The notes under the pieces are model-generated. The model saw only the letters and a program-made list of their open reading frames with translations, made no database searches and was not told the DNA's origin. From the IMG/VR virus record IMGVR_UViG_3300024346_000091, positions 1 through 52,426 of that record: a stretch of 52,426 nucleotides of DNA, one strand, 5' to 3'. Below, piece after piece: positions 1 through 52,426 of this stretch. Source of the DNA: a virus. The first letter of the stretch is position 1. Every line of letters begins with the position of its first letter. A program made the position numbers and the translations under genes.

Positions 1-1032
1 ATGTTCAGTGCGAAATTAGGTTTAACTGCCCCGAGTGGTACACTTAGCAACACTACACGTAATACTTATATCGTAAAATATGACTCTTCTGGTACTCAAG
101 TGTTTGAACGAGCATATCAACCAATTAACGACAATAGTGGTAACTACGAACAGAGAAGTGATATCATTACAGATGCAACTGGAAACATTTATGCACAGTG
201 GATGATATGGGATAAAGAAAATATCGCAACAATTAAACTGTCACCGGCCGGAGCTCTATTGTGGGACGTTTATTATTCTGCTTGGGACGTTCCTTATTTC
301 TCAGGCTTTGCTGAAGTTGGTGGCTTGGGTATTTCAAGTGATGGATCCACTTTGATCCGAGGCTATTCTTTTACAGATGGCGGAAACACTGATCCAGGCA
401 TACTTATAAAAGTTAACACAACAACTGGCGCGGTAACTGATCGCAGAACAATTGTTGGAGCATCAGAAGTGTTTAGTAGAATTTATGATGTAAAAATTGA
501 TCCCGCAACAGATTTAGTTTATATATTTGGTGCTCAGGATAAGACTGTTGGTGCAATTCAACCGTATTTGCTAGTCATTGATTTAAGCTTTAACATTCAA
601 TACTTCCATGATTATGCAATTGCTCCAGTTGGATATCAACAAATTTATATTGACTACGGTCCTACTACATACACAAATAGAGGTCCTCGAATTTCAATCG
701 GAACAGACAATATATCACTTGCATTTTTGCATGATGATAATACTGCCGTAAATGGACTCTTGCTCAACTTTAACAAAGACGGAACTGGTATTACAGCAGG
801 CACATTGGTTACAAGTGGCAGAGGCGTTACATATTCTCTAGTTACAACTGGCGCACCAACATTCGGTACAGTAACTGAACTTAGCGATCAGTGGGGCGCT
901 CCTGGCAACAACAGTGGCGGTAGAGTAGTTGACATGTCAGGAACTTTGACAGTAGCAGAAACTGGCGTCACAACATTTGGCACTAAGGTTACCCTTGGTG
1001 CGCTAGCGTTACCAACAATCACGTTGCTATAA
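1..1032 (+). CDS. Tail-associated structural protein, 5' end outside window
   Basis: 343 codons are open from the first base to TAA. The protein starts in the middle of a repeat-like pattern (aromatic and glycine-rich strands such as YIVKYDSSG, IYAQWMIWD, VYIFGAQD), so the window edge probably cuts the N-terminus. The Thr/Gly/Ser/Val-rich, cysteine-free composition and short beta-strand repeats resemble beta-propeller or fibre proteins of marine myoviruses. It is followed by four more fibre-like genes behind a late promoter, which supports a virion role. No enzymatic motif is visible. The exact structural role (fibre, hinge or baseplate periphery) is not resolved. Confidence 0.6.
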   Translation: MFSAKLGLTAPSGTLSNTTRNTYIVKYDSSGTQVFERAYQPINDNSGNYEQRSDIITDATGNIYAQWMIWDKENIATIKLSPAGALLWDVYYSAWDVPYFSGFAEVGGLGISSDGSTLIRGYSFTDGGNTDPGILIKVNTTTGAVTDRRTIVGASEVFSRIYDVKIDPATDLVYIFGAQDKTVGAIQPYLLVIDLSFNIQYFHDYAIAPVGYQQIYIDYGPTTYTNRGPRISIGTDNISLAFLHDDNTAVNGLLLNFNKDGTGITAGTLVTSGRGVTYSLVTTGAPTFGTVTELSDQWGAPGNNSGGRVVDMSGTLTVAETGVTTFGTKVTLGALALPTITLL

Positions 1033-1036
1033 TAGG

Positions 1037-1044
1037 TATAAATA
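1037..1044 (+). promoter_or_regulatory. T4-type late promoter box TATAAATA
   Basis: An exact TATAAATA lies between the stop of the first tail gene and the ATG at 1064. T4-like phages use this single -10-like element with a phage late sigma factor and no -35. The predicted transcript would begin about 6 bases downstream and leave a short leader carrying an AACAGGAACAAC ribosome-binding region. Confidence 0.7.
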
Positions 1045-1063
1045 CTGGAAACAGGAACAACAA

Positions 1064-2500
1064 ATGACACAAGTAGACCGCACCACGTTTAAATCCACCA
1101 CGACGACGCTTTTTGCTGACAACTCAACAGGCGACATTGGTGCAAATGATTTACGTACACAAATGAATAACATTGCTGATTCGACAGTGTTTAGAAAAAC
1201 TGAACGAATTGCGCCGCCAACTAACAATGATGATGGTGTTGGTACTAACGGCAACGGTAGATTTAACGTTTCTGACATTTGGATAGATGAAACAAACGAT
1301 AAAGCCTATATATGTTTAGATAGTGCAACAGCAAACGCTGTTTGGACAGAGGTAACATATGTTGATGCAGGATCTATATCAGCAATTGACGGACCACAGC
1401 CTGACGAAGTTGCATTCTTTGCATCACCTACTCAACTTGGTAGCTCAGGCGGCCTCCTACTTTGGAACGGAACAGACTTTACAGTAACAGGTAATATTGT
1501 TGTAAGCGGCACTGTTGATGGCAGAGATATTGCTGTAGACGGCGCAAAGCTAGATCTTCTACCAGCAAGCTCACTATCCGCTGTCACCGCCACTTCATTA
1601 TCAGTTGACGATGTAACTACATCAACTGGACAAATTACAAGCATTACTACTAGAACAGGCGACGGTTTAGCAGCAACATACGCAGGCGACGCAATGACAC
1701 TTCGCGTTGACAACAATCGTATTACAAAAGATACCACAGCTAGAACATTAAGTGACACTGACAACGGGCGTTTTATTACAAATGCTGGCGCAGGTGCACC
1801 TGTTACATGGACAATACCTCTTTCAACCACATTGCAAGCAACACCACGTTTGGTTGCTACGTTCTTTAAGGTTGCTAACCAAACGATGAACATTGTTGGT
1901 ATAACTGGTGTATCTGTAAATGGAATAGCTGAAAGCGGTGGCAATGAATCAATTATTGAAATTTGCCCAGTGCCTTATGACAGCTTTGCAGTAGTGCTTT
2001 ATGCTGGCGTACCTAACACTTACTATGTCTACCAAGGTACTGATATCAAGAAATTAAACACTGTTGCAAACACAGAATTAGCATTTTGGACAGCAGATGG
2101 AACAATTGATGGCGCACCTGAAATGCTATGGGATGGCACTGCATTAGATGTAACTGGTGAAGTCAAAAGCAATTGGGCATTCAATCCACAAACAGGAACA
2201 ACATACACCGCAGCACTAACAGACCGCGGACGAATTGTCACAATGAGTAACGCCGCAGCAAACGTGTTTACAATCCCAGATGATACCACAGTTAATTTTC
2301 CAGTTGGCACAGAAATTCGTGTGCTACAAATTGGCGCAGGCGCGACTAGCATCACAGCAAGTGGTGTAGGTGGCGGTGTAACACTTAATGGTATTTTAGC
2401 AGGAAGCGGCGCACTTACAGGACAATGGGACGAGGTACGCTTGTACAAAGTTGGTGCTGATGCTTGGTACGCGACTGGTGAAATTGGAGCAGTAGCATAA
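1064..2500 (+). CDS. Tail fibre-like structural protein
   Basis: 478 aa. The N-terminus (TQVDRTTFKSTTTTLFADN) and the segment around IWIDETNDKAYICLD resemble fibre proteins of marine T4-like phages. The rest alternates short Thr/Ala/Gly-rich beta segments with modules of the type ITSITTRTGDGL and GTTYTAALTDRGRIVTMSN. A similar module (TTYTVALGDVSKYKETTN) occurs in the next gene, suggesting shared trimeric-fibre domains. No enzymatic motif is seen. Expressed late, probably from the box at 1037. Its stop shares a base with the next start (TAATG). Confidence 0.7.
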   Translation: MTQVDRTTFKSTTTTLFADNSTGDIGANDLRTQMNNIADSTVFRKTERIAPPTNNDDGVGTNGNGRFNVSDIWIDETNDKAYICLDSATANAVWTEVTYVDAGSISAIDGPQPDEVAFFASPTQLGSSGGLLLWNGTDFTVTGNIVVSGTVDGRDIAVDGAKLDLLPASSLSAVTATSLSVDDVTTSTGQITSITTRTGDGLAATYAGDAMTLRVDNNRITKDTTARTLSDTDNGRFITNAGAGAPVTWTIPLSTTLQATPRLVATFFKVANQTMNIVGITGVSVNGIAESGGNESIIEICPVPYDSFAVVLYAGVPNTYYVYQGTDIKKLNTVANTELAFWTADGTIDGAPEMLWDGTALDVTGEVKSNWAFNPQTGTTYTAALTDRGRIVTMSNAAANVFTIPDDTTVNFPVGTEIRVLQIGAGATSITASGVGGGVTLNGILAGSGALTGQWDEVRLYKVGADAWYATGEIGAVA

Positions 2501-3174
2501 TGGCAGTAGATCTAAATCAACTTGAAATCACAGTAGCACAACTAGAACAGGATGCAACAGTAATTGGTAAAATTGTTAATGACCCAGCAGATGAACCAAA
2601 TTCTGGACAAGCGGACGGTACAGTTACAACACGTTTAGGCGATGTTGTCAAGAATGTCAATCGTGTTCTATTAGAAGTTTCTGAAACCCAACCAGTAGCA
2701 AACTTGTCAAATACTACAACTACAAGTTTGGCTGAAGGCACAAACCTTTATTACACAGATGAACGTGTAGACGACCGTGTTAGCAGCTTGCTAGTAGCAG
2801 GCACAGGCATTGCGCTTACATATGACGATGGAGCAAATACTCTAACTGTTGACGCTGCAATTCCTAGTTTAACCACAACAATTGAAACTGTTGCTGGTAC
2901 GACTTATACAGTTGCATTAGGTGACGTATCAAAATACAAAGAAACAACAAACGCTGCCGCAGTTACAATCACTGTTGATGGAACAACTGGCTTTAGTGCT
3001 GGTGATGAGATCTTTTTTGAACAAGGCGGCGCGGGCGCAATTACATTTGCAGCAGCAGGTGGCATGACCATCAACAGCCGTGATGCAGTATTTTCAACAG
3101 CTGGGCAATATGCAACCGCATTCTTGAAGTTTAAAAGTGCAACAGTGGCAACACTAAGTGGTGATATTGCATGA
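2500..3174 (+). CDS. Tail fibre-like structural protein
   Basis: 224 aa, overlapping the previous stop by one base. The N-terminus (residues 1-60) is alpha-helical and rich in Asp/Gln/Val. It is followed by a segment with NLSNTTTTSLAEGTNLYYTDERV, a motif type typical of phage fibre repeats. A C-terminal beta domain (about residues 125-224) resembles the one ending the preceding gene. The pair may form one fibre from two polypeptides. No catalytic residues are seen. Confidence 0.68.
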   Translation: MAVDLNQLEITVAQLEQDATVIGKIVNDPADEPNSGQADGTVTTRLGDVVKNVNRVLLEVSETQPVANLSNTTTTSLAEGTNLYYTDERVDDRVSSLLVAGTGIALTYDDGANTLTVDAAIPSLTTTIETVAGTTYTVALGDVSKYKETTNAAAVTITVDGTTGFSAGDEIFFEQGGAGAITFAAAGGMTINSRDAVFSTAGQYATAFLKFKSATVATLSGDIA

Positions 3175-3911
3175 GTTTAGCTGGCATAATAGGTGCTGGG
3201 CGACGCCGCAATAACATTTCTGGACCTGCTACTGAAATGGCCGGTCTCTTTGCAAATGGCGAAGCTGGTGACTATTGGGAAGCGGGCTACCTACCTGGCA
3301 AGGGCCTTCCTGATCCTACTACAGGGTTTCAATCCACGCTGATCGGTCAAGCGAATGGTGAGCAGGTTACGGGTGCCACCGCTGGACTTTTGCCAAGACC
3401 TAACCCGAACACAGGCGAACCTGTCCAGTGGCGCACTGAGCTTATAACTGGGCGCTGCACTTTGTCTAGCTCATTGAGTGACACCTTTGCAATGTGGGTT
3501 TATGGCTCTTGCTCTGACGTAGGCTGGAACTGTTGGATGCAACTTGGGCCCGCAGGCCCTTACATTTACAACGCATCGCCGCAGTACAACTTCCAAGCCG
3601 GTCGACCAGTAACGCAAGGCGTCACATCAAGCCTGAACAACCCAAGCAACGCGACAATGCTAGTTCAAGTTGAAGCGGGCGCCGGTGTCAGTTTCTATAT
3701 AAACGACGCTTTGATCGGCACGAATGCTGGCATTAGCTATGACTCTGGCATGACCCAATTTGATGTCTTTTCCCTATGGGGAGGCGGACAGCGCATGAAC
3801 GGCTATACCCGAGCCTTTGGTGTTGTGGATCGGCTTCTTTTGCCGGAAGAACGGACCATGGTCCATGAGCGTAACGTTCATCTTTACACCATTGGTGAAG
3901 GTTTACCCTAA
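3171..3911 (+). CDS. Lectin/LamG-like adhesin or fibre-tip protein
   Basis: 246 aa, starting inside the previous stop (ATGA). After a Gly-rich arm (residues 1-60) comes a beta-rich domain. The pattern of aromatic strands, the VEAGAGVSFYINDALIG segment and the ending DRLLLPEERTMVHER resemble concanavalin-A-like/LamG jelly rolls, where a late helix precedes the terminus. It is clearly richer in G+C than its AT-rich neighbours and uses cysteine (at least three residues), which the other fibre genes avoid. That composition suggests recent acquisition, as expected for a receptor-binding tip. The fold assignment is inference. Confidence 0.5.
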   Translation: MSLAGIIGAGRRRNNISGPATEMAGLFANGEAGDYWEAGYLPGKGLPDPTTGFQSTLIGQANGEQVTGATAGLLPRPNPNTGEPVQWRTELITGRCTLSSSLSDTFAMWVYGSCSDVGWNCWMQLGPAGPYIYNASPQYNFQAGRPVTQGVTSSLNNPSNATMLVQVEAGAGVSFYINDALIGTNAGISYDSGMTQFDVFSLWGGGQRMNGYTRAFGVVDRLLLPEERTMVHERNVHLYTIGEGLP

Positions 3912-3931
3912 TGTATATAGATAATTCAACA

Positions 3932-3939
3932 GCTAAATA
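3932..3939 (+). promoter_or_regulatory. Possible late promoter box GCTAAATA
   Basis: GCTAAATA matches the TATAAATA late consensus at six of eight positions and sits 22 bases before the GTG start at 3962. Two other NCTAAATA boxes at gene starts (14877 on plus, 49196 on minus) make a variant element plausible. Confidence 0.35.
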
Positions 3940-3961
3940 GTAAGAAGAACAGGTAACCACA

Positions 3962-4537
3962 GTGGATCATTTGAAATTACATGTAGAAGGACACGTACTA
4001 ATACGCGACTTCGATACAGGCGAGGTTATATTAAACCGTCGCAATGCGATTCATCGTGAAAACATGAGTTTTGCAATAGCAAGCGCACTCACAAACACTG
4101 TAGGCATCAACTCTTTTTCTGGCTTTATTGCAAACTTAGCATATGGCAATGGTGGCGTAGTAGTTGATGGCAGTGGTAACATAACCTACAACACAGTAAA
4201 CGTAACAGATGTCACAGCAGAATTATACAATCAGACTTGGACCAAGTCTGTAAATTTCAGTGTGGATGAAGATCCACTCAACAATACCACCGTAAATCAT
4301 GATGGTGGGACGACTTTTTCAGACGTCGTTATAACAAGTACACTAGAATATGGTGAGCCTGTAGGGCAAGATCCACTCGATGATACAAACAACCAAGAGG
4401 GTGATTTTGTATTTGATGAGATTGGACTAGTGTCACAACAAGGTAGACTGCTAACGCATTTAATCTTCCATCCGGTACAAAAATCGGCTAATAGAAAGAT
4501 TCAAGTAGTTTACACCGTAAGGATCGCAGCAGGATAA
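3962..4537 (+). CDS. Conserved T4-like virion structural protein
   Basis: 191 aa from a GTG start preceded by an AGG-containing leader; no in-frame ATG lies upstream. The opening (HLKLHVEGHVLIRDFDTGE, then NRRNAIHRENMSFAIA) and the ending (FDEIGLVSQQGRLLTHLIFHP) resemble a small structural protein recurrent in marine T4-like phages beside fibre genes. It is probably a baseplate or fibre-network component. No catalytic motif. The next gene starts 3 bases after the stop. Confidence 0.6.
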   Translation: MDHLKLHVEGHVLIRDFDTGEVILNRRNAIHRENMSFAIASALTNTVGINSFSGFIANLAYGNGGVVVDGSGNITYNTVNVTDVTAELYNQTWTKSVNFSVDEDPLNNTTVNHDGGTTFSDVVITSTLEYGEPVGQDPLDDTNNQEGDFVFDEIGLVSQQGRLLTHLIFHPVQKSANRKIQVVYTVRIAAG

Positions 4538-4540
4538 CAC

Positions 4541-5605
4541 ATGGCATATATAGTAGATTTTACAGACGGAACCAAATCAGCGATTAACGTCGCTAACTCA
4601 GCAGTTAACACAACTACCAATATCGGACTTGTAGGCCAAGGCTACAAGAATTACGGTGAAATAGTTGCTGAAGACTTGCTACACATGCTGGAAAACTTTG
4701 CTAGTGGTTCCGCACCAAGCAAACCAGTAGAGGGTCAAATTTGGTATGACTCAATAAACAACCAACTTAAATACTTTGACGACACGATAGCTAACAGTGG
4801 AAACTGGAAGCCAATTGCAAGTATGTCGGTACAATCCGCCGCGCCAGCAACTGTTGGTGAAACAGACGGTCATTTTTGGTTAGACAGCGACAATGGAACA
4901 TTGTACCTTTACTACAACGGATCCTGGGTTGCAGTTAGCGATGTTTCAGGTGATACTCGTCTTGTTGCTCGTACGCGATATGACACAAATGATATCGCCC
5001 GGCGCACAGTTGAGGTGATTGTTAATGGTCAAATTGTTAGCGTAACAACATCAGATCTTGCGACATGGGCACCACAAACATCAGGTGTTAATATTGAATA
5101 TCTTGAAGATGGTGTTACATTGATGAACACACAATTCCCTACCATTGTTAGAGGTATTACCCTTAACATTGGCGAAGCATATGTATTTTCTGGTACAGCT
5201 ACACAAGCACAGTACGCTGACCTTGCAGAGCGTTACGAATCAGATGCGGTATATGGATACGGCATTGTAGTTAAAATTGGCGGCACAAAAGAAATTACAC
5301 AGACAGATATGGAGTATTGCCCAGACGTATTTGGTATTATATCTGACAAGCCAGCATTTGCAATGAACAGTGGCGCGGGTCCTAATGCAACTCACCCATA
5401 TGTTGCATTGAGTGGACGAGTCCCTGTTATGGTAATAGGTAAGGTAAATAAAGGCGAGCGGTTAGTTAGTAGTGGAACGCCAGGACATGCAATGGGCGCA
5501 GGCGATATTGCTGGTGTGCATTGGCAGTATGTTATCGGACGGGCGCTAGAAGATAAAATTAATGATGCACCAGGTGTTGTAGAAGCAGTAGTAGGAACAA
5601 AGTAA
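4541..5605 (+). CDS. Tail fibre-like protein with conserved C-terminal domain
   Basis: 354 aa. The N-terminal half has tail-protein motifs: a NIGLVGQGYKNYGE helix, then PVEGQIWYDSINNQLKYFD and GHFWLDSDNGTLYLYYNGSW, which are short paired beta units. The C-terminal 150 residues contain YADLAERYESD, ALSGRVPVMVIGKV and KGERLVSSG, a domain common at the ends of cyanophage and pelagiphage fibre proteins. In some phages similar C-terminal modules act as assembly or self-cleaving chaperones; that function is not demonstrated here. Confidence 0.65.
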   Translation: MAYIVDFTDGTKSAINVANSAVNTTTNIGLVGQGYKNYGEIVAEDLLHMLENFASGSAPSKPVEGQIWYDSINNQLKYFDDTIANSGNWKPIASMSVQSAAPATVGETDGHFWLDSDNGTLYLYYNGSWVAVSDVSGDTRLVARTRYDTNDIARRTVEVIVNGQIVSVTTSDLATWAPQTSGVNIEYLEDGVTLMNTQFPTIVRGITLNIGEAYVFSGTATQAQYADLAERYESDAVYGYGIVVKIGGTKEITQTDMEYCPDVFGIISDKPAFAMNSGAGPNATHPYVALSGRVPVMVIGKVNKGERLVSSGTPGHAMGAGDIAGVHWQYVIGRALEDKINDAPGVVEAVVGTK

Positions 5606-5606
5606 A

Positions 5607-6833
5607 GTGGTAGTCCAAGCAGGAGGATTGATAGAGGTTGCAGACTATAATGCCTTGGCATTAGAGATCAATCGTCTGTTTAGTGACAATACATCAGCAT
5701 TGGTGTACAGTACATCCAACGTTTTATTATTTGAAACTATAGGCGTCGGCGGCGAAACAGGCGGCGCGACAAGAGTACTTTCACCAGCCCCAATTACAAC
5801 TGATCACATTGTTGTAATTATTGATGGCATTACTTTAGCTACAGACAGGTACAGCATAAATTTTGGTACTGGCGTAATAACATTTACTGATGCCATCGCA
5901 CCAAGCGCGGTTATTGTAATTTACAATAGAACTGCCCACCGTTACGGGTGGGGCCAACAAGCAAGTGTTTATCCAATTGCTACAGGTAATCCTATTCTAG
6001 CTGATGAGGCTACGTTGCAAGCATACATAGAAGCAAACGTTAACAACATTATTGACAAGGTCAATATTATTGAAGAGCGCATTGACGGCCCAACCGCCCT
6101 AGGGCGTGTAGCACAAGGCAACTTAATTCGTGCCTCAGATAAAGCTACAATCACATCAACACTTGCTACTGACGTGCTAACAGTAGACAACTACTGGCAG
6201 AATGCTGTAGCTACGGTTACAACTGGTGTAACATCATTCACCCGCACAGCAGATTGGGCTAACCAGCTTGTTGGTGTTATGCGTTACACTTGGGCAAGTT
6301 ATGATCAAATGCGTTACTTTTTTAACTCAGGAAATGATATACGTGCTGCAATCACAATGACTGGCGATCCGCTTAATCAAGGGTATAACAACTGGAACCA
6401 AGTTGCAACACAAATGGGAACCTTACTGTTTAACTACAATTCTGCCAGCCAGACTGGTACTGGCGGATACACAAATAATATTGGTGCATATGATTTGAGT
6501 GATACAGCGTACCAGACCATATTCACAAGTAACAGTCCACTAACACCTGTCACCCCGGGTGGCGACTATGATGCATATGCTACATATGTTGACCTAGTTA
6601 TGTTATGGGAAGCCCAGGTAGTCGAAGCCCTGCCAGCAATTAGCATTGATATTCGGATTACAATGAATGACTTAGCGTTAAACGCAGACATTGCAGCTGG
6701 TACAACCACATTCACTGCTGGGTATAAACTAGCAGACGCTGTTACCAACAACTCAGCAACCTTCTCAGCAGCGACATTTGCCCCAACTATAACAGTGCTT
6801 GAAGATTTTGTAACTGGCGGAAACGACAGCTAA
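5607..6833 (+). CDS. Virion structural / fibre-like protein
   Basis: 408 aa from GTG one base after the previous stop; no closer ATG exists. The N-terminal domain (GLIEVADYNALALEINRLF, then a beta region ending VIVIYNRTAHRYGWGQ) and the following helical segment with IIDKVNIIEERIDG resemble a structural protein conserved in marine T4-like phages. The C-terminal half is rich in Asn/Thr/Tyr with short beta strands. It is the last gene of the structural block; the next gene has its own sigma70-type promoter. Confidence 0.6.
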   Translation: MVVQAGGLIEVADYNALALEINRLFSDNTSALVYSTSNVLLFETIGVGGETGGATRVLSPAPITTDHIVVIIDGITLATDRYSINFGTGVITFTDAIAPSAVIVIYNRTAHRYGWGQQASVYPIATGNPILADEATLQAYIEANVNNIIDKVNIIEERIDGPTALGRVAQGNLIRASDKATITSTLATDVLTVDNYWQNAVATVTTGVTSFTRTADWANQLVGVMRYTWASYDQMRYFFNSGNDIRAAITMTGDPLNQGYNNWNQVATQMGTLLFNYNSASQTGTGGYTNNIGAYDLSDTAYQTIFTSNSPLTPVTPGGDYDAYATYVDLVMLWEAQVVEALPAISIDIRITMNDLALNADIAAGTTTFTAGYKLADAVTNNSATFSAATFAPTITVLEDFVTGGNDS

Positions 6834-6847
6834 GTTATTAAAAACAC

Positions 6848-6876
6848 TTGACAATCCTACATTATCACTATATTAT
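6848..6876 (+). promoter_or_regulatory. Sigma70-type promoter TTGACA-17-TATTAT
   Basis: TTGACA (6848-6853) and TATTAT (6871-6876) are separated by exactly 17 bases. The gene start at 6903 follows with an AGGAG ribosome-binding site (6888-6892). It marks the switch from late structural genes to the modification island, which therefore could be transcribed by host polymerase early in infection. Confidence 0.8.
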
Positions 6877-6902
6877 GTACGTAACACAGGAGTAATTCTA
6901 AC

Positions 6903-7247
6903 ATGGACGAACGACTTGAAAAGGCTTTGGCCTTCTCCAATTATCGTGTCACTATTGACAACAGAAAAAAAGCAATCAAACGCAGATATGAGACCATGTC
7001 AGTTGTATACTACAACGACGGTGTCTTTGTAGCGGACCCACAGACAATCAGTTTTATTGGTACTTTGTCAGTAGACAGCGGCGGCGCAACTGTCTTGGAC
7101 GAAAAGGACCGTCCTATTGATATACCTGACTTGCTAGCGTTCAAGCAAACACTACTTGAAGCATATCATACTGCAATGAATGAATATGCAGATGAAATGA
7201 AGAAGCTAGCAAAAGCAAGAGATGTGAAGAAGGCGATGGATTGGTAA
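6903..7247 (+). CDS. Conserved small T4-like phage protein
   Basis: 114 aa with a strong AGGAG site 10 bases before ATG. The opening (MDERLEKALAFSNYRVTI) and the overall layout (amphipathic helix, beta segment with VYYNDGVFVADPQTI, C-terminal charged helix ending KKAMDW) resemble a small uncharacterised protein found in many marine T4-like phages. No catalytic motif or membrane segment. First gene behind the 6848 promoter and coupled to the next by a TAATG overlap. Confidence 0.6.
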   Translation: MDERLEKALAFSNYRVTIDNRKKAIKRRYETMSVVYYNDGVFVADPQTISFIGTLSVDSGGATVLDEKDRPIDIPDLLAFKQTLLEAYHTAMNEYADEMKKLAKARDVKKAMDW

Positions 7248-8137
7248 TGACAACTGGCGTCGCCTTCTTCGCGTATAACAACTCAAAAATTGACTACTCC
7301 AAATTGGCTACACTTGCTGCCTTGTATGTCAAGCGACATATGGCCAATAACACTACATGCCTAATAACAGATGAAGGTACGTGGGAATGGATGACTGACA
7401 CTGTAAAAGACATCAGACTTGATGATGCTTTTGATGAAGTAGTTCTAACAGACGTTGTGCATCCAACCAATATTAGGAGCAATTACGATTCTCCTTGGAC
7501 ACAATTCAAAAGCGAGTTTAAGAATAGTAACAAGCATCGTGTTCTTGAGTACACCCCTTTTGATCAAACCTTACTATTGGACATTGACTATATTGTGCAA
7601 AACAATAGCCTTGACAATCTGTTCAATACCGACGCTAGTGTTGCTCTATTCCATGACGCTGAAAGTCTAGCAGGACTGCGCCCAGGACCAAACGAGCAAC
7701 GACTGCATGAGCTAGGTATCCCAATGTTGTGGAGTACAGCCGTCTACTTCGATCGTAATAACAAACTGACTAAGATGTTTTTTGATCTTTGGGCACACAT
7801 AGCTGACAATTATGATTATTACCAGTTTCTTTACGGGTTTCCTGGCACGCTTTATAGGACTGATTATTGTGTGAGCATTGCTGCTCATATTATGAACGGT
7901 ATGACGGATGGTGATATAATTGAAGCAATTCCTGGCAAAATGATCAATATGAGTCAGAAGGATGACATAGCTAAAATTAACAGTATTGATGACTGGGTAT
8001 ACCTTGTCAATAACCGAATGGAAAATTGGAAAGACTCTGTGACGCGCATTAAAGGCGAAAATGTTCACGTTATGAACAAACGCGCATTGGGACGGCACTA
8101 CCCATATCTTACTAAATTATTTGAGGAGGCAAAATGA
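7247..8137 (+). CDS. GT-A-like glycosyltransferase family protein
   Basis: 296 aa from the ATG that shares a base with the preceding stop; a TTG six bases upstream is a less likely start. The N-terminus (GVAFFAYNNSKIDYSKLATLAA) reads like the first strand and helix of a GT-A fold. QTLLLDIDYIV near residue 110 supplies a DxD signature for metal and nucleotide-sugar binding, as in GT8-like enzymes. ALFHDAESLAG and AVYFDRNN follow in the usual order. It probably transfers a sugar from a nucleotide-sugar donor; donor and acceptor are unknown. It heads a run of related genes at 8134, 9898 and 16538. Confidence 0.6.
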   Translation: MTTGVAFFAYNNSKIDYSKLATLAALYVKRHMANNTTCLITDEGTWEWMTDTVKDIRLDDAFDEVVLTDVVHPTNIRSNYDSPWTQFKSEFKNSNKHRVLEYTPFDQTLLLDIDYIVQNNSLDNLFNTDASVALFHDAESLAGLRPGPNEQRLHELGIPMLWSTAVYFDRNNKLTKMFFDLWAHIADNYDYYQFLYGFPGTLYRTDYCVSIAAHIMNGMTDGDIIEAIPGKMINMSQKDDIAKINSIDDWVYLVNNRMENWKDSVTRIKGENVHVMNKRALGRHYPYLTKLFEEAK

Positions 8138-8985
8138 CCCAGGGCTACATTATACTTGGCATGAATGAACCTAACAGCAATGTTAACATCGTTACTGCCG
8201 CTGCACTTGCTCAGTCAATCAGAATGCACGATCCTGATCGTGAAATTTGTGTTGTAGTTGGCAAATTTGCTGAAGTGCCTGAGAAATACGAAGAGGTATT
8301 TGATTACATTATTGAATTGCCATTTGGTAGAACAGACCCAAATAGTGACAACATCTTTGCTAATTTTTGGCAATTGTACTACATGTCTCCATTTGATGAA
8401 ACAATGTTTATCAATACCTATGCATTAATAACAGGTGAGATTGCGTCAATATGGAGTGTTTCAAATTTTGATGACATAGTGTGTTTTTCAACTTGCGACT
8501 TTACAGGGCGGCAAAGCCAAACAGTAAAATTATGCGACACAGACGATGTGCAGCTTCAAAAGTTTGGCGGTGATGTGCTGTACTTCAAAAAAAGCGAACG
8601 GGCGGCAGAATTTTTTAAGATGGCTGACCCTGTGTTTAAAAACTGGCGTCACATATACAGGACGTACACTGACAACATCACATATCGTAATTTTGATTTA
8701 ACTGTGCTGCTTAACATAGTTGGCTACATGTTAGGTGAAGAATATTATGTTAGCGACAATTTTAGCTATATTGATTTAAGTCTTACCCCTGACGAAGCGC
8801 CTGGTGTTGAGGATTCGCACAGTAATATCAATTTTTGGATGGATGAAAAGTTTGACAAAGTCAAAATTAACAACTATAACCAAAATGGTATATTTGTCTA
8901 TCATGAGCCAGAGTTGATTGATGACACAATAATGAAAGTGATTAATGGTAACAGTAACACCAAGAACAAGAAACTCGTCGCATGA
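8134..8985 (+). CDS. Glycosyltransferase-like protein lacking a clear DxD motif
   Basis: 283 aa with a strong GAGGAGG site; it overlaps the previous gene by ATGA. The fold pattern parallels its neighbour (YIILGMNEPNSNVNIVTAAALAQSI, then REICVVVG, then YYMSPFDETMFINTYALI). Where the neighbour has DIDY this protein has INTYA, so the metal-binding DxD appears lost. GGDVLYFKKSE follows. It may be a non-catalytic partner or use a different donor site. Confidence 0.5.
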   Translation: MTQGYIILGMNEPNSNVNIVTAAALAQSIRMHDPDREICVVVGKFAEVPEKYEEVFDYIIELPFGRTDPNSDNIFANFWQLYYMSPFDETMFINTYALITGEIASIWSVSNFDDIVCFSTCDFTGRQSQTVKLCDTDDVQLQKFGGDVLYFKKSERAAEFFKMADPVFKNWRHIYRTYTDNITYRNFDLTVLLNIVGYMLGEEYYVSDNFSYIDLSLTPDEAPGVEDSHSNINFWMDEKFDKVKINNYNQNGIFVYHEPELIDDTIMKVINGNSNTKNKKLVA

Positions 8986-9901
8986 TTACTACGTCTATTA
9001 CAACCAAGACACTGGCGAGATAACTTCCGTTGGGCGGAGCCCGCAGGCTATGTCAACAGATCGTCTATTGATAACAAACAATGACGTCGCCCGCCAGATT
9101 GTGGCGGGCGTGGCCTCTTTAGAAGGGTTCATAGTTGATTTCTTTAACGAAGAGCCTAAGCTAAAGACGAAATCAGAATTCTTAGAGTCCATCAGTAACA
9201 GTACATTACGTCGCATATCCGACTCGCCCAAAGAAGAATGGGAGATGCGACTGTCATTCTATTCTGTAAACAACAAGATGTTGATAGAAATAAATGACGA
9301 TGTAGTTTTGCGGTTGCGTAAATACTGGGAACAGGGACAAACTGGCACTAAAAACGAGCACAAAATCTGCGTGTATGTTGCGCTAGCTGATGATTACGAT
9401 TCGTTATTAGCTACAATATCCATGAAGTTAGACGATTTGTTGAAAAATAAATACGTTGAAGTGAACACACTGAAATTGTTTGACGGCTACGATATCTCTA
9501 GGCTTTGTTTCTTTACCACAGCAAAATTTACAAGATGCTACACACAGACAATAGATAAAAAATATGACAGTAAACTTGCAACAGGAATTAATCAAAGTAG
9601 CAAATGGCAATACGCACGAAATGATATGAACAGTGATATAGAATTTGTGCAAGACAATGATCGGTTGCTAATTAACAGACAAAGCAGTGTTCGTCCTATT
9701 GATTTGAACCATGACACTGACACCCTAAAGTGCTTTATAACAGGACAGACGCCAGACCATCTTATTAGCAGCTTTGATATTGACATAGACAGTGTGCTTG
9801 ATGGTAAGACATTAAAGTATCAAATTGATTTTGATATTATGGACGTCAATATAATGTACAGCATGCCTAGGCTAAAAATACGGAAGAGGAAATCTAAATG
9901 A
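8945..9901 (+). CDS. Conserved phage protein of unknown function
   Basis: 318 aa. It overlaps the previous gene by 41 bases; ATG at 8945 is the only usable start because HDYYVYYNQDTGEITSVG follows soon after. That opening resembles a protein found near structural genes in marine T4-like phages. The middle is charged, with a helix around LRKYWEQGQTGTKNEHK, and the C-terminus is beta-rich and basic (PRLKIRKRKSK). No enzymatic motif. Its position between glycosyltransferase-like genes suggests a role in the same process, but the function is unknown. Confidence 0.5.
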   Translation: MVTVTPRTRNSSHDYYVYYNQDTGEITSVGRSPQAMSTDRLLITNNDVARQIVAGVASLEGFIVDFFNEEPKLKTKSEFLESISNSTLRRISDSPKEEWEMRLSFYSVNNKMLIEINDDVVLRLRKYWEQGQTGTKNEHKICVYVALADDYDSLLATISMKLDDLLKNKYVEVNTLKLFDGYDISRLCFFTTAKFTRCYTQTIDKKYDSKLATGINQSSKWQYARNDMNSDIEFVQDNDRLLINRQSSVRPIDLNHDTDTLKCFITGQTPDHLISSFDIDIDSVLDGKTLKYQIDFDIMDVNIMYSMPRLKIRKRKSK

Positions 9902-10896
9902 CACTTGTACCAATAAGTGAATTCGACATCGTCTACATAAGCTACGACGAACCAAATGCTGATGAGAATTGGCAAGACTTACTTGAAAAATGCCCGTGGG
10001 CAAAACGCAGCCATGGCGTATATGGTAGTGATGCTGCACACAAAGCAGCCGCTAAACTATCTGAAACAGACAGATTTATTACAGTTGATGCTGACAACAT
10101 TGTTGATCCTGAATTCTTTAACTTAGAACTTGACATGGATAAAGTTGGCCATCACGACGTAATCAGCTGGGCAGCGAAGAATGAAATTAACGGGCTTGTA
10201 TACGGAAACGGCGGCATCAAATGCTGGCCAAAGTATGTTGTTGAGCACATGCGCACACATGAGGCAGCACCAGAGAATGACAAAAGAGCGCAGGTTGATT
10301 TCTGTTGGAACATAAACTATGTGCAAATGAACAACGTTTATAGTCACATCTATAACAATGCTAGCCCACACCAAGCATGGCGGGCAGGCTTCCGTGAAGG
10401 CTGCAAGATGACGTTGGAAAATGGTGACGTTGTTGACAAGCGTGACATTAAAAAGATCCACCGTAAAAATTATCAGCGCCTACTTGTTTGGCAAAGCGCA
10501 GGGGCAGATGCGAAGAATGGCCTGTGGGCAATTTACGGTGCTCGACTAGGCTGCATTATGACTAACATGCGGCGCGATGAGTGGGATTGGACAAACGTGC
10601 GGGACTTTGAGTGGCTCAACCAATACTGGCGGGATCACGTTGCCCCTAGTTTTGCAGTGTCACACGCAACCGATCCAGGAAATCAGTTATGTGACCGTAC
10701 TGGTTATAACTGGAATTTGTCAGAACTCGAAACAGTAACAGACATGTTAGGGCAACAAATTCGCAACGAACTAAAACTAGAAATTGCTGATTTAGATGCA
10801 GAAGGAAGCAAGTTCTTCAAAGAGGTTTACATCAATCCTGCCCGTGTTCCGCCTATGACATTAGAGACTGACGTTACAAATGAGATTGATGAATGA
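9898..10896 (+). CDS. GT-A-like glycosyltransferase, phage type
   Basis: 332 aa with an AGAGGAAA site and ATGA overlap. The N-terminus (FDIVYISYDEPNADENW) and DRFITVDADNIVDPEFF (DxD around residues 63-65) fit a GT-A nucleotide-sugar transferase. GLVYGNGGIKCWPKYVVEHM and the ASPHQAWRAGFREGCKM segment are shared with the protein at 16538 (YGYGGAKLFPKQ, FNAWKSAFRECAKL), so the two are paralogues. The family recurs in marine T4-like phages. Acceptor unknown. Confidence 0.6.
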   Translation: MTLVPISEFDIVYISYDEPNADENWQDLLEKCPWAKRSHGVYGSDAAHKAAAKLSETDRFITVDADNIVDPEFFNLELDMDKVGHHDVISWAAKNEINGLVYGNGGIKCWPKYVVEHMRTHEAAPENDKRAQVDFCWNINYVQMNNVYSHIYNNASPHQAWRAGFREGCKMTLENGDVVDKRDIKKIHRKNYQRLLVWQSAGADAKNGLWAIYGARLGCIMTNMRRDEWDWTNVRDFEWLNQYWRDHVAPSFAVSHATDPGNQLCDRTGYNWNLSELETVTDMLGQQIRNELKLEIADLDAEGSKFFKEVYINPARVPPMTLETDVTNEIDE

Positions 10897-12446
10897 GTAA
10901 GAAATTAAATGACTTAGACTGGCATAAAGGCAAGGATGGTTACATATTTAACGACAGTGACAATGCTTCTAAAATTAAAGAATTGCTTGGCGGCACAGGT
11001 TGTGGATTTTGCCTAGCTAAATTCAAACAAGTCACGTTACACTTGGGAACGGGAATGACACACAGTTGTCACCACCCTGCCCCGCACAAAATTCCTCTTG
11101 ATGAACTAGCTGACAACCCTGCCGCACTGTTTAATACACAGCATCTCAAACATGCACGAAAGCAAATGCTTAACAACGAGCGCCCAAGCGAGTGTGATTA
11201 TTGTTGGCGCGTTGAAGATGAGGGCGGCACAAGTGATCGCACGTATAAGAGCCTTGAAAGTTGGGCACTGCCTGATCATGATCGCATTGCAGCATTGCGT
11301 GGCGACGAGGACATTTATCCAAGCTACCTTGAGGTCAGCTTTAGTAATGTATGCAACATGAAATGCACATACTGTGGTCCAGAGTATAGCAGCAAATGGG
11401 TTGAAGAGCTCAAAAAGGATGGGCCAGTCAAGCTGCTTGATGGAACAAAGCATGAGCAATGGTCACATGGCTATCAGGACTTAGACAGCCTGAACATCAA
11501 AAACCGTGACTACAATCCCTATGTTGAAGCATTTTGGAAATGGTTCCCACAAGCATTGCCACACTTGCGTCACTACCGCATTACAGGTGGCGAACCGCTT
11601 ATGAGCAAGGAAACATTTAAGAGCATGGATTGGCTAATTGACAATCCTAATACAGAACTAGAGTTCTCCATCAATAGCAACTTTAGTGTGCCCGACAAGC
11701 TATGGGACAAGTTTATTGAAAAGCTTGAAGTGCTCAAGGATGGCAAAGTCAAAAAAATTACTATCTATACCAGCATTGAAGGCTGGGGCGAACGCGCAGA
11801 GTATGCACGTACAGGGCTCAAGTTTGAATTATTACGCCAACGTTACGAGCAGATACTACAGATGGGTAACGTGCGTTGTGTCATCATGGCAGCATACAAT
11901 ATCTTTAGTGTTACGAGTATGCAGCAGATGTTGGAATGGCTGCATGAAATGAAGATTAAATATAACCCAAATGACTCAGCTGTCAAGTGGGAAAATGATA
12001 CAGGATTTCAGATTCAACCTGACAGCAATAGCTTTCAGGACCGCCAAGCTATTAATCCCAATCATCATTCGGTCGTTGGTGTTGACATTCCTTACTTGCG
12101 CCACCCTTCATTCCTTGACGCGCAAATCGCGACTGACGAACTAGTGTCTGAATTTATGCTTCCTACGATGAATTTCATGGCCAAGCATAACACATTCAAC
12201 CAATGGAATAGTCACCAAGGATTTGAAGATTTTGAGATTGAAAAATTCAAGCGTATTGTTATGCACCGTATGTACTACAATCGTGAAGGAAAGCAAACAC
12301 CAGAAGTTGAAATACAACGTGCAAAGTTTTACGAGTTTGTAAACACAATGGACAAACGCAGGAACACAGATTTCCTCAGTGTATTTCCAGAAATGGCAGA
12401 CTTTTATACTGAGTGCGAAGCTTGTTACAAGCGTGTATTTCCATAA
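10893..12446 (+). CDS. Radical SAM protein with N-terminal cysteine domain (twitch type)
   Basis: 517 aa, ATGA-coupled to the previous gene. The radical SAM cluster ligands are C154, C158 and C161 (CNMKCTYC) and the SAM-binding ITGGEP motif is at residues 231-235. An N-terminal cysteine-rich region (C37, C40, C59, C101, C104) with ARKQMLNNERPSECDYC may bind an auxiliary iron-sulfur cluster; its layout is shared with the proteins at 21648, 22838 and 24762. Such enzymes modify peptides, sugars or small molecules with a 5'-deoxyadenosyl radical. The 3' end overlaps the convergent dehydrogenase gene by 22 bases. Substrate unknown. Confidence 0.8.
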   Translation: MSKKLNDLDWHKGKDGYIFNDSDNASKIKELLGGTGCGFCLAKFKQVTLHLGTGMTHSCHHPAPHKIPLDELADNPAALFNTQHLKHARKQMLNNERPSECDYCWRVEDEGGTSDRTYKSLESWALPDHDRIAALRGDEDIYPSYLEVSFSNVCNMKCTYCGPEYSSKWVEELKKDGPVKLLDGTKHEQWSHGYQDLDSLNIKNRDYNPYVEAFWKWFPQALPHLRHYRITGGEPLMSKETFKSMDWLIDNPNTELEFSINSNFSVPDKLWDKFIEKLEVLKDGKVKKITIYTSIEGWGERAEYARTGLKFELLRQRYEQILQMGNVRCVIMAAYNIFSVTSMQQMLEWLHEMKIKYNPNDSAVKWENDTGFQIQPDSNSFQDRQAINPNHHSVVGVDIPYLRHPSFLDAQIATDELVSEFMLPTMNFMAKHNTFNQWNSHQGFEDFEIEKFKRIVMHRMYYNREGKQTPEVEIQRAKFYEFVNTMDKRRNTDFLSVFPEMADFYTECEACYKRVFP

Positions 12447-13642
12447 TGGATGACTTCAACATCAGCTGATTTAAACTTGCGCCAAGGGTCGACGACTACA
12501 CTACCAGTTGGTATATCACAATACATTGTCTGCACACCTTTACGGTATGTAACTTCACGGCTATGCGCTAGTAAGAACACAGCGGGACCAGTTGTAGTGC
12601 GATAATCGCCTGTTATAGGATCAACATATTCTGGCGTATGCCCTAACTCAGTGCAGTAATGTCCCACTAGCAGGCTATAGCTACCGTCAAGATATTCTAC
12701 ACCGGGCTTATATGCCTTGCCATGTATTACAACAGGCAGGCGATTCATTATAGCTTCACGACATAGACGATGGGCAAGCCTTAATGCTTGGCGTTCTCGC
12801 GCATTCATGATAGAGTCAAATAAATCGTAACCCAAGTCTAGTTCTTTTGCCATCCAGCGCAGCGCGATATTATCACGTGGGTGGCAAGCACCACCATCAC
12901 CCATACCAGCCGTCATATACTGTGGACCCATAATACGTTGAGTACTTTGTGCTAGCGCATCTGTAACGACGTCAACGTTGATGTTGCCTTGCGCTTCAGC
13001 AACGTCCTGAATCATGTTGACAAGTCCAATTTTTGCACTTATAAAGGTGTTATAGAAGATTTTGATACTCTCGCATTCGTCCCAAGTACCAACAACATAA
13101 CGCGGATCGTTATCCATAATGGTTTTGTAAAAGTCAATTAGCTGGCGAGCGTGCGATGTTTCGTCTCCATCTTCAGTACCAACCATTACCATCTCTGGGT
13201 TTACCATATCCCATTCAACACTGCCCATTGCAATCAAGTAAGGATTGTATACAAAGTTTGTGTTGGTGACGCGCCCCGCAAGTGTTCTTCTAGTTGTGCC
13301 AGGCAACACAGTGCTAATTAGCACTAGCAGCTGGTCTGCGTTCATATACTTGTTAGCCTCTTCCAAGCACTCTACTACCGCAGTATAATCAAAGTCACGA
13401 GGCTCTAGGTGCGCACTTGGTGTTGCACCACCATATTCAGCTTCGTGTGGTGTAGGCACTGCGATAAACACAATGTCACACCCATCTACGGCTTGACTGA
13501 TACTACTCTTTACGTTTACTAGGGTGCTAGTACGCGACTCTACATCATAGCCATTTACAATATGTCCTCTGCTTGCAACAACATTAGCGCAAGCCATGCC
13601 TAGTTTTCCTAAGCCTATAAATCCAATTTTATTCATTATCAT
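12425..13642 (-). CDS. UDP-glucose/GDP-mannose dehydrogenase family protein
   Basis: 405 aa; ATG at 13642 or 13636 both possible, neither with a clear ribosome site. The N-terminal Rossmann motif GFIGLGKLGM (residues 7-16) binds NAD. E191/K194/N198/K204 in ESIKIFYNTFISAKIG and the catalytic cysteine C253 in GGACHPRDN match the active site of nucleotide-sugar 4-electron dehydrogenases, which make uronic acids. The C-terminal third binds the nucleotide sugar. At about 400 residues it has the family's usual length. It probably produces an acidic nucleotide sugar for the surrounding transferases. Exact substrate (UDP-glucose, UDP-HexNAc or GDP-mannose) not determined. Confidence 0.8.
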   Translation of the reverse strand: MIMNKIGFIGLGKLGMACANVVASRGHIVNGYDVESRTSTLVNVKSSISQAVDGCDIVFIAVPTPHEAEYGGATPSAHLEPRDFDYTAVVECLEEANKYMNADQLLVLISTVLPGTTRRTLAGRVTNTNFVYNPYLIAMGSVEWDMVNPEMVMVGTEDGDETSHARQLIDFYKTIMDNDPRYVVGTWDECESIKIFYNTFISAKIGLVNMIQDVAEAQGNINVDVVTDALAQSTQRIMGPQYMTAGMGDGGACHPRDNIALRWMAKELDLGYDLFDSIMNARERQALRLAHRLCREAIMNRLPVVIHGKAYKPGVEYLDGSYSLLVGHYCTELGHTPEYVDPITGDYRTTTGPAVFLLAHSREVTYRKGVQTMYCDIPTGSVVVDPWRKFKSADVEVIHYGNTRL

Positions 13643-14861
13643 TGTGGAACGTGTTTACCAGGTTGTGTAGTAAATCCTCGTCCATTCTCCTTACATTCTT
13701 TGCTCTGTGGCGAGCGTTGTGTTTTAATACTGGCAACATGTCTTTAAGAACAAGTGCTAACTCCTCAGGAGTTTTTGATATAAACTCCTTTGCAGCATCA
13801 GTTATAGCGGTTATTCGTGTAGGTATGTCTTCAATCAAATCATACGATTCGTCAATCCATTTATCAAAAGTTTGATATCCTTGTTGGCGTAAAAATTCTA
13901 AGCTATGCGGATAGTTGTATATAACAAATGGTTGCAACATTTGCATAGGCTTGAAGGTTTTCTCTGAAAAGAACATGCGCTGATGTTTATGCTGGTCGCC
14001 ATAAAACGTTTCGTTTACAATATGCAAGTAGGAGTTCAAAAATTTGTCAAAACTAGCATCATGCACAGGATTAGTCTTGACATCAAGACCATCATCTATT
14101 ATAAGTGGTAGTTCTTTTTTAATCTTGGACAGTTTAGCTTTGTTGTAGTCGGGCAAACACGCCGGTAGATGCTCAAGGATAAACTTGGCGTTGGGCTTTG
14201 GGCCTAAATCAAAACTCATTAGGTTACCCTGCTTATGTCCCCACATCTTGTATACCATAGCTAGGCGACCCTGACTTGGGCGACGAGCCATCATTATAAA
14301 CTTATGGGGTCGTTGTTTTAGTGACTTGATGTCCTCAATTATAGTGTCAATATTGCTTTCTTGGTCAATAGATTGAAACCACATCTGGTTAACGTGTTTG
14401 AATGGAAGATTGGAGATAGGGTTGAGGTTGCCAGACACGACAATAAAATGTTCTATGCGCAAGCGCGGGTTGTTTTCACATACATCAAGAATCATACGAG
14501 TGTAATCGGTCCAGGACTCGCTTTCCCAATTGTCATAAATTATTATGCCTGCATTGCCCTCAACACAGTCGTCTACAACGTAGTCAGGAACATGTATTAA
14601 TGCGTAGCCGCTTAAATTGCGGTCTGCAAAATGCTTCAGAGGATATTCACAGCTAATAGGATAAAAGTAGAACTGATCTCTTTTAGCTGGTTCCCAATAT
14701 GTGCCCTTCGTGCGACCAAATGGTTGAGAAAACAACGAATTAACATGGAAAAAGATATCAGGGTCCGACCCTACAGTTTTTGACACATAGTCAATGTTGG
14801 CTTGGCTGATACCATTTCTGTATGTGTCATCAGACTCAAAATATAATTGAAGAGGTGGCAT
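13629..14861 (-). CDS. GT-B-like glycosyltransferase-related protein
   Basis: 410 aa from ATG 14861, chosen because GGAG (14870-14873) lies 8 bases upstream; an upstream ATG at 14897 has no such site. The C-terminal third contains FFSEKTFKPMQMLQPFV, then SLEFLRQQGYQTF and WIDESYDLI, a signature seen in many marine phage and giant-virus proteins. It resembles the nucleotide-sugar-binding C-terminal half of GT-B enzymes such as fucosyl- and exostosin-type transferases. No signal peptide. It shares a probable late promoter with the divergent carbamoyltransferase gene and overlaps the dehydrogenase start by 14 bases. Confidence 0.5.
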   Translation of the reverse strand: MPPLQLYFESDDTYRNGISQANIDYVSKTVGSDPDIFFHVNSLFSQPFGRTKGTYWEPAKRDQFYFYPISCEYPLKHFADRNLSGYALIHVPDYVVDDCVEGNAGIIIYDNWESESWTDYTRMILDVCENNPRLRIEHFIVVSGNLNPISNLPFKHVNQMWFQSIDQESNIDTIIEDIKSLKQRPHKFIMMARRPSQGRLAMVYKMWGHKQGNLMSFDLGPKPNAKFILEHLPACLPDYNKAKLSKIKKELPLIIDDGLDVKTNPVHDASFDKFLNSYLHIVNETFYGDQHKHQRMFFSEKTFKPMQMLQPFVIYNYPHSLEFLRQQGYQTFDKWIDESYDLIEDIPTRITAITDAAKEFISKTPEELALVLKDMLPVLKHNARHRAKNVRRMDEDLLHNLVNTFHNDNE

Positions 14862-14876
14862 ACTATTCACTCCGTT

Positions 14877-14906
14877 ACTAAATATATACGTATACAATTA
14901 TTTATG
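14877..14906. promoter_or_regulatory. Divergent late-promoter region
   Basis: On the minus strand CATAAATA (14906-14899) fits the NATAAATA late element and lies 38 bases from the start at 14861. On the plus strand ACTAAATA (14877-14884) lies 33 bases before the ATG at 14917. A perfect 10-base palindrome TATACGTATA (14885-14894) sits between them and could be an operator or simply AT-rich symmetry. This is the only divergent junction in the window. Confidence 0.45.
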
Positions 14907-14916
14907 AAAGATTCAA

Positions 14917-16410
14917 ATGATAAAATGGGGTTGGAGTGGAATGAGTCATGATGCTGCGCTTGCAGTTATTGCAGACGACAAATTAGTTTACGCTAGTCAC
15001 AGTGAACGTTACAGCCGCGTCAAAAACGACAAGCATATAAGCTTAAAGCAAATATCAGAAGCACTTGAATATGGTTACCCAGATGCAGTGTATTATTATG
15101 AAACACCTTGGTTAAAAAAGTGCCGCCAGTTTCAATCCGGGCAACGTGAACTGATTTGGAAAGAGAGTCCTCGTTCCTACTTCAAACATTTTGGCATTGA
15201 CATGAAGCATCAATCCACTCGCCATCACCACAGCCATGCAGCATACGGGTACTTTACTTCTGGCTTTGATAAGGCAGATGTATTGGTTATTGACAGTATT
15301 GGTGAATATGAAACACTTAGCTATTGGCGCGGCGAAGGCGACAAATTAACCAAAGTAGCCAGCCAAAATTATCCTCATAGTGTAGGACTTTGGTACAGTG
15401 CTATGACGCAGCGTCTTGGGCTCAAGCCACAAGAGCATGAATATATCTTAATGGGCATGGCAGCGTCAGGCAATGAAAGTAGATTTTATGATATTATTAT
15501 GAAAGACTTCTTTGTGCAATTACCAAGCAAACATAACTTTAATGTTGTTTTCAAAGAAAACTTACATCGCGGATGCATGAACTGGCGCCCTGAACTTAAC
15601 ACTGTGCAAGATTTAGCTGACATTGCAGCAGCAGTACAGGCAATTTATGAAGAGATACTTTTCGGGCTGCTCGAGTATACTAGACAATCGACAAATCAAA
15701 ATGTTGTCATAGTTGGTGGGTGCGCACTTAATTGTGTTGCTAATTTAGAAGCCTACCACCATTATGAGCAAGTTTGGGTACCGTCTAATCCGGGCGATGC
15801 AGGCAGTAGTGTAGGAGCAATACTTGCCCATCACCCTCAGCGTCTAATTATGCAAGATGCTTATTTAGGAACCGACATACCTGGCGACTACCCTATTGAT
15901 GATATTATGCACGATTTGTTAACAACTGGAGTAAGTGCGGTTGCATCTGGTCGGGCAGAATTTGGTCCTCGCGCACTAGGCAACCGTAGTATATTGGCGG
16001 ACCCACGTCTACATGATATAAAGGACCGTGTCAATACGCTTAAACAACGCGAGTCGTTTCGTCCATTTTCTCCAGCAGTTTTAGAAGGTCACGCCGCGCC
16101 ACTTTTCCAGATACCACATAAGGATTGGACTGCGCCATATATGCAATTTGCTCTATGGTGCAACGCGCCGAATGCTTACCCAGGTATAGTCCACATTGAT
16201 ACAACTAGCCGTGTACAAACGGTAGGAAAGACCAATAACTATTCACAAAGAGGCTTTCGCCGCCTGTTAGAGCGCTGGCATGGTGAAACAGGGTGCCCTA
16301 TGTTACTTAACACAAGCCTCAATGTAAAAGGTGAGCCCTTGGTAAATACACGGGAAGACGCAGTGCGATGGTCAAAATTGCATGGCGTTGAAGTAAGGAT
16401 GCCAAAATGA
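14917..16410 (+). CDS. Carbamoyltransferase (NodU/TobZ family)
   Basis: 497 aa. The family attaches a carbamoyl group from carbamoyl phosphate to sugars or antibiotics through a carbamoyl-adenylate. The N-terminal Kae1-like domain shows SHDAALAVIA (H11), SERYSRVKND and the metal-binding HHHSHAAYGYF (residues 103-107 and on), followed by GGCALNCVAN. The C-terminal YrdC-like domain shows GRAEFGPRALGNRSILADP, ESFRPFSPAVL and NTSLNVKGEPLV. Length is somewhat below the common 550-600 residues but both domains are present. It probably decorates a sugar assembled by the neighbouring enzymes. The start lacks a strong ribosome-binding site. Confidence 0.88.
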   Translation: MIKWGWSGMSHDAALAVIADDKLVYASHSERYSRVKNDKHISLKQISEALEYGYPDAVYYYETPWLKKCRQFQSGQRELIWKESPRSYFKHFGIDMKHQSTRHHHSHAAYGYFTSGFDKADVLVIDSIGEYETLSYWRGEGDKLTKVASQNYPHSVGLWYSAMTQRLGLKPQEHEYILMGMAASGNESRFYDIIMKDFFVQLPSKHNFNVVFKENLHRGCMNWRPELNTVQDLADIAAAVQAIYEEILFGLLEYTRQSTNQNVVIVGGCALNCVANLEAYHHYEQVWVPSNPGDAGSSVGAILAHHPQRLIMQDAYLGTDIPGDYPIDDIMHDLLTTGVSAVASGRAEFGPRALGNRSILADPRLHDIKDRVNTLKQRESFRPFSPAVLEGHAAPLFQIPHKDWTAPYMQFALWCNAPNAYPGIVHIDTTSRVQTVGKTNNYSQRGFRRLLERWHGETGCPMLLNTSLNVKGEPLVNTREDAVRWSKLHGVEVRMPK

Positions 16411-16496
16411 AATGGATTAAAAACCAAATTGCTAAATGGAAACGCAAGCGCAGATTAAAAAAGCTTGCTAAACAGGATCCATTTATTTACGATTGA
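16407..16496 (+). CDS. Small basic protein, 29 aa
   Basis: It starts inside the carbamoyltransferase stop (ATGA) and ends at TGA 16494-16496. The product is almost half Lys/Arg in its first 23 residues and ends QDPFIYD. Small basic proteins ending DPFIY or DPYIY are a recurrent feature of marine T4-like phage genomes, which supports translation despite the size. Its charge suggests nucleic-acid or membrane binding. The last bases lie within the -35 of the following promoter. Confidence 0.55.
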   Translation: MKWIKNQIAKWKRKRRLKKLAKQDPFIYD

Positions 16497-16521
16497 CATT
16501 GTGTCAATTATACCATATACT
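16493..16521 (+). promoter_or_regulatory. Sigma70-type promoter TTGACA-17-TATACT with palindrome
   Basis: TTGACA (16493-16498) and TATACT (16516-16521) are 17 bases apart. The gene at 16538 has AAGGAG before its ATG. TTGACA-TTG-TGTCAA (16493-16507) forms an inverted repeat over the -35, a possible repressor site similar to the one at 50876. Confidence 0.75.
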
Positions 16522-16537
16522 TAATTAAGGAGTAAAC

Positions 16538-17245
16538 ATGCTTGATGTATTTTTTCTAAGCTATGACGAGCCATTCGCTGATGACAACTTTAAGATATTA
16601 CAGATGTTTGCGCCCAATGCCAAACGGGTGCATGGCGTCAAAGGTATCTTTGACGCTCATCAAGAATGTGCCCGCCAAAGCAATACTAGCCATTTCTATG
16701 TAATTGACGCAGACGCAATTATTGAAGAGGAATTCAGCTTTAAATTCACGCCACAGTCTGATCAGTTTATTTACGGCACAGTGCCAGAGACTGATTGTGT
16801 ATACGTATGGCGCAGTCGCAATCCAGTCAATGATTTGATTTACGGTTACGGTGGTGCAAAACTGTTTCCCAAGCAAAAACTGATTGATGCAGAACACTGG
16901 AATGTAGACATGACGACGACTATTGGAGCACCCTTTGTACCGAAATTTCAGATCAGCAATATTACTGCTTTCAACACAGACCCATTTAATGCCTGGAAAA
17001 GTGCGTTTCGAGAGTGCGCAAAGTTGGCATCAGCTATCATTCCAAATGGAGACAATACTGACAATGAGTATAGACTCAAGGTGTGGTGTGAACGGGGTAG
17101 AGGCAGGCCATTTGGAGACTATGTTGTACTCGGTGCTCAGCAAGGCAGTGATTTTGGAGAACGCTACAAAGATAAGTCACACATCCTTACTAAAATAAAC
17201 GACTTTGACTGGTTAAGAGAGATATTTAATTCACATGCTAACTAA
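16538..17245 (+). CDS. GT-A-like glycosyltransferase, paralogue of 9898 gene
   Basis: 235 aa with AAGGAG upstream. VFFLSYDEPFADDNF, FYVIDADAIIEEEF (DxD near residues 63-65), LIYGYGGAKLFPKQ and FNAWKSAFRECAKL line up with the 332-aa protein at 9898, but the last 90 residues of that protein are missing. A metal-dependent nucleotide-sugar transferase is likely. It is the first gene behind the 16493 promoter and overlaps the next by 11 bases. Confidence 0.6.
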   Translation: MLDVFFLSYDEPFADDNFKILQMFAPNAKRVHGVKGIFDAHQECARQSNTSHFYVIDADAIIEEEFSFKFTPQSDQFIYGTVPETDCVYVWRSRNPVNDLIYGYGGAKLFPKQKLIDAEHWNVDMTTTIGAPFVPKFQISNITAFNTDPFNAWKSAFRECAKLASAIIPNGDNTDNEYRLKVWCERGRGRPFGDYVVLGAQQGSDFGERYKDKSHILTKINDFDWLREIFNSHAN

Positions 17246-18191
17246 AGGACAATTACTAGATAGGATGGAAATACTCTATCCTTATGATACACGATTTGCT
17301 GACTTGCGCCGCGCATACATTGATCGTGATGAGCACAGCATACACCGTTTAATGGTTGATCAATATGGTGATGATGTTGACAAGTTGCGCAAGGCAATCC
17401 GCGACAATAATTGGCACCACATCTTCCATTTAATTGAGGGTGAGTGGCAACCAGATTTCACAGTACGCGGAGGCTTATTGGAACAAGGTGACTTGCGTAA
17501 ATTCTTATTTGAAGATAATGTATGGAGCATGTATAGGCTGTTGTTGAGTATGCAAGACAGTCGAATTGTAACTACCATTAAAAGCTTCCATGCAAGTGGT
17601 ACACGATGGGATAAAGATGCAATGAGCCGTGGTCAACTACAAAGTAAAATGTGGCTGATTGATGAACTTAAAACACTTGACTTAGAGTTAGGTACAGTGT
17701 TTCTTTGTGCGGGCTGGTACGGTCTGCTTGCTACATTGATGTTTGAAAACGGCATTGAAATTGGTAAAGTCCGCAGCTTTGATATTGATCCAGATGTTGC
17801 TGCGATAGCAGACAAGTTTAACTTGCCTTGGCTACAGGACGAATGGAAATTTAAGTCTGTGTTGGCTGACATACATGACTTGACGTATGCAGACTTTAAT
17901 TATGAAGTTGTTCGCAGCAATGGGACAACTGTAAAATTGATAGACACAGCTAACACTGTAATAAATACTAGCTGTGAGCATATAGATCAATTTGATGATT
18001 GGTATGCTAAAATACCAACAGGCACATTGGTAATACTACAAAGCAATGATTATGCAGACGTAGAAGAGCATATTAATATATCGCCAGATTTAGACAGTTT
18101 TTCTACTCAAACGCCAATGGCAGAAGTCCTTTACAGTGGTGAATTAGATTTACTAGATTACACTAGATTTATGCGTATTGGATATAAATGA
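17235..18191 (+). CDS. Class I SAM-dependent methyltransferase-like protein
   Basis: 318 aa. The N-terminal 120 residues are helical and charged with no recognised motif. A Rossmann-type core follows: TVFLCAGWYGLLATLM (about 154-169, the glycine-containing SAM loop), then VRSFDIDPDVA with acidic residues D183 and D185 at the expected end of strand 2. VINTSCEHI occupies the motif IV region. Similar proteins occur in marine phages. The methyl acceptor is unknown; an island product such as a sugar is a reasonable guess. SAM could come from the phage MetK. Confidence 0.55.
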   Translation: MLTKGQLLDRMEILYPYDTRFADLRRAYIDRDEHSIHRLMVDQYGDDVDKLRKAIRDNNWHHIFHLIEGEWQPDFTVRGGLLEQGDLRKFLFEDNVWSMYRLLLSMQDSRIVTTIKSFHASGTRWDKDAMSRGQLQSKMWLIDELKTLDLELGTVFLCAGWYGLLATLMFENGIEIGKVRSFDIDPDVAAIADKFNLPWLQDEWKFKSVLADIHDLTYADFNYEVVRSNGTTVKLIDTANTVINTSCEHIDQFDDWYAKIPTGTLVILQSNDYADVEEHINISPDLDSFSTQTPMAEVLYSGELDLLDYTRFMRIGYK

Positions 18192-18415
18192 GAAGCTTAG
18201 ACAAATTATCTCTGAGAGAAATGCAAACACTTAGCGCAAGGGCGTTGAGTGCGATGGTTGCGAGTAACGACAACATTTGGCAATTTAACAAGCAAGCACA
18301 CCACAATAGTCATAATTGGTATCGTGCTGTGATTGAATGGTACATTGGCGAATATGGTGGATGGCCTGACCAAGTTGGTCCTGGGACAGAAGTAAAGCTA
18401 GTGTCTGATGATTAA
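18188..18415 (+). CDS. Small hypothetical protein
   Basis: 75 aa, ATGA-coupled to the methyltransferase and overlapping the next gene by 8 bases. No cysteine. An N-terminal helix (LDKLSLREMQTLSARALSAM) precedes a Trp/Tyr/His-rich middle (IWQFNKQAHHNSHNWYRAVIEWYIGEYGGW). The many aromatic residues could mark a binding surface, or a peptide substrate of nearby radical enzymes; neither is shown. Not recognised. Confidence 0.55.
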   Translation: MRSLDKLSLREMQTLSARALSAMVASNDNIWQFNKQAHHNSHNWYRAVIEWYIGEYGGWPDQVGPGTEVKLVSDD

Positions 18416-19070
18416 GGTTGTTTGCGTTGGATGTAGCTGGACTGACGGATTTGAAGAGTTTAGCTACAAGGAAACTTACCCCCATATTATTAAGGAACGC
18501 CATCCAGACTGGAAAGTATATAACTTGGGATTGCGTGGCGCAAACAACTTCTTCATCAATATGGTCCTAGAGCAGGCACTGCGCGATATAGAACCAGACT
18601 TTGTTGTCCGTCAAGTGACAACTTGGAATCGTTGGATGACGTATGATGACAGAATCCAACTGCATTATGATGAATTAGAGCCAGGTTACTGGCACTCTAA
18701 TTTAGACGCATATAGCAACACAGTGATGTGGACGGCTGGGAGTCTATGTCATCCCAATTACTACGATGCTAAATATTACGACAAAATACGCCAACACCAT
18801 TATGAACACATGCCTGAGCAGTTTTCTTTGGAATTGGAAGAAGCAGCGCTTACTAAAACTGAAAAGCTGCTACGCGATACGCCGCATACACTTTTGTTTT
18901 GGAAAGACAACACTAGCAAACTAGCCAACCCAGACTGGTGGAAATACTATCCGTGTATTGAGCGTGACATTGGATTCAGTGATGCGGTTGACAGTGGTAA
19001 ACATTTTTTACGCGATGGCAACACAAAGGTTGCTGATTTATTAATAGAGAATATTCAAATACATGTATAA
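18408..19070 (+). CDS. SGNH-hydrolase-like protein
   Basis: 220 aa. VVCVGCSWTDGFEE near the N-terminus corresponds to block I (GxS) of SGNH/GDSL esterases, and YNLGLRGANNFF resembles the Gly/Asn-containing blocks II-III. A catalytic Asp-His pair near the C-terminus is not clear (ERDIGFSDAVDSGKHFLRDG is the candidate). Phage relatives may remove acetyl groups from sugars or bind glycans without hydrolysis. A second SGNH-like gene is at 28118. Confidence 0.5.
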   Translation: MIKVVCVGCSWTDGFEEFSYKETYPHIIKERHPDWKVYNLGLRGANNFFINMVLEQALRDIEPDFVVRQVTTWNRWMTYDDRIQLHYDELEPGYWHSNLDAYSNTVMWTAGSLCHPNYYDAKYYDKIRQHHYEHMPEQFSLELEEAALTKTEKLLRDTPHTLLFWKDNTSKLANPDWWKYYPCIERDIGFSDAVDSGKHFLRDGNTKVADLLIENIQIHV

Positions 19071-20145
19071 CTTCGAGGATATCCGAACGGTTCATTTAGA
19101 GATCACACAGCGCTGTCAGGCGGCGTGTCCAATGTGTGACCGTAATGAAAATGGGGGTGTCGATAACAGACATATAGACAACTCAGAGCTCAGCCTGGAG
19201 CAATGTAAGCAGATCTTTGAGCCCGAATTTATTCGGCAATTAGAAACCATGTATATGTGTGGTAATTTAGGCGATCCGATTGTCGCCAGAGATACCCTCG
19301 AAGTTTTTAAATACTTTAGAGCTCACAACCCTGCAATGTGGCTAAGTATGAATACAAACGCAGGAGCAAAAAATGAAGAATGGTGGGAAGAACTCGCACA
19401 AGTATATGGACGCAATGGCACGGTTATTTTTAGTGTGGATGGGCTGTCTGATACTAATCATCTTTATCGACAGAATGTGGTATGGAATAACGTCCAACGA
19501 AATATGCAAGCCTTTATCGGCGCAGGTGGCAGAGCTCGTTGGGACTTCATCGTGTTTGGACATAACGAACACCAAGTAGAAGAAGCTAGAGCGCTAGCTG
19601 CTGAATGGGGCGTTGAGCGTTTCCAAGTTAAGAAAAGCGGCCGCTTCTTCAATGCAAACTCAAAAGCAAAAGATGAGCATCAAGCGAAGAACCGCAAGGG
19701 TGAAGAAACACAACTAATTGCAAAGCCTAAGCAAGAGAAGAACCAAAACATTGCGCTCATGAAGCAAGCTGAGATTGAGAAGACTTACGGCAGCATGATG
19801 GAATACTACAATCAATGTGGCATTAACTGCAAAGTAATCAAGGACAAAAGCATCTTTATTACAGCAGAAGGGCTATTGATGCCTTGCTGTTGGACTGCTG
19901 GGCGCATGTATAAATGGTGGCATAAGGATCCTAAAGTTGAGCAAATATGGGACCATATTGATGCAGCAGGCGGCAAGGATGGCATTAACGTTATTGAACA
20001 CAATTTGCAAGATGTAATGGCAGGACAACTATTGCAAGGTATTGAAGATAGTTGGGCTAAGGACGGAATTAAGAATGGCAAGCTAGGAGTTTGCGCAATG
20101 AAATGTGGATCAGAGTTTGATCCTTTTGGAGAACAATTTAAATGA
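19063..20145 (+). CDS. Radical SAM protein with SPASM-like C-terminus
   Basis: 360 aa, overlapping the previous stop by 8 bases. Cluster ligands C18, C22 and C25 (CQAACPMC) sit in an N-terminal barrel start (VHLEITQRC). FSVDGLSDTNHLYRQNV is typical of SPASM-type radical SAM enzymes. The C-terminal region has cysteines arranged YNQCGINC, LLMPCCW and VCAMKCGSEF, fitting an auxiliary 4Fe-4S domain. Family members modify peptides or sugars. A Lys/Gln-rich insert (about residues 195-230) separates the two domains. Confidence 0.8.
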   Translation: MYNFEDIRTVHLEITQRCQAACPMCDRNENGGVDNRHIDNSELSLEQCKQIFEPEFIRQLETMYMCGNLGDPIVARDTLEVFKYFRAHNPAMWLSMNTNAGAKNEEWWEELAQVYGRNGTVIFSVDGLSDTNHLYRQNVVWNNVQRNMQAFIGAGGRARWDFIVFGHNEHQVEEARALAAEWGVERFQVKKSGRFFNANSKAKDEHQAKNRKGEETQLIAKPKQEKNQNIALMKQAEIEKTYGSMMEYYNQCGINCKVIKDKSIFITAEGLLMPCCWTAGRMYKWWHKDPKVEQIWDHIDAAGGKDGINVIEHNLQDVMAGQLLQGIEDSWAKDGIKNGKLGVCAMKCGSEFDPFGEQFK

Positions 20146-20693
20146 TGTTAAGATTAGAACCAAACAAAGTACAAGACCCATTCCTGCATTACAGATTATG
20201 GTCTGTAATACAAGATGAAGATTTCCTCAAGAAGTGTGAACAAGACGCACAACGTTTCCCTTATTACAAAATTGAAAAGACCCGCACAAGCAACCCTGAC
20301 CGCGTATGGTTAAATCAACAGAGCGGATATCTTAGTGCCCTAGCATACGAGTTTGACCATGATCAGACTAAACGACAATTGGGGTTCTCAATGCACACAA
20401 CATACCTTGGATGTCGCACACGAGTTGAATTGTGCATGGACAGTGTAGGAAGTTGGTTAGAACCGCATAAGGATGACGCAGCAAAAGTAATGACAATGCA
20501 ACTTTATTTGACAGGTTATGGCAACAGTACCAAATTAGGCGATACTGAAACCACCATCACTAAAAACAGCGCCTGGGCATTTGATAACACAGATCAACCC
20601 ATCCACAGCCTTGAACCACTCAAGTATAACCGCGCAAGCATTATTATCAACTATGTGACAGACGACTGGAGAGACAAATCAGTTCTAGTATAA
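20142..20693 (+). CDS. 2-oxoglutarate/Fe(II) oxygenase-like protein
   Basis: 183 aa, ATGA-coupled. The HxD pair H109/D111 (PHKDD), distal H155 (QPIHSLEPL) and R164 (NRASIIINY) form the iron and 2-oxoglutarate site of this double-stranded beta-helix family. MTMQLYLTGYG after the HxD is the usual next strand. It probably hydroxylates a peptide, sugar or nucleobase; the substrate is unknown. One of six such genes in 20-38 kb. Confidence 0.65.
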   Translation: MMLRLEPNKVQDPFLHYRLWSVIQDEDFLKKCEQDAQRFPYYKIEKTRTSNPDRVWLNQQSGYLSALAYEFDHDQTKRQLGFSMHTTYLGCRTRVELCMDSVGSWLEPHKDDAAKVMTMQLYLTGYGNSTKLGDTETTITKNSAWAFDNTDQPIHSLEPLKYNRASIIINYVTDDWRDKSVLV

Positions 20694-20698
20694 AAAGT

Positions 20699-20715
20699 CT
20701 ATACTTCAAGTATAG
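20699..20715 (+). other. Short hairpin just before a start codon
   Basis: CTATACTT-C-AAGTATAG is a perfect inverted repeat in the 26-base gap between the oxygenase stop and the ATG at 20720. No ribosome-binding site is visible between the hairpin and the ATG, so it could control translation of the radical SAM gene or be an RNA-processing signal. It is GC-poor and has no U-tract, so a terminator is unlikely. Confidence 0.4.
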
Positions 20716-20719
20716 CAAC

Positions 20720-21661
20720 ATGTATATCGATTGGCAACTGAGCGATGTGTGCAACTTTAAATGCACATATTGTAATCTTGCGAGCATGGGCGGGGTAGAA
20801 GGCTGGCCAACACTTGAGCAAGCTAAAGGGCTAGTTGACAACATTCTAAGTCACAGTGATCATGATTACCGCACTTACAACTTGTTGGGCGGTGAGCCTA
20901 CATTGTGGAAACACTTTGGCGAGCTATGCACATACATTCATAATGAAGACGAAAGCCATGTTATTCAAGTCTTAACAAACGGCAGTCGCACTAAGCGCTG
21001 GTGGCAAACATATGCGCCTACTATGGACAAAATCATTATCAGTCATCATGTTGCAACAACTAAAGATCGCTCTCCAGAGCATACAATTATGGTTGCTGAG
21101 ACTTGTCACCCTAATAGCAATGTTAGTATCCAAATATTAATGGACATTGACAATTTTGACGAGTGTGCTACACACTTTAATGTTATGCTAGCCCGTCTGC
21201 CAGGAATTCGCATTACACCTAAAAAAGGTGAGACTAATCTTGGAAGCGGGGAATGGATGCCCTATTCACCAGAGCAGCTAGCATGGTTTGACGATGCACT
21301 TGTGCGCGCGAAGGCAAATGAACAGCGTATCAGTCCAATACACAAAGCAATTGGCAATAAGCCTATTGACCGTAGATTCTTTGCAAGCGATGGCGTAACT
21401 GAATGGCATACTAGCAATAAAGACCTGATCATAAACGACGCCAACCACTTTGAAGGTTGGAATTGTAACATTGGACTGGACATGATAGCTGTAAAGCCGT
21501 CGGGCCAAATACGCCCGTCAAGCTCATGCTTTAAGAATGTAACACTAGGAAACTATCGTACATCTAGTACGATTAATTGGCCTAAGGCACCATTTGTATG
21601 TAACCAAGCCAGTTGCTTTTGTGGTGCAGATATAGAAGTAGAAAAACATGCCCCAAAGTAA
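20720..21661 (+). CDS. Radical SAM protein, FxGWxC subfamily
   Basis: 313 aa. Cluster ligands C11, C15 and C18 (CNFKCTYC) are almost at the N-terminus; LLGGEPTLW is the SAM motif. A late segment HFEGWNCNIGLDMIAVKPSG, then SSCF and CNQASCFCG, carries cysteines for a possible auxiliary cluster. The F-x-GW-x-C signature is shared with the radical SAM proteins at 26162 and 29311, so the three form one subfamily. The start has no obvious ribosome site and lies 4 bases after a hairpin. Confidence 0.8.
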   Translation: MYIDWQLSDVCNFKCTYCNLASMGGVEGWPTLEQAKGLVDNILSHSDHDYRTYNLLGGEPTLWKHFGELCTYIHNEDESHVIQVLTNGSRTKRWWQTYAPTMDKIIISHHVATTKDRSPEHTIMVAETCHPNSNVSIQILMDIDNFDECATHFNVMLARLPGIRITPKKGETNLGSGEWMPYSPEQLAWFDDALVRAKANEQRISPIHKAIGNKPIDRRFFASDGVTEWHTSNKDLIINDANHFEGWNCNIGLDMIAVKPSGQIRPSSSCFKNVTLGNYRTSSTINWPKAPFVCNQASCFCGADIEVEKHAPK

Positions 21662-22841
21662 AACATTTTGCACATTGCCATGGATGCACGTTGCAACGTC
21701 GCCAGGCGGATCATATCGTATTTGTTGCAACAGCGACTCCAAAAATAATAAGCTTACGCTTAATGGCGAACAGCTTAAATTGCACAAGCATGGTATTGAT
21801 CAATTGCACAAGAGCGAGACTATGCAAGAAGTCCGTAAACAGATGCTTGCGGGGGAGCGCCCAGATACCTGCCGTCGATGCTTTAACCAAGAAGATGCAG
21901 GTGTGCGTAGCAGCAGACAAATCTATAATGAAGTATGGTATGATGGGAAAGATGTCAAGGTTGATGACCCTGTTGTGCCGCGCTATGTTGACTTACGTTT
22001 AGGAAACTTATGTAATTTGAAATGCCGCATGTGCAACCCATACTCAAGCAATCAATGGGTTGAAGACTGGGAAGAGATAAACGGTAAGTTTGATGAAAAC
22101 GAACGCGCATGGCTATTAGATATGAAATGGCCTGAGTATAAAGGCACTAATGATCACCTTAAAGAAATGATGGGCACAGTTGAAGAAATATATTTTACGG
22201 GCGGCGAACCTACCATTATCAAACGCCATGAAGAATTACTTGACTATTGTATTGAACAAGGGCTTGCATCTAACATCAAACTCAAGTATAATACTAATCT
22301 AACCAATGCGCCTCTACGCCTAATTGAACGTTGGCAGCACTTTAAGTTTTTGCGATTGAATTGCAGCATTGACGGTGTTGGCAAATTGAACGACTATATC
22401 CGCCCACCAAGCAAATGGCGTGGTGTTTGGAAAAATTACAATCGTGTTTTGGAAAATACTACCAACCGTGTGCTAGATATTCACACCACAGTGCAAGTAA
22501 CAAACATTCTTCACATGCACAAGTTGCTTGAGAAGTTTGTGCGTCCAGAAGAAGACATTAGCTGGGACGTCGTTCCGTTTGTGTTCTTCAATATCTTGGA
22601 AAATCCAGACTATCTCAACATCAAAATCCTGCCAAAAGAACTAAAGACACTTGTGCAAGAAAGACTTGAGCCTTGGGTTGGCCATACTGACTTAGCACAG
22701 TTGCAGGGCGTACTTGATTACATGTGGTATGAAGATCAGTCTGACAAATGGGACAGTTTTGTAAAGCATACACACCAATTAGATAATATGCGCGGGCAAC
22801 ACTTACTTGACGTAGTGCCGGAGTTCAAAGGCTGGCTATGA
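21648..22841 (+). CDS. Radical SAM protein, twitch type
   Basis: 397 aa, overlapping the previous gene by 14 bases. C122, C126 and C129 (CNLKCRMC) bind the radical SAM cluster; YFTGGEPTI is the SAM motif. The N-terminal domain starts FCTLPWMHVATSPGGSYRICC and contains VRKQMLAGERPDTCRRC, with C8, C26, C27, C75 and C78 as candidate auxiliary ligands. NCSIDGVGKLNDYIRPPSKW is a conserved later segment. Close in layout to the genes at 22838 and 24762. Substrate unknown. Confidence 0.82.
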   Translation: MPQSKTFCTLPWMHVATSPGGSYRICCNSDSKNNKLTLNGEQLKLHKHGIDQLHKSETMQEVRKQMLAGERPDTCRRCFNQEDAGVRSSRQIYNEVWYDGKDVKVDDPVVPRYVDLRLGNLCNLKCRMCNPYSSNQWVEDWEEINGKFDENERAWLLDMKWPEYKGTNDHLKEMMGTVEEIYFTGGEPTIIKRHEELLDYCIEQGLASNIKLKYNTNLTNAPLRLIERWQHFKFLRLNCSIDGVGKLNDYIRPPSKWRGVWKNYNRVLENTTNRVLDIHTTVQVTNILHMHKLLEKFVRPEEDISWDVVPFVFFNILENPDYLNIKILPKELKTLVQERLEPWVGHTDLAQLQGVLDYMWYEDQSDKWDSFVKHTHQLDNMRGQHLLDVVPEFKGWL

Positions 22842-23938
22842 TTAAATGCTTTGCAGTTGACAGCGGCCTACAAATACTGCCGCAAGGTGGAATGCAACCA
22901 TGTTGCAAGTTTCGCAATCCCTTGACCACTGTTGACAAAAGTACAGCATCGCACTATTTTGAGTTGCCTGAGCTAGCACAATTAAAACAAAGTCACAGCA
23001 ATGATGACTGGACAGCAAATTGTATACGGTGTAAACAAGATGAAGATGTTGGTGCGCGTAGCAGGCGTCAAATGTACGACAACATTGGCTTAGTAGACGG
23101 TGATTTCTTCCTTGACATCAGCATGAGTAATCATTGCAATTTAGCATGTCGTATGTGCAGCGTAGAATATTCAACTAAATGGGCAGCGGACAGTCAAGCA
23201 CTGCATGATGCTGGCCTATTGACTGGCAAAGACGCCACAGTACATACATTAACAACACAACAGATTGATGACCTTACTGCCCTGCTTGAGACAAAAACAG
23301 GACGAGTTGTTGTAGAGGTAAAGGGCGGCGAGCCATTACTCATGCCTATTAGCCAATACTTTTTTGAATCACTTGCAAACTGTAAGAACAGCGCAGCATT
23401 TGAAATCTGGGTAACATCAAATGCCACACGTATTCCAAGTTGGTGGACGACAGTGGCAGCAAAATTTGATAAAATTAGATTCCATGTCAGTGTAGATGGA
23501 ACGGATGAAACTTATCAATATATTCGCGGCGGACACTCGTATGCAGGCATTAAAAAGAACATTGAAAAGTTAGCAGCAGACAATACCACAATACTATTCA
23601 ACGTAGTAGTACAAAATTTGAATATTGAAAACATTGCGGATTTGTACGATGACCTATTAGGGTATGTGGCAAGACCAAATGACGTAAATCTTTTGATTTT
23701 GCGTAGCCCTGAATATTATCAGGTAAATATATATCCAGACAATGCAAAGAAGCAATTAATTGAAATGATGCGGTCTAGGGAATTGGCAAAACACCCAACC
23801 TTTAATGCAATTGTGTCGTTATTTGAGAAACCATGTGAAGCTGACAATTGGGGTAGATTCCTAAAGATTTCAAAATTTTTAGACGACAGGAGAAAGCAAG
23901 ACATATGTTCCGTGATAAAAGCAATAAACCAAGAATAG
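22838..23938 (+). CDS. Radical SAM protein, twitch type
   Basis: 366 aa, ATGA-coupled. C100, C104 and C107 (CNLACRMC) are the cluster ligands and VKGGEPLLM the SAM motif. The N-terminal domain is shorter than in its neighbours (QPCCKF, then NCIRCKQDEDVGARSRRQMY) but has the same order. VSVDGTDETYQYIRGG corresponds to the SIDG segment of the upstream paralogue. Probably a tandem duplicate that has diverged. Confidence 0.82.
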   Translation: MIKCFAVDSGLQILPQGGMQPCCKFRNPLTTVDKSTASHYFELPELAQLKQSHSNDDWTANCIRCKQDEDVGARSRRQMYDNIGLVDGDFFLDISMSNHCNLACRMCSVEYSTKWAADSQALHDAGLLTGKDATVHTLTTQQIDDLTALLETKTGRVVVEVKGGEPLLMPISQYFFESLANCKNSAAFEIWVTSNATRIPSWWTTVAAKFDKIRFHVSVDGTDETYQYIRGGHSYAGIKKNIEKLAADNTTILFNVVVQNLNIENIADLYDDLLGYVARPNDVNLLILRSPEYYQVNIYPDNAKKQLIEMMRSRELAKHPTFNAIVSLFEKPCEADNWGRFLKISKFLDDRRKQDICSVIKAINQE

Positions 23939-24765
23939 ATCCTGAAGTCGAGCAGTTGTTTGACGAGTATAAGTTTGAGTATTTTCCTAAATTCCCAACT
24001 AGAGAGTTGCCCTTGCAGCGTTGTAGCGACGCCAACTACATAACTGATTTGGAATTGCTAGATTGGTATCGTAATCTCGACTACAGGATGATACAACGCA
24101 AAGATTATCACAACCGTGTAATTGAGGGTATGGTAATGAACGCATGTTGGTTAGTAACAAGTATGACAGAAAACGGCATACAATCACCACTCAACATGTA
24201 CGAGTGGAACAACATACACCCTGGAAAAAAGCGTTACATTATTTCAAATTATCTTGGACTTGAAACTGTTCCTGTATTGTGTCAATTCCGTGACGGCCAA
24301 CGTGGCGGCTACCCAATTACAGATTTAAATGGATTAGGTGAGATATATGGGTATAGTTTCAGCGCCAGAATTAAACACAAGCCAAAATATAATGAGCGCT
24401 TGTTAGAGTGCAGTTGGCATGGTGAAACACAGATACGTGACAGCAATGGGTATGACGATTGGCACCGCGCAGCAGGCGAGGCACTAGAGTTTAAAAATGA
24501 GATACTAGATTACATCTCAGAGCATGGTTTGCAAGTAAACCCAGCAGATGACAGACCGTTTTACCTTGAGGCAACGACCCAAGCAGCACTTGACTATGAC
24601 CTTATGCAATTGTACTTCCACTTTGATCCTAGAGTTGGTAAAAAAGTAGACAAAAATTTAGGCATAAGTATTATTAACCACTACGGCGACCCAAATTGGG
24701 TTATGGACGTTGACTTTAGTAAAACGTTGAATAGGCCTTGGTTACCAGATCCGGAGAAATTATGA
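23905..24765 (+). CDS. Unknown protein with possible ParB/sulfiredoxin-like segment
   Basis: 286 aa, overlapping the previous gene by 34 bases. The segment NIHPGKKRYIISNYLGLETVPVL (about residues 104-126) resembles the phosphate-binding GxxR and following helix of ParB/sulfiredoxin-fold proteins, where a Gly-x-His/Lys-Arg motif binds nucleotide. Other family motifs were not identified. It lies inside the radical SAM array, so it may provide nucleotide-dependent activation or recognise a substrate. This assignment is tentative. Confidence 0.4.
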   Translation: MFRDKSNKPRIDPEVEQLFDEYKFEYFPKFPTRELPLQRCSDANYITDLELLDWYRNLDYRMIQRKDYHNRVIEGMVMNACWLVTSMTENGIQSPLNMYEWNNIHPGKKRYIISNYLGLETVPVLCQFRDGQRGGYPITDLNGLGEIYGYSFSARIKHKPKYNERLLECSWHGETQIRDSNGYDDWHRAAGEALEFKNEILDYISEHGLQVNPADDRPFYLEATTQAALDYDLMQLYFHFDPRVGKKVDKNLGISIINHYGDPNWVMDVDFSKTLNRPWLPDPEKL

Positions 24766-26165
24766 CAGACAAAAAGTTGCCAAGCGATACATTTTGCATT
24801 TTGCCTTGGGTACATTTAAGTACTCGCCCTGATGGACAGATGCGTGTATGCTGCACTGCAAACGCCAGCAGTGTCGGCCCTACAAACGACAAAGAGCATG
24901 GGGGACAGGTAGGCATTCTTAAAGACGAACAAGGACGACCCAACAACCTCAATGTAGCTGACTTTCAAACCGCTTGGAATTCAACGTACATGAAGAACGT
25001 GCGCAAGCAAATGCTAAACGGTGAAAAGCCACCTAGCTGTATCAAATGCTTTAAGGAAGAAGAAGCTGGTCACAACTCAAAGCGTATGTGGGAAACTCGG
25101 TATTGGGGCGAACGTAATGACATTGAGAAACTGTTAGATGAAACTGATGAAGATGGGGCAGTACCAGCCCGCCTTCGTTATATTGACTTACGATTTGGTA
25201 CTAAATGTCAACTTGCTTGCGTTATGTGTTCGCCACATGATAGCAGTGGTTGGATTAAAGAGCACAACAAAATGTATCCGCAAGTTGAGAACGCCAACTT
25301 AAAGGAAACAATGGGTTGGAAAGATAAAGGATCAAGCAATGGCAGCTCGTACAATTGGCATAAGAACAACCCAGTCTTCTGGGAACAATTTAATGAGCAG
25401 ATACCGAACATGCAACAGCTTTACTTCGCTGGCGGCGAGAGTCTCATCATTGAGGAACATTACACAATCCTTGAAGAAGCCATTAGAAACGGACACGCAA
25501 AAAATCTTGAGCTACGATATAACAGTAATGGTGTGGAATGGCGAGAAGACCTCTTCGATTTATGGAAGGAGTTCAAACTTGTTCGTTTCCATTATAGTGT
25601 GGATGACATCGGCCAACGAAATGAATATATCAGGTATCCCAGCACTTGGGAACGTACTCAAGAAGTATTCCATATCCTCGACCAGGATACACCTGACAAT
25701 GTTGAAATTACCGTAGCTTGCGCAGTGCAAGCACTCAACATTTATTACATTCCAGACTTCCTCAAATGGAAGCTAGAGCAAAACTTCAAGAAGATAAACA
25801 TGTGGCCATTTGGTGCTGGCGGCATTAACTATCATTTTGTATATCACCCGCCGCACCTCAATGTTAAGTCATTACCAAATTGGTTTAAGGACGAAGTGGA
25901 ACGCAAGTACGAAGAATTTATCCCTTGGTGGGAAGAGAATTGGGAAAAAGGTGTTCCAAGTTGGCACAAAGGCAAAGTTGATTACGAAACATGGCGTGCT
26001 GCTAGCTATGGTGTTGACCGCTTACGTGGCATGGTTAGCTTTATGAAGTCAGAGGACTGGAGCCAACGTATGCCTGAGATGGAAGAATACATTAAGCTAA
26101 TTGACAAGACGCGAGGCCTTGACTTCGCCGCAACATACCCAGAAATGAAAGATATTTTTAAATGA
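24762..26165 (+). CDS. Radical SAM protein, twitch type, with GGES variant
   Basis: 467 aa from the ATG 6 bases after CCGGAG and overlapping the previous stop (ATGA); an in-frame TTG at 24738 is rejected. C149, C153 and C156 (CQLACVMC) are the cluster ligands. The SAM motif reads YFAGGESLII, with Ser replacing the usual Pro. The N-terminal domain (FCILPWVHLSTRPDGQMRVCC, VRKQMLNGEKPPSCIKC) matches the 21648 protein. A long helical C-terminus is rich in Trp, Glu and Lys. Substrate unknown. Confidence 0.82.
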   Translation: MTDKKLPSDTFCILPWVHLSTRPDGQMRVCCTANASSVGPTNDKEHGGQVGILKDEQGRPNNLNVADFQTAWNSTYMKNVRKQMLNGEKPPSCIKCFKEEEAGHNSKRMWETRYWGERNDIEKLLDETDEDGAVPARLRYIDLRFGTKCQLACVMCSPHDSSGWIKEHNKMYPQVENANLKETMGWKDKGSSNGSSYNWHKNNPVFWEQFNEQIPNMQQLYFAGGESLIIEEHYTILEEAIRNGHAKNLELRYNSNGVEWREDLFDLWKEFKLVRFHYSVDDIGQRNEYIRYPSTWERTQEVFHILDQDTPDNVEITVACAVQALNIYYIPDFLKWKLEQNFKKINMWPFGAGGINYHFVYHPPHLNVKSLPNWFKDEVERKYEEFIPWWEENWEKGVPSWHKGKVDYETWRAASYGVDRLRGMVSFMKSEDWSQRMPEMEEYIKLIDKTRGLDFAATYPEMKDIFK

Positions 26166-27430
26166 GCTTATGCGCAATCGACGATAAGAACGAAAAACAA
26201 CTGATGGTGATTTGGGACTTAGGCCGCCGCTGCACATTTGCATGTAGCTATTGTCCGCCTCACCGCAAAAACAATTGGAGTGACACAGCTAGCCTTGAGT
26301 CACTTATAGCAACAGCAGACAACCTTGAGCGTTACAGCGAAATTTATAATGCTAAACGCAATGAACGTTTCCGCGTTGCAGCTAGCTTTACTGGCGGCGA
26401 GCCTACAGTTAACCCTGCGTTCTTTCCGTTCCTTGAATACTTACAGGAAAACTATCCACATTGGAAACGCACACTGACAACAAATGGCTTCTACAGCGAG
26501 CGCAAGTTGCGCACTGTTATGGCCAACACAAACTTTACAACAGTGAGCTGGCATTGTGAAGGTATGCCAGTACAAAAAGAACGTGTACGTAAAAATCTAG
26601 AGATAATGCACAAGGAAGGCTATGGCTTTAAAATCAATATCATGTTCCATGAGCGCGATGATTATTTCCAAGAATGTGTTGAGTTAGCTGAATGGTGTGA
26701 TGAGCTTGGAATAAGCTATACACCTAGAATAATTGGCGATCAGGGCGACATTAAACAGGGCATTAAAGACAAAACTGTTCATGAATACACACAAGAGCAA
26801 GTAGACTGGATGACACGCTATTGGGATGCAAAGAAGGCGAAGGCTGACAAGCCAGCAGTAACAGCAAGTAACCCTGTAGCATTAGCTGGCCCACCTGGCG
26901 GCACAATGGCGATGGCAGTCACTGCACCAAAAAAGCAAATTGGGCAAAAGATTGGTCGTCCTTGTTGTGGCGGACGTGAAATGGATCTTAAAGATGATGA
27001 TGAATGGAGCGTAGGCACGTTTGTCGAAAACAATAACTTCCAAGGATGGAGTTGTATGATCAATTGGTACTTCCTTTACATCCACCAAGAGATTGACAAA
27101 ATTTGGCACCACCAAACATGCCAAGTCAATCTTGAAGGTAAAGTAGGTCCTATTTGTAATGTTAGCAACTTTGCTGAATACTGTGATGACTTAGAAGCAA
27201 AAATGAACACTGGTAACATTCCATATATCCGTTGTCCTAAAACCCACTGTGGTTGTGGACTTTGTGTTCCTAAAGCTAAACACGATGGATTGGCAAACGA
27301 AATATTTAAGCGCCATGCGCCAGGTATTCAGCCTGAGCTAATGGAGCGCCAAGAAGTTGACATTGCAAGTGGATCATTAAAGAAACTGGTCTACAAATTT
27401 GATGAGGAAAATGGAAATGAAACTATCTGA
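26162..27430 (+). CDS. Radical SAM protein, FxGWxC subfamily, paired with PP-loop gene
   Basis: 422 aa, ATGA-coupled. C24, C28 and C31 (CTFACSYC) bind the radical SAM cluster; SFTGGEPTV is the SAM motif; TTNGFYSERKL and VSWHCEG follow. A low-complexity Ala/Pro/Gly linker (about residues 223-260) precedes NNFQGWSCMINWYFLYI and a cysteine-rich ending (CNVSNF, RCPKTHCGCGLCVPK). The same N- and C-terminal signatures occur at 29311. Both copies are followed by a QueC-like gene, suggesting the pair works together. Confidence 0.82.
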   Translation: MSLCAIDDKNEKQLMVIWDLGRRCTFACSYCPPHRKNNWSDTASLESLIATADNLERYSEIYNAKRNERFRVAASFTGGEPTVNPAFFPFLEYLQENYPHWKRTLTTNGFYSERKLRTVMANTNFTTVSWHCEGMPVQKERVRKNLEIMHKEGYGFKINIMFHERDDYFQECVELAEWCDELGISYTPRIIGDQGDIKQGIKDKTVHEYTQEQVDWMTRYWDAKKAKADKPAVTASNPVALAGPPGGTMAMAVTAPKKQIGQKIGRPCCGGREMDLKDDDEWSVGTFVENNNFQGWSCMINWYFLYIHQEIDKIWHHQTCQVNLEGKVGPICNVSNFAEYCDDLEAKMNTGNIPYIRCPKTHCGCGLCVPKAKHDGLANEIFKRHAPGIQPELMERQEVDIASGSLKKLVYKFDEENGNETI

Positions 27431-28118
27431 TAACTTTGGACAGTCAATTGACTTTGACATAGATCCAAAGTATAAAAAAATTGGAGTAAACCTAAGTGGT
27501 GGCGCTGACTCTGCTATACTATTCTATATGGTGTGCGAATATCTCAAAACAAACAACCGCACTGATACAAGTGTATCAGTTATGTCGTGTGCAAATGACC
27601 TCAAGCACAGATGGAACGTGCGCAAAGCAGCAGACGTTATTAATTACACAATTGACAAGTTAAAGTTTAATCCAGTTGACACGCATTACAGTTATTACAG
27701 GGATAAACAAGAAGTTGGATATTTCCACGAAATTGAATCAAAATTGTTTGTCGATAACAGAGTAGAAATGATCGTAAGCGGCATTACAGCTAACCCTTGG
27801 GTAGATGCCAACATTGTTGATAGTAAAGGACGCACAATAAATCTTAATGAGACAGGACTGCACGATCGCAACACAGGTACGTCGGACGAGCTCAAAGTAG
27901 GCGATGGCGGACTGGCATTTTATACACCGTTCATTAATACAGACAAGCGCTTTGTTGCAGCAATGTATGACCATTATGGTGTGCGTGATGGTCTGTTCCC
28001 GCTCACTCGTAGTTGCGAAGCTATTCCTGAGGGTGACTTTAATCCTGAGTTTGAAAAAGAACCTTGCGGCACATGTTGGTGGTGTTTAGAACGCAAATGG
28101 GCATTTGGTGAGTTTTAA
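27417..28118 (+). CDS. QueC/ExsB-like PP-loop ATP pyrophosphatase
   Basis: 233 aa from the ATG 9 bases after GAGG; earlier in-frame starts at 27399-27411 are less well placed. NLSGGADSAILFY (SGGxDS at 27-32) is the PP-loop that adenylates substrates. The C-terminus EPCGTCWWCLERKWAFG, with an earlier SCE, matches the zinc-binding cysteine arrangement of QueC, the 7-cyano-7-deazaguanine synthase. Related N-type PPases make amides or nitriles from acids. No QueD or FolE was found in the window, so a deazaguanine pathway is not shown; it may instead modify an island product. Confidence 0.65.
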   Translation: MKLSDNFGQSIDFDIDPKYKKIGVNLSGGADSAILFYMVCEYLKTNNRTDTSVSVMSCANDLKHRWNVRKAADVINYTIDKLKFNPVDTHYSYYRDKQEVGYFHEIESKLFVDNRVEMIVSGITANPWVDANIVDSKGRTINLNETGLHDRNTGTSDELKVGDGGLAFYTPFINTDKRFVAAMYDHYGVRDGLFPLTRSCEAIPEGDFNPEFEKEPCGTCWWCLERKWAFGEF

Positions 28119-28777
28119 TGGCACGGTTAGTAACATTTGGATGCAGTTTTATGGCTGGGCATGGTATACATGACGTATGGGATTCTGCGTCCCAATTAAG
28201 TATGAACGGCCACAGTCAATATTCTTGGGTCGAAACTCTAGGTAAATTACTCAAAATAGACGTCGTAAATCAAGCAGTTGCAGGCTCAAGCAATAAAGAA
28301 ATATCATATCTAGTTCAAAATTTCGAGTACCAGCCAGGTGATAGGGTTATAATAAATTGGACATTTAAGGAACGGTCATGTATCATAGGTCTGCGTGACG
28401 GTCACGCCCCACATTATCATCTAAGTATACACTACAAAGACGACATAAATCTGAATTGGCAGGACTATCATACTAACAATCAAAATTTGGATTTCGAATC
28501 CATTATGGCCATTACAAGTGCTGACTGGGTTTTAGAAAACCAAAACGTCATGCGCCGGCACCTGTTTCTAAGGGAGCCGCCAGGCCATGTTCAGTATATT
28601 CTTCCGCATCAATATCGTGAATGGCTTGCACAAAGGACAATCCCTGTCAAATTTGACTGGTACAATGCAAAACGGGGATGTGATGGTAGCCACCCAGATT
28701 TAGCAGCATATACAAATTATGCACATCAAGTTTACGAATGGATAAAAGAAAATGAAGATATTAATAAGTGGCAATAA
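28118..28777 (+). CDS. SGNH-hydrolase-like protein
   Basis: 219 aa, TAATG-coupled. LVTFGCSFMAGHGIHD is a block I candidate (nucleophile Ser in GCS), VNQAVAGSSNKEISYLV matches the block II/III pattern, and GCDGSHPDLAAYTNYAHQVYEW near the C-terminus has the D-x-x-H-like pair expected in block V. That makes it a better match to the family than the copy at 18408. It could deacylate a glycan or be a phage glycan-binding relative. Confidence 0.6.
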   Translation: MARLVTFGCSFMAGHGIHDVWDSASQLSMNGHSQYSWVETLGKLLKIDVVNQAVAGSSNKEISYLVQNFEYQPGDRVIINWTFKERSCIIGLRDGHAPHYHLSIHYKDDINLNWQDYHTNNQNLDFESIMAITSADWVLENQNVMRRHLFLREPPGHVQYILPHQYREWLAQRTIPVKFDWYNAKRGCDGSHPDLAAYTNYAHQVYEWIKENEDINKWQ

Positions 28778-29318
28778 CGAATATGGACTTAGCGCAGCAA
28801 TAGGTCGGCTATATCCTGGTGAAGTTGAGTTTGCAAGTCGCGCAACAGGATACGACTTATGCGACCATGCAGGCAGACAAGCGTTCTCCGAGCGGTCTAC
28901 GCAAGCTGATGTAGTCGTGGTATGCGCAGCGCTATATCAATTCCAGCAGACAGTGCTTTTAGAAAGCGTAAGCAAAGCATGTCGTGCAGTCGGCGCAAGC
29001 CCGCACATTATTGTGATAGGTAGCACAACAGACCGTGTCAAGAATGGCAAAGCTTGGCTGTACAATGCAGAAAAGAAAGCATTGCGTGACTTTAGCAACA
29101 CATTGGCAATTGGCGGCGTATGGTCAGACGAGCTTCCAAAAGTAAGCTACATCAGCTTTGGCACACTAAGCAACAATCAAGAAAAGCATCCTGACCGTAA
29201 ATGTATGGACATTGATGAAGCCGCAGGCTACATTAAGTGGTTGATTTCACAACCAAAGTATGTTAATATAAACGAAATAAGCATCGACCCGATGCAAGGA
29301 GACAGTAATTATGGATGA
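28752..29318 (+). CDS. Short-chain dehydrogenase-like protein, compact
   Basis: 188 aa, overlapping the previous gene by 26 bases. ILISGNNEYGLSAAIG resembles an altered TGxxxGxG nucleotide-binding loop; DVVVVCAAL is in the NNAG position; IVIGSTTDRVKNG is followed by YNAEKKALRDF, the catalytic Y-x-x-x-K. It is shorter than usual (about 250 residues), so the substrate-binding loop seems reduced. It may oxidise or reduce a sugar intermediate, using NAD(P). Confidence 0.5.
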   Translation: MKILISGNNEYGLSAAIGRLYPGEVEFASRATGYDLCDHAGRQAFSERSTQADVVVVCAALYQFQQTVLLESVSKACRAVGASPHIIVIGSTTDRVKNGKAWLYNAEKKALRDFSNTLAIGGVWSDELPKVSYISFGTLSNNQEKHPDRKCMDIDEAAGYIKWLISQPKYVNINEISIDPMQGDSNYG

Positions 29319-30474
29319 TGACTTAAAATGGTCTGAGTATGACTTTACTCAGGTACCATACGACGACTTAGTCAGCGTCGGGCAACGCACAATGCTCTAT
29401 CGTGACTTGTTCACAGTAAGCTGGTTGTTGGGTCGCTTCTGCAATTACCGTTGCAGCTATTGTTGGCCATATGCTCGTAGCAACACAAAGGATCATCGTC
29501 CAACAGAGTTATGCACAGCTACGATTGATGAGATTAAACGCCAAGCAAGGGAAAACGGATTCAACAGTTTTCACTTCTCCCTAAGCGGCGGCGAACCTAC
29601 ATTCCATCCAGGCTACTTAGATATTATGAAGCACCTAAGTGACGATGCGCATAACACAAATTATACATCAGTACACATGACGTCAAATTGCAGCCGCCCT
29701 ATGAAATGGTTTGAGACATATGTTGAGTACGCAAAGCCATTTCACCGCGCCAGCATTACAGCAAGCTTACACACAGAGCATGTTAACACGCCTGAGAAGA
29801 TGCAAGATTTTGCAGACAAGCTAATTTACTGCCAAGAGCATGACGTGCAAGTTACTATCAACATGGTAATGCGACCAGAACATTTTGAAGATGACTGGAC
29901 AAACTCGCTATTCTTCCACGAGCAAAACATTAACGTAACACTCAAGCCACAGTCAGACCCTACCGCTAGCCGCGTCGTAGACGGCTATACAGAAGATATG
30001 TTGCAACGTCTATATAATGGTATGCCGCAACGCGCATACACAGAAGCAAAACGTGTATGGTCAGACCGTCCTAAGCCTAACTTTAAAATGGATAAGGAAA
30101 GCGAGCACTACAAAGAACACGCAAGCGTTCCATGGCACATGCAAATTGAATTCCGTGACAAGCAAGGTAAAGCTTGGTATATGGACCAAGCAGAGCGCTT
30201 CAATGCGTTCAACTTTAACAACTTCAAAGGATGGAGTTGCAGCTCAGGCTTCCGCAGCATTATTATCCGTGAGCCTGATGGCAGCATTAAGCGCAGCTAT
30301 AGTTGTCATGATGCGCCCTTAGGAAATATTGAGACAGGCTTCAAGTTGTTTGACAAGCCACAGCTATGCACAACGCCAGCTTGTGTGAGCAGCGCAGACA
30401 GCAAGATACCTAAGCGTGTACCAGGAACACCAGTTGCACTTTATCCTGGCGATACAAGTTGGAAAGATGAGTGA
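29311..30474 (+). CDS. Radical SAM protein, FxGWxC subfamily, paired with PP-loop gene
   Basis: 387 aa, overlapping the previous gene by 8 bases. C44, C48 and C51 (CNYRCSYC) and LSGGEPTF are the radical SAM signatures; SWLLGRFC parallels IWDLGRRC of the 26162 protein. NNFKGWSCSSGFRSIII and late cysteines (YSCHDAPLG, LCTTPACVS) resemble the other two subfamily members. Its stop overlaps a late promoter box that leads to the second QueC-like gene. Confidence 0.82.
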   Translation: MDDDLKWSEYDFTQVPYDDLVSVGQRTMLYRDLFTVSWLLGRFCNYRCSYCWPYARSNTKDHRPTELCTATIDEIKRQARENGFNSFHFSLSGGEPTFHPGYLDIMKHLSDDAHNTNYTSVHMTSNCSRPMKWFETYVEYAKPFHRASITASLHTEHVNTPEKMQDFADKLIYCQEHDVQVTINMVMRPEHFEDDWTNSLFFHEQNINVTLKPQSDPTASRVVDGYTEDMLQRLYNGMPQRAYTEAKRVWSDRPKPNFKMDKESEHYKEHASVPWHMQIEFRDKQGKAWYMDQAERFNAFNFNNFKGWSCSSGFRSIIIREPDGSIKRSYSCHDAPLGNIETGFKLFDKPQLCTTPACVSSADSKIPKRVPGTPVALYPGDTSWKDE

Positions 30475-30480
30475 TAAATA
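30473..30480 (+). promoter_or_regulatory. Late promoter box GATAAATA
   Basis: GATAAATA fits the NATAAATA late element. It overlaps the stop of the radical SAM gene and lies 37 bases before the ATG at 30518, in one of the few real intergenic gaps of the island. The downstream genes may therefore be expressed late as well as by read-through. Confidence 0.5.
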
Positions 30481-30517
30481 CTCAATAAGGCGTTGCCAAT
30501 GAAAAAGAGAACACATT

Positions 30518-31156
30518 ATGACAAAATACACTGAAACACCGTTTACAATAACAATTCCTGCTGATACTAAGGTAATTGGCATGCAAATGAGTGGAGGTGC
30601 AGACAGCACACTCGCTGCCTATTTGTATGCAAAGGTAATTAAAGAAAATAACCTAGATGTTAAACTAAAACGTATAACATTCAGCTTCTCAGACAAGTAT
30701 GATACTTTTGAAACTGCGAGACTTGCGCAAGACAATATTACTGCATTACTTGAATTTGATCCTTGGGAAGAAGCACATGAAGTGTTGTACAAAGAAAAGA
30801 AACTACATTCAACTATTGAGCAATTACAGTATTTGTTTGACGGCGGACTAATCGACCATACTGTTTACAGTAGAACTATGAACCCATCTGTTAGTTTGAT
30901 ACCTGACCCAGAAAACAATCGGGTCTTGGATAGAGACGCGCCAATTGAAGACAGTTCATCAGACATATCAGAGCCATTTTATAATTTTAAAAAGGACGTG
31001 CTACTTCAAAAATATATTGACTTAGGCATTTATGATTCATTATTTGCGCAAACTGTTTCTTGTGATACAGACAAAGAAAATGGCTTAGTACCTCCTTGTA
31101 ATGAATGTTGGTGGTGCAAAGAACGAGCATGGGCTATAACACAGGTTGGTAAATGA
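30518..31156 (+). CDS. QueC/ExsB-like PP-loop ATP pyrophosphatase, second copy
   Basis: 212 aa. QMSGGADSTLAAY (residues 25-30) is the PP-loop. The C-terminus VPPCNECWWCKERAWA with an earlier VSCDTD matches the zinc cysteines of the 27417 protein (CxxCWWCxERxWA). The two copies are diverged outside these motifs, so they probably act on different substrates or steps. Preceded by a late promoter box and followed by an ATGA-coupled methyltransferase gene. Confidence 0.62.
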   Translation: MTKYTETPFTITIPADTKVIGMQMSGGADSTLAAYLYAKVIKENNLDVKLKRITFSFSDKYDTFETARLAQDNITALLEFDPWEEAHEVLYKEKKLHSTIEQLQYLFDGGLIDHTVYSRTMNPSVSLIPDPENNRVLDRDAPIEDSSSDISEPFYNFKKDVLLQKYIDLGIYDSLFAQTVSCDTDKENGLVPPCNECWWCKERAWAITQVGK

Positions 31157-31854
31157 CGGTTCATCCACGTAGCAGTGATACAAACCGATTTCCGTTGTTT
31201 ACTCAATTCTTTGAAGATCTTGATGGAAAATCCATTCTTGATTACGGCTCTGGCAGTGGCAACTTACTATACTTTTCTGACGGTGCAATAGCTGAACAAA
31301 ATTATATAGGTATTGATGTATCGTCTGATGCGATTAAACAAGCAACAGACGAATTTCCTACCGCTACATTTTTGCATAATGATCGCTATAATTGGATGTA
31401 CAACCATAACGGCACCCAAGCGTTTATATATCCGTCTATTACACAGCAAGTTGATTACGTTTGGGCTTATAGTGTTTTCAGCCACACTGATTACAATGAA
31501 TTGCAGAAAGCTATTAAGTGGTTCAAAAGCCTTGGCGCATCAAAAATAGTATTAAGCATATTAGATATAAATGGTAAAGACATGTTAAAATGGTTTTCCA
31601 TTAAACGAATTGAATCATATGGATCATGTTATGATCTAATGTCACTGTCGCCAGATACTGATATTGCGTACTTACTAAATAATGATGTAATTGTGGACAA
31701 CAGTCAGACTTGTGCCCATATAGACTGTGAATTTTTCATTGCACTATATAATTTGGATTGGTTAATTACACAATTGCAAGCAGATAATATAAGTGCAACG
31801 ATTGCACATTGCGATGACAGCTATGTTCCATTTTTGGTAATCAATAATGTATAA
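31153..31854 (+). CDS. Class I SAM-dependent methyltransferase
   Basis: 233 aa. SILDYGSGSGNLLYF (about 27-41) is motif I of the SAM-binding fold, YIGIDVSSDAIKQA places the acidic residue at strand 2, and VDYVWAYSVFSHTDY matches the motif IV/post-IV region seen in small-molecule and sugar methyltransferases. The N-terminus is short, so no extra domain is present. Acceptor unknown. Confidence 0.7.
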   Translation: MTVHPRSSDTNRFPLFTQFFEDLDGKSILDYGSGSGNLLYFSDGAIAEQNYIGIDVSSDAIKQATDEFPTATFLHNDRYNWMYNHNGTQAFIYPSITQQVDYVWAYSVFSHTDYNELQKAIKWFKSLGASKIVLSILDINGKDMLKWFSIKRIESYGSCYDLMSLSPDTDIAYLLNNDVIVDNSQTCAHIDCEFFIALYNLDWLITQLQADNISATIAHCDDSYVPFLVINNV

Positions 31855-32425
31855 AAAATTAACACCATCATTTGAAATCGACCTGCCGCAATTGGTAAGC
31901 GAATGCAACGCTATTCTCAATTTAGAGGATACTGTTAATTGCTTGCATATGCACAATCAAGTAGGTCTTACATATGCGAATGAAGCATGTAACAACAAAT
32001 TTTATGACGCAGTAGGTAGCCTAGACTTAGATTACGAACGATGGACAGAAGAAGAAATAGCAGCAGGATCACCACCGCCCGCCAGGCAAGAAAAAATGGA
32101 CGAATCAGAATTTAATAAAATCGTACCTAACTTGTCAGGAATGTATATATACGATTTGCTATCTAATATGAAAAATGAATATGACATTGGGCGTACTAGA
32201 ATAATGGTGCTAGAAAGTAAGCAGTGCTTGACATGGCATCAAGATAGTACACCTAGATTACATATCCCGATCATCACACACGATGGATGCAAAATGGTTT
32301 GGGAAAATACAACTGCATCACTTATGCCAGGATTGCTGTATTGGGCTGACACTCGTCACCCACATACTGCATTTAACGGTAGCTATAAGCAACGCATTCA
32401 CTTAGTAGCTACAGTAAAGGAATAG
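31847..32425 (+). CDS. Aspartyl/asparaginyl beta-hydroxylase-like 2OG oxygenase
   Basis: 192 aa. H131, D133 and R137 in CLTWHQDSTPRLHIPI, then MPGLLYWADTRHPHTAFNGS (H171 or H173) and R183 in QRIHLVATV form the iron and 2-oxoglutarate site in the order seen in AspH-type cupin hydroxylases. It probably hydroxylates a protein side chain or small molecule. It overlaps the methyltransferase by 8 bases. Confidence 0.7.
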   Translation: MYKKLTPSFEIDLPQLVSECNAILNLEDTVNCLHMHNQVGLTYANEACNNKFYDAVGSLDLDYERWTEEEIAAGSPPPARQEKMDESEFNKIVPNLSGMYIYDLLSNMKNEYDIGRTRIMVLESKQCLTWHQDSTPRLHIPIITHDGCKMVWENTTASLMPGLLYWADTRHPHTAFNGSYKQRIHLVATVKE

Positions 32426-32429
32426 TAAA

Positions 32430-33107
32430 ATGACAGCCGGATGGAAGTGCCTTGCAAGAGACCAAGTTTGGGTAAACGATAATCTGTTACCAGACAGTGT
32501 AGTAGATATGATTTTAAATTCTTGGAAAGACTCAGCAGAGTATCAAGAAGTTGCGCAAGCTGGAATGAAATATCTTGTGACCCCTACAAACTATCACTAT
32601 AATGGTGTAACTAACAAAATCGCGCAGTACGATTATATTCAAAATAGAGTTCTTACGGAAATGAATGAATTTTATCCTGCTATTTTTGGCAAGGCAGCAC
32701 CAGTTGAAAATTTATCATACATGCAATATTTTATGAAAACTGCGGTACCCAATGTAAGCTTTTACGACCTGCATTCTGAACCAAGCATTGCAGAAGATGA
32801 ACATTTTGGCGACGCTGTATTCATGTTGTACTTGAGCGACGAGGTTGACGGTGAGATTGTATTCCCGTCAGAATCTGACGCGCAGCCACACGTTACACCC
32901 GCGTATGAGGAAACATTGAAAGTAATGAGTGTTGACTACGTGCCAACAACTGTATCAATAACACCAAAGAAGAATAGGTGCGTTGTATTACGGACCGGCA
33001 CTCCGCACTATGTTAACATATGCAGTGGTGAGCGGTATTGTATATCAGGCATGAGTTTTGCGGACGGCAGCTATAAAGACAGATGGAAAAGCTTTGATAA
33101 CAAATGA
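32430..33107 (+). CDS. Prolyl-hydroxylase-like 2OG oxygenase with HxE variant
   Basis: 225 aa with AAGGAA before ATG. The strand FYDLHSEPS places H115 and E117 where the family usually has H-x-D; FMLYLSDEVDGEIVFP is the next strand pair of prolyl 4-hydroxylase-like proteins, with distal H193 (TPHYVN) and R202 (ERYCISG). The Asp-to-Glu change may alter metal binding or activity. Substrate unknown. Confidence 0.6.
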   Translation: MTAGWKCLARDQVWVNDNLLPDSVVDMILNSWKDSAEYQEVAQAGMKYLVTPTNYHYNGVTNKIAQYDYIQNRVLTEMNEFYPAIFGKAAPVENLSYMQYFMKTAVPNVSFYDLHSEPSIAEDEHFGDAVFMLYLSDEVDGEIVFPSESDAQPHVTPAYEETLKVMSVDYVPTTVSITPKKNRCVVLRTGTPHYVNICSGERYCISGMSFADGSYKDRWKSFDNK

Positions 33108-34669
33108 TTAAAAAATCAATACAACTTGCAACAATATCAACATCACACTTCTCGCCTTGGCTACCGTATGCAGCAGGGTGCTTGATTAGCTATTGCAACC
33201 GTGACCCAGTTATCGCGTCACAATATGAATTCTCTGAGCCAATATTTGAATACCGCAAGTTAAGTGAATACACTGAACAGTTGAGCGAAGCAGATTATCT
33301 TGGATTAACATGTTATGTTTGGAATCAAATTTATAACGACAAGCTAGCAGCGATGTATAAGAGACACCGCCCAGACGGCATAGTTATATATGGCGGCCCA
33401 AATATTCCTGAGGAAGAAGATGTTGCCAATGCATTTATTGCGGCGCGTCCATATCTTGATGTTATGTTTGTAGGGCCAGGTGAGCGCAACTTTGCAGCTT
33501 GGTTAAAGGGCGAAGGCGACGAGGGTACTGTTACAAGAGAAAAGTATAATGTCAGCAACATGCGGGCATATCAAATTAAAGGCGATGACTTGCCTACACC
33601 GTATACTGATTTATTGTTTGATGACATTTTCAAAAGAAGCGGAATGTTAAAGGTCCCATTCGAGACTAACCGCGGGTGCCCATATAGTTGTGCGTTTTGT
33701 GATTGGGGCGGACAAAGTAGAAGCAAGTTAAGTGTATTCGACGAGGACATTGTCTTGCGCCAACTTGATTACATTTATAAACAGCGCAACGTGTCTGAAC
33801 TTGAATTACTTGATGCAAACTTTGGAGTTTTGCCCCGAGACGTGTCACTTGTTGAGTATATGATTGAACTGCAAGAATTACATGACAATAAGATCAAATT
33901 AGGATACGCTGGCTTAGCAAAGAATGGCAGCAAGCACTTGCCTAGGATTTTAGACTTGTTTTCTAAGTCAATGAACTTAGATCAACGCAACCAAAAACTG
34001 AGCTTCCAATCTCATACACCGCTTGTACTAGACAATATAGATCGCAGCAACATTGACAACAGCAAATTGTTGCTATTGCTTGATGAATGTAAGCGTACGT
34101 CAGTTGTAACTACTAGTGAACTTATTATTGGAATGCCAGGTGAAACTGCTGATACATGGCTTGATAGTATTGCTACTAATCATAATTACGGCATTAACTA
34201 TATCAGGACATACATTTTTAACTATGTACCAAACACATCATTATATTCAGCTGAGTATAGAAAAAAGTTCGCAATTAAGAGTAAAAAGCTACGCTTCCCA
34301 TATACATTTGGTGGACTTAGTTACAAATTCTTGCATAATAATCCTGGGCACACTTCAACTGACTTTTCTGATTATGAAGAATTTGAGATCACAACTGAAA
34401 TGTATAGTTGGGATATTGATGAGTTAGTTAAGATGTCTGACTATCATTGGTGGTATCATAATATGTGGAACGGCGGCGTATTGCGTCCAGTAGTAACTGA
34501 TGTTAAATCTGAAGTATTAATGTTCTATAAATATATTGACCAGATGCCATTTATGAAAAGTTTAGTAGAAAAGAATAGAAGCATTGTTAGGCGATTGTAC
34601 AGCGCAGACGAACCTGAGGAAATAACTGATTTGGAAACTTATCTATATTATACCAAGTGTATGCGGTAA
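33104..34669 (+). CDS. B12-dependent-type radical SAM protein
   Basis: 521 aa, ATGA-coupled. C192, C196 and C199 (CPYSCAFC) start the radical SAM barrel after a 180-residue N-terminal domain shaped like a cobalamin-binding Rossmann domain (ADYLGLTCYVWN, GIVIYGGPNIPEE, VMFVGPGERNFAAWL). Whether B12 binds is uncertain, as the DxHxxG loop is not evident. ELELLDANFGVLPRD and IIGMPGETADTWL are typical of this class, which methylates unactivated carbons or phosphorus. The reading frame continues in apparent coding sequence after the TAA at 34667-34669. Confidence 0.75.
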   Translation: MIKKSIQLATISTSHFSPWLPYAAGCLISYCNRDPVIASQYEFSEPIFEYRKLSEYTEQLSEADYLGLTCYVWNQIYNDKLAAMYKRHRPDGIVIYGGPNIPEEEDVANAFIAARPYLDVMFVGPGERNFAAWLKGEGDEGTVTREKYNVSNMRAYQIKGDDLPTPYTDLLFDDIFKRSGMLKVPFETNRGCPYSCAFCDWGGQSRSKLSVFDEDIVLRQLDYIYKQRNVSELELLDANFGVLPRDVSLVEYMIELQELHDNKIKLGYAGLAKNGSKHLPRILDLFSKSMNLDQRNQKLSFQSHTPLVLDNIDRSNIDNSKLLLLLDECKRTSVVTTSELIIGMPGETADTWLDSIATNHNYGINYIRTYIFNYVPNTSLYSAEYRKKFAIKSKKLRFPYTFGGLSYKFLHNNPGHTSTDFSDYEEFEITTEMYSWDIDELVKMSDYHWWYHNMWNGGVLRPVVTDVKSEVLMFYKYIDQMPFMKSLVEKNRSIVRRLYSADEPEEITDLETYLYYTKCMR

Positions 34670-34867
34670 GATGAAGTTTACAAAATATGGGCAAATCAAG
34701 ATAAGTTTATTGCTGATATGTCTCTAATATACGATAAGGCAGATTTAGAAGAATGTGCGACTCACTTTATTGAGGACTTTAGTTTGCGGTTATATGGGAC
34801 AGACGCTAACATTTTAAAAAATAAGGACGGCTTCTTGCAACGAAATGAATACAATGCACATAATTGA
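34670..34867 (+). pseudogene. In-frame continuation of radical SAM gene, or separate 49-aa ORF
   Basis: The frame of the 33104 gene stays open for 65 codons after its TAA and ends at TGA 34865-34867. The translation (DEVYKIWANQDKFIAD, then MSLIYDKADLEECATHF and RLYGTDANILKNKDG) has normal protein composition. It could be a C-terminal piece split off by a nonsense mutation, a read-through extension, or an independent small gene from ATG 34718. That ATG has no clear ribosome-binding site. The next gene starts inside it, as usual for intact genes here. Confidence 0.45.
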
Positions 34868-35342
34868 CAATTGGTTACCTGACGATACGATCAAACAATT
34901 CTATGATATTTCGCAGGCTGCTGAGTACACTGTATTCAATGGCGGGACTGATTTGCTATACAACATCGACTATTACCAAAGTGAAACAATCTCATCATAT
35001 TTTTCAAGTGATGAATTTATAACATTTGCATCTAATTTAACTGGTGTTGAAGTCAATGAGCTGCATGAAGCGTTTATATCTAGAATGCAAGGCAATTACT
35101 TAGTTGACTGGCACAACGATAAAACAAGTGCAGGAGAAAAACTAACGTTTCTTCTTTTTATGAACCCAGACTGGGATCTTAAAGACGGCGGCGAATTAGA
35201 AATGGCGACGGGTGAAATTATTTTGCCTAAATTTAATAGACTTGTAATGTTTTCATGTAGGGCATGTGATCATATCGAGCATAGAGTAAAGACTGTATCG
35301 ACTGATAAAATACGATATGGCATAACAGGATGGTTAAAATGA
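34845..35342 (+). CDS. Prolyl-hydroxylase-like 2OG oxygenase
   Basis: 165 aa from ATG 34845; ATG 34854 is an alternative. H90 and D92 (VDWHNDKTS), H146 (HIEHRVK) and R157 (KIRYGITGW) are the iron and 2-oxoglutarate ligands. LTFLLFMNPDWDLKDGGELEM and ILPKFNRLVMFSC match the strand and Gly-rich turn of small prolyl 4-hydroxylase-like enzymes. A stand-alone catalytic domain. Likely substrates are prolines in a protein or a small molecule; unknown. Confidence 0.75.
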   Translation: MNTMHIIDNWLPDDTIKQFYDISQAAEYTVFNGGTDLLYNIDYYQSETISSYFSSDEFITFASNLTGVEVNELHEAFISRMQGNYLVDWHNDKTSAGEKLTFLLFMNPDWDLKDGGELEMATGEIILPKFNRLVMFSCRACDHIEHRVKTVSTDKIRYGITGWLK

Positions 35343-36037
35343 CTAAAGAAATTAAAACATGCATCAACATCAACAATTTGGATATCCCAGCATTGAGTGA
35401 AGATGTACTAGCAGAAATTCTAGCATTGCCTGACAGCGAATGGTACTATGTAAAATTCCATGGCGGCTGGATTGCTGGACTATATAATGACAGAGAAGAA
35501 GGACAGGGCGGATGGTTCCCAAAAGGATTTAATCCGTGTCTGCCTAAGGATGGTGCAGTTGTAACTGCAATCCGTGACGGTGTATTTCCGTATATGGGAG
35601 GCAGCGGCAACGTAACACTCATCCGCACCCCGCCTGACGCAGGATTAAATGACCACCTTGACAGTACACCTGAAGAAATGGGAACAGATCAACCAAAGTT
35701 TCGCTGGGTATTGCAGGGCAAATTGGAAACAATGTATTTCTTTGATAAAGACATGAACAAGGTGAATTTTACACCAAATTCAGACACGTACATAGTTAAC
35801 GGTGCTCACCCTCATGGCATGTACAACTCAGGTGATGTGACAAAATATACGATGTGCTTGGGCTTTCCATGGAAAGACAATGAAATTTACCAAAAGAATA
35901 TCGAGGGACAAGAATCGTTTGTCGTCTCAATTCCTGAAACAGTGCGTGAGGATTGGGTGGATCAGCGTTTTGTTCATGGTAAGGTTGGACTTGGCGTTAC
36001 TGAATTTAAAAACGATGAGCTAAAATCTGACAGTTGA
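35339..36037 (+). CDS. AspH-like 2OG oxygenase family protein
   Basis: 232 aa from the ATG overlapping the previous stop (ATGA); an ATG three codons earlier is possible. H106 and D108 (LNDHLDSTPEE) and H157/H159 (VNGAHPHGMYN) are candidate iron ligands, with K169 rather than a clear Arg for 2-oxoglutarate. FRWVLQGKLETMYFFD fits the cupin strands of aspartyl hydroxylase-like proteins. The 3' end overlaps the convergent GNAT-like gene by 64 bases, so the two transcripts are antisense there. Confidence 0.55.
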   Translation: MTKEIKTCININNLDIPALSEDVLAEILALPDSEWYYVKFHGGWIAGLYNDREEGQGGWFPKGFNPCLPKDGAVVTAIRDGVFPYMGGSGNVTLIRTPPDAGLNDHLDSTPEEMGTDQPKFRWVLQGKLETMYFFDKDMNKVNFTPNSDTYIVNGAHPHGMYNSGDVTKYTMCLGFPWKDNEIYQKNIEGQESFVVSIPETVREDWVDQRFVHGKVGLGVTEFKNDELKSDS

Positions 36038-36609
36038 CCGTCATGCTCGTGCCAAATAACAGAGCGGGAGGGTACCCAATTATATCCTTCCCGCTGCAAA
36101 TCAACATAATACACATATTGCAGCATGTCGCTTTTTGGACTGACATGAAATAACCACCGTGTGTCAAGTTTGACTTCTTTGTACCAATCCTTTTCAAACC
36201 ACTCACTTGCCGCAGCGTCAGTCATTTTGCGCCGATGTTGGTACATTGCATTGAGTGCTTTGTTTTTTATATCATGTGTCCAATAAAGTATTTTGAATCC
36301 ATTGTCTCGCGCCCATGGAATTTGCTGCTCAAGCATACGAAATCCACAATGGCTATGCCGAAATTTCTTTAGGATATGGTAACGGCAGACCCTAGCTGCT
36401 ACATCTGGATCACCAGTATATCTGCTAGCTTCAACTGCACTTATGCTAGCAAGCTCATCATCAATAAATGTTAACCAAGTTTTGCCGTCAGCAGCTTCAG
36501 GGTCGTATTTTTCATACGACAGGCTTTGGTTGCCTTCAGCAAATGTCTTTAGTCTAAATTTTTCTACCAAATCTGAGTATACAGATGAATATTCTGTGAC
36601 ATAGATCAT
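35974..36609 (-). CDS. GNAT-like acyltransferase
   Basis: 211 aa. TWLTFIDDELASISAVEAS, the helix-loop VCRYHILKKFRHSHCGFRML (the acetyl-CoA pyrophosphate loop region) and WARDNGFKILYWTHDIKNKALNAMYQ (strand 5 and following helix) fit a GCN5-related acyltransferase. The canonical Q/RxxGxG/A loop is degenerate. It may acylate an amino sugar or amine made by neighbours. ATGA-coupled to the gene at 36606. Confidence 0.5.
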   Translation of the reverse strand: MIYVTEYSSVYSDLVEKFRLKTFAEGNQSLSYEKYDPEAADGKTWLTFIDDELASISAVEASRYTGDPDVAARVCRYHILKKFRHSHCGFRMLEQQIPWARDNGFKILYWTHDIKNKALNAMYQHRRKMTDAAASEWFEKDWYKEVKLDTRWLFHVSPKSDMLQYVYYVDLQREGYNWVPSRSVIWHEHDGQLSDFSSSFLNSVTPSPTLP

Positions 36610-37229
36610 GAGGCAATGTGTGCTGTCAGATCATCATGATTGGTTAAACTAAACATAAGCGCAACGCGAGGTTTATCGCTCATATTTACAACCGCATGTT
36701 GGTATGCAATATTTAAGAAGTAGGCGCGCCCTGGCTTTAATACATGCGCCTCAACTTTGCCATCCCTCTTAAATAAGTTAATCACATTGTCATCACTAAA
36801 GATCGGACAAATGCAGCGCACAGCATAGCTTACATCATAATCTACATGGAATGGAATAGTCTTTCCAGCCGCAAGTTTTGTAATACGGATTCTGCTTGCA
36901 GGCGCCTGTAGTTGTGTTATAATTTTTTGAAAGTAGCTATCAGTGTATTCAGGCGTTGGAACATTGTACAAATGCTCTTCCTTGCGGCGCAGGCGCTCTT
37001 TGATGCTTGCAGTATGATCAAGAGTCTCACTTGGTGTTGTCAAATTGATCTGTTCAAAATTGTCATATACTTGCCCAACCAATTTGACGTGATTCGCACA
37101 TAGCATTGGGTTAGCAGTTTTTACATCGACAAACTGCTCTGCAAGTTTGGTTGTTTCGTGCCGTAATTGGTCGAGATCAATATCCAATCCAAAATCGGCT
37201 ACTGTAGGTAATTGGTGCTTTTTAAGCAT
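36606..37229 (-). CDS. AspH-like 2OG oxygenase
   Basis: 207 aa from ATG 37229, 12 bases after AGGAG and overlapping the upstream stop by 8; a longer reading to 37319 would overlap by 98 bases and is rejected. H128 and D130 (IPFHVDYD), H178 (AYQHAVVN) and R188 (KPRVALMF) are the iron and 2-oxoglutarate ligands. VLKPGRAYFLN precedes the distal His as in aspartyl hydroxylase-like cupins. Sixth oxygenase-like gene of the window. Confidence 0.7.
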   Translation of the reverse strand: MLKKHQLPTVADFGLDIDLDQLRHETTKLAEQFVDVKTANPMLCANHVKLVGQVYDNFEQINLTTPSETLDHTASIKERLRRKEEHLYNVPTPEYTDSYFQKIITQLQAPASRIRITKLAAGKTIPFHVDYDVSYAVRCICPIFSDDNVINLFKRDGKVEAHVLKPGRAYFLNIAYQHAVVNMSDKPRVALMFSLTNHDDLTAHIAS

Positions 37230-38001
37230 GATAATTATAGACTCCTGATAAACATACTCTCGCAGTCTTCTGCGATGAACGTCTGAATTTAGCATATACA
37301 TCATCATCTGTATTTGCAAGCCAAACAGTTGCGCTAGGCGTTAGCTGGAGTTGATCACATATATGCGTTTGTTTGCTAATAAGATATTGGTGTATGTAAT
37401 CAATGCTAAATTGATTGATTATTGTTTCTGCAATACCGTGTGCAATATAGTTATAGTATTTACCATTATATATAAGTGCCTCTAGACGGGGCTCTGGTGC
37501 GCGTGTTAGCATCCATCCTGTCCGTACATTGCGTATACCAAATGGCTTACTCAGACTGTAGAATACTCGTTCTATGTTGTCTGTAACTGTAATTGTGTTC
37601 GGCGCGGTGCTGCCTAGGTAAGCAAGGTCCAACGCAACAGCCATATCAGTTGGAATAATTGGCCAATTACCATCAATTGCACTTGGGCAACTTACGTAAA
37701 AGATATCGCCAACACCGTCCTGCTTTTGGATCCATTGATAATCGCCCTCGTACATATGTATTGTGCGACGTTCTCCTGCCATCCACCAATTTAACCCTTC
37801 AGTTATGCCATTTGTTGGATACACATGCCAGCCAGTTAAATCAATTGTTGGTTTTAGCCATTCAATAATGTTAGTGGTGTAGTGTGTAACTGAATCATAG
37901 TCAAGCTTTACGTCAGCTATACTTTGGCGCACAGGCGGCATGACGGGGGTCCGTACTGCCATACTTTGTGCTAGTATACTATCTTGCCATAATTTTTTCA
38001 A
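37222..38001 (-). CDS. Compact PLP-dependent aminotransferase-like protein
   Basis: 259 aa. YPTNGITEGLNWW (about 61-73) fits the phosphate-cup region, ALDLAYLG (D125, Y128) supplies the pyridine-ring Asp and Tyr, and YSLSKPFGIRNVRTGW has the Schiff-base Lys (K152) and R160 of fold-type I aminotransferases. Usual length is 350-430 residues; the small C-terminal domain is largely absent. It may make an amino sugar or amino acid, or be a reduced non-catalytic form. Confidence 0.6.
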   Translation of the reverse strand: MKKLWQDSILAQSMAVRTPVMPPVRQSIADVKLDYDSVTHYTTNIIEWLKPTIDLTGWHVYPTNGITEGLNWWMAGERRTIHMYEGDYQWIQKQDGVGDIFYVSCPSAIDGNWPIIPTDMAVALDLAYLGSTAPNTITVTDNIERVFYSLSKPFGIRNVRTGWMLTRAPEPRLEALIYNGKYYNYIAHGIAETIINQFSIDYIHQYLISKQTHICDQLQLTPSATVWLANTDDDVYAKFRRSSQKTARVCLSGVYNYHA

Positions 38002-38599
38002 TTACCCATCCTGCCATATCATACTTGCTAAGGGAGTACGCCCTGGGGTCGTTATGATGACGTTTGTGCCATCCTTCGCCTGGCGCCAGCAAATTCATTA
38101 TTGGCGCGTCAGCAGGCTCACCATCAATGTGCCCGACATAGTTTAGCAGTCCAAAACTAATATAGGCAAATATGAACGGCATAATAACGAACACAATAAA
38201 ATATTCAAATCCAATTAGTAACATTGCTACTGCGAAGGCAAGATGAATGTATCTGCCATACTTGTGGAAAAACACTAAGCGAGGATTTCGTAAAAGGTCA
38301 ACTATGTGCTTCTTTGGGATATATTTAACGTCCCATCTACTTGTGATTACTTTCCAAATACCAATGAACATTGGGCTATGCGGATCATCTTCTGTATCAC
38401 TTGTGCTGTGGTGTAGACGATGGACAGCAACCCATGTTAACGGGGATCTGCCGCCACATAGCATTCCAAAGAATAGCATAATGTATTCAAAAAATACAGA
38501 TGTTTCAAACGAACGATGGGAATAGTATCGATGATAACCGATACTAATACCCACCATTGCCGCAAAATAATAAAAAATGTAACCGTATAATATTACCAT
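37979..38599 (-). CDS. Fatty-acid desaturase-like membrane di-iron enzyme
   Basis: 206 aa. Three histidine boxes are present: H23/H28 (HRYYSH), H60/H63/H64 (HRLHH) and H178/H181/H182 (HKRHH), the di-iron site of acyl-CoA/acyl-lipid desaturases. Hydrophobic segments at about 5-20, 38-50 and 119-152 span the membrane. It is shorter than most family members (about 260-380 residues), lacking part of the termini. It probably desaturates host membrane lipids or a lipid-linked substrate. Its 3' end overlaps the next gene by 23 bases. Confidence 0.8.
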   Translation of the reverse strand: MVILYGYIFYYFAAMVGISIGYHRYYSHRSFETSVFFEYIMLFFGMLCGGRSPLTWVAVHRLHHSTSDTEDDPHSPMFIGIWKVITSRWDVKYIPKKHIVDLLRNPRLVFFHKYGRYIHLAFAVAMLLIGFEYFIVFVIMPFIFAYISFGLLNYVGHIDGEPADAPIMNLLAPGEGWHKRHHNDPRAYSLSKYDMAGWVIEKIMAR

Positions 38600-38606
38600 A
38601 TGCTAT

Positions 38607-38614
38607 TATTTATA
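38607..38614 (-). promoter_or_regulatory. Possible late promoter box TATAAATA
   Basis: An exact TATAAATA on the minus strand lies 7 bases before the desaturase ATG at 38599. A transcript would start almost at the ATG, so this would be leaderless or the true start is downstream (M15). The match may be chance in AT-rich DNA. Confidence 0.35.
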
Positions 38615-38615
38615 A

Positions 38616-38969
38616 TTAGGACGCGAGCTCAATTTGCGATGAGCAGAACACTCGCTGCAATACTACGCCATCAATGACTGCAATGTTGCCAGTAATTACG
38701 GCAGTGCTGCCGTTAAACGAGCGCACAGTCAAAACATGCAACACATCAGCGCTAGCAACACGGTTGCCTTGTGGATGCAACACAATAGTCTCGCCTCCAA
38801 CATTAAACACGTCATGTGTTTTGAACACAAGCTCGCTCAAAAACACTTCAGTTTGCAACGACATCTGTACGGTTCGTTCAAAAGAATCAGTGCATAAATC
38901 AGCACTTGCGGCGGTTGCTGTGGTTGCACCAATAACAAGTGCGGCGGTCATTGCTAGTAGATTTTTCAT
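38616..38969 (-). CDS. Small exported protein with signal peptide
   Basis: 117 aa with AAGGA before the ATG. Residues 1-23 form a classic Sec signal (MKNLLAMTAALVIGATT, then Ala-rich ending SA before D24). The mature part is about 94 residues, beta-rich, with two cysteines (C26 and C109) that could form one disulfide. No family recognised. Export suggests a periplasmic or surface role during infection. Preceded by its own sigma70-like promoter. Confidence 0.65.
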   Translation of the reverse strand: MKNLLAMTAALVIGATTATAASADLCTDSFERTVQMSLQTEVFLSELVFKTHDVFNVGGETIVLHPQGNRVASADVLHVLTVRSFNGSTAVITGNIAVIDGVVLQRVFCSSQIELAS

Positions 38970-39000
38970 TTACGTATCCTTACGTTTAGAGTTAAACTAT

Positions 39001-39029
39001 ACTGTATATTATTTAGTCAAGGGTGTCAA
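39001..39029 (-). promoter_or_regulatory. Probable sigma70-type promoter TTGACA-17-TACAGT
   Basis: On the minus strand TTGACA (39029-39024) and TACAGT (39006-39001) are 17 bases apart, upstream of the exported-protein gene. A variant late box ACTAAATA (39017-39010) lies in the spacer, so dual use is possible. Confidence 0.5.
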
Positions 39030-39060
39030 GCCCTAATTGCACTATTTTATAAAAATATTG

Positions 39061-39909
39061 TTATACTGCCATATCTGCTTTGATTGATGGATCTGGGGTG
39101 TATCCAAGCAGCTTAAACTCATCAACAGACATTGCTGTTAGTTCGTCTAATGTAGTAAACGCGGGCAATAAGACATGAGGCAAGCTCTTTGGCTTTCGTT
39201 GTAATTGATATTTTACTTGATCAATATGATTAAGGTAAATGTGCGCATCGCCAATTGAATGTACAAAGTCTCCAACCTTCAATCCAGTTAGCTGTGCTAG
39301 CATATGTGTAAGCAACGCATAGCTTGCAATGTTAAACGGCACGCCTAAGAACATGTCTGCGCTTCTCTGATAGAGCTGACAGCTTAGATGGTTGTCCTGG
39401 CTTACGTAAAACTGGGCGAGTAAGTGGCATGGTGGTAATGCCATTTCAGCAAGTTCACCAACGTTCCAAGCAGACACAATATGTCGTCTTGAAGATGGGG
39501 CGTGCCGCAAACTGCGGATTAAGTCTGTAATTTGGTCTGTGCCGCCCCATTCACGCCATTGCTTGCCGTAAACTGGCCCAAGATGTTTAACACTATCAGT
39601 ATTCTCATGTCCAAGTGCAACGCCTTGATTGTCTGCGTTCGCAGTCCAAATAGTTGTTTTGCTAGGGTCACGTGTACCGTGCAGAATTTCAGCAAGACGG
39701 CGTTCGTCTGTGCTGCCCTCTAAAAACCAAAGAAGCTCACTGACGACTGAACGCCAAGCAAGCTTTTTCGTTGTTACAGCGGGAAAACCATCGCGTAGAT
39801 TATAACGGGCTTGCATACCAAAAATACTCTTAGTGCCTGTGCCAGTTCGATCTTGTCTAGTCTCTCCGCTTGTTAAAATTTGTTGTAGTTGCTCGTGATA
39901 TTGTTTCAA
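39061..39909 (-). CDS. thyA: Thymidylate synthase
   Basis: 282 aa. It converts dUMP to dTMP with methylene-tetrahydrofolate. RQDRTGTGTKSIFG (about 18-31), catalytic C161 in ALPPCHLL, QRSADMFLGVPFNIASYALL and the SIGDAHIYLNH motif are all present. The start is TTG at 39909, overlapping the previous stop as TTGA; no in-frame ATG is nearby. Partner of the DHFR gene at 40507, which recycles the dihydrofolate produced. Typical nucleotide-supply pair of large T4-like phages. Confidence 0.95.
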   Translation of the reverse strand: MKQYHEQLQQILTSGETRQDRTGTGTKSIFGMQARYNLRDGFPAVTTKKLAWRSVVSELLWFLEGSTDERRLAEILHGTRDPSKTTIWTANADNQGVALGHENTDSVKHLGPVYGKQWREWGGTDQITDLIRSLRHAPSSRRHIVSAWNVGELAEMALPPCHLLAQFYVSQDNHLSCQLYQRSADMFLGVPFNIASYALLTHMLAQLTGLKVGDFVHSIGDAHIYLNHIDQVKYQLQRKPKSLPHVLLPAFTTLDELTAMSVDEFKLLGYTPDPSIKADMAV

Positions 39910-40535
39910 ATGTCTACAAACTTTCCATAATGCTCTACGAGGGCGACTTTGTTGTTAAGCAACAGTCCCTCACCCTCGACGTAAATAAGTGGTTGGTCGC
40001 CGTCGTCATCGCCGCGATATATTACCAACACTTGTGTTTCATTCATAATTTCGTCTTCAAATACTTGTGGTTCGTGTGGAAAATATGGAATCTGCATGTC
40101 AACCATATCATCAACTTCAGCACTGTATTGTTTTACTGTCTTTTCTTTAGTAAACGCGTCACGAATGCGATCAGCATTACTAGGGTGACATACAATAGTG
40201 TTACCAAAGCCGCGCTTGCTATGTGTTGCAATGTTGCTTGCTGCAAGGCTAATCATATGTGCAAGCTTATTTTCTTCTGCAACATTATTAAGTGGAGGAC
40301 AGCTATAGCCCCAAAACACTTCGCCTTCTTCCATTGCCATCACTTCAGCAGCACGAAGGTTTCCGACCGCAGTAAGGTCTTCGCGAGTCAAATCGCCATA
40401 TTCAAACTTGACACGGGCTTGGCCTTTAACTGAGCCATCCTCTTGTGTTTCGCCTACTTCTAGAATTTTACGTCGTTTAACGATTACTTTGATATTGCCG
40501 TCTGCGTCAAATGTTTGTTGAGAGATAAATGTCAT
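39906..40535 (-). CDS. Conserved phage protein, possible capsid-like segment
   Basis: 209 aa from ATG 40535, which has AAGGAA 9 bases upstream; a longer reading to 40565 has no such site. It overlaps the DHFR gene by 29 bases. LAASNIATHSKRGFGNTIVCHPSNADRI resembles a segment of T4-like major capsid proteins, in which an Arg-Gly-x-Asn run is followed by a short beta strand, but the protein is far too short to be a capsid. VLVIYRGDDDGDQPLIYVEGEG is a later acidic part. Function unknown. Confidence 0.5.
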   Translation of the reverse strand: MTFISQQTFDADGNIKVIVKRRKILEVGETQEDGSVKGQARVKFEYGDLTREDLTAVGNLRAAEVMAMEEGEVFWGYSCPPLNNVAEENKLAHMISLAASNIATHSKRGFGNTIVCHPSNADRIRDAFTKEKTVKQYSAEVDDMVDMQIPYFPHEPQVFEDEIMNETQVLVIYRGDDDGDQPLIYVEGEGLLLNNKVALVEHYGKFVDI

Positions 40536-41019
40536 GCAATAGGTTCCTTGCAACATAAGTTTCAATTTTTGTCATATTGTCAATTTCGACACTGTCGATC
40601 TTAACAAACGTCTTATACAATACGTCCAAATCAATAAACGTATCACAATCATAGTTTCCTGCAATGCGAGTCAGATGAAGGAAAGAAATATCATTAATCA
40701 CTTCAGCAAACAGATTAGCACCGCCTATTACGAATACTATACTAGATTGGGCAAGAGTTGTCAAGCCTTGACTAATGTTGTTAGTCAATAATGTAGCACC
40801 TTTAGCTTCAAAATTAGGATTACGTGTAACCACTACGTTCTTGCGATTGGGAAGTGGCGTGGGCATAGAACTCATCCAAGTTTTACTGCCCATTACTACA
40901 GTGTGTCCACTAGTTATTTGCTTGAAGTGCTTTAAGTCTTTCGCGTTCGGCGGCCATGGTAAATTGTTATCTTTACCAACGCCGCCTTGCGAATCACAGG
41001 CTAATATTGCTTTTATCAT
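40507..41019 (-). CDS. Dihydrofolate reductase
   Basis: 170 aa. It reduces dihydrofolate with NADPH. IKAILACDSQGGVGKDNNLPW is the N-terminal substrate loop, TVVMGSKTW the adenine-phosphate-binding helix start, NVVVTRNP the NADPH loop, and VFVIGGANLF the conserved Gly-Gly strand. LTRIAGNYDCDTFI follows. ATGA-coupled to the gene at 41016 and upstream of thyA. Confidence 0.92.
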   Translation of the reverse strand: MIKAILACDSQGGVGKDNNLPWPPNAKDLKHFKQITSGHTVVMGSKTWMSSMPTPLPNRKNVVVTRNPNFEAKGATLLTNNISQGLTTLAQSSIVFVIGGANLFAEVINDISFLHLTRIAGNYDCDTFIDLDVLYKTFVKIDSVEIDNMTKIETYVARNLLHDIYLSTNI

Positions 41020-41315
41020 TTGCCTATATTTTTTAGTATTTTTTCGACATCAATGACTACATTTTCTTCAACTTTGTCATAATTGATTCGTATTTGTAAA
41101 TCACACAAATCTTCATAAAAAGATAAGTTTCGAAGCAATTGCTCGATGTGTTCACCCCTGTCAGCTTCGTCAGCAAAGTCGCATTCATTAATGACAACTT
41201 TAGTACCATCACCTAATACGCAGGTAATGTCTCTAACAAATCTGAGGGGCACAACATCAACTGCAATTTCTGAGATCAATCTGTGGAATTCTCGGTCACG
41301 TTGATAGATTGCCAT
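41016..41315 (-). CDS. Hypothetical protein
   Basis: 99 aa. Acidic, with a predicted beta hairpin (VRDITCVLGDGTKVVIN) and helices around HIEQLLRNLSFYEDL. ATGA-coupled to the DHFR gene, so probably co-expressed with it. No family recognised. Confidence 0.5.
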   Translation of the reverse strand: MAIYQRDREFHRLISEIAVDVVPLRFVRDITCVLGDGTKVVINECDFADEADRGEHIEQLLRNLSFYEDLCDLQIRINYDKVEENVVIDVEKILKNIGK

Positions 41316-41330
41316 GTGGCGTTCGCCTTA

Positions 41331-41996
41331 TTATTTGGCAGTCGATTTCATTGGTGCAGCACGTTTTCGTGTGCTTTTTGGCTTTAAGCTAGGATCCATA
41401 GTATACGCTTGATCACGTAGTTCTTTTGCCTGAGACTCAAATATTTCTGCTTGATCCAGTCGCTGCTTCGCAATTACTGTGTCATCAAGCACACCATCGG
41501 CTGACTGTGTTTCTGCTACGACAGGTGTTTCCTGCATGGTTTCGCTAATACTATCAGCTGAACGTGGTGACATATCTGTATCATCACGCAAAACATTATT
41601 AATGTCTTTTTCAGTCGCGCCTGCCTTTTGCATCTTCACAATCTTATTTAGTGTATGTAGCCCTAAAACAGCGCGAGAGTCAGGTGTAAGCTCGATATTT
41701 GATGTTGGGTACTTGCGCAGACGATTAGAATTGGCAAGCCAAGTTAGCGCAGTAACACCTGTGCCAAGGCGGCTCCGACCCAAAACATTATAAAGATCGC
41801 CAGTAGTTTGGGCTTGCTCACTTTCAATAATGCGCATAAGATCCTGATGTTCAGCATCAGGTAGATTTTCAGTTTCAAAAACAAGGCAATGATTTTCATC
41901 AGTCACGTGGCCTTTGTCGTCGTAGATTTCACGGAAGACAACAACGCATTTGCGCCCTGTATTTACAACTCTTCCGACATGTTTAAGTGATGCCAT
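41331..41996 (-). CDS. Conserved T4-like marine phage protein
   Basis: 221 aa. The start MASLKHVGRVVNTGRKCVVVFREI resembles a protein found in most marine T4-like phages, usually beside a partner like the 82-aa protein upstream. It continues as a helical domain (LTWLANSNRLRKYPTSNIEL), an acidic Ser/Thr linker (about residues 140-175) and a basic C-terminal tail (KSTRKRAAPMKSTAK). No enzymatic motif. TAATG-coupled to the 41996 gene. Confidence 0.65.
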   Translation of the reverse strand: MASLKHVGRVVNTGRKCVVVFREIYDDKGHVTDENHCLVFETENLPDAEHQDLMRIIESEQAQTTGDLYNVLGRSRLGTGVTALTWLANSNRLRKYPTSNIELTPDSRAVLGLHTLNKIVKMQKAGATEKDINNVLRDDTDMSPRSADSISETMQETPVVAETQSADGVLDDTVIAKQRLDQAEIFESQAKELRDQAYTMDPSLKPKSTRKRAAPMKSTAK

Positions 41997-42244
41997 TAGG
42001 CTTCTCCTTTTCCTGCTTGTGCAGCTTTTTGTGCATTTGCTTGGTATTGCAAGAATACGTCAAGCTTGTCTGTAACGTCTAGTACGTTGCGAAGTTCTGA
42101 GCGTTCGTATGCACCACGCTTGATCGCAACGTTGACGAGGTTTAGCGCAAGTGCTAGATCGTTTAGATCCAATCCAGGCGATGCTGGTGCTTGAACTACT
42201 TCAGCGTCTTCAACCTGTGGATCAATATTTTTCTCTTTTGCCAT
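41996..42244 (-). CDS. Conserved small T4-like phage protein
   Basis: 82 aa with a good AGGAG-like site. An acidic N-terminus is followed by a helix (LDLNDLALALNLVNVAIKRGAYERSEL, then VTDKLDVFL) that resembles a protein conserved in marine T4-like phages next to the MASLKHVGR protein. Function unknown. A hairpin and a late promoter box lie upstream. Confidence 0.65.
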   Translation of the reverse strand: MAKEKNIDPQVEDAEVVQAPASPGLDLNDLALALNLVNVAIKRGAYERSELRNVLDVTDKLDVFLQYQANAQKAAQAGKGEA

Positions 42245-42310
42245 TAATTTCTCCTAAAGATAGGCCACACCGCTATTGCGATGCTGTATACAATATATGG
42301 GAATATCTGT

Positions 42311-42335
42311 TACGTTTATTTATCTAATAAACGTA
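42311..42335 (-). promoter_or_regulatory. Hairpin with embedded late promoter box
   Basis: TACGTTTATT and AATAAACGTA form a perfect 10-base-pair stem around a 5-base loop, 9 bases after the stop of the 42344 gene. On the minus strand GATAAATA (42324-42317) within it fits the late promoter element, 73 bases before the ATG at 42244. It may end or process the upstream transcript and start the next one. Confidence 0.45.
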
Positions 42336-42343
42336 GCAGTTAA

Positions 42344-42622
42344 TTAGATACCCAGCTTATATTGTGTAAGATGCTCTTGAACTGCCTTGAGGTCCCCAGG
42401 GTGTTCAAATAAGATCTCGATAATTTTGCGGTCACCGCCGACTTGGCGCATGTGGTATGGTCCAAGACATTCATGCAGTCCCATTTCGCTAGGCGTAGCA
42501 ATTTTTTCACCGCTATGGTATTTTATTACAAGCTTATTACGCATAAGCTTTTCAATCATAGCGGACCCGACCAAAAAATCTAGGTCGGATTCGCTCAACT
42601 CTTTATGTTCTAGCCATTTCAT
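42344..42622 (-). CDS. Hypothetical protein
   Basis: 92 aa. Mostly helical, with a conserved-looking core (SEMGLHECLGPYHMRQVGG) rich in His/Gly. It follows the VWA metallopeptidase gene with a one-base overlap, so it may belong to that system. No family recognised. Confidence 0.5.
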   Translation of the reverse strand: MKWLEHKELSESDLDFLVGSAMIEKLMRNKLVIKYHSGEKIATPSEMGLHECLGPYHMRQVGGDRKIIEILFEHPGDLKAVQEHLTQYKLGI

Positions 42623-43956
42623 TAACCGCCGAAACCACCCTTGTTCTTGGAATCATAGTAAACACTCTGACCAAACGGCGCTTCAGGGCGTCCGTACTGG
42701 GTGTGGATAAGGAACACAGTATCACAATAGTCTGGGTTACCCCAGCTACCGTAAGGCATACCATCTGTAAACACAATGAACTGATCGGGCTCAATTTCAT
42801 TCTCTGCCATATAAGTCCAGTTGACCATAAAGTCAGTGCCGCCACCGCCTTTAATGTCGTACTCAGTCATGTCGCGACCGTCATCAGACGTAAACTCATC
42901 GTAGCCGTAAACATTGGTATCAAACTGCCAAATGCGCACACGATAGTTTTCGTATTGGTCCATAATACCAGCAATCTCGCTCACAAACTCTGTAAGCATT
43001 GTTTGGCTAATGGAGCCTGACGTGTCAATTGCTAGCGCAACGTCAATCTTCATGTCGCGGTCCATACCAGGAAGGATCGCAGTCATGTGCCAGCCCTTAC
43101 GATTTGGACGCATAAATGTGAAGTTTGATTTCAACGAGCTTTGCACTTGCGCACGGATAATGTCACGCCAGTCCATCTCAGGCTCTAACAAGTCCTTAAT
43201 CATGCGCTTCATGTCACCAGGTACACTTCCAGCGCCGCCAGCGGCAGCGGCAGCAGCTTGGATCATAGCGTCTTTCATTTCGTTGCCTAGTTGCTTACGC
43301 TCTTCTTCACTAAGTGGTCCTGGCTTGCCAGCAAGTCCTTCAACTTCAACGCCGTCGTCATCGCCCTCACCTGGCGCACCGCCACCAGTCATGTCAAGGT
43401 GTACGTCAATCAAGTCACCATCTTCTTCAGGCTTACCACCAGCGTCCTTTTGCTGCTGAAGATCGTCATAAACTTCTTCAGTTGTCCAGCCATCGTACTT
43501 GTGATCTAGGTAAGGCTTGACATATGTAATAACACGAGCGTAATCGCCCTTCTTAACCATTTCAATGTCAAGAACGTTGTTAATGATGTAATCGCCTGCA
43601 ATATTAAATAGCTCAGGATCACGTCCACCGCGCCGTGAAAAGTGTTCGTAAATGCAGTGCCCAAGTTCATGCGCAACAAGGAACACATTTTCCTTGTCGT
43701 CAAGCTGGGCAATAAATGCAGGGTTGTAATAGAACTTACGACCGTCTGTTGCCGCTGTAGGGCACCATTTACGGTCTGCAGGCGTCAAGGTAAGGCGCAG
43801 TGCTAGCTGCCCGAAAAATGCATGTTTGAAGAGCATAGTCATACGAGCCTTAATAAGGGTTTCATATGCCTTTTGCTTCAAAGCATCATCAATAGGCACG
43901 GTCATATATTCCTTGCCTTTGTGTGCTTCTAGATCTTTATTTGCTTTATCAGTCAT
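42622..43956 (-). CDS. VWA-domain putative metallopeptidase, partner of MoxR ATPase
   Basis: 444 aa. Residues 1-160 form a zinc-peptidase-like domain with HELGH (96-100), preceded by an FFGQLALRL helix. An acidic Gly-rich linker (170-250) leads to a C-terminal von Willebrand A domain with the MIDAS motif DTSGSIS (311-317), a Thr-Asp (GGGGTDF) and FTDGMP. This layout matches the DUF2201/VWA-like family that works with MoxR AAA+ ATPases, here the gene at 44724. The pair is expected to remodel or cleave a protein target; virion maturation or host control are both possible. Confidence 0.8.
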   Translation of the reverse strand: MTDKANKDLEAHKGKEYMTVPIDDALKQKAYETLIKARMTMLFKHAFFGQLALRLTLTPADRKWCPTAATDGRKFYYNPAFIAQLDDKENVFLVAHELGHCIYEHFSRRGGRDPELFNIAGDYIINNVLDIEMVKKGDYARVITYVKPYLDHKYDGWTTEEVYDDLQQQKDAGGKPEEDGDLIDVHLDMTGGGAPGEGDDDGVEVEGLAGKPGPLSEEERKQLGNEMKDAMIQAAAAAAGGAGSVPGDMKRMIKDLLEPEMDWRDIIRAQVQSSLKSNFTFMRPNRKGWHMTAILPGMDRDMKIDVALAIDTSGSISQTMLTEFVSEIAGIMDQYENYRVRIWQFDTNVYGYDEFTSDDGRDMTEYDIKGGGGTDFMVNWTYMAENEIEPDQFIVFTDGMPYGSWGNPDYCDTVFLIHTQYGRPEAPFGQSVYYDSKNKGGFGG

Positions 43957-43986
43957 GATGTACCTTTGTTACTGTCTATTTCTTAT

Positions 43987-44015
43987 ATAATATGGCAAAA
44001 GGGTTTGACTGTCAA
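43987..44015 (-). promoter_or_regulatory. Sigma70-type promoter TTGACA-17-TATTAT
   Basis: TTGACA (44015-44010) and TATTAT (43992-43987) are 17 bases apart on the minus strand, 31 bases before the metallopeptidase ATG. The -35 overlaps the stop of the gene at 44012. Confidence 0.75.
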
Positions 44016-44308
44016 GCCAAACCCTGGTGAAGTTTAAAGAAAACTTCATGTTCTGGTTTGTAAAATACAACAAAGAATCTATCATTAGATCCAGTCCCGG
44101 GCATTACTACACTATTGAATTGATAAAATAACTCAGATACACCGTTATTCTCTAATAGCCGCATCGTATCAGTAAAGCTTTTGATTTCAATTCGACGTGT
44201 TACATCTTCGCGCCATGTCATTTTCCAACGGTGTATAGTTTTGATTGACACGCCTGTCGTACCAAACACTTCCATGAGGTCGGCATCGTCAAACCGTTCA
44301 GTACTCAT
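44012..44308 (-). CDS. MFKL-tail family small protein
   Basis: 98 aa from the ATG overlapping the previous stop (ATGA); an upstream in-frame TTG at 44314 is rejected. VFGTTGVSIKTIHRWKMTW and VFYKPEHEVFFKL parallel VFGDRYPAVKKVSRWKNNW and FFKEEHLVMFKL of the protein upstream, so the two are tandem duplicates. The last motif recurs in genes at 48531, 51071 and 51367. Function unknown. Confidence 0.6.
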   Translation of the reverse strand: MSTERFDDADLMEVFGTTGVSIKTIHRWKMTWREDVTRRIEIKSFTDTMRLLENNGVSELFYQFNSVVMPGTGSNDRFFVVFYKPEHEVFFKLHQGLA

Positions 44309-44673
44309 GGCCAAGCCAACTTAAACATAACAAGATGCTCTTCTTTAAAAAAGCTTACTGTAGGATATCCGGTCCGACTAAGTTCAGCAGGCTCTACCCA
44401 AAAATCCCAAAAGTAAGGATGCACACCTATCCGTTCAGTAGTCGCTTGTATCAACACCCGCGTAGAATGCCGAGCCCGGTTGGCTACTGGATCAACACGC
44501 ATTTTATAAGGCGTTCTATCGTACCAATTGTTCTTCCATCGTGAAACTTTTTTGACAGCCGGATAGCGGTCGCCAAACACCTCTTCAAAATCTGACATAT
44601 AGCCTGGATACAGTTTTTCCCACATAAGAATACGAACGTTTGCTAAATTATTACTTCCATTATCAGGCATCAT
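44305..44673 (-). CDS. MFKL-tail family small protein
   Basis: 122 aa from the ATG that has GGAG 6 bases upstream; the open frame to 44718 would start within a hairpin. Basic, Arg/Trp/Tyr-rich middle (SRWKNNWYDRTPYKMRV), then a C-terminal beta unit ending SFFKEEHLVMFKLAWP. Tandem paralogue of the gene at 44012. Confidence 0.6.
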   Translation of the reverse strand: MMPDNGSNNLANVRILMWEKLYPGYMSDFEEVFGDRYPAVKKVSRWKNNWYDRTPYKMRVDPVANRARHSTRVLIQATTERIGVHPYFWDFWVEPAELSRTGYPTVSFFKEEHLVMFKLAWP

Positions 44674-44694
44674 GTGGTACTCCGTAGGTAGGTA

Positions 44695-44715
44695 GTGGGG
44701 CCTTTTGAGCCCCAC
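44695..44715 (-). terminator. GC-rich hairpin after MoxR gene
   Basis: GTGGGGC and GCCCCAC form a 7-base-pair stem around a 7-base loop, 8 bases after the MoxR stop. It has no U-tract on the minus strand, so it may be a weak or factor-dependent terminator or an mRNA-stabilising or processing element. It is placed just before the ribosome site of the 44673 gene. Confidence 0.5.
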
Positions 44716-44723
44716 CATGTTAT

Positions 44724-45836
44724 TTACGCGGCACGGACCAATGTACCGTAACGCTTGTAGAACTCTTTCCAGTTCGCAATGCGTTGCATGTCAACCTTGA
44801 TTTCATACTTGATGATCATCCGGAAGCTCATTACAACCATTTCAGGCTCGAAGTGTTCCATCCAAAACCCGATTGTGTTGTTGATGTACTCTTGCATACG
44901 TGCGTCATCAATGCTACGGCCAATTTCTTCCTTTGCAGCCTTGAGCTCGTATGCCAAGCTTGTAGCTAGCGAGTACATAGCGGAGATCTCTTTAGTCTTG
45001 AGCTCCTTGACCTGACCTTTAAGGATCAGTGTAGGATCTGGCAACAGCGCAGAGGTTTTACGGTGTGCTGCGAAGGAATATGCTGTACCTTGGCCAATTG
45101 TACCAATCACCATGTCTGTGATTTCACCCTCTGTAAAGTCCTCCGAGTCCTTAAGGATGTCGGATACAAATACCCAGCTACGTGGTGTAGGGAAGGCGTG
45201 ATCAGGGCTCTTAGGCTCGAACTTGTACAAGTCTGCCTTGCGAGCAGTCAAGTAGCCAACAACATCAGCAGAGACGCCGTTGCTCGTTGCCCATTCAGCC
45301 CAGTCATCAAAGTGTACTTTGACATCAAAGTGGATGAAACGGTTAGAAAGTGGCTTAGGCATACGATAAGTAACACCTTTGTCACTGTCACGGTTACCAG
45401 CAGCAACTACAGCGACGTTGTCAGGCAACGTGTATTCGCCAACCTTACGGTTAAGGATAAGCTGGTATGCAGCCGCCTGAACGGCTGGTGCTGCACCGTT
45501 CATTTCGTCTAGGAAAAGAACAACAAGATCCAGGTTAGAATCTTCTACCTTAGGCAGCAAGCTAGGCGGAGCCCATTTCATAGTTTGTGACACGCTGTCG
45601 AAGTATGGAATACCCATAATGTCTGTAGGTTCGCACATGCTCAAACGCATGTCATAGAGCTTGGCAGTTTTGCCAGCAGCCAACGCATCAGATACGATGG
45701 ACTCGACAACGTCAGATTTACCTACACCTGGAGGTCCCCAGATAAAGACTGGACGTTTGCGCTTGACGCTTGCGTGACGAATATATCGTTTTGCTTCACT
45801 CAAGCGTACTTTGTGTTGTTCATTTAGTTCGGCCAT
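44724..45836 (-). CDS. MoxR-type AAA+ ATPase
   Basis: 370 aa. Walker A GPPGVGKS (34-41), Walker B LFLDEMNG (107-114), sensor AAGNRDSD and an arginine-finger region PLSNRFIHF are present. MoxR ATPases act as chaperones or remodelers together with VWA proteins such as the one encoded at 42622, which is read after this gene in the same direction. The pair occurs in several marine phage groups. Probably drives ATP-dependent conformational change of a protein target. Confidence 0.88.
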   Translation of the reverse strand: MAELNEQHKVRLSEAKRYIRHASVKRKRPVFIWGPPGVGKSDVVESIVSDALAAGKTAKLYDMRLSMCEPTDIMGIPYFDSVSQTMKWAPPSLLPKVEDSNLDLVVLFLDEMNGAAPAVQAAAYQLILNRKVGEYTLPDNVAVVAAGNRDSDKGVTYRMPKPLSNRFIHFDVKVHFDDWAEWATSNGVSADVVGYLTARKADLYKFEPKSPDHAFPTPRSWVFVSDILKDSEDFTEGEITDMVIGTIGQGTAYSFAAHRKTSALLPDPTLILKGQVKELKTKEISAMYSLATSLAYELKAAKEEIGRSIDDARMQEYINNTIGFWMEHFEPEMVVMSFRMIIKYEIKVDMQRIANWKEFYKRYGTLVRAA

Positions 45837-45879
45837 GTAATAACTCCTGGTCCTGGTTTAGTTTGTATGTATGCTTATC

Positions 45880-45908
45880 ACGATACGTGATCGCATGGGT
45901 TAAGTCAA
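45880..45908 (-). promoter_or_regulatory. Sigma70-type promoter TTGACT-17-TATCGT with palindrome
   Basis: TTGACT (45908-45903) and TATCGT (45885-45880) are 17 bases apart, 44 bases before the MoxR ATG. ATCACG-ATA-CGTGAT (45877-45891) is an inverted repeat covering the -10, a candidate operator. Confidence 0.65.
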
Positions 45909-45924
45909 CAACTGATTTTGTTGT

Positions 45925-46293
45925 TTACAGATTTTTTTCAAGTGCGCGGCGCAAGCCTACACATACAGCGCTGCGGGGACGTCGTACGACCCAGCTATTA
46001 GTTGATGCGCTGAATAGGTAGGCGTACATGCTACCAATTTCGTCAAAAAAGTCGTCAACATTGACCTCAATTTTTGGTTTAATATTTTCCCACTCTTCGC
46101 CTGGGCGCCCGAAGTAGGCGTCGCCTGGAAAGCGGCAGTCGCCCCCATCTACGAGCGTACGAGCAGCTTCAGGTGTATTGTAGTTTGTCAGCAACTCGTT
46201 GCCAAGACCGTTAATATAGCCGTCGTGGTGGTTGTAAATGTAGGACACAGTTGCGTCCTCGTTCTCAATTCCAATATATGCGTGGGTGCTCAT
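45925..46293 (-). CDS. Conserved phage protein (YIYxHxDGY family)
   Basis: 122 aa with GAGG before ATG. STHAYIGIENEDATVSYIYNHHDGYINGLG resembles a small protein spread among T4-like and other phages, with a conserved strand-turn-Asp-Gly-Tyr motif. LVDGGDCRFPGDAYFG follows. The last 25 residues are basic (RRPRSAVCVGLRRALEKN). Function unknown. Sits behind its own promoter. Confidence 0.6.
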   Translation of the reverse strand: MSTHAYIGIENEDATVSYIYNHHDGYINGLGNELLTNYNTPEAARTLVDGGDCRFPGDAYFGRPGEEWENIKPKIEVNVDDFFDEIGSMYAYLFSASTNSWVVRRPRSAVCVGLRRALEKNL

Positions 46294-46319
46294 TTTGTTT
46301 CCTCTTTGTTTACCACTGG

Positions 46320-46348
46320 ACTATAAAACAGTGCGCTTTACTTGTCAA
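46320..46348 (-). promoter_or_regulatory. Sigma70-type promoter TTGACA-17-TATAGT
   Basis: TTGACA (46348-46343) and TATAGT (46325-46320) are 17 bases apart, 26 bases before the ATG at 46293. The -35 lies just inside the end of the upstream gene. Confidence 0.78.
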
Positions 46349-46523
46349 CCTTTTTCTTTGCGGCTGCAATAAAATTAGCTGCCAATTCACATTCCATATT
46401 AAAAATAGTGTATGCGGCTTTAGCTACCTTTGCTTGCTGTTTTTCATCCAATTCATCCCAGCCTGGCATAAGTGGACGGTCAGCACACAATTGCGCATAA
46501 TACTCTTTTGTTGCGTTAATCAT
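46338..46523 (-). CDS. Small hypothetical protein
   Basis: 61 aa from the ATG that has AAAGGAG upstream; a longer reading to 46568 lacks a site. Helical, with LMPGWDELDEKQQAKVAKAAYTIFN and a Lys-rich tail. It starts one base after the previous stop. Not recognised. Confidence 0.55.
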   Translation of the reverse strand: MINATKEYYAQLCADRPLMPGWDELDEKQQAKVAKAAYTIFNMECELAANFIAAAKKKVDK

Positions 46524-46524
46524 A

Positions 46525-46764
46525 TCAATCTCCTTTAATATCATAGACGGATGATTCTTTGCAATCAATAACAGTAGAAATTGCTTTCTTTATTGCCTTA
46601 TCCAATATGCTGTCGCCTTCTCGGTCATATGCATCAAGTGGTTTCCAACCGAAACATTCGACGACCACCTGTGTAAAATGAGTAATGTCATCGGCAGCAA
46701 TTAGGTCATCGCGCAAGAATTGTGCAATTTGGTCACTATCTATTTCAATGCAAAACTTAGCCAT
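46525..46764 (-). CDS. Small hypothetical protein
   Basis: 79 aa, acidic. TAATG-coupled to the 46764 gene. Core QIAQFLRDDLIAADDITHFTQ and a helix around LDKAIKKAISTVIDC. Not recognised. Confidence 0.52.
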   Translation of the reverse strand: MAKFCIEIDSDQIAQFLRDDLIAADDITHFTQVVVECFGWKPLDAYDREGDSILDKAIKKAISTVIDCKESSVYDIKGD

Positions 46765-47048
46765 TAGCCTACCACCTCGTCAATCAAACGAACCATGTCT
46801 TCAACAAACACACCTTCAAGCTGTGAGGTGTAGTTGACGTTGGTGCCGCGGATTTTGTAAAATTTGATGTTGTAAAGGTCTAGGCCTTCGTCGAGGATGA
46901 TCTCAACCCAACCCTTCCACTTTACCATACCGGACGTCTTAAACTTGAGACCTTTGCCAGTGTTGACAAGGTCCTTTGCGCCCCACGCAAAAAGTGCCAT
47001 GCGGTCCAGTTGCTTAATCTGGGTGAGAATAATTTGCGCAGTGTTCAT
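46764..47048 (-). CDS. Conserved small phage protein
   Basis: 94 aa. MNTAQIILTQIKQLDRMALFAWGAKDLV and ILDEGLDLYNIKFYKIR resemble a family found in many myoviruses and other phages, with a helix followed by a beta sheet and a C-terminal helix. Function unknown. ATGA-coupled to the gene upstream with a GGAGG site. Confidence 0.6.
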   Translation of the reverse strand: MNTAQIILTQIKQLDRMALFAWGAKDLVNTGKGLKFKTSGMVKWKGWVEIILDEGLDLYNIKFYKIRGTNVNYTSQLEGVFVEDMVRLIDEVVG

Positions 47049-47239
47049 ACTACTTCCTCCAAACGCAAGTCTGTGTACTTGCTGTTAGCAGTGGCAAGGG
47101 CAATCGCCATATCGCCGTATGTACCACGCGCAAGCTCGTTGCGCTCTCTGCCTGTTAGGTGGGCAAACATGCTAGCATAAGTAACCCTCCACTCGCCGCC
47201 GGGAAGTTCTACATCAGGGTTAAAACCATAGTCTGTCAT
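47045..47239 (-). CDS. Small hypothetical protein
   Basis: 64 aa with GGAG before the ATG. VELPGGEWRVTYASMFAHLTGRERNELARG is a compact alpha/beta pattern. First gene behind the promoter at 47268. Not recognised. Confidence 0.52.
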   Translation of the reverse strand: MTDYGFNPDVELPGGEWRVTYASMFAHLTGRERNELARGTYGDMAIALATANSKYTDLRLEEVV

Positions 47240-47267
47240 ATCAAGTTCTCCGTTGCTTACTCATACT

Positions 47268-47296
47268 TTATACAGCAAGCGGCTTTGGTTGTCAAG
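47268..47296 (-). promoter_or_regulatory. Sigma70-type promoter TTGACA-17-TATAAA, repeated element
   Basis: TTGACA (47296-47291) and TATAAA (47273-47268) are 17 bases apart. The whole stretch to the ribosome site (47240-47296) closely matches 48181-48234, so the two promoters are copies of one element. Confidence 0.8.
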
Positions 47297-47303
47297 CACT
47301 ATT

Positions 47304-47531
47304 TTACAAGTCCCAGCCACGCCTAGTTGCACCTTCAGTTACAATTTGAAGATGCATCGCGCATGTTTCAAGTTCATCATCGGATACACCTGACAGGCCT
47401 AGATAACGCAGTGTTACGCATTTATGAGCAGCTTTCACTTTTTCTTGTGAGTTGCTTTTATTGCCTGATACGTCCATAAACTTGACGACGTCGGCGTTGA
47501 ACTCTGCAACTGTGCTTGGAATAGTAGCCAT
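47304..47531 (-). CDS. Small hypothetical protein
   Basis: 75 aa. A helical N-terminus with a Ser/Asn/Lys loop (VSGNKSNSQEKVKAAHKC), then LRYLGLSGVSDDELETCAMHLQ. One-base overlap with the gene upstream. Not recognised. Confidence 0.5.
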   Translation of the reverse strand: MATIPSTVAEFNADVVKFMDVSGNKSNSQEKVKAAHKCVTLRYLGLSGVSDDELETCAMHLQIVTEGATRRGWDL

Positions 47532-47734
47532 TATTCTTGCTCCTCTAATTCAAAAATTTGTACGACAAAATGCTTGACGCGCCTATTTGCAGGCTTGTTA
47601 TCTTCTTCTTCGCTGTTCAAAAACTCTGCCCAACCTTCAGCTTTATCATAAGTTCGGAAGTTGCAAGAACTACGCTTCATTTTGTCGTAGTTCCTACCAA
47701 AGATATAAACAGTGTGAAATACTTTGTCAGCCAT
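47531..47734 (-). CDS. Small hypothetical protein
   Basis: 67 aa, charged; VYIFGRNYDKMKRSS and a Glu-rich C-terminus. TAATG-coupled to the gene upstream. Not recognised. Confidence 0.5.
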   Translation of the reverse strand: MADKVFHTVYIFGRNYDKMKRSSCNFRTYDKAEGWAEFLNSEEEDNKPANRRVKHFVVQIFELEEQE

Positions 47735-47919
47735 TATTTCTGTTCCTTCAAAACAATTGATACACGAGTGCTGTCGTTATTTGCAGCACATCCTGCATTA
47801 AAATCTGCAACCACATCGCTTAGGAATGCCTGTGAACTAGATTTGGCGCTTTTGCGAAACTTCTCAGGAGTCATATGCCCGATCACTTCGCCGTCAAACA
47901 TTACACGAATATCAAACAT
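47734..47919 (-). CDS. Small hypothetical protein
   Basis: 61 aa with a strong AGGAGG site. FDIRVMFDGEVIGHMTPEKFRKSAKSSS suggests a beta hairpin followed by helices. Not recognised. Confidence 0.52.
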   Translation of the reverse strand: MFDIRVMFDGEVIGHMTPEKFRKSAKSSSQAFLSDVVADFNAGCAANNDSTRVSIVLKEQK

Positions 47920-47928
47920 AATGCCTCC

Positions 47929-48180
47929 TTAAAGATAAGCATGAAGGTTGCGTGTTAATCCGCGACCGCCATTAAAAATTTCTTCACCATCAAGAGCAAG
48001 TGAATCACGTGGGTCACCTTTGATGTAAATTGTGCTTTCAAGTTTGACGTACACGCGCAATCCGCCACCAGCTAAGGGACGCATAGATGTGATTTGCCCC
48101 ATAAAGGGCTGCTCAAAATAGTAGCCAGTGACGTCTTTACCTACGCCATCTTGATACAAACTGTCAATATAAGATTTCAT
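47929..48180 (-). CDS. Small hypothetical protein
   Basis: 83 aa. A small beta-barrel-like pattern: GYYFEQPFMGQITSMRPLAGGGLRVYVKL, then TIYIKGDPRDSL. First gene behind the promoter at 48206 and a GGAG site. Not recognised. Confidence 0.52.
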   Translation of the reverse strand: MKSYIDSLYQDGVGKDVTGYYFEQPFMGQITSMRPLAGGGLRVYVKLESTIYIKGDPRDSLALDGEEIFNGGRGLTRNLHAYL

Positions 48181-48205
48181 GTCATTCTCCGTTACTTACT
48201 CCTAT

Positions 48206-48234
48206 TTTATACAGCAAAGCGCTTTGGTAGTCAA
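48206..48234 (-). promoter_or_regulatory. Sigma70-type promoter TTGACT-17-TATAAA, repeated element
   Basis: TTGACT (48234-48229) and TATAAA (48211-48206) are 17 bases apart. The spacer, -10 and leader nearly duplicate those at 47240-47296. A terminator ends right before the -35. Confidence 0.78.
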
Positions 48235-48235
48235 G

Positions 48236-48258
48236 AAAAAACCGAGCGCAAAGCCCGG
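48236..48258 (-). terminator. Rho-independent terminator
   Basis: On the minus strand CCGGGC and GCTCGG pair (one G-U) around a 5-base loop and are followed by six T residues (48241-48236). It lies 25 bases after the 57-aa gene and abuts the next promoter, insulating the two units. Confidence 0.8.
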
Positions 48259-48283
48259 CTTTCTTTTGTTATAATTCAGTAGG

Positions 48284-48457
48284 TTAATGGAGGCCTGAAT
48301 AAATCTCCACAAGATCACGATCATTCATCGTTACTGCATGAGATCCGGCAAACAAATTATACCATTCTCGTGCTTTGCGAAGAGTTTCAGGATCTACGCG
48401 CTCCTTACAAGGAACAAGTCCTTTAGCAAAAAGTTCAAAAGCTGTATCTGCACTCAT
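48284..48457 (-). CDS. Small hypothetical protein, 57 aa
   Basis: ATG 48457 with CAGGAGAA upstream, TAA at 48284. The product begins MSADTAFELFAKGLVPCKER and has a helix ending VEIYSGLH. It is the only gene between the promoter at 48506 and the terminator at 48236, a complete single-gene unit, which supports its reality. Not recognised. Confidence 0.65.
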   Translation of the reverse strand: MSADTAFELFAKGLVPCKERVDPETLRKAREWYNLFAGSHAVTMNDRDLVEIYSGLH

Positions 48458-48505
48458 TTCTGTTTCTCCTGTTACGCGTTATTCTGCATGTGTTATATTT
48501 AGTAT

Positions 48506-48534
48506 ACAATACACTGTCGGACATAGGAGGTCAA
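48506..48534 (-). promoter_or_regulatory. Sigma70-type promoter TTGACC-17-TATTGT
   Basis: TTGACC (48534-48529) and TATTGT (48511-48506) are 17 bases apart, upstream of the 57-aa gene. The -35 overlaps the stop of the gene at 48531. Confidence 0.65.
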
Positions 48535-48908
48535 GAAAAATTATTAAGCCAAAGCGCCACGCTTCCTGCTACTTTGCACATTACGATATTTTCATTGCTG
48601 AACAGCACAATTTTTTCTTGATTGATGAAAAATGGTGCATTTAGATGTTTGCTTAATGTGAGGATTTCACCAGTATAGAATGGGCGGTTGTGTTTAAATT
48701 CTTCACAGTCAAAATACTGTTTGAGTAAATGATAGCCTGCTGAGCGAAGTCGCAAGCTGTCTGAATGATAGAAGTAATCACTGCTCTTATAATTTCTAGC
48801 ACCAAACGTTGCTTTGATTACAGGATCGTCACAGTTTTCAAGCTCGTTTCGGAGCCATTCCGTAATCTCTTCCGTCAGGATCTTCTTGGATTCGCTCGCC
48901 GTTGACAA
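48531..48908 (-). CDS. MFKL-tail family protein
   Basis: 125 aa from TTG 48908; it has no internal Met near the N-terminus and overlaps the upstream gene by 71 bases, so the start is uncertain. AAGG lies 10 bases before the TTG. SDYFYHSDSLRLRSAGYHLL is a basic middle. The end (EKIVLFSNENIVMCKVAG) follows the pattern of the MFKL-tail proteins but with 11 extra residues and Cys for Phe. Confidence 0.5.
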   Translation of the reverse strand: MSTASESKKILTEEITEWLRNELENCDDPVIKATFGARNYKSSDYFYHSDSLRLRSAGYHLLKQYFDCEEFKHNRPFYTGEILTLSKHLNAPFFINQEKIVLFSNENIVMCKVAGSVALWLNNFS

Positions 48909-49164
48909 GTTTAACTACCTTAAAATCTTCTGTTTTGAACTTAGTGTTCAAACGTTCGCATAAGTTAAATGCGTGACCAGGATTACTGAAACTGGTCTTC
49001 TTATATTTTGCGCCAGGTGAATCTACTAAGCCATTATAGCTCTTAAGGTTGATCGGCGCCTCTTTATGGAATACTGCATAAATGGCGTCAGCGTCAAGCA
49101 CTTGCTCGATGCGAAAGTTTTTGTCTGTGTGCTCTAACAACACCTGGGGTTTTGGTCGCGCCAT
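48838..49164 (-). CDS. Hypothetical protein
   Basis: 108 aa from the ATG 7 bases after GGAG; an upstream TTG at 49176 is rejected. Basic N-terminus (MARPKPQVLLEHTD), core with VDSPGAKYKKTSFSNPGHAFN. A possible late box lies upstream. Not recognised. Confidence 0.55.
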   Translation of the reverse strand: MARPKPQVLLEHTDKNFRIEQVLDADAIYAVFHKEAPINLKSYNGLVDSPGAKYKKTSFSNPGHAFNLCERLNTKFKTEDFKVVKLVNGERIQEDPDGRDYGMAPKRA

Positions 49165-49195
49165 TTCGTTCTCCAATTAACTCTAGCTTTAACTA

Positions 49196-49203
49196 TATTT
49201 AGC
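49196..49203 (-). promoter_or_regulatory. Possible late promoter box GCTAAATA
   Basis: GCTAAATA on the minus strand lies 31 bases before the ATG at 49164, within an inverted repeat CTAGCT...AGCTAG. Same variant as at 3932. Confidence 0.35.
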
Positions 49204-49218
49204 TAGAATGGAGAAAAA

Positions 49219-49302
49219 TTACTTCCTGCGACCTGCTTGTCCAATCATATGTATTACAATTAGCGCAGCCATAAAAATGATCCAACCTATCATACCAATC
49301 AT
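49219..49302 (-). CDS. Single-membrane-span microprotein, 27 aa
   Basis: ATG 49302 overlaps the previous stop as TAATG; stop TAA 49221-49219. Residues 1-20 are hydrophobic (MIGMIGWIIFMAALIVIHMI) and the tail is basic (GQAGRRK), a typical membrane anchor with a positive end. Coupled to a second such gene. Confidence 0.55.
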   Translation of the reverse strand: MIGMIGWIIFMAALIVIHMIGQAGRRK

Positions 49303-49394
49303 TAGAAATATACAATCCCAAATGCAAACATAGCCAAGCCTACATTCATTCCTACAATTTGTAAGAAAAATATCCATTTTTGTCGTTTAGTCAT
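49302..49394 (-). CDS. Single-membrane-span microprotein, 30 aa
   Basis: ATG 49394 with AAAGGACG upstream, overlapping the stop of the gene at 49387 by 8 bases. Basic start (MTKRQKW) then a hydrophobic helix (IFFLQIVGMNVGLAMFAFGI). With the next gene it forms a coupled pair of tiny membrane proteins. Confidence 0.55.
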   Translation of the reverse strand: MTKRQKWIFFLQIVGMNVGLAMFAFGIVYF

Positions 49395-49860
49395 TGTTTC
49401 GTCCTTTGCGTTTGATAGCGATTTGCATGTCAGTTTCACTTTTGAATGGCCCTATATGTTCGTACTTGCGCAGTGTAGCAAGTTTAGGACAAAAGCTTTC
49501 CATCCAGCCGCCATTGTCAAAGTTGATGCCATAATAACCAGCAGCAAAGAAAACACTGCTGCCAACAGTTTTGGTAAAGCAAGGCAAGTTGTCTTTTTCT
49601 TGTGTGTTGAATGTCTCGATTTTGATAACAGGATAGCCAAAGACATGCATGTCGTGCCAGCTACTGAGTTCAGGTTTGCCTTCAAATTCAAATACTAGAG
49701 CAACATCACTGTCAGTCATATCAATCTTATCGCCATCCGTCTTTAACCACACAAAACAGGTGTGCTGCTTTGATAGTGTGCCTGTTTTCACAGCCTGATT
49801 GTTATATGTAATCCAAAACTTGTCTGGAATTACTTCAACTGCTTTCAGCTTTGTTGGCAT
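49387..49860 (-). CDS. Hypothetical protein
   Basis: 157 aa. Beta-rich (VIPDKFWITYNNQAV, CFVWLKTDGDKIDM, VFFAAGYYGINFD) with a basic end (IAIKRKGRNND). It overlaps the exonuclease gene by 26 bases. No family recognised. Confidence 0.52.
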   Translation of the reverse strand: MPTKLKAVEVIPDKFWITYNNQAVKTGTLSKQHTCFVWLKTDGDKIDMTDSDVALVFEFEGKPELSSWHDMHVFGYPVIKIETFNTQEKDNLPCFTKTVGSSVFFAAGYYGINFDNGGWMESFCPKLATLRKYEHIGPFKSETDMQIAIKRKGRNND

Positions 49861-50833
49861 AGCTAGCCCCTAAATAACGAGCATGGTCATCTGCCATGTC
49901 ACTAACACGAACAAGGTTGTTCACGCCACAAAACCGCATCAAGTGTACACCAACCTGCCGTTTATGTTCTGCTTGCACTGCCTCAACAATAGCTTGATCA
50001 AGCACTGCTTTAATATTGTCCGGCTGTGCAGTAAGGTCAATCAAATGCTGATTGCGCTTGTAGTCATCACGTACAATATGCTCTTCGCCGTCATGGTCAA
50101 CCCAACGCTGCAACATAAAGTTATTCCAGTTGAATCCTTTGCCGTTACGGTCTTCAAAAGCTTCCTGCATACCAATCTTGTTCTTAGTGCCTTTTTTGCG
50201 AGCACCAGGGTATGCGCTGAAGATGTTGTCGCTTGTGTCGCCACGTACACACTTTTCAAATAGCAACCACTCTGGATCACCAACTTGCTTTGGCTCACCA
50301 GTTTTCTTGTCAATAACAGGCTTACCCTTGTCGTCAATAATTGAATCAATTGACATAAGTTGGTTGGTCACGCCATTATACTGCTTGACATTTTCACTGA
50401 TAAGCTGATAAAAGTCGCTGTCTGATGACACAATAACATGATCATCATTTGGGTGTGTTTGAATCCAACGCGCAATAAAGTCGTCTGCTTCACAGCCTTG
50501 CGATTGCAATACTGTAACGTTAGTCTTTTCATGTAGGAATTCACGGAAGGCATCAAATGCGTCAAAAAATGCACGATCCTCCTCGACTTCAGCAGGGCTC
50601 ATCTGTGCGCTCTTTTCACGACGGTGCGCTTTATACGGAGCGTAGAAGTCTTTACGCCAACTGTGACCCTCAAATGCCACGACTACATGTGTGCCATTTA
50701 GGTCACGCCAGCATTTATTGATACTTGAGAAAATGATATGCATAGCCATACCAACTTTTGTCTCGGTGTCGCCACGTACTACGTGCCGAGCGCGGAAGAA
50801 CATATTTGCCGCGTCTACTAGAATGTATGTCAT
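49835..50833 (-). CDS. T4 RNase H-like 5'-3' exonuclease (FEN family)
   Basis: 332 aa with AAGGACG before ATG. Metal-binding carboxylates are at D7 (ILVDAANMFF), E115/D117/D118 (GCEADDFI), D138/D140 (SSDSDF) and in RGDTSDN. This is the FEN/RNase H family that removes RNA primers and flaps at the phage replication fork. Length matches T4 RNase H (305 aa) plus small inserts. It is under a perfect sigma70-type promoter with a palindrome over the -35. Confidence 0.88.
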   Translation of the reverse strand: MTYILVDAANMFFRARHVVRGDTETKVGMAMHIIFSSINKCWRDLNGTHVVVAFEGHSWRKDFYAPYKAHRREKSAQMSPAEVEEDRAFFDAFDAFREFLHEKTNVTVLQSQGCEADDFIARWIQTHPNDDHVIVSSDSDFYQLISENVKQYNGVTNQLMSIDSIIDDKGKPVIDKKTGEPKQVGDPEWLLFEKCVRGDTSDNIFSAYPGARKKGTKNKIGMQEAFEDRNGKGFNWNNFMLQRWVDHDGEEHIVRDDYKRNQHLIDLTAQPDNIKAVLDQAIVEAVQAEHKRQVGVHLMRFCGVNNLVRVSDMADDHARYLGASYANKAESS

Positions 50834-50843
50834 TAATCGTCCT

Positions 50844-50891
50844 TATTTATATTTAGAATAGCATATTGTGAGATGATTGTCAAATGACAAT
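50844..50891 (-). promoter_or_regulatory. Sigma70-type promoter TTGACA-17-TATTCT with palindrome
   Basis: TTGACA (50883-50878) and TATTCT (50860-50855) are 17 bases apart. ATTGTCA-AA-TGACAAT (50876-50891) is a perfect inverted repeat over the -35, a likely operator. A TATAAATA (50851-50844) follows the -10 but lies only 10 bases from the ATG, so it may be incidental. Confidence 0.75.
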
Positions 50892-50894
50892 TTG

Positions 50895-51065
50895 TTAAAG
50901 ATCTTTATATAATCTCAACATTGTCTGCCGTTCCATTATTTCGTCACGTATTTGTCGGCAAAGATCATAATCCTTGTCCTCGAATGCATCCTCATCATCC
51001 CAGTGCAAGTTAACTAACTCATTCTCAAGATCTCGCATTATGTCGCGATTAACAGGTGATGGCAT
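50895..51065 (-). CDS. Small hypothetical protein, 56 aa
   Basis: ATG 51065, stop TAA 50897-50895. Very acidic middle (LHWDDEDAFEDKDYDL) then a helix (CRQIRDEIMERQTMLRLY). It starts 5 bases after the MFKLIYG stop of the interrupted gene. Not recognised. Confidence 0.52.
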   Translation of the reverse strand: MPSPVNRDIMRDLENELVNLHWDDEDAFEDKDYDLCRQIRDEIMERQTMLRLYKDL

Positions 51066-51070
51066 ATTGA

Positions 51071-51346
51071 TTATCCATATATTAATTTAAACATAACCAG
51101 CAATTCGTTGCTTCTGTGAGAGCAGCGATCAATGCGTCAGATAGATCGAATTCCAATATCATTTAACATTCCTGTCGCTATTTCATATTCTCTATCACTA
51201 TATACGCTTGGCTCTAATATGTCAAGAGCTTCTAAAATATCGAATGTATCTGTTCGCGCAGTAAATGCGTCAACCATAGGAGTAACTTCCCAGTTGCCAT
51301 ATGACTGTGTAAAGGTGTGTGTTATTCGTCGCAATCGTCGGTCCAT
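51071..51346 (-). pseudogene. MFKL-tail family gene interrupted by in-frame TGA
   Basis: From ATG 51346 the frame gives 69 residues, then TGA (51139-51137), then 21 more residues in the same frame ending CSHRSNELLVMFKLIYG and a TAA. The end matches the neighbouring gene's SSHECDEKLTMFKLMYG, so the part after the TGA is genuine coding sequence of this family. Nonsense mutation, read-through or sequencing error are all possible. Confidence 0.6.
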
Positions 51347-51366
51347 CCCGTACTTATGTTGAACAT

Positions 51367-51654
51367 TTATCCGTACATTAGTTTAAACATAGTCAACTTT
51401 TCATCACATTCATGTGAGCTATATTTTATTCTGTGTATGGCTATTCCGTACACGGCTTTATGGAAAACTCCCTCAGAGATAATTCCATATTCACTATAAA
51501 GCCAATCAATCGCTTCTTGACGATCATCGTCAAAGAGATTACATGCCTTGTCTCGTTCAGCGCAAAACCGCTTGAGTGCATTTTCTATTGCGTCTGCAAC
51601 ATTCGGATCCTGTAGTACAGGTGCTTTACGAAAGAGATTAGTAATCCATTTCAT
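51367..51654 (-). CDS. MFKL-tail family small protein
   Basis: 95 aa. A helical N-terminus (MKWITNLFRKAPVL, then ADAIENALKRFCAERDKACNLF) and the family end HECDEKLTMFKLMYG. Adjacent tandem copy of the interrupted gene at 51071. It follows the gene at 51658 by 3 bases. Function unknown. Confidence 0.58.
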   Translation of the reverse strand: MKWITNLFRKAPVLQDPNVADAIENALKRFCAERDKACNLFDDDRQEAIDWLYSEYGIISEGVFHKAVYGIAIHRIKYSSHECDEKLTMFKLMYG

Positions 51655-51657
51655 ATG

Positions 51658-51939
51658 TTACTCAGGAATTTCTTTAGTAACTCCGCGACACAGATCTGTA
51701 AACCACATGTCGACGACATCTTCGTCTTTGCGTCCACTGTATCCAGCATCAATCAAACTTTTAACAAAGGGTTGATTCCAGTCAAGTTCCATATATCCTG
51801 AGCTAGGCTTTTGCGGGTCCGCAAAGTGTACATCGACGACCTTTACCCAAGGCTCCCCGTCAATATTTGCAATTGTCTTTTCGCGCAATGTTTCGTCTGC
51901 TATCTTATTTGCACGCCATTTCTTATACCATTTAAACAT
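51658..51939 (-). CDS. Conserved T4-like marine phage protein
   Basis: 93 aa from the ATG with AGGAG upstream; a longer reading to 51975 is rejected. FKWYKKWRANKIADETL, then GEPWVKVVDVHFADPQKPSSG, ELDWNQPFV and AGYSGRKDEDVVDMWF resemble a small protein conserved in marine T4-like phages. Function unknown. Confidence 0.65.
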   Translation of the reverse strand: MFKWYKKWRANKIADETLREKTIANIDGEPWVKVVDVHFADPQKPSSGYMELDWNQPFVKSLIDAGYSGRKDEDVVDMWFTDLCRGVTKEIPE

Positions 51940-51975
51940 TATTTCTCCTAATTCTGGCCAACCGTCTAGTACCAT

Positions 51976-52426
51976 TTACCAGCCAATCTTTTCCCAGGGA
52001 ACGTTTTTGTCACCAAAGTGACCATAAACGCAATTTTTACTGTATTCAGTAAAGTTGAACAAATCAAAGCGATCAATAATGCCCTTAGGCGTTAGGTCGA
52101 TATTCTCACGAATAAACTTTTCAATTGTTCTGTTGTGACCGTTGCTGTCTACATATATACTTACCGGTTCTTTGACACCAATTGCATACGCTAGCTGTAC
52201 TTGACACCAATCTGCCATATCGTCAGCTACAACATTCTTAGCTAACCAACGTGCTGCATATGCGCCACTGCGGTCAACCTTTGTTGGGTCTTTGCCAGAG
52301 AAGGCGCCGCCGCCGTGTGGCGCCCACCCACCGTAAGTGTCTACAATGATTTTCCTGCCTGTAAGGCCAGCGTCGCCGTCTGACCTCCAATCACGAAGTT
52401 GCCTGTTGGGTTGATGTGCCATACGG
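51976..52426 (-). pseudogene. metK: S-adenosylmethionine synthetase, C-terminal part, frameshifted
   Basis: The right window edge cuts the gene. Read from the edge, one frame gives [12 protein letters not shown] and the next base-shifted frame gives [38 protein letters not shown] and the usual C-terminus to TAA 51976. The proteins join at about 52382, where one base (a C of an expected CCA) is missing. MetK makes SAM from methionine and ATP and would feed the radical SAM enzymes and methyltransferases. An ATG in the second frame near the edge is not a real start. Confidence 0.85.

Follow-up and report, generated by a model that had tools for sequence, protein, structure and literature searches.

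A co-inherited gene core with three or four radical SAM enzymes in environmental phages

Does a phage that carries nine radical SAM (rSAM) genes within 24 kb use them in one pathway? The genes lie on IMG/VR record IMGVR_UViG_3300024346_000091, a fragment of a T4-like phage, of which a stretch of 52,426 nucleotides (the window) was analysed. Genes are named here by the first position of their open reading frame (ORF) and lie on the plus strand unless stated otherwise. The nine rSAM genes of the original prediction hold up: each coordinate marks an ORF with exactly one CxxxCxxC, and all nine proteins match Pfam Radical_SAM (PF04055) with 30.3-53.6 bits against a gathering score of 29.5. A six-frame search of the window returned eight rSAMs above this cut-off and 24738 slightly under it. 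Homologues of ORF 24738 begin at the methionine of position 24762, which is therefore the better start.

Four of the nine proteins are members of NF033640, the N-terminal twitch domain-containing radical SAM proteins (cut-off 170 bits): 10893-12446 with 316 bits, 21648-22841 with 384, 22838-23938 with 212 and 24738-26165 (likely start 24762) with 420. The FxGWxC type of 20720-21661 (PF04055 46.9 bits), 26162-27430 (FxGWxC-A) and 29311-30474 (FxGWxC-B, 53.6 bits) is borne out by sequence and alignment. The enzyme at 19063-20145 (PF04055 40 bits; alignment A6), labelled SPASM, gives no match to Pfam SPASM (PF13186), and its C-terminal cysteines resemble SPASM; on the N-terminus of 24738 the same profile reaches 20.2 bits (cut-off 21.5). 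What remains of the B12-like label of 33104-34669 is a distant kinship to the KedN5-type B12 rSAMs (NF033712, 129.9 bits against a cut-off of 700), and an IMG/VR scan with this protein returned no relative. The equivalog profiles of viperin (best 43 of 180 bits), MoaA (38 of 284) and QueE (27 of 206) stayed under cut-off.

Relatives of the cluster were collected from IMG/VR through its 24738-type (n=556 loci) and 29311-type (n=500) enzymes. Around 24738, the 40 loci with full flanks hold 5-13 rSAMs each (median 9) within 21 kb, as compared to 0, 0, 1, 4, 4, 5 and 6 in related cultured large phages of 244-490 kb; the density is therefore not due to chance. Contigs of at least 100 kb (n=26, near-duplicates G025-G027 and G035-G037 included) carry 8-22 rSAMs each; the 24738 type is present in 25, the 29311 type in all 26, and both occur together in 25 of the 26. 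Such co-occurrence speaks for a pathway and not for individually mobile families. Moreover, the genes lie on the same strand, overlap, are translationally coupled and recur across many viral contigs in a fixed order: GT-A transferase, 17235, a 75-aa protein, the SPASM-like rSAM 19063, the N-twitch 24738, QueC-like, FxGWxC 26162, a short-chain dehydrogenase (SDR)-like gene and FxGWxC 29311. The core is under purifying selection (dN/dS 0.055-0.10), and the distance matrices of its genes correlate, with shared phage ancestry as a partial confounder.

Two members of this core, 16538-17245 and 17235-18191, are each present in 31 of the 40 full-flank loci; the latter is probably a SAM-dependent methyltransferase-like Rossmann protein, judged by motif alone (alignment A4). 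The 19063-type rSAM occurs in 38 of the 40. The most conserved core enzyme is 24738, with 66-84% identity across nine close contigs. Its neighbour 26162 is common, being 64-84% identical in 12 IMG/VR contigs and found in 27 of 40 full-flank loci but in 8 of 26 large contigs. The SDR-like gene (28752-29318, a short NAD(P)-epimerase/SDR-like protein weakly matching FabG-like phrog_3142) is common as well, with 77-84% identity in two contigs and presence in 16 of the 40 loci. Two QueC-like ATP pyrophosphatases, 27399-28118 and 30518-31156, exceed the PF06508 cut-off of 22 with 23.8 and 24.5 bits and share a PP-loop SGGADS and C-terminal cysteines CxxCWWC (alignment A7). The original prediction had passed over both of them, and the 75-aa gene.

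Other genes stand around and between these. On the left, 9898-10896 encodes a GT-A-like transferase that aligns with the 16538 family as a paralogue; it adjoins genes of the tail-fibre side, a position kept in eight contigs. It is followed by the rSAM 10893 (ortholog in 12 of 80 A3 loci), by two minus-strand genes, a UDP-glucose/GDP-mannose dehydrogenase family member (12425-13642; PF03721, PF00984) and a variable-block protein without Pfam or PHROG match (13629-14897), and by an O-carbamoyltransferase family member (14917-16410; PF16861 156 bits and PF02543 125 bits, both above cut-off) found in seven of nine close contigs and 10 of 80 A3 loci. Within the core lie SGNH-hydrolase-like proteins, assigned by motif, at 18408-19070 (variable; homologues in two of nine close contigs) and 28118-28777 (variable; no Pfam match), a variable hydroxylase-like protein at 20142-20693 (no Pfam match; homologues in four of nine close contigs) and a variable protein at 23905-24765 (no Pfam match, phrog_4635 weakly). 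Downstream are a class I methyltransferase (31153-31854; PF08242 39.8 bits), an Asp/Asn beta-hydroxylase-like 2OG oxygenase (31847-32425; PF05118 34.4 bits), a 2OG-Fe(II) oxygenase-like protein (32430-33107; PF13640 21.9 bits, under the cut-off of 27) and a window-specific, prolyl-hydroxylase-like 2OG-Fe(II) oxygenase (34845-35342; PF13640 53.8 bits). The glycosyltransferase (by fold), carbamoyltransferase and oxygenases predicted alongside the rSAMs are all present.

Among the rSAMs, 19063, 24738 and 29311 belong to the core and 26162 is common; 20720 (3 of 40 full-flank loci), 21648, 22838 and 10893 vary between lineages, and no ortholog of 33104 was found. From the co-occurrence, the conserved order, the linkage of the 75-aa gene to 19063 and the purifying selection it follows that there is one co-inherited pathway with three or four rSAMs as its core, the other five being variable or window-specific. 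The idea of a single complete pathway therefore stands for a co-inherited core in fixed order, as opposed to scattered genes, and falls for the nine rSAMs as one set. Since three or four rSAMs share one cluster with enzymes that transfer sugars and with a conserved protein of tiny size, the carrier phages probably make one modified product.

The tiny protein is encoded at 18188-18415, overlaps its neighbours by 4 and 8 bases and is found in 64 of 80 A3 loci with a dN/dS of 0.08. When loci were picked by this protein alone, a 19063-type rSAM lay at most 3.5 kb away in 64 of 64 testable ones. Conservation extends over its full length, the conserved C-terminal half being rich in aromatic residues. 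G010/G011, G005/G006 and G004 lack it, though they keep the rSAM core, and the copy of the distant phage G013 misses the last ~14 residues. Further conserved "small ORFs" of 22-93 aa that this gap contains on the opposite strand or in other frames were discarded, being shadows of the gene.

Cultured phages searched with 26162, 29311, 33104, 27399 and the 75-aa protein gave no match. Searching PDB sequences with core profiles yielded viperin alone for 29311 (E 0.003) and nothing for 24738, 16538 and 17235. Outside its barrel, the AlphaFold model of 29311 built from eight sequences was of low quality (pLDDT 59), and the Foldseek rows obtained with it (MoaA, lipoyl synthase, BlsE) were set aside for this reason. 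A scan of bacterial genomes for homologues detected three loci, one on a T4-like phage contig that had been misbinned into a "Chloroflexi" MAG, another on a phage-like contig of a Methylophilaceae MAG. Among 274 genomes from the class of G014, a single one has an NF033640 match above cut-off, which makes the cellular context of this family uninformative.

What might the product be? We tentatively favour, at a little less than even chances, a radical-tailored glycoconjugate that decorates the host envelope or the virion. The 16538 protein is a predicted GT-A fold glycosyltransferase: its AlphaFold model (pLDDT 91) finds GT-A and other nucleotide-sugar transferases as top rows (Foldseek, VIA-align; Z up to 12, rmsd 2.5 over 136 residues), and it carries a DAD motif (GT-A DxD). 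Glycan genes of the window include the carbamoyltransferase and the UDP-sugar dehydrogenase; relatives hold in the same variable slot a DegT aminotransferase, epimerases, a sugar C-methyltransferase, a cupin isomerase and a CMP-sugar cytidylyltransferase. The core was re-found in the phage contig of the "Chloroflexi" MAG, whose structural genes do not match those of the window except for one fibre segment. The A-type Fe-S carrier encoded by 11 of the 26 large contigs counts in favour as well. Direct support covers the genes, their order, co-inheritance, purifying selection and the GT-A fold; we infer every chemical step, what is made, where it is located and what the small protein does. All nine rSAM genes would lie in one polycistronic biosynthetic operon with a conserved core of about ten genes (the GT-A glycosyltransferase or glycosyltransferases, 17235, the 75-aa protein, 19063, 24738, one or two QueC-like genes, 26162, the SDR and 29311), and the other rSAMs, hydroxylases, carbamoyltransferase and sugar-nucleotide enzymes would be interchangeable tailoring cargo. 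GT-A enzymes would attach a sugar, rSAMs would modify unreactive C-H positions of the sugar or of its carrier, and QueC-like enzymes would activate a carboxylate or amide with ATP. The glycoconjugate would then be placed on the host envelope or virion, and the 75-aa protein may serve as acceptor, substrate or partner.

Several observations weigh against a glycoconjugate. None of the core rSAMs scores above the cut-off of any characterised equivalog, sugar-modifying ones included, and the core has no obvious exporter, flippase or ligase. Due to their location in the variable part, the sugar-nucleotide genes may belong to a neighbouring surface-polysaccharide module. Shared phage ancestry partly accounts for the correlated trees, and there are near-duplicates among the large contigs. 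Finally, the tightest-linked non-enzyme is a small protein, which fits a peptide substrate at least equally well.

The next best explanation, possible though doubtful, is a RiPP-like pathway. The 75-aa protein would be a ribosomal precursor or small protein substrate, cross-linked or modified by 19063, 24738 and other rSAMs, and the glycosyltransferase and hydroxylases would add groups to give a phage-encoded modified peptide or virion protein. SPASM and twitch rSAMs are the usual peptide-modifying kind. The constant 19063-type neighbour, the coupling of the 75-aa gene to its neighbours and the aromatic C-terminal half agree with this, and the SunS/ThuS peptide S-glycosyltransferases are among the GT-A matches of 16538, level with other GT-A rows. 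In addition, a homologue of the fibre-side gene 3962 has peptide-maturase-like rSAMs as neighbours in the closest polymerase relatives, Atu_ph07 and Phosso. Precursors, however, usually have a variable core, which is at odds with conservation along the whole length; the lack of the 75-aa protein in G010/G011, G005/G006 and G004 and the shortened G013 copy fit no better, QueC-like enzymes misfit a simple RiPP, and Pfam scans recognised no RRE, protease or exporter. A more specific version, in which the 75-aa protein is both glycosylated and modified by several rSAMs, as a self-contained and hitherto undescribed viral RiPP-like or modified-virion-protein system with new chemistry in hundreds of uncultured large phages, we consider rather unlikely.

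It is improbable that glycosyltransferase, carbamoyltransferase, QueC-like and rSAM enzymes build an anti-restriction DNA hypermodification. Phage glycosyltransferases and rSAMs do act in DNA hypermodification in other phages, QueC-like genes are present, and a thymidylate synthase adjoins the cluster in five contigs. The ThyA at 39061, however, fits an ordinary phage thymidylate synthase, QueD is confined to 10 of the 26 large contigs, never close to the cluster, and the glycosyltransferase side adjoins tail-fibre rather than replication genes; a TET/JBP search of the 26 large contigs gave no match, its control being likewise silent. Equally hard to credit is Fe-S linked auxiliary metabolism, in which the core would serve the infected host by making or repairing a cofactor or small metabolite instead of modifying a surface or protein. 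The QueC-like genes, the low-scoring MoaA/viperin-like similarity of rSAMs and the A-type Fe-S carrier of 11 large contigs point that way; the glycosyltransferases of the core do not, and no known cofactor pathway scored above cut-off. Least credible are unrelated auxiliary metabolic genes gathered without joint product in a host-recognition region beside tail fibres that is known to be hypervariable (PMC7029224). Variable or window-specific members make up five of the nine rSAMs, and 26162 is in only 8 of 26 large contigs, but fixed order, near-universal co-occurrence over hundreds of loci and purifying selection strongly disfavour this for the core.

For 15 years phages very rich in rSAM genes have been noted as an oddity. 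Here it comes down to some ten genes that keep a fixed order. They form a defined core, strongly constrained by purifying selection and shared by hundreds of environmental phage contigs. With the small protein named and three or four rSAMs singled out as core enzymes, the purpose of the rSAMs becomes testable by expression and mass spectrometry. Should the product turn out to be a peptide, protein or glycan with modifications, the phage-host surface would be the site of a viral chemistry of a new kind.

The rSAM density itself is not unprecedented. The T4-related Campylobacter phages CP220 and CPt10 have 11 and 12 rSAMs, with five-rSAM clusters and nucleotide-diphospho-sugar transferases forming an interchangeable module (Timms et al. 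2010, PMC2853527); like the window, they place rSAM clusters beside sugar transferases. In a 30.6-kb stretch of CP220, no protein had the N-twitch model as its best match (a weak cross-hit reached 18.9 bits), and the 26162 and 29311 HMMs matched only weakly. The CP220 cluster includes a glycine amidinotransferase, none of which was recognised in the window, and the CP220 annotation shows neither a QueC-like gene nor the small protein nor the core order. A glycine amidinotransferase-like protein is encoded, by sequence, in the distant phage G013. TARA_ERS488813_N000010, a T4-like environmental genome of 183 kb (Nishimura et al. 2017, PMC5332604), combines an A-type Fe-S carrier with 12 rSAM genes and is quite possibly the same system; its genes were reported as Fe-S related, with operon, core order, small protein and product undescribed (PMC5332604). 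Literature searches found no described phage rSAM/RiPP or rSAM/tail-fibre system. In the host-recognition cluster of pelagimyophages, rSAM cassettes and glycosyltransferases lie beside tail fibres, for which O-chain modification was proposed (PMC7029224). Atu_ph07 and Phosso carry mini clusters (L311, L312) beside the homologue of gene 3962, accompanied by a ~300-aa protein ending in CHxSCHASCHxSRSRR. Their rSAM families differ from those of the window and the GT-A/QueC core is missing; these cultured phages, whose cluster is smaller and sits at the corresponding place, offer tractable models.

All nine radical SAM (rSAM) genes of the original prediction are present, with one CxxxCxxC motif apiece. 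The four enzymes assigned to the N-terminal twitch (N-twitch) family all score above its curated cut-off, and the three FxGWxC enzymes have this motif in common within a C-terminal cysteine-rich region; the labels SPASM for 19063 and B12 for 33104 (genes are named by start coordinate) are looser than these assignments. From 17235 to 33104 all genes lie on the same strand, mostly with overlaps of 1-34 bases, as in one translationally coupled operon. Two diverged N-twitch families of contig G010 (161351-162667 and 157512-158771, minus strand) are absent from the window; in close relatives they flank 26162 and the QueC-like genes.

The nine enzymes had been proposed to form a single pathway. Co-occurrence in viral contigs, the test set out with that proposal, bears it out for three or four core rSAMs, which are kept together, and not for all nine. 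The 26162 family is rare (12 IMG/VR contigs, 64-84% identical); all 12 contigs carry 5-15 rSAMs, and nine of them, aligned with the window, have in common the order glycosyltransferase 16538, 17235, 19063, 24738, 26162, QueC-like gene, 29311 and thyA. Separate IMG/VR scans with 24738 and with 29311 yielded at least 500 confirmed loci each, of which the best 80 were kept (73-84% identical). Forty loci with full flanks around 24738 contain 5-13 rSAMs in 21 kb (median 9), with 19063 (38/40), 16538 and 17235 (31/40 each), 29311 (30/40) and 26162 (27/40). Within 26 contigs of at least 100 kb, chosen by the 24738 or 29311 family, the 29311-type is found in all and the 24738-type (E < 1e-200) in 25, 26162 in only eight, and rSAMs number 8-22 per contig; due to near-duplicates (G025-G027, G035-G037) the independent number of contigs is nearer 22 than 26, and since the searches retain best matches, they are biased toward the kin of the window. 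The cultured large phages compared encode 0, 0, 1, 4, 4, 5 and 6 rSAMs, and 11 occur only in Campylobacter phage CP220. The system is a widespread, defined phage operon with a candidate substrate.

This candidate is a 75-aa protein whose frame (18188-18415, plus strand) was missed in the original prediction; it shares 4 bases with 17235 and 8 with 18408. Homologues are placed between 17235 and 19063 in 64 of 80 loci (median identity 73%). With the small protein as sole bait, 459 viral loci encode a homologue; none of the best 80 is without an rSAM, and all 64 bait loci with enough sequence have a 19063-type rSAM no more than 3.5 kb away. No match was found in Pfam and NCBIfam. The protein is shortened in contig G013 and absent from G010, G005/6 and G004, and thus not universal.

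Compared with G001, dN/dS is 0.055-0.10 for 16538, 17235, the small protein, 19063, 24738, 26162 and 27399, at dS values that are high and in part saturated. Between core genes, the distance matrices are correlated (r 0.2-0.81, most > 0.35; permutation p 0.001-0.017); this speaks for joint inheritance, but phage ancestry confounds it.

The window, an IMG/VR virus record of 52,426 bases, is a fragment of a T4-like phage, since its relatives, which reach 202 kb, encode a family B DNA polymerase whose nearest counterparts are those of the jumbo T4-like phages Phosso, Atu_ph07 and Vibrio 2.275.O (43-49% identity). Fibre-side genes lie on the left, among them 3962 and 4541, both with matches to phage families (in one case a tail fibre protein); thymidylate synthase, dihydrofolate reductase, an ATPase and an exonuclease lie on the right. 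A fatty-acid desaturase-like protein with histidine boxes is encoded at 37979-38599 (minus strand), and a similar short ORF was found again in seven relatives. Past the end of the originally predicted region, a hydroxylase-like group (Asp/Asn hydroxylase, prolyl-hydroxylase-like; 36606-37319 and 34845-36037) has a homologue in none of nine relatives compared.

Core rSAMs also occur in G013:C1 (L059-L066; PAAV01000055.1), a 161-kb contig binned in a 'Chloroflexi' MAG (NAT137), with identities to the window of 52% (24738), 64% (29311), 46% (19063) and 39% (26162). Some 20 rSAM or rSAM-like frames are clustered in this contig. As read from sequence, the contig encodes tail-sheath-like and terminase-like proteins; it resembles a T4-like phage, and its MAG placement is probably misbinning. 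Beyond the core it has almost nothing in common with the window, and the core in it is either a module transferred between phage lineages or of deep ancestry. The N-twitch family may be largely viral, being very common in viral contigs and rare in bacterial genomes (above the NCBI cut-off in one of 274 from the class of G014; L230). A phage-looking contig in a Methylophilaceae MAG (L057, CAJIZS010000002.1) carries structural-type genes and a lone FxGWxC rSAM.

Concerning function, the predicted structure of 16538 has a GT-A fold (pLDDT 91; best Z 12, rmsd 2.5 over 136 residues). As its matches span glycosyltransferases (B4GALNT1, ThuS/SunS, WrtF, SpsA) and IspD/MobA-like nucleotidyltransferases, sugar transfer by 16538 is likely, short of proof. 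Upstream, a variable slot is occupied in the window by genes for a UDP-sugar dehydrogenase and a carbamoyltransferase, and in relatives by those for a DegT aminotransferase, epimerases, a sugar C-methyltransferase, a cupin isomerase or a CMP-sugar cytidylyltransferase. The QueC-like proteins retain the PP-loop and cysteines; no linked QueD was found in the large contigs. An A-type Fe-S carrier, encoded by 11 of the 26 large contigs, is consistent with supply of Fe-S enzymes, a role argued for marine T4-like genomes (PMC5332604). Fold, sugar genes, QueC-like genes and carrier together lead us to favour a radical-tailored glycoconjugate as operon product, for which the small protein would serve as acceptor, substrate or partner.

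A serious rival is a peptide (RiPP-like) pathway, in which the small protein would be the substrate of the SPASM-like rSAM; their linkage is the pattern such a pathway would show. Moreover, the cultured relatives Agrobacterium phage Atu_ph07 (gp165-gp172, L311:12909-19647) and Sinorhizobium phage Phosso (L312:9272-17015) have several peptide-maturase-like rSAMs (best DynA/PapB/DarE-like) beside a protein of about 300 aa ending in CHxSCHASCHxSRSRR (CHSSCHASCHNSRSRR and CHTSCHASCHSSRSRR), likely an rSAM protein-modification system. DNA hypermodification is less likely than either as the purpose of the operon.

Phages rich in rSAMs have been reported: CP220/CPt10 (PMC2853527), TARA_ERS488813_N000010 with 12 rSAMs (PMC5332604), pelagimyophages with rSAM cassettes (PMC7029224) and phages in Tasman Sea viromes (PMC7150976). 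Among the open-access papers searched, none was found to describe the order of the core genes, the small protein or a product. Another tractable case is the cultured Vibrio phage K566, where glycosyltransferase-like genes are found in alternation with N-twitch rSAMs (L055, 161.5-168.3 kb). In Atu_ph07 and Phosso, the rSAM clusters adjoin a homologue of the fibre-side gene 3962 of the window.
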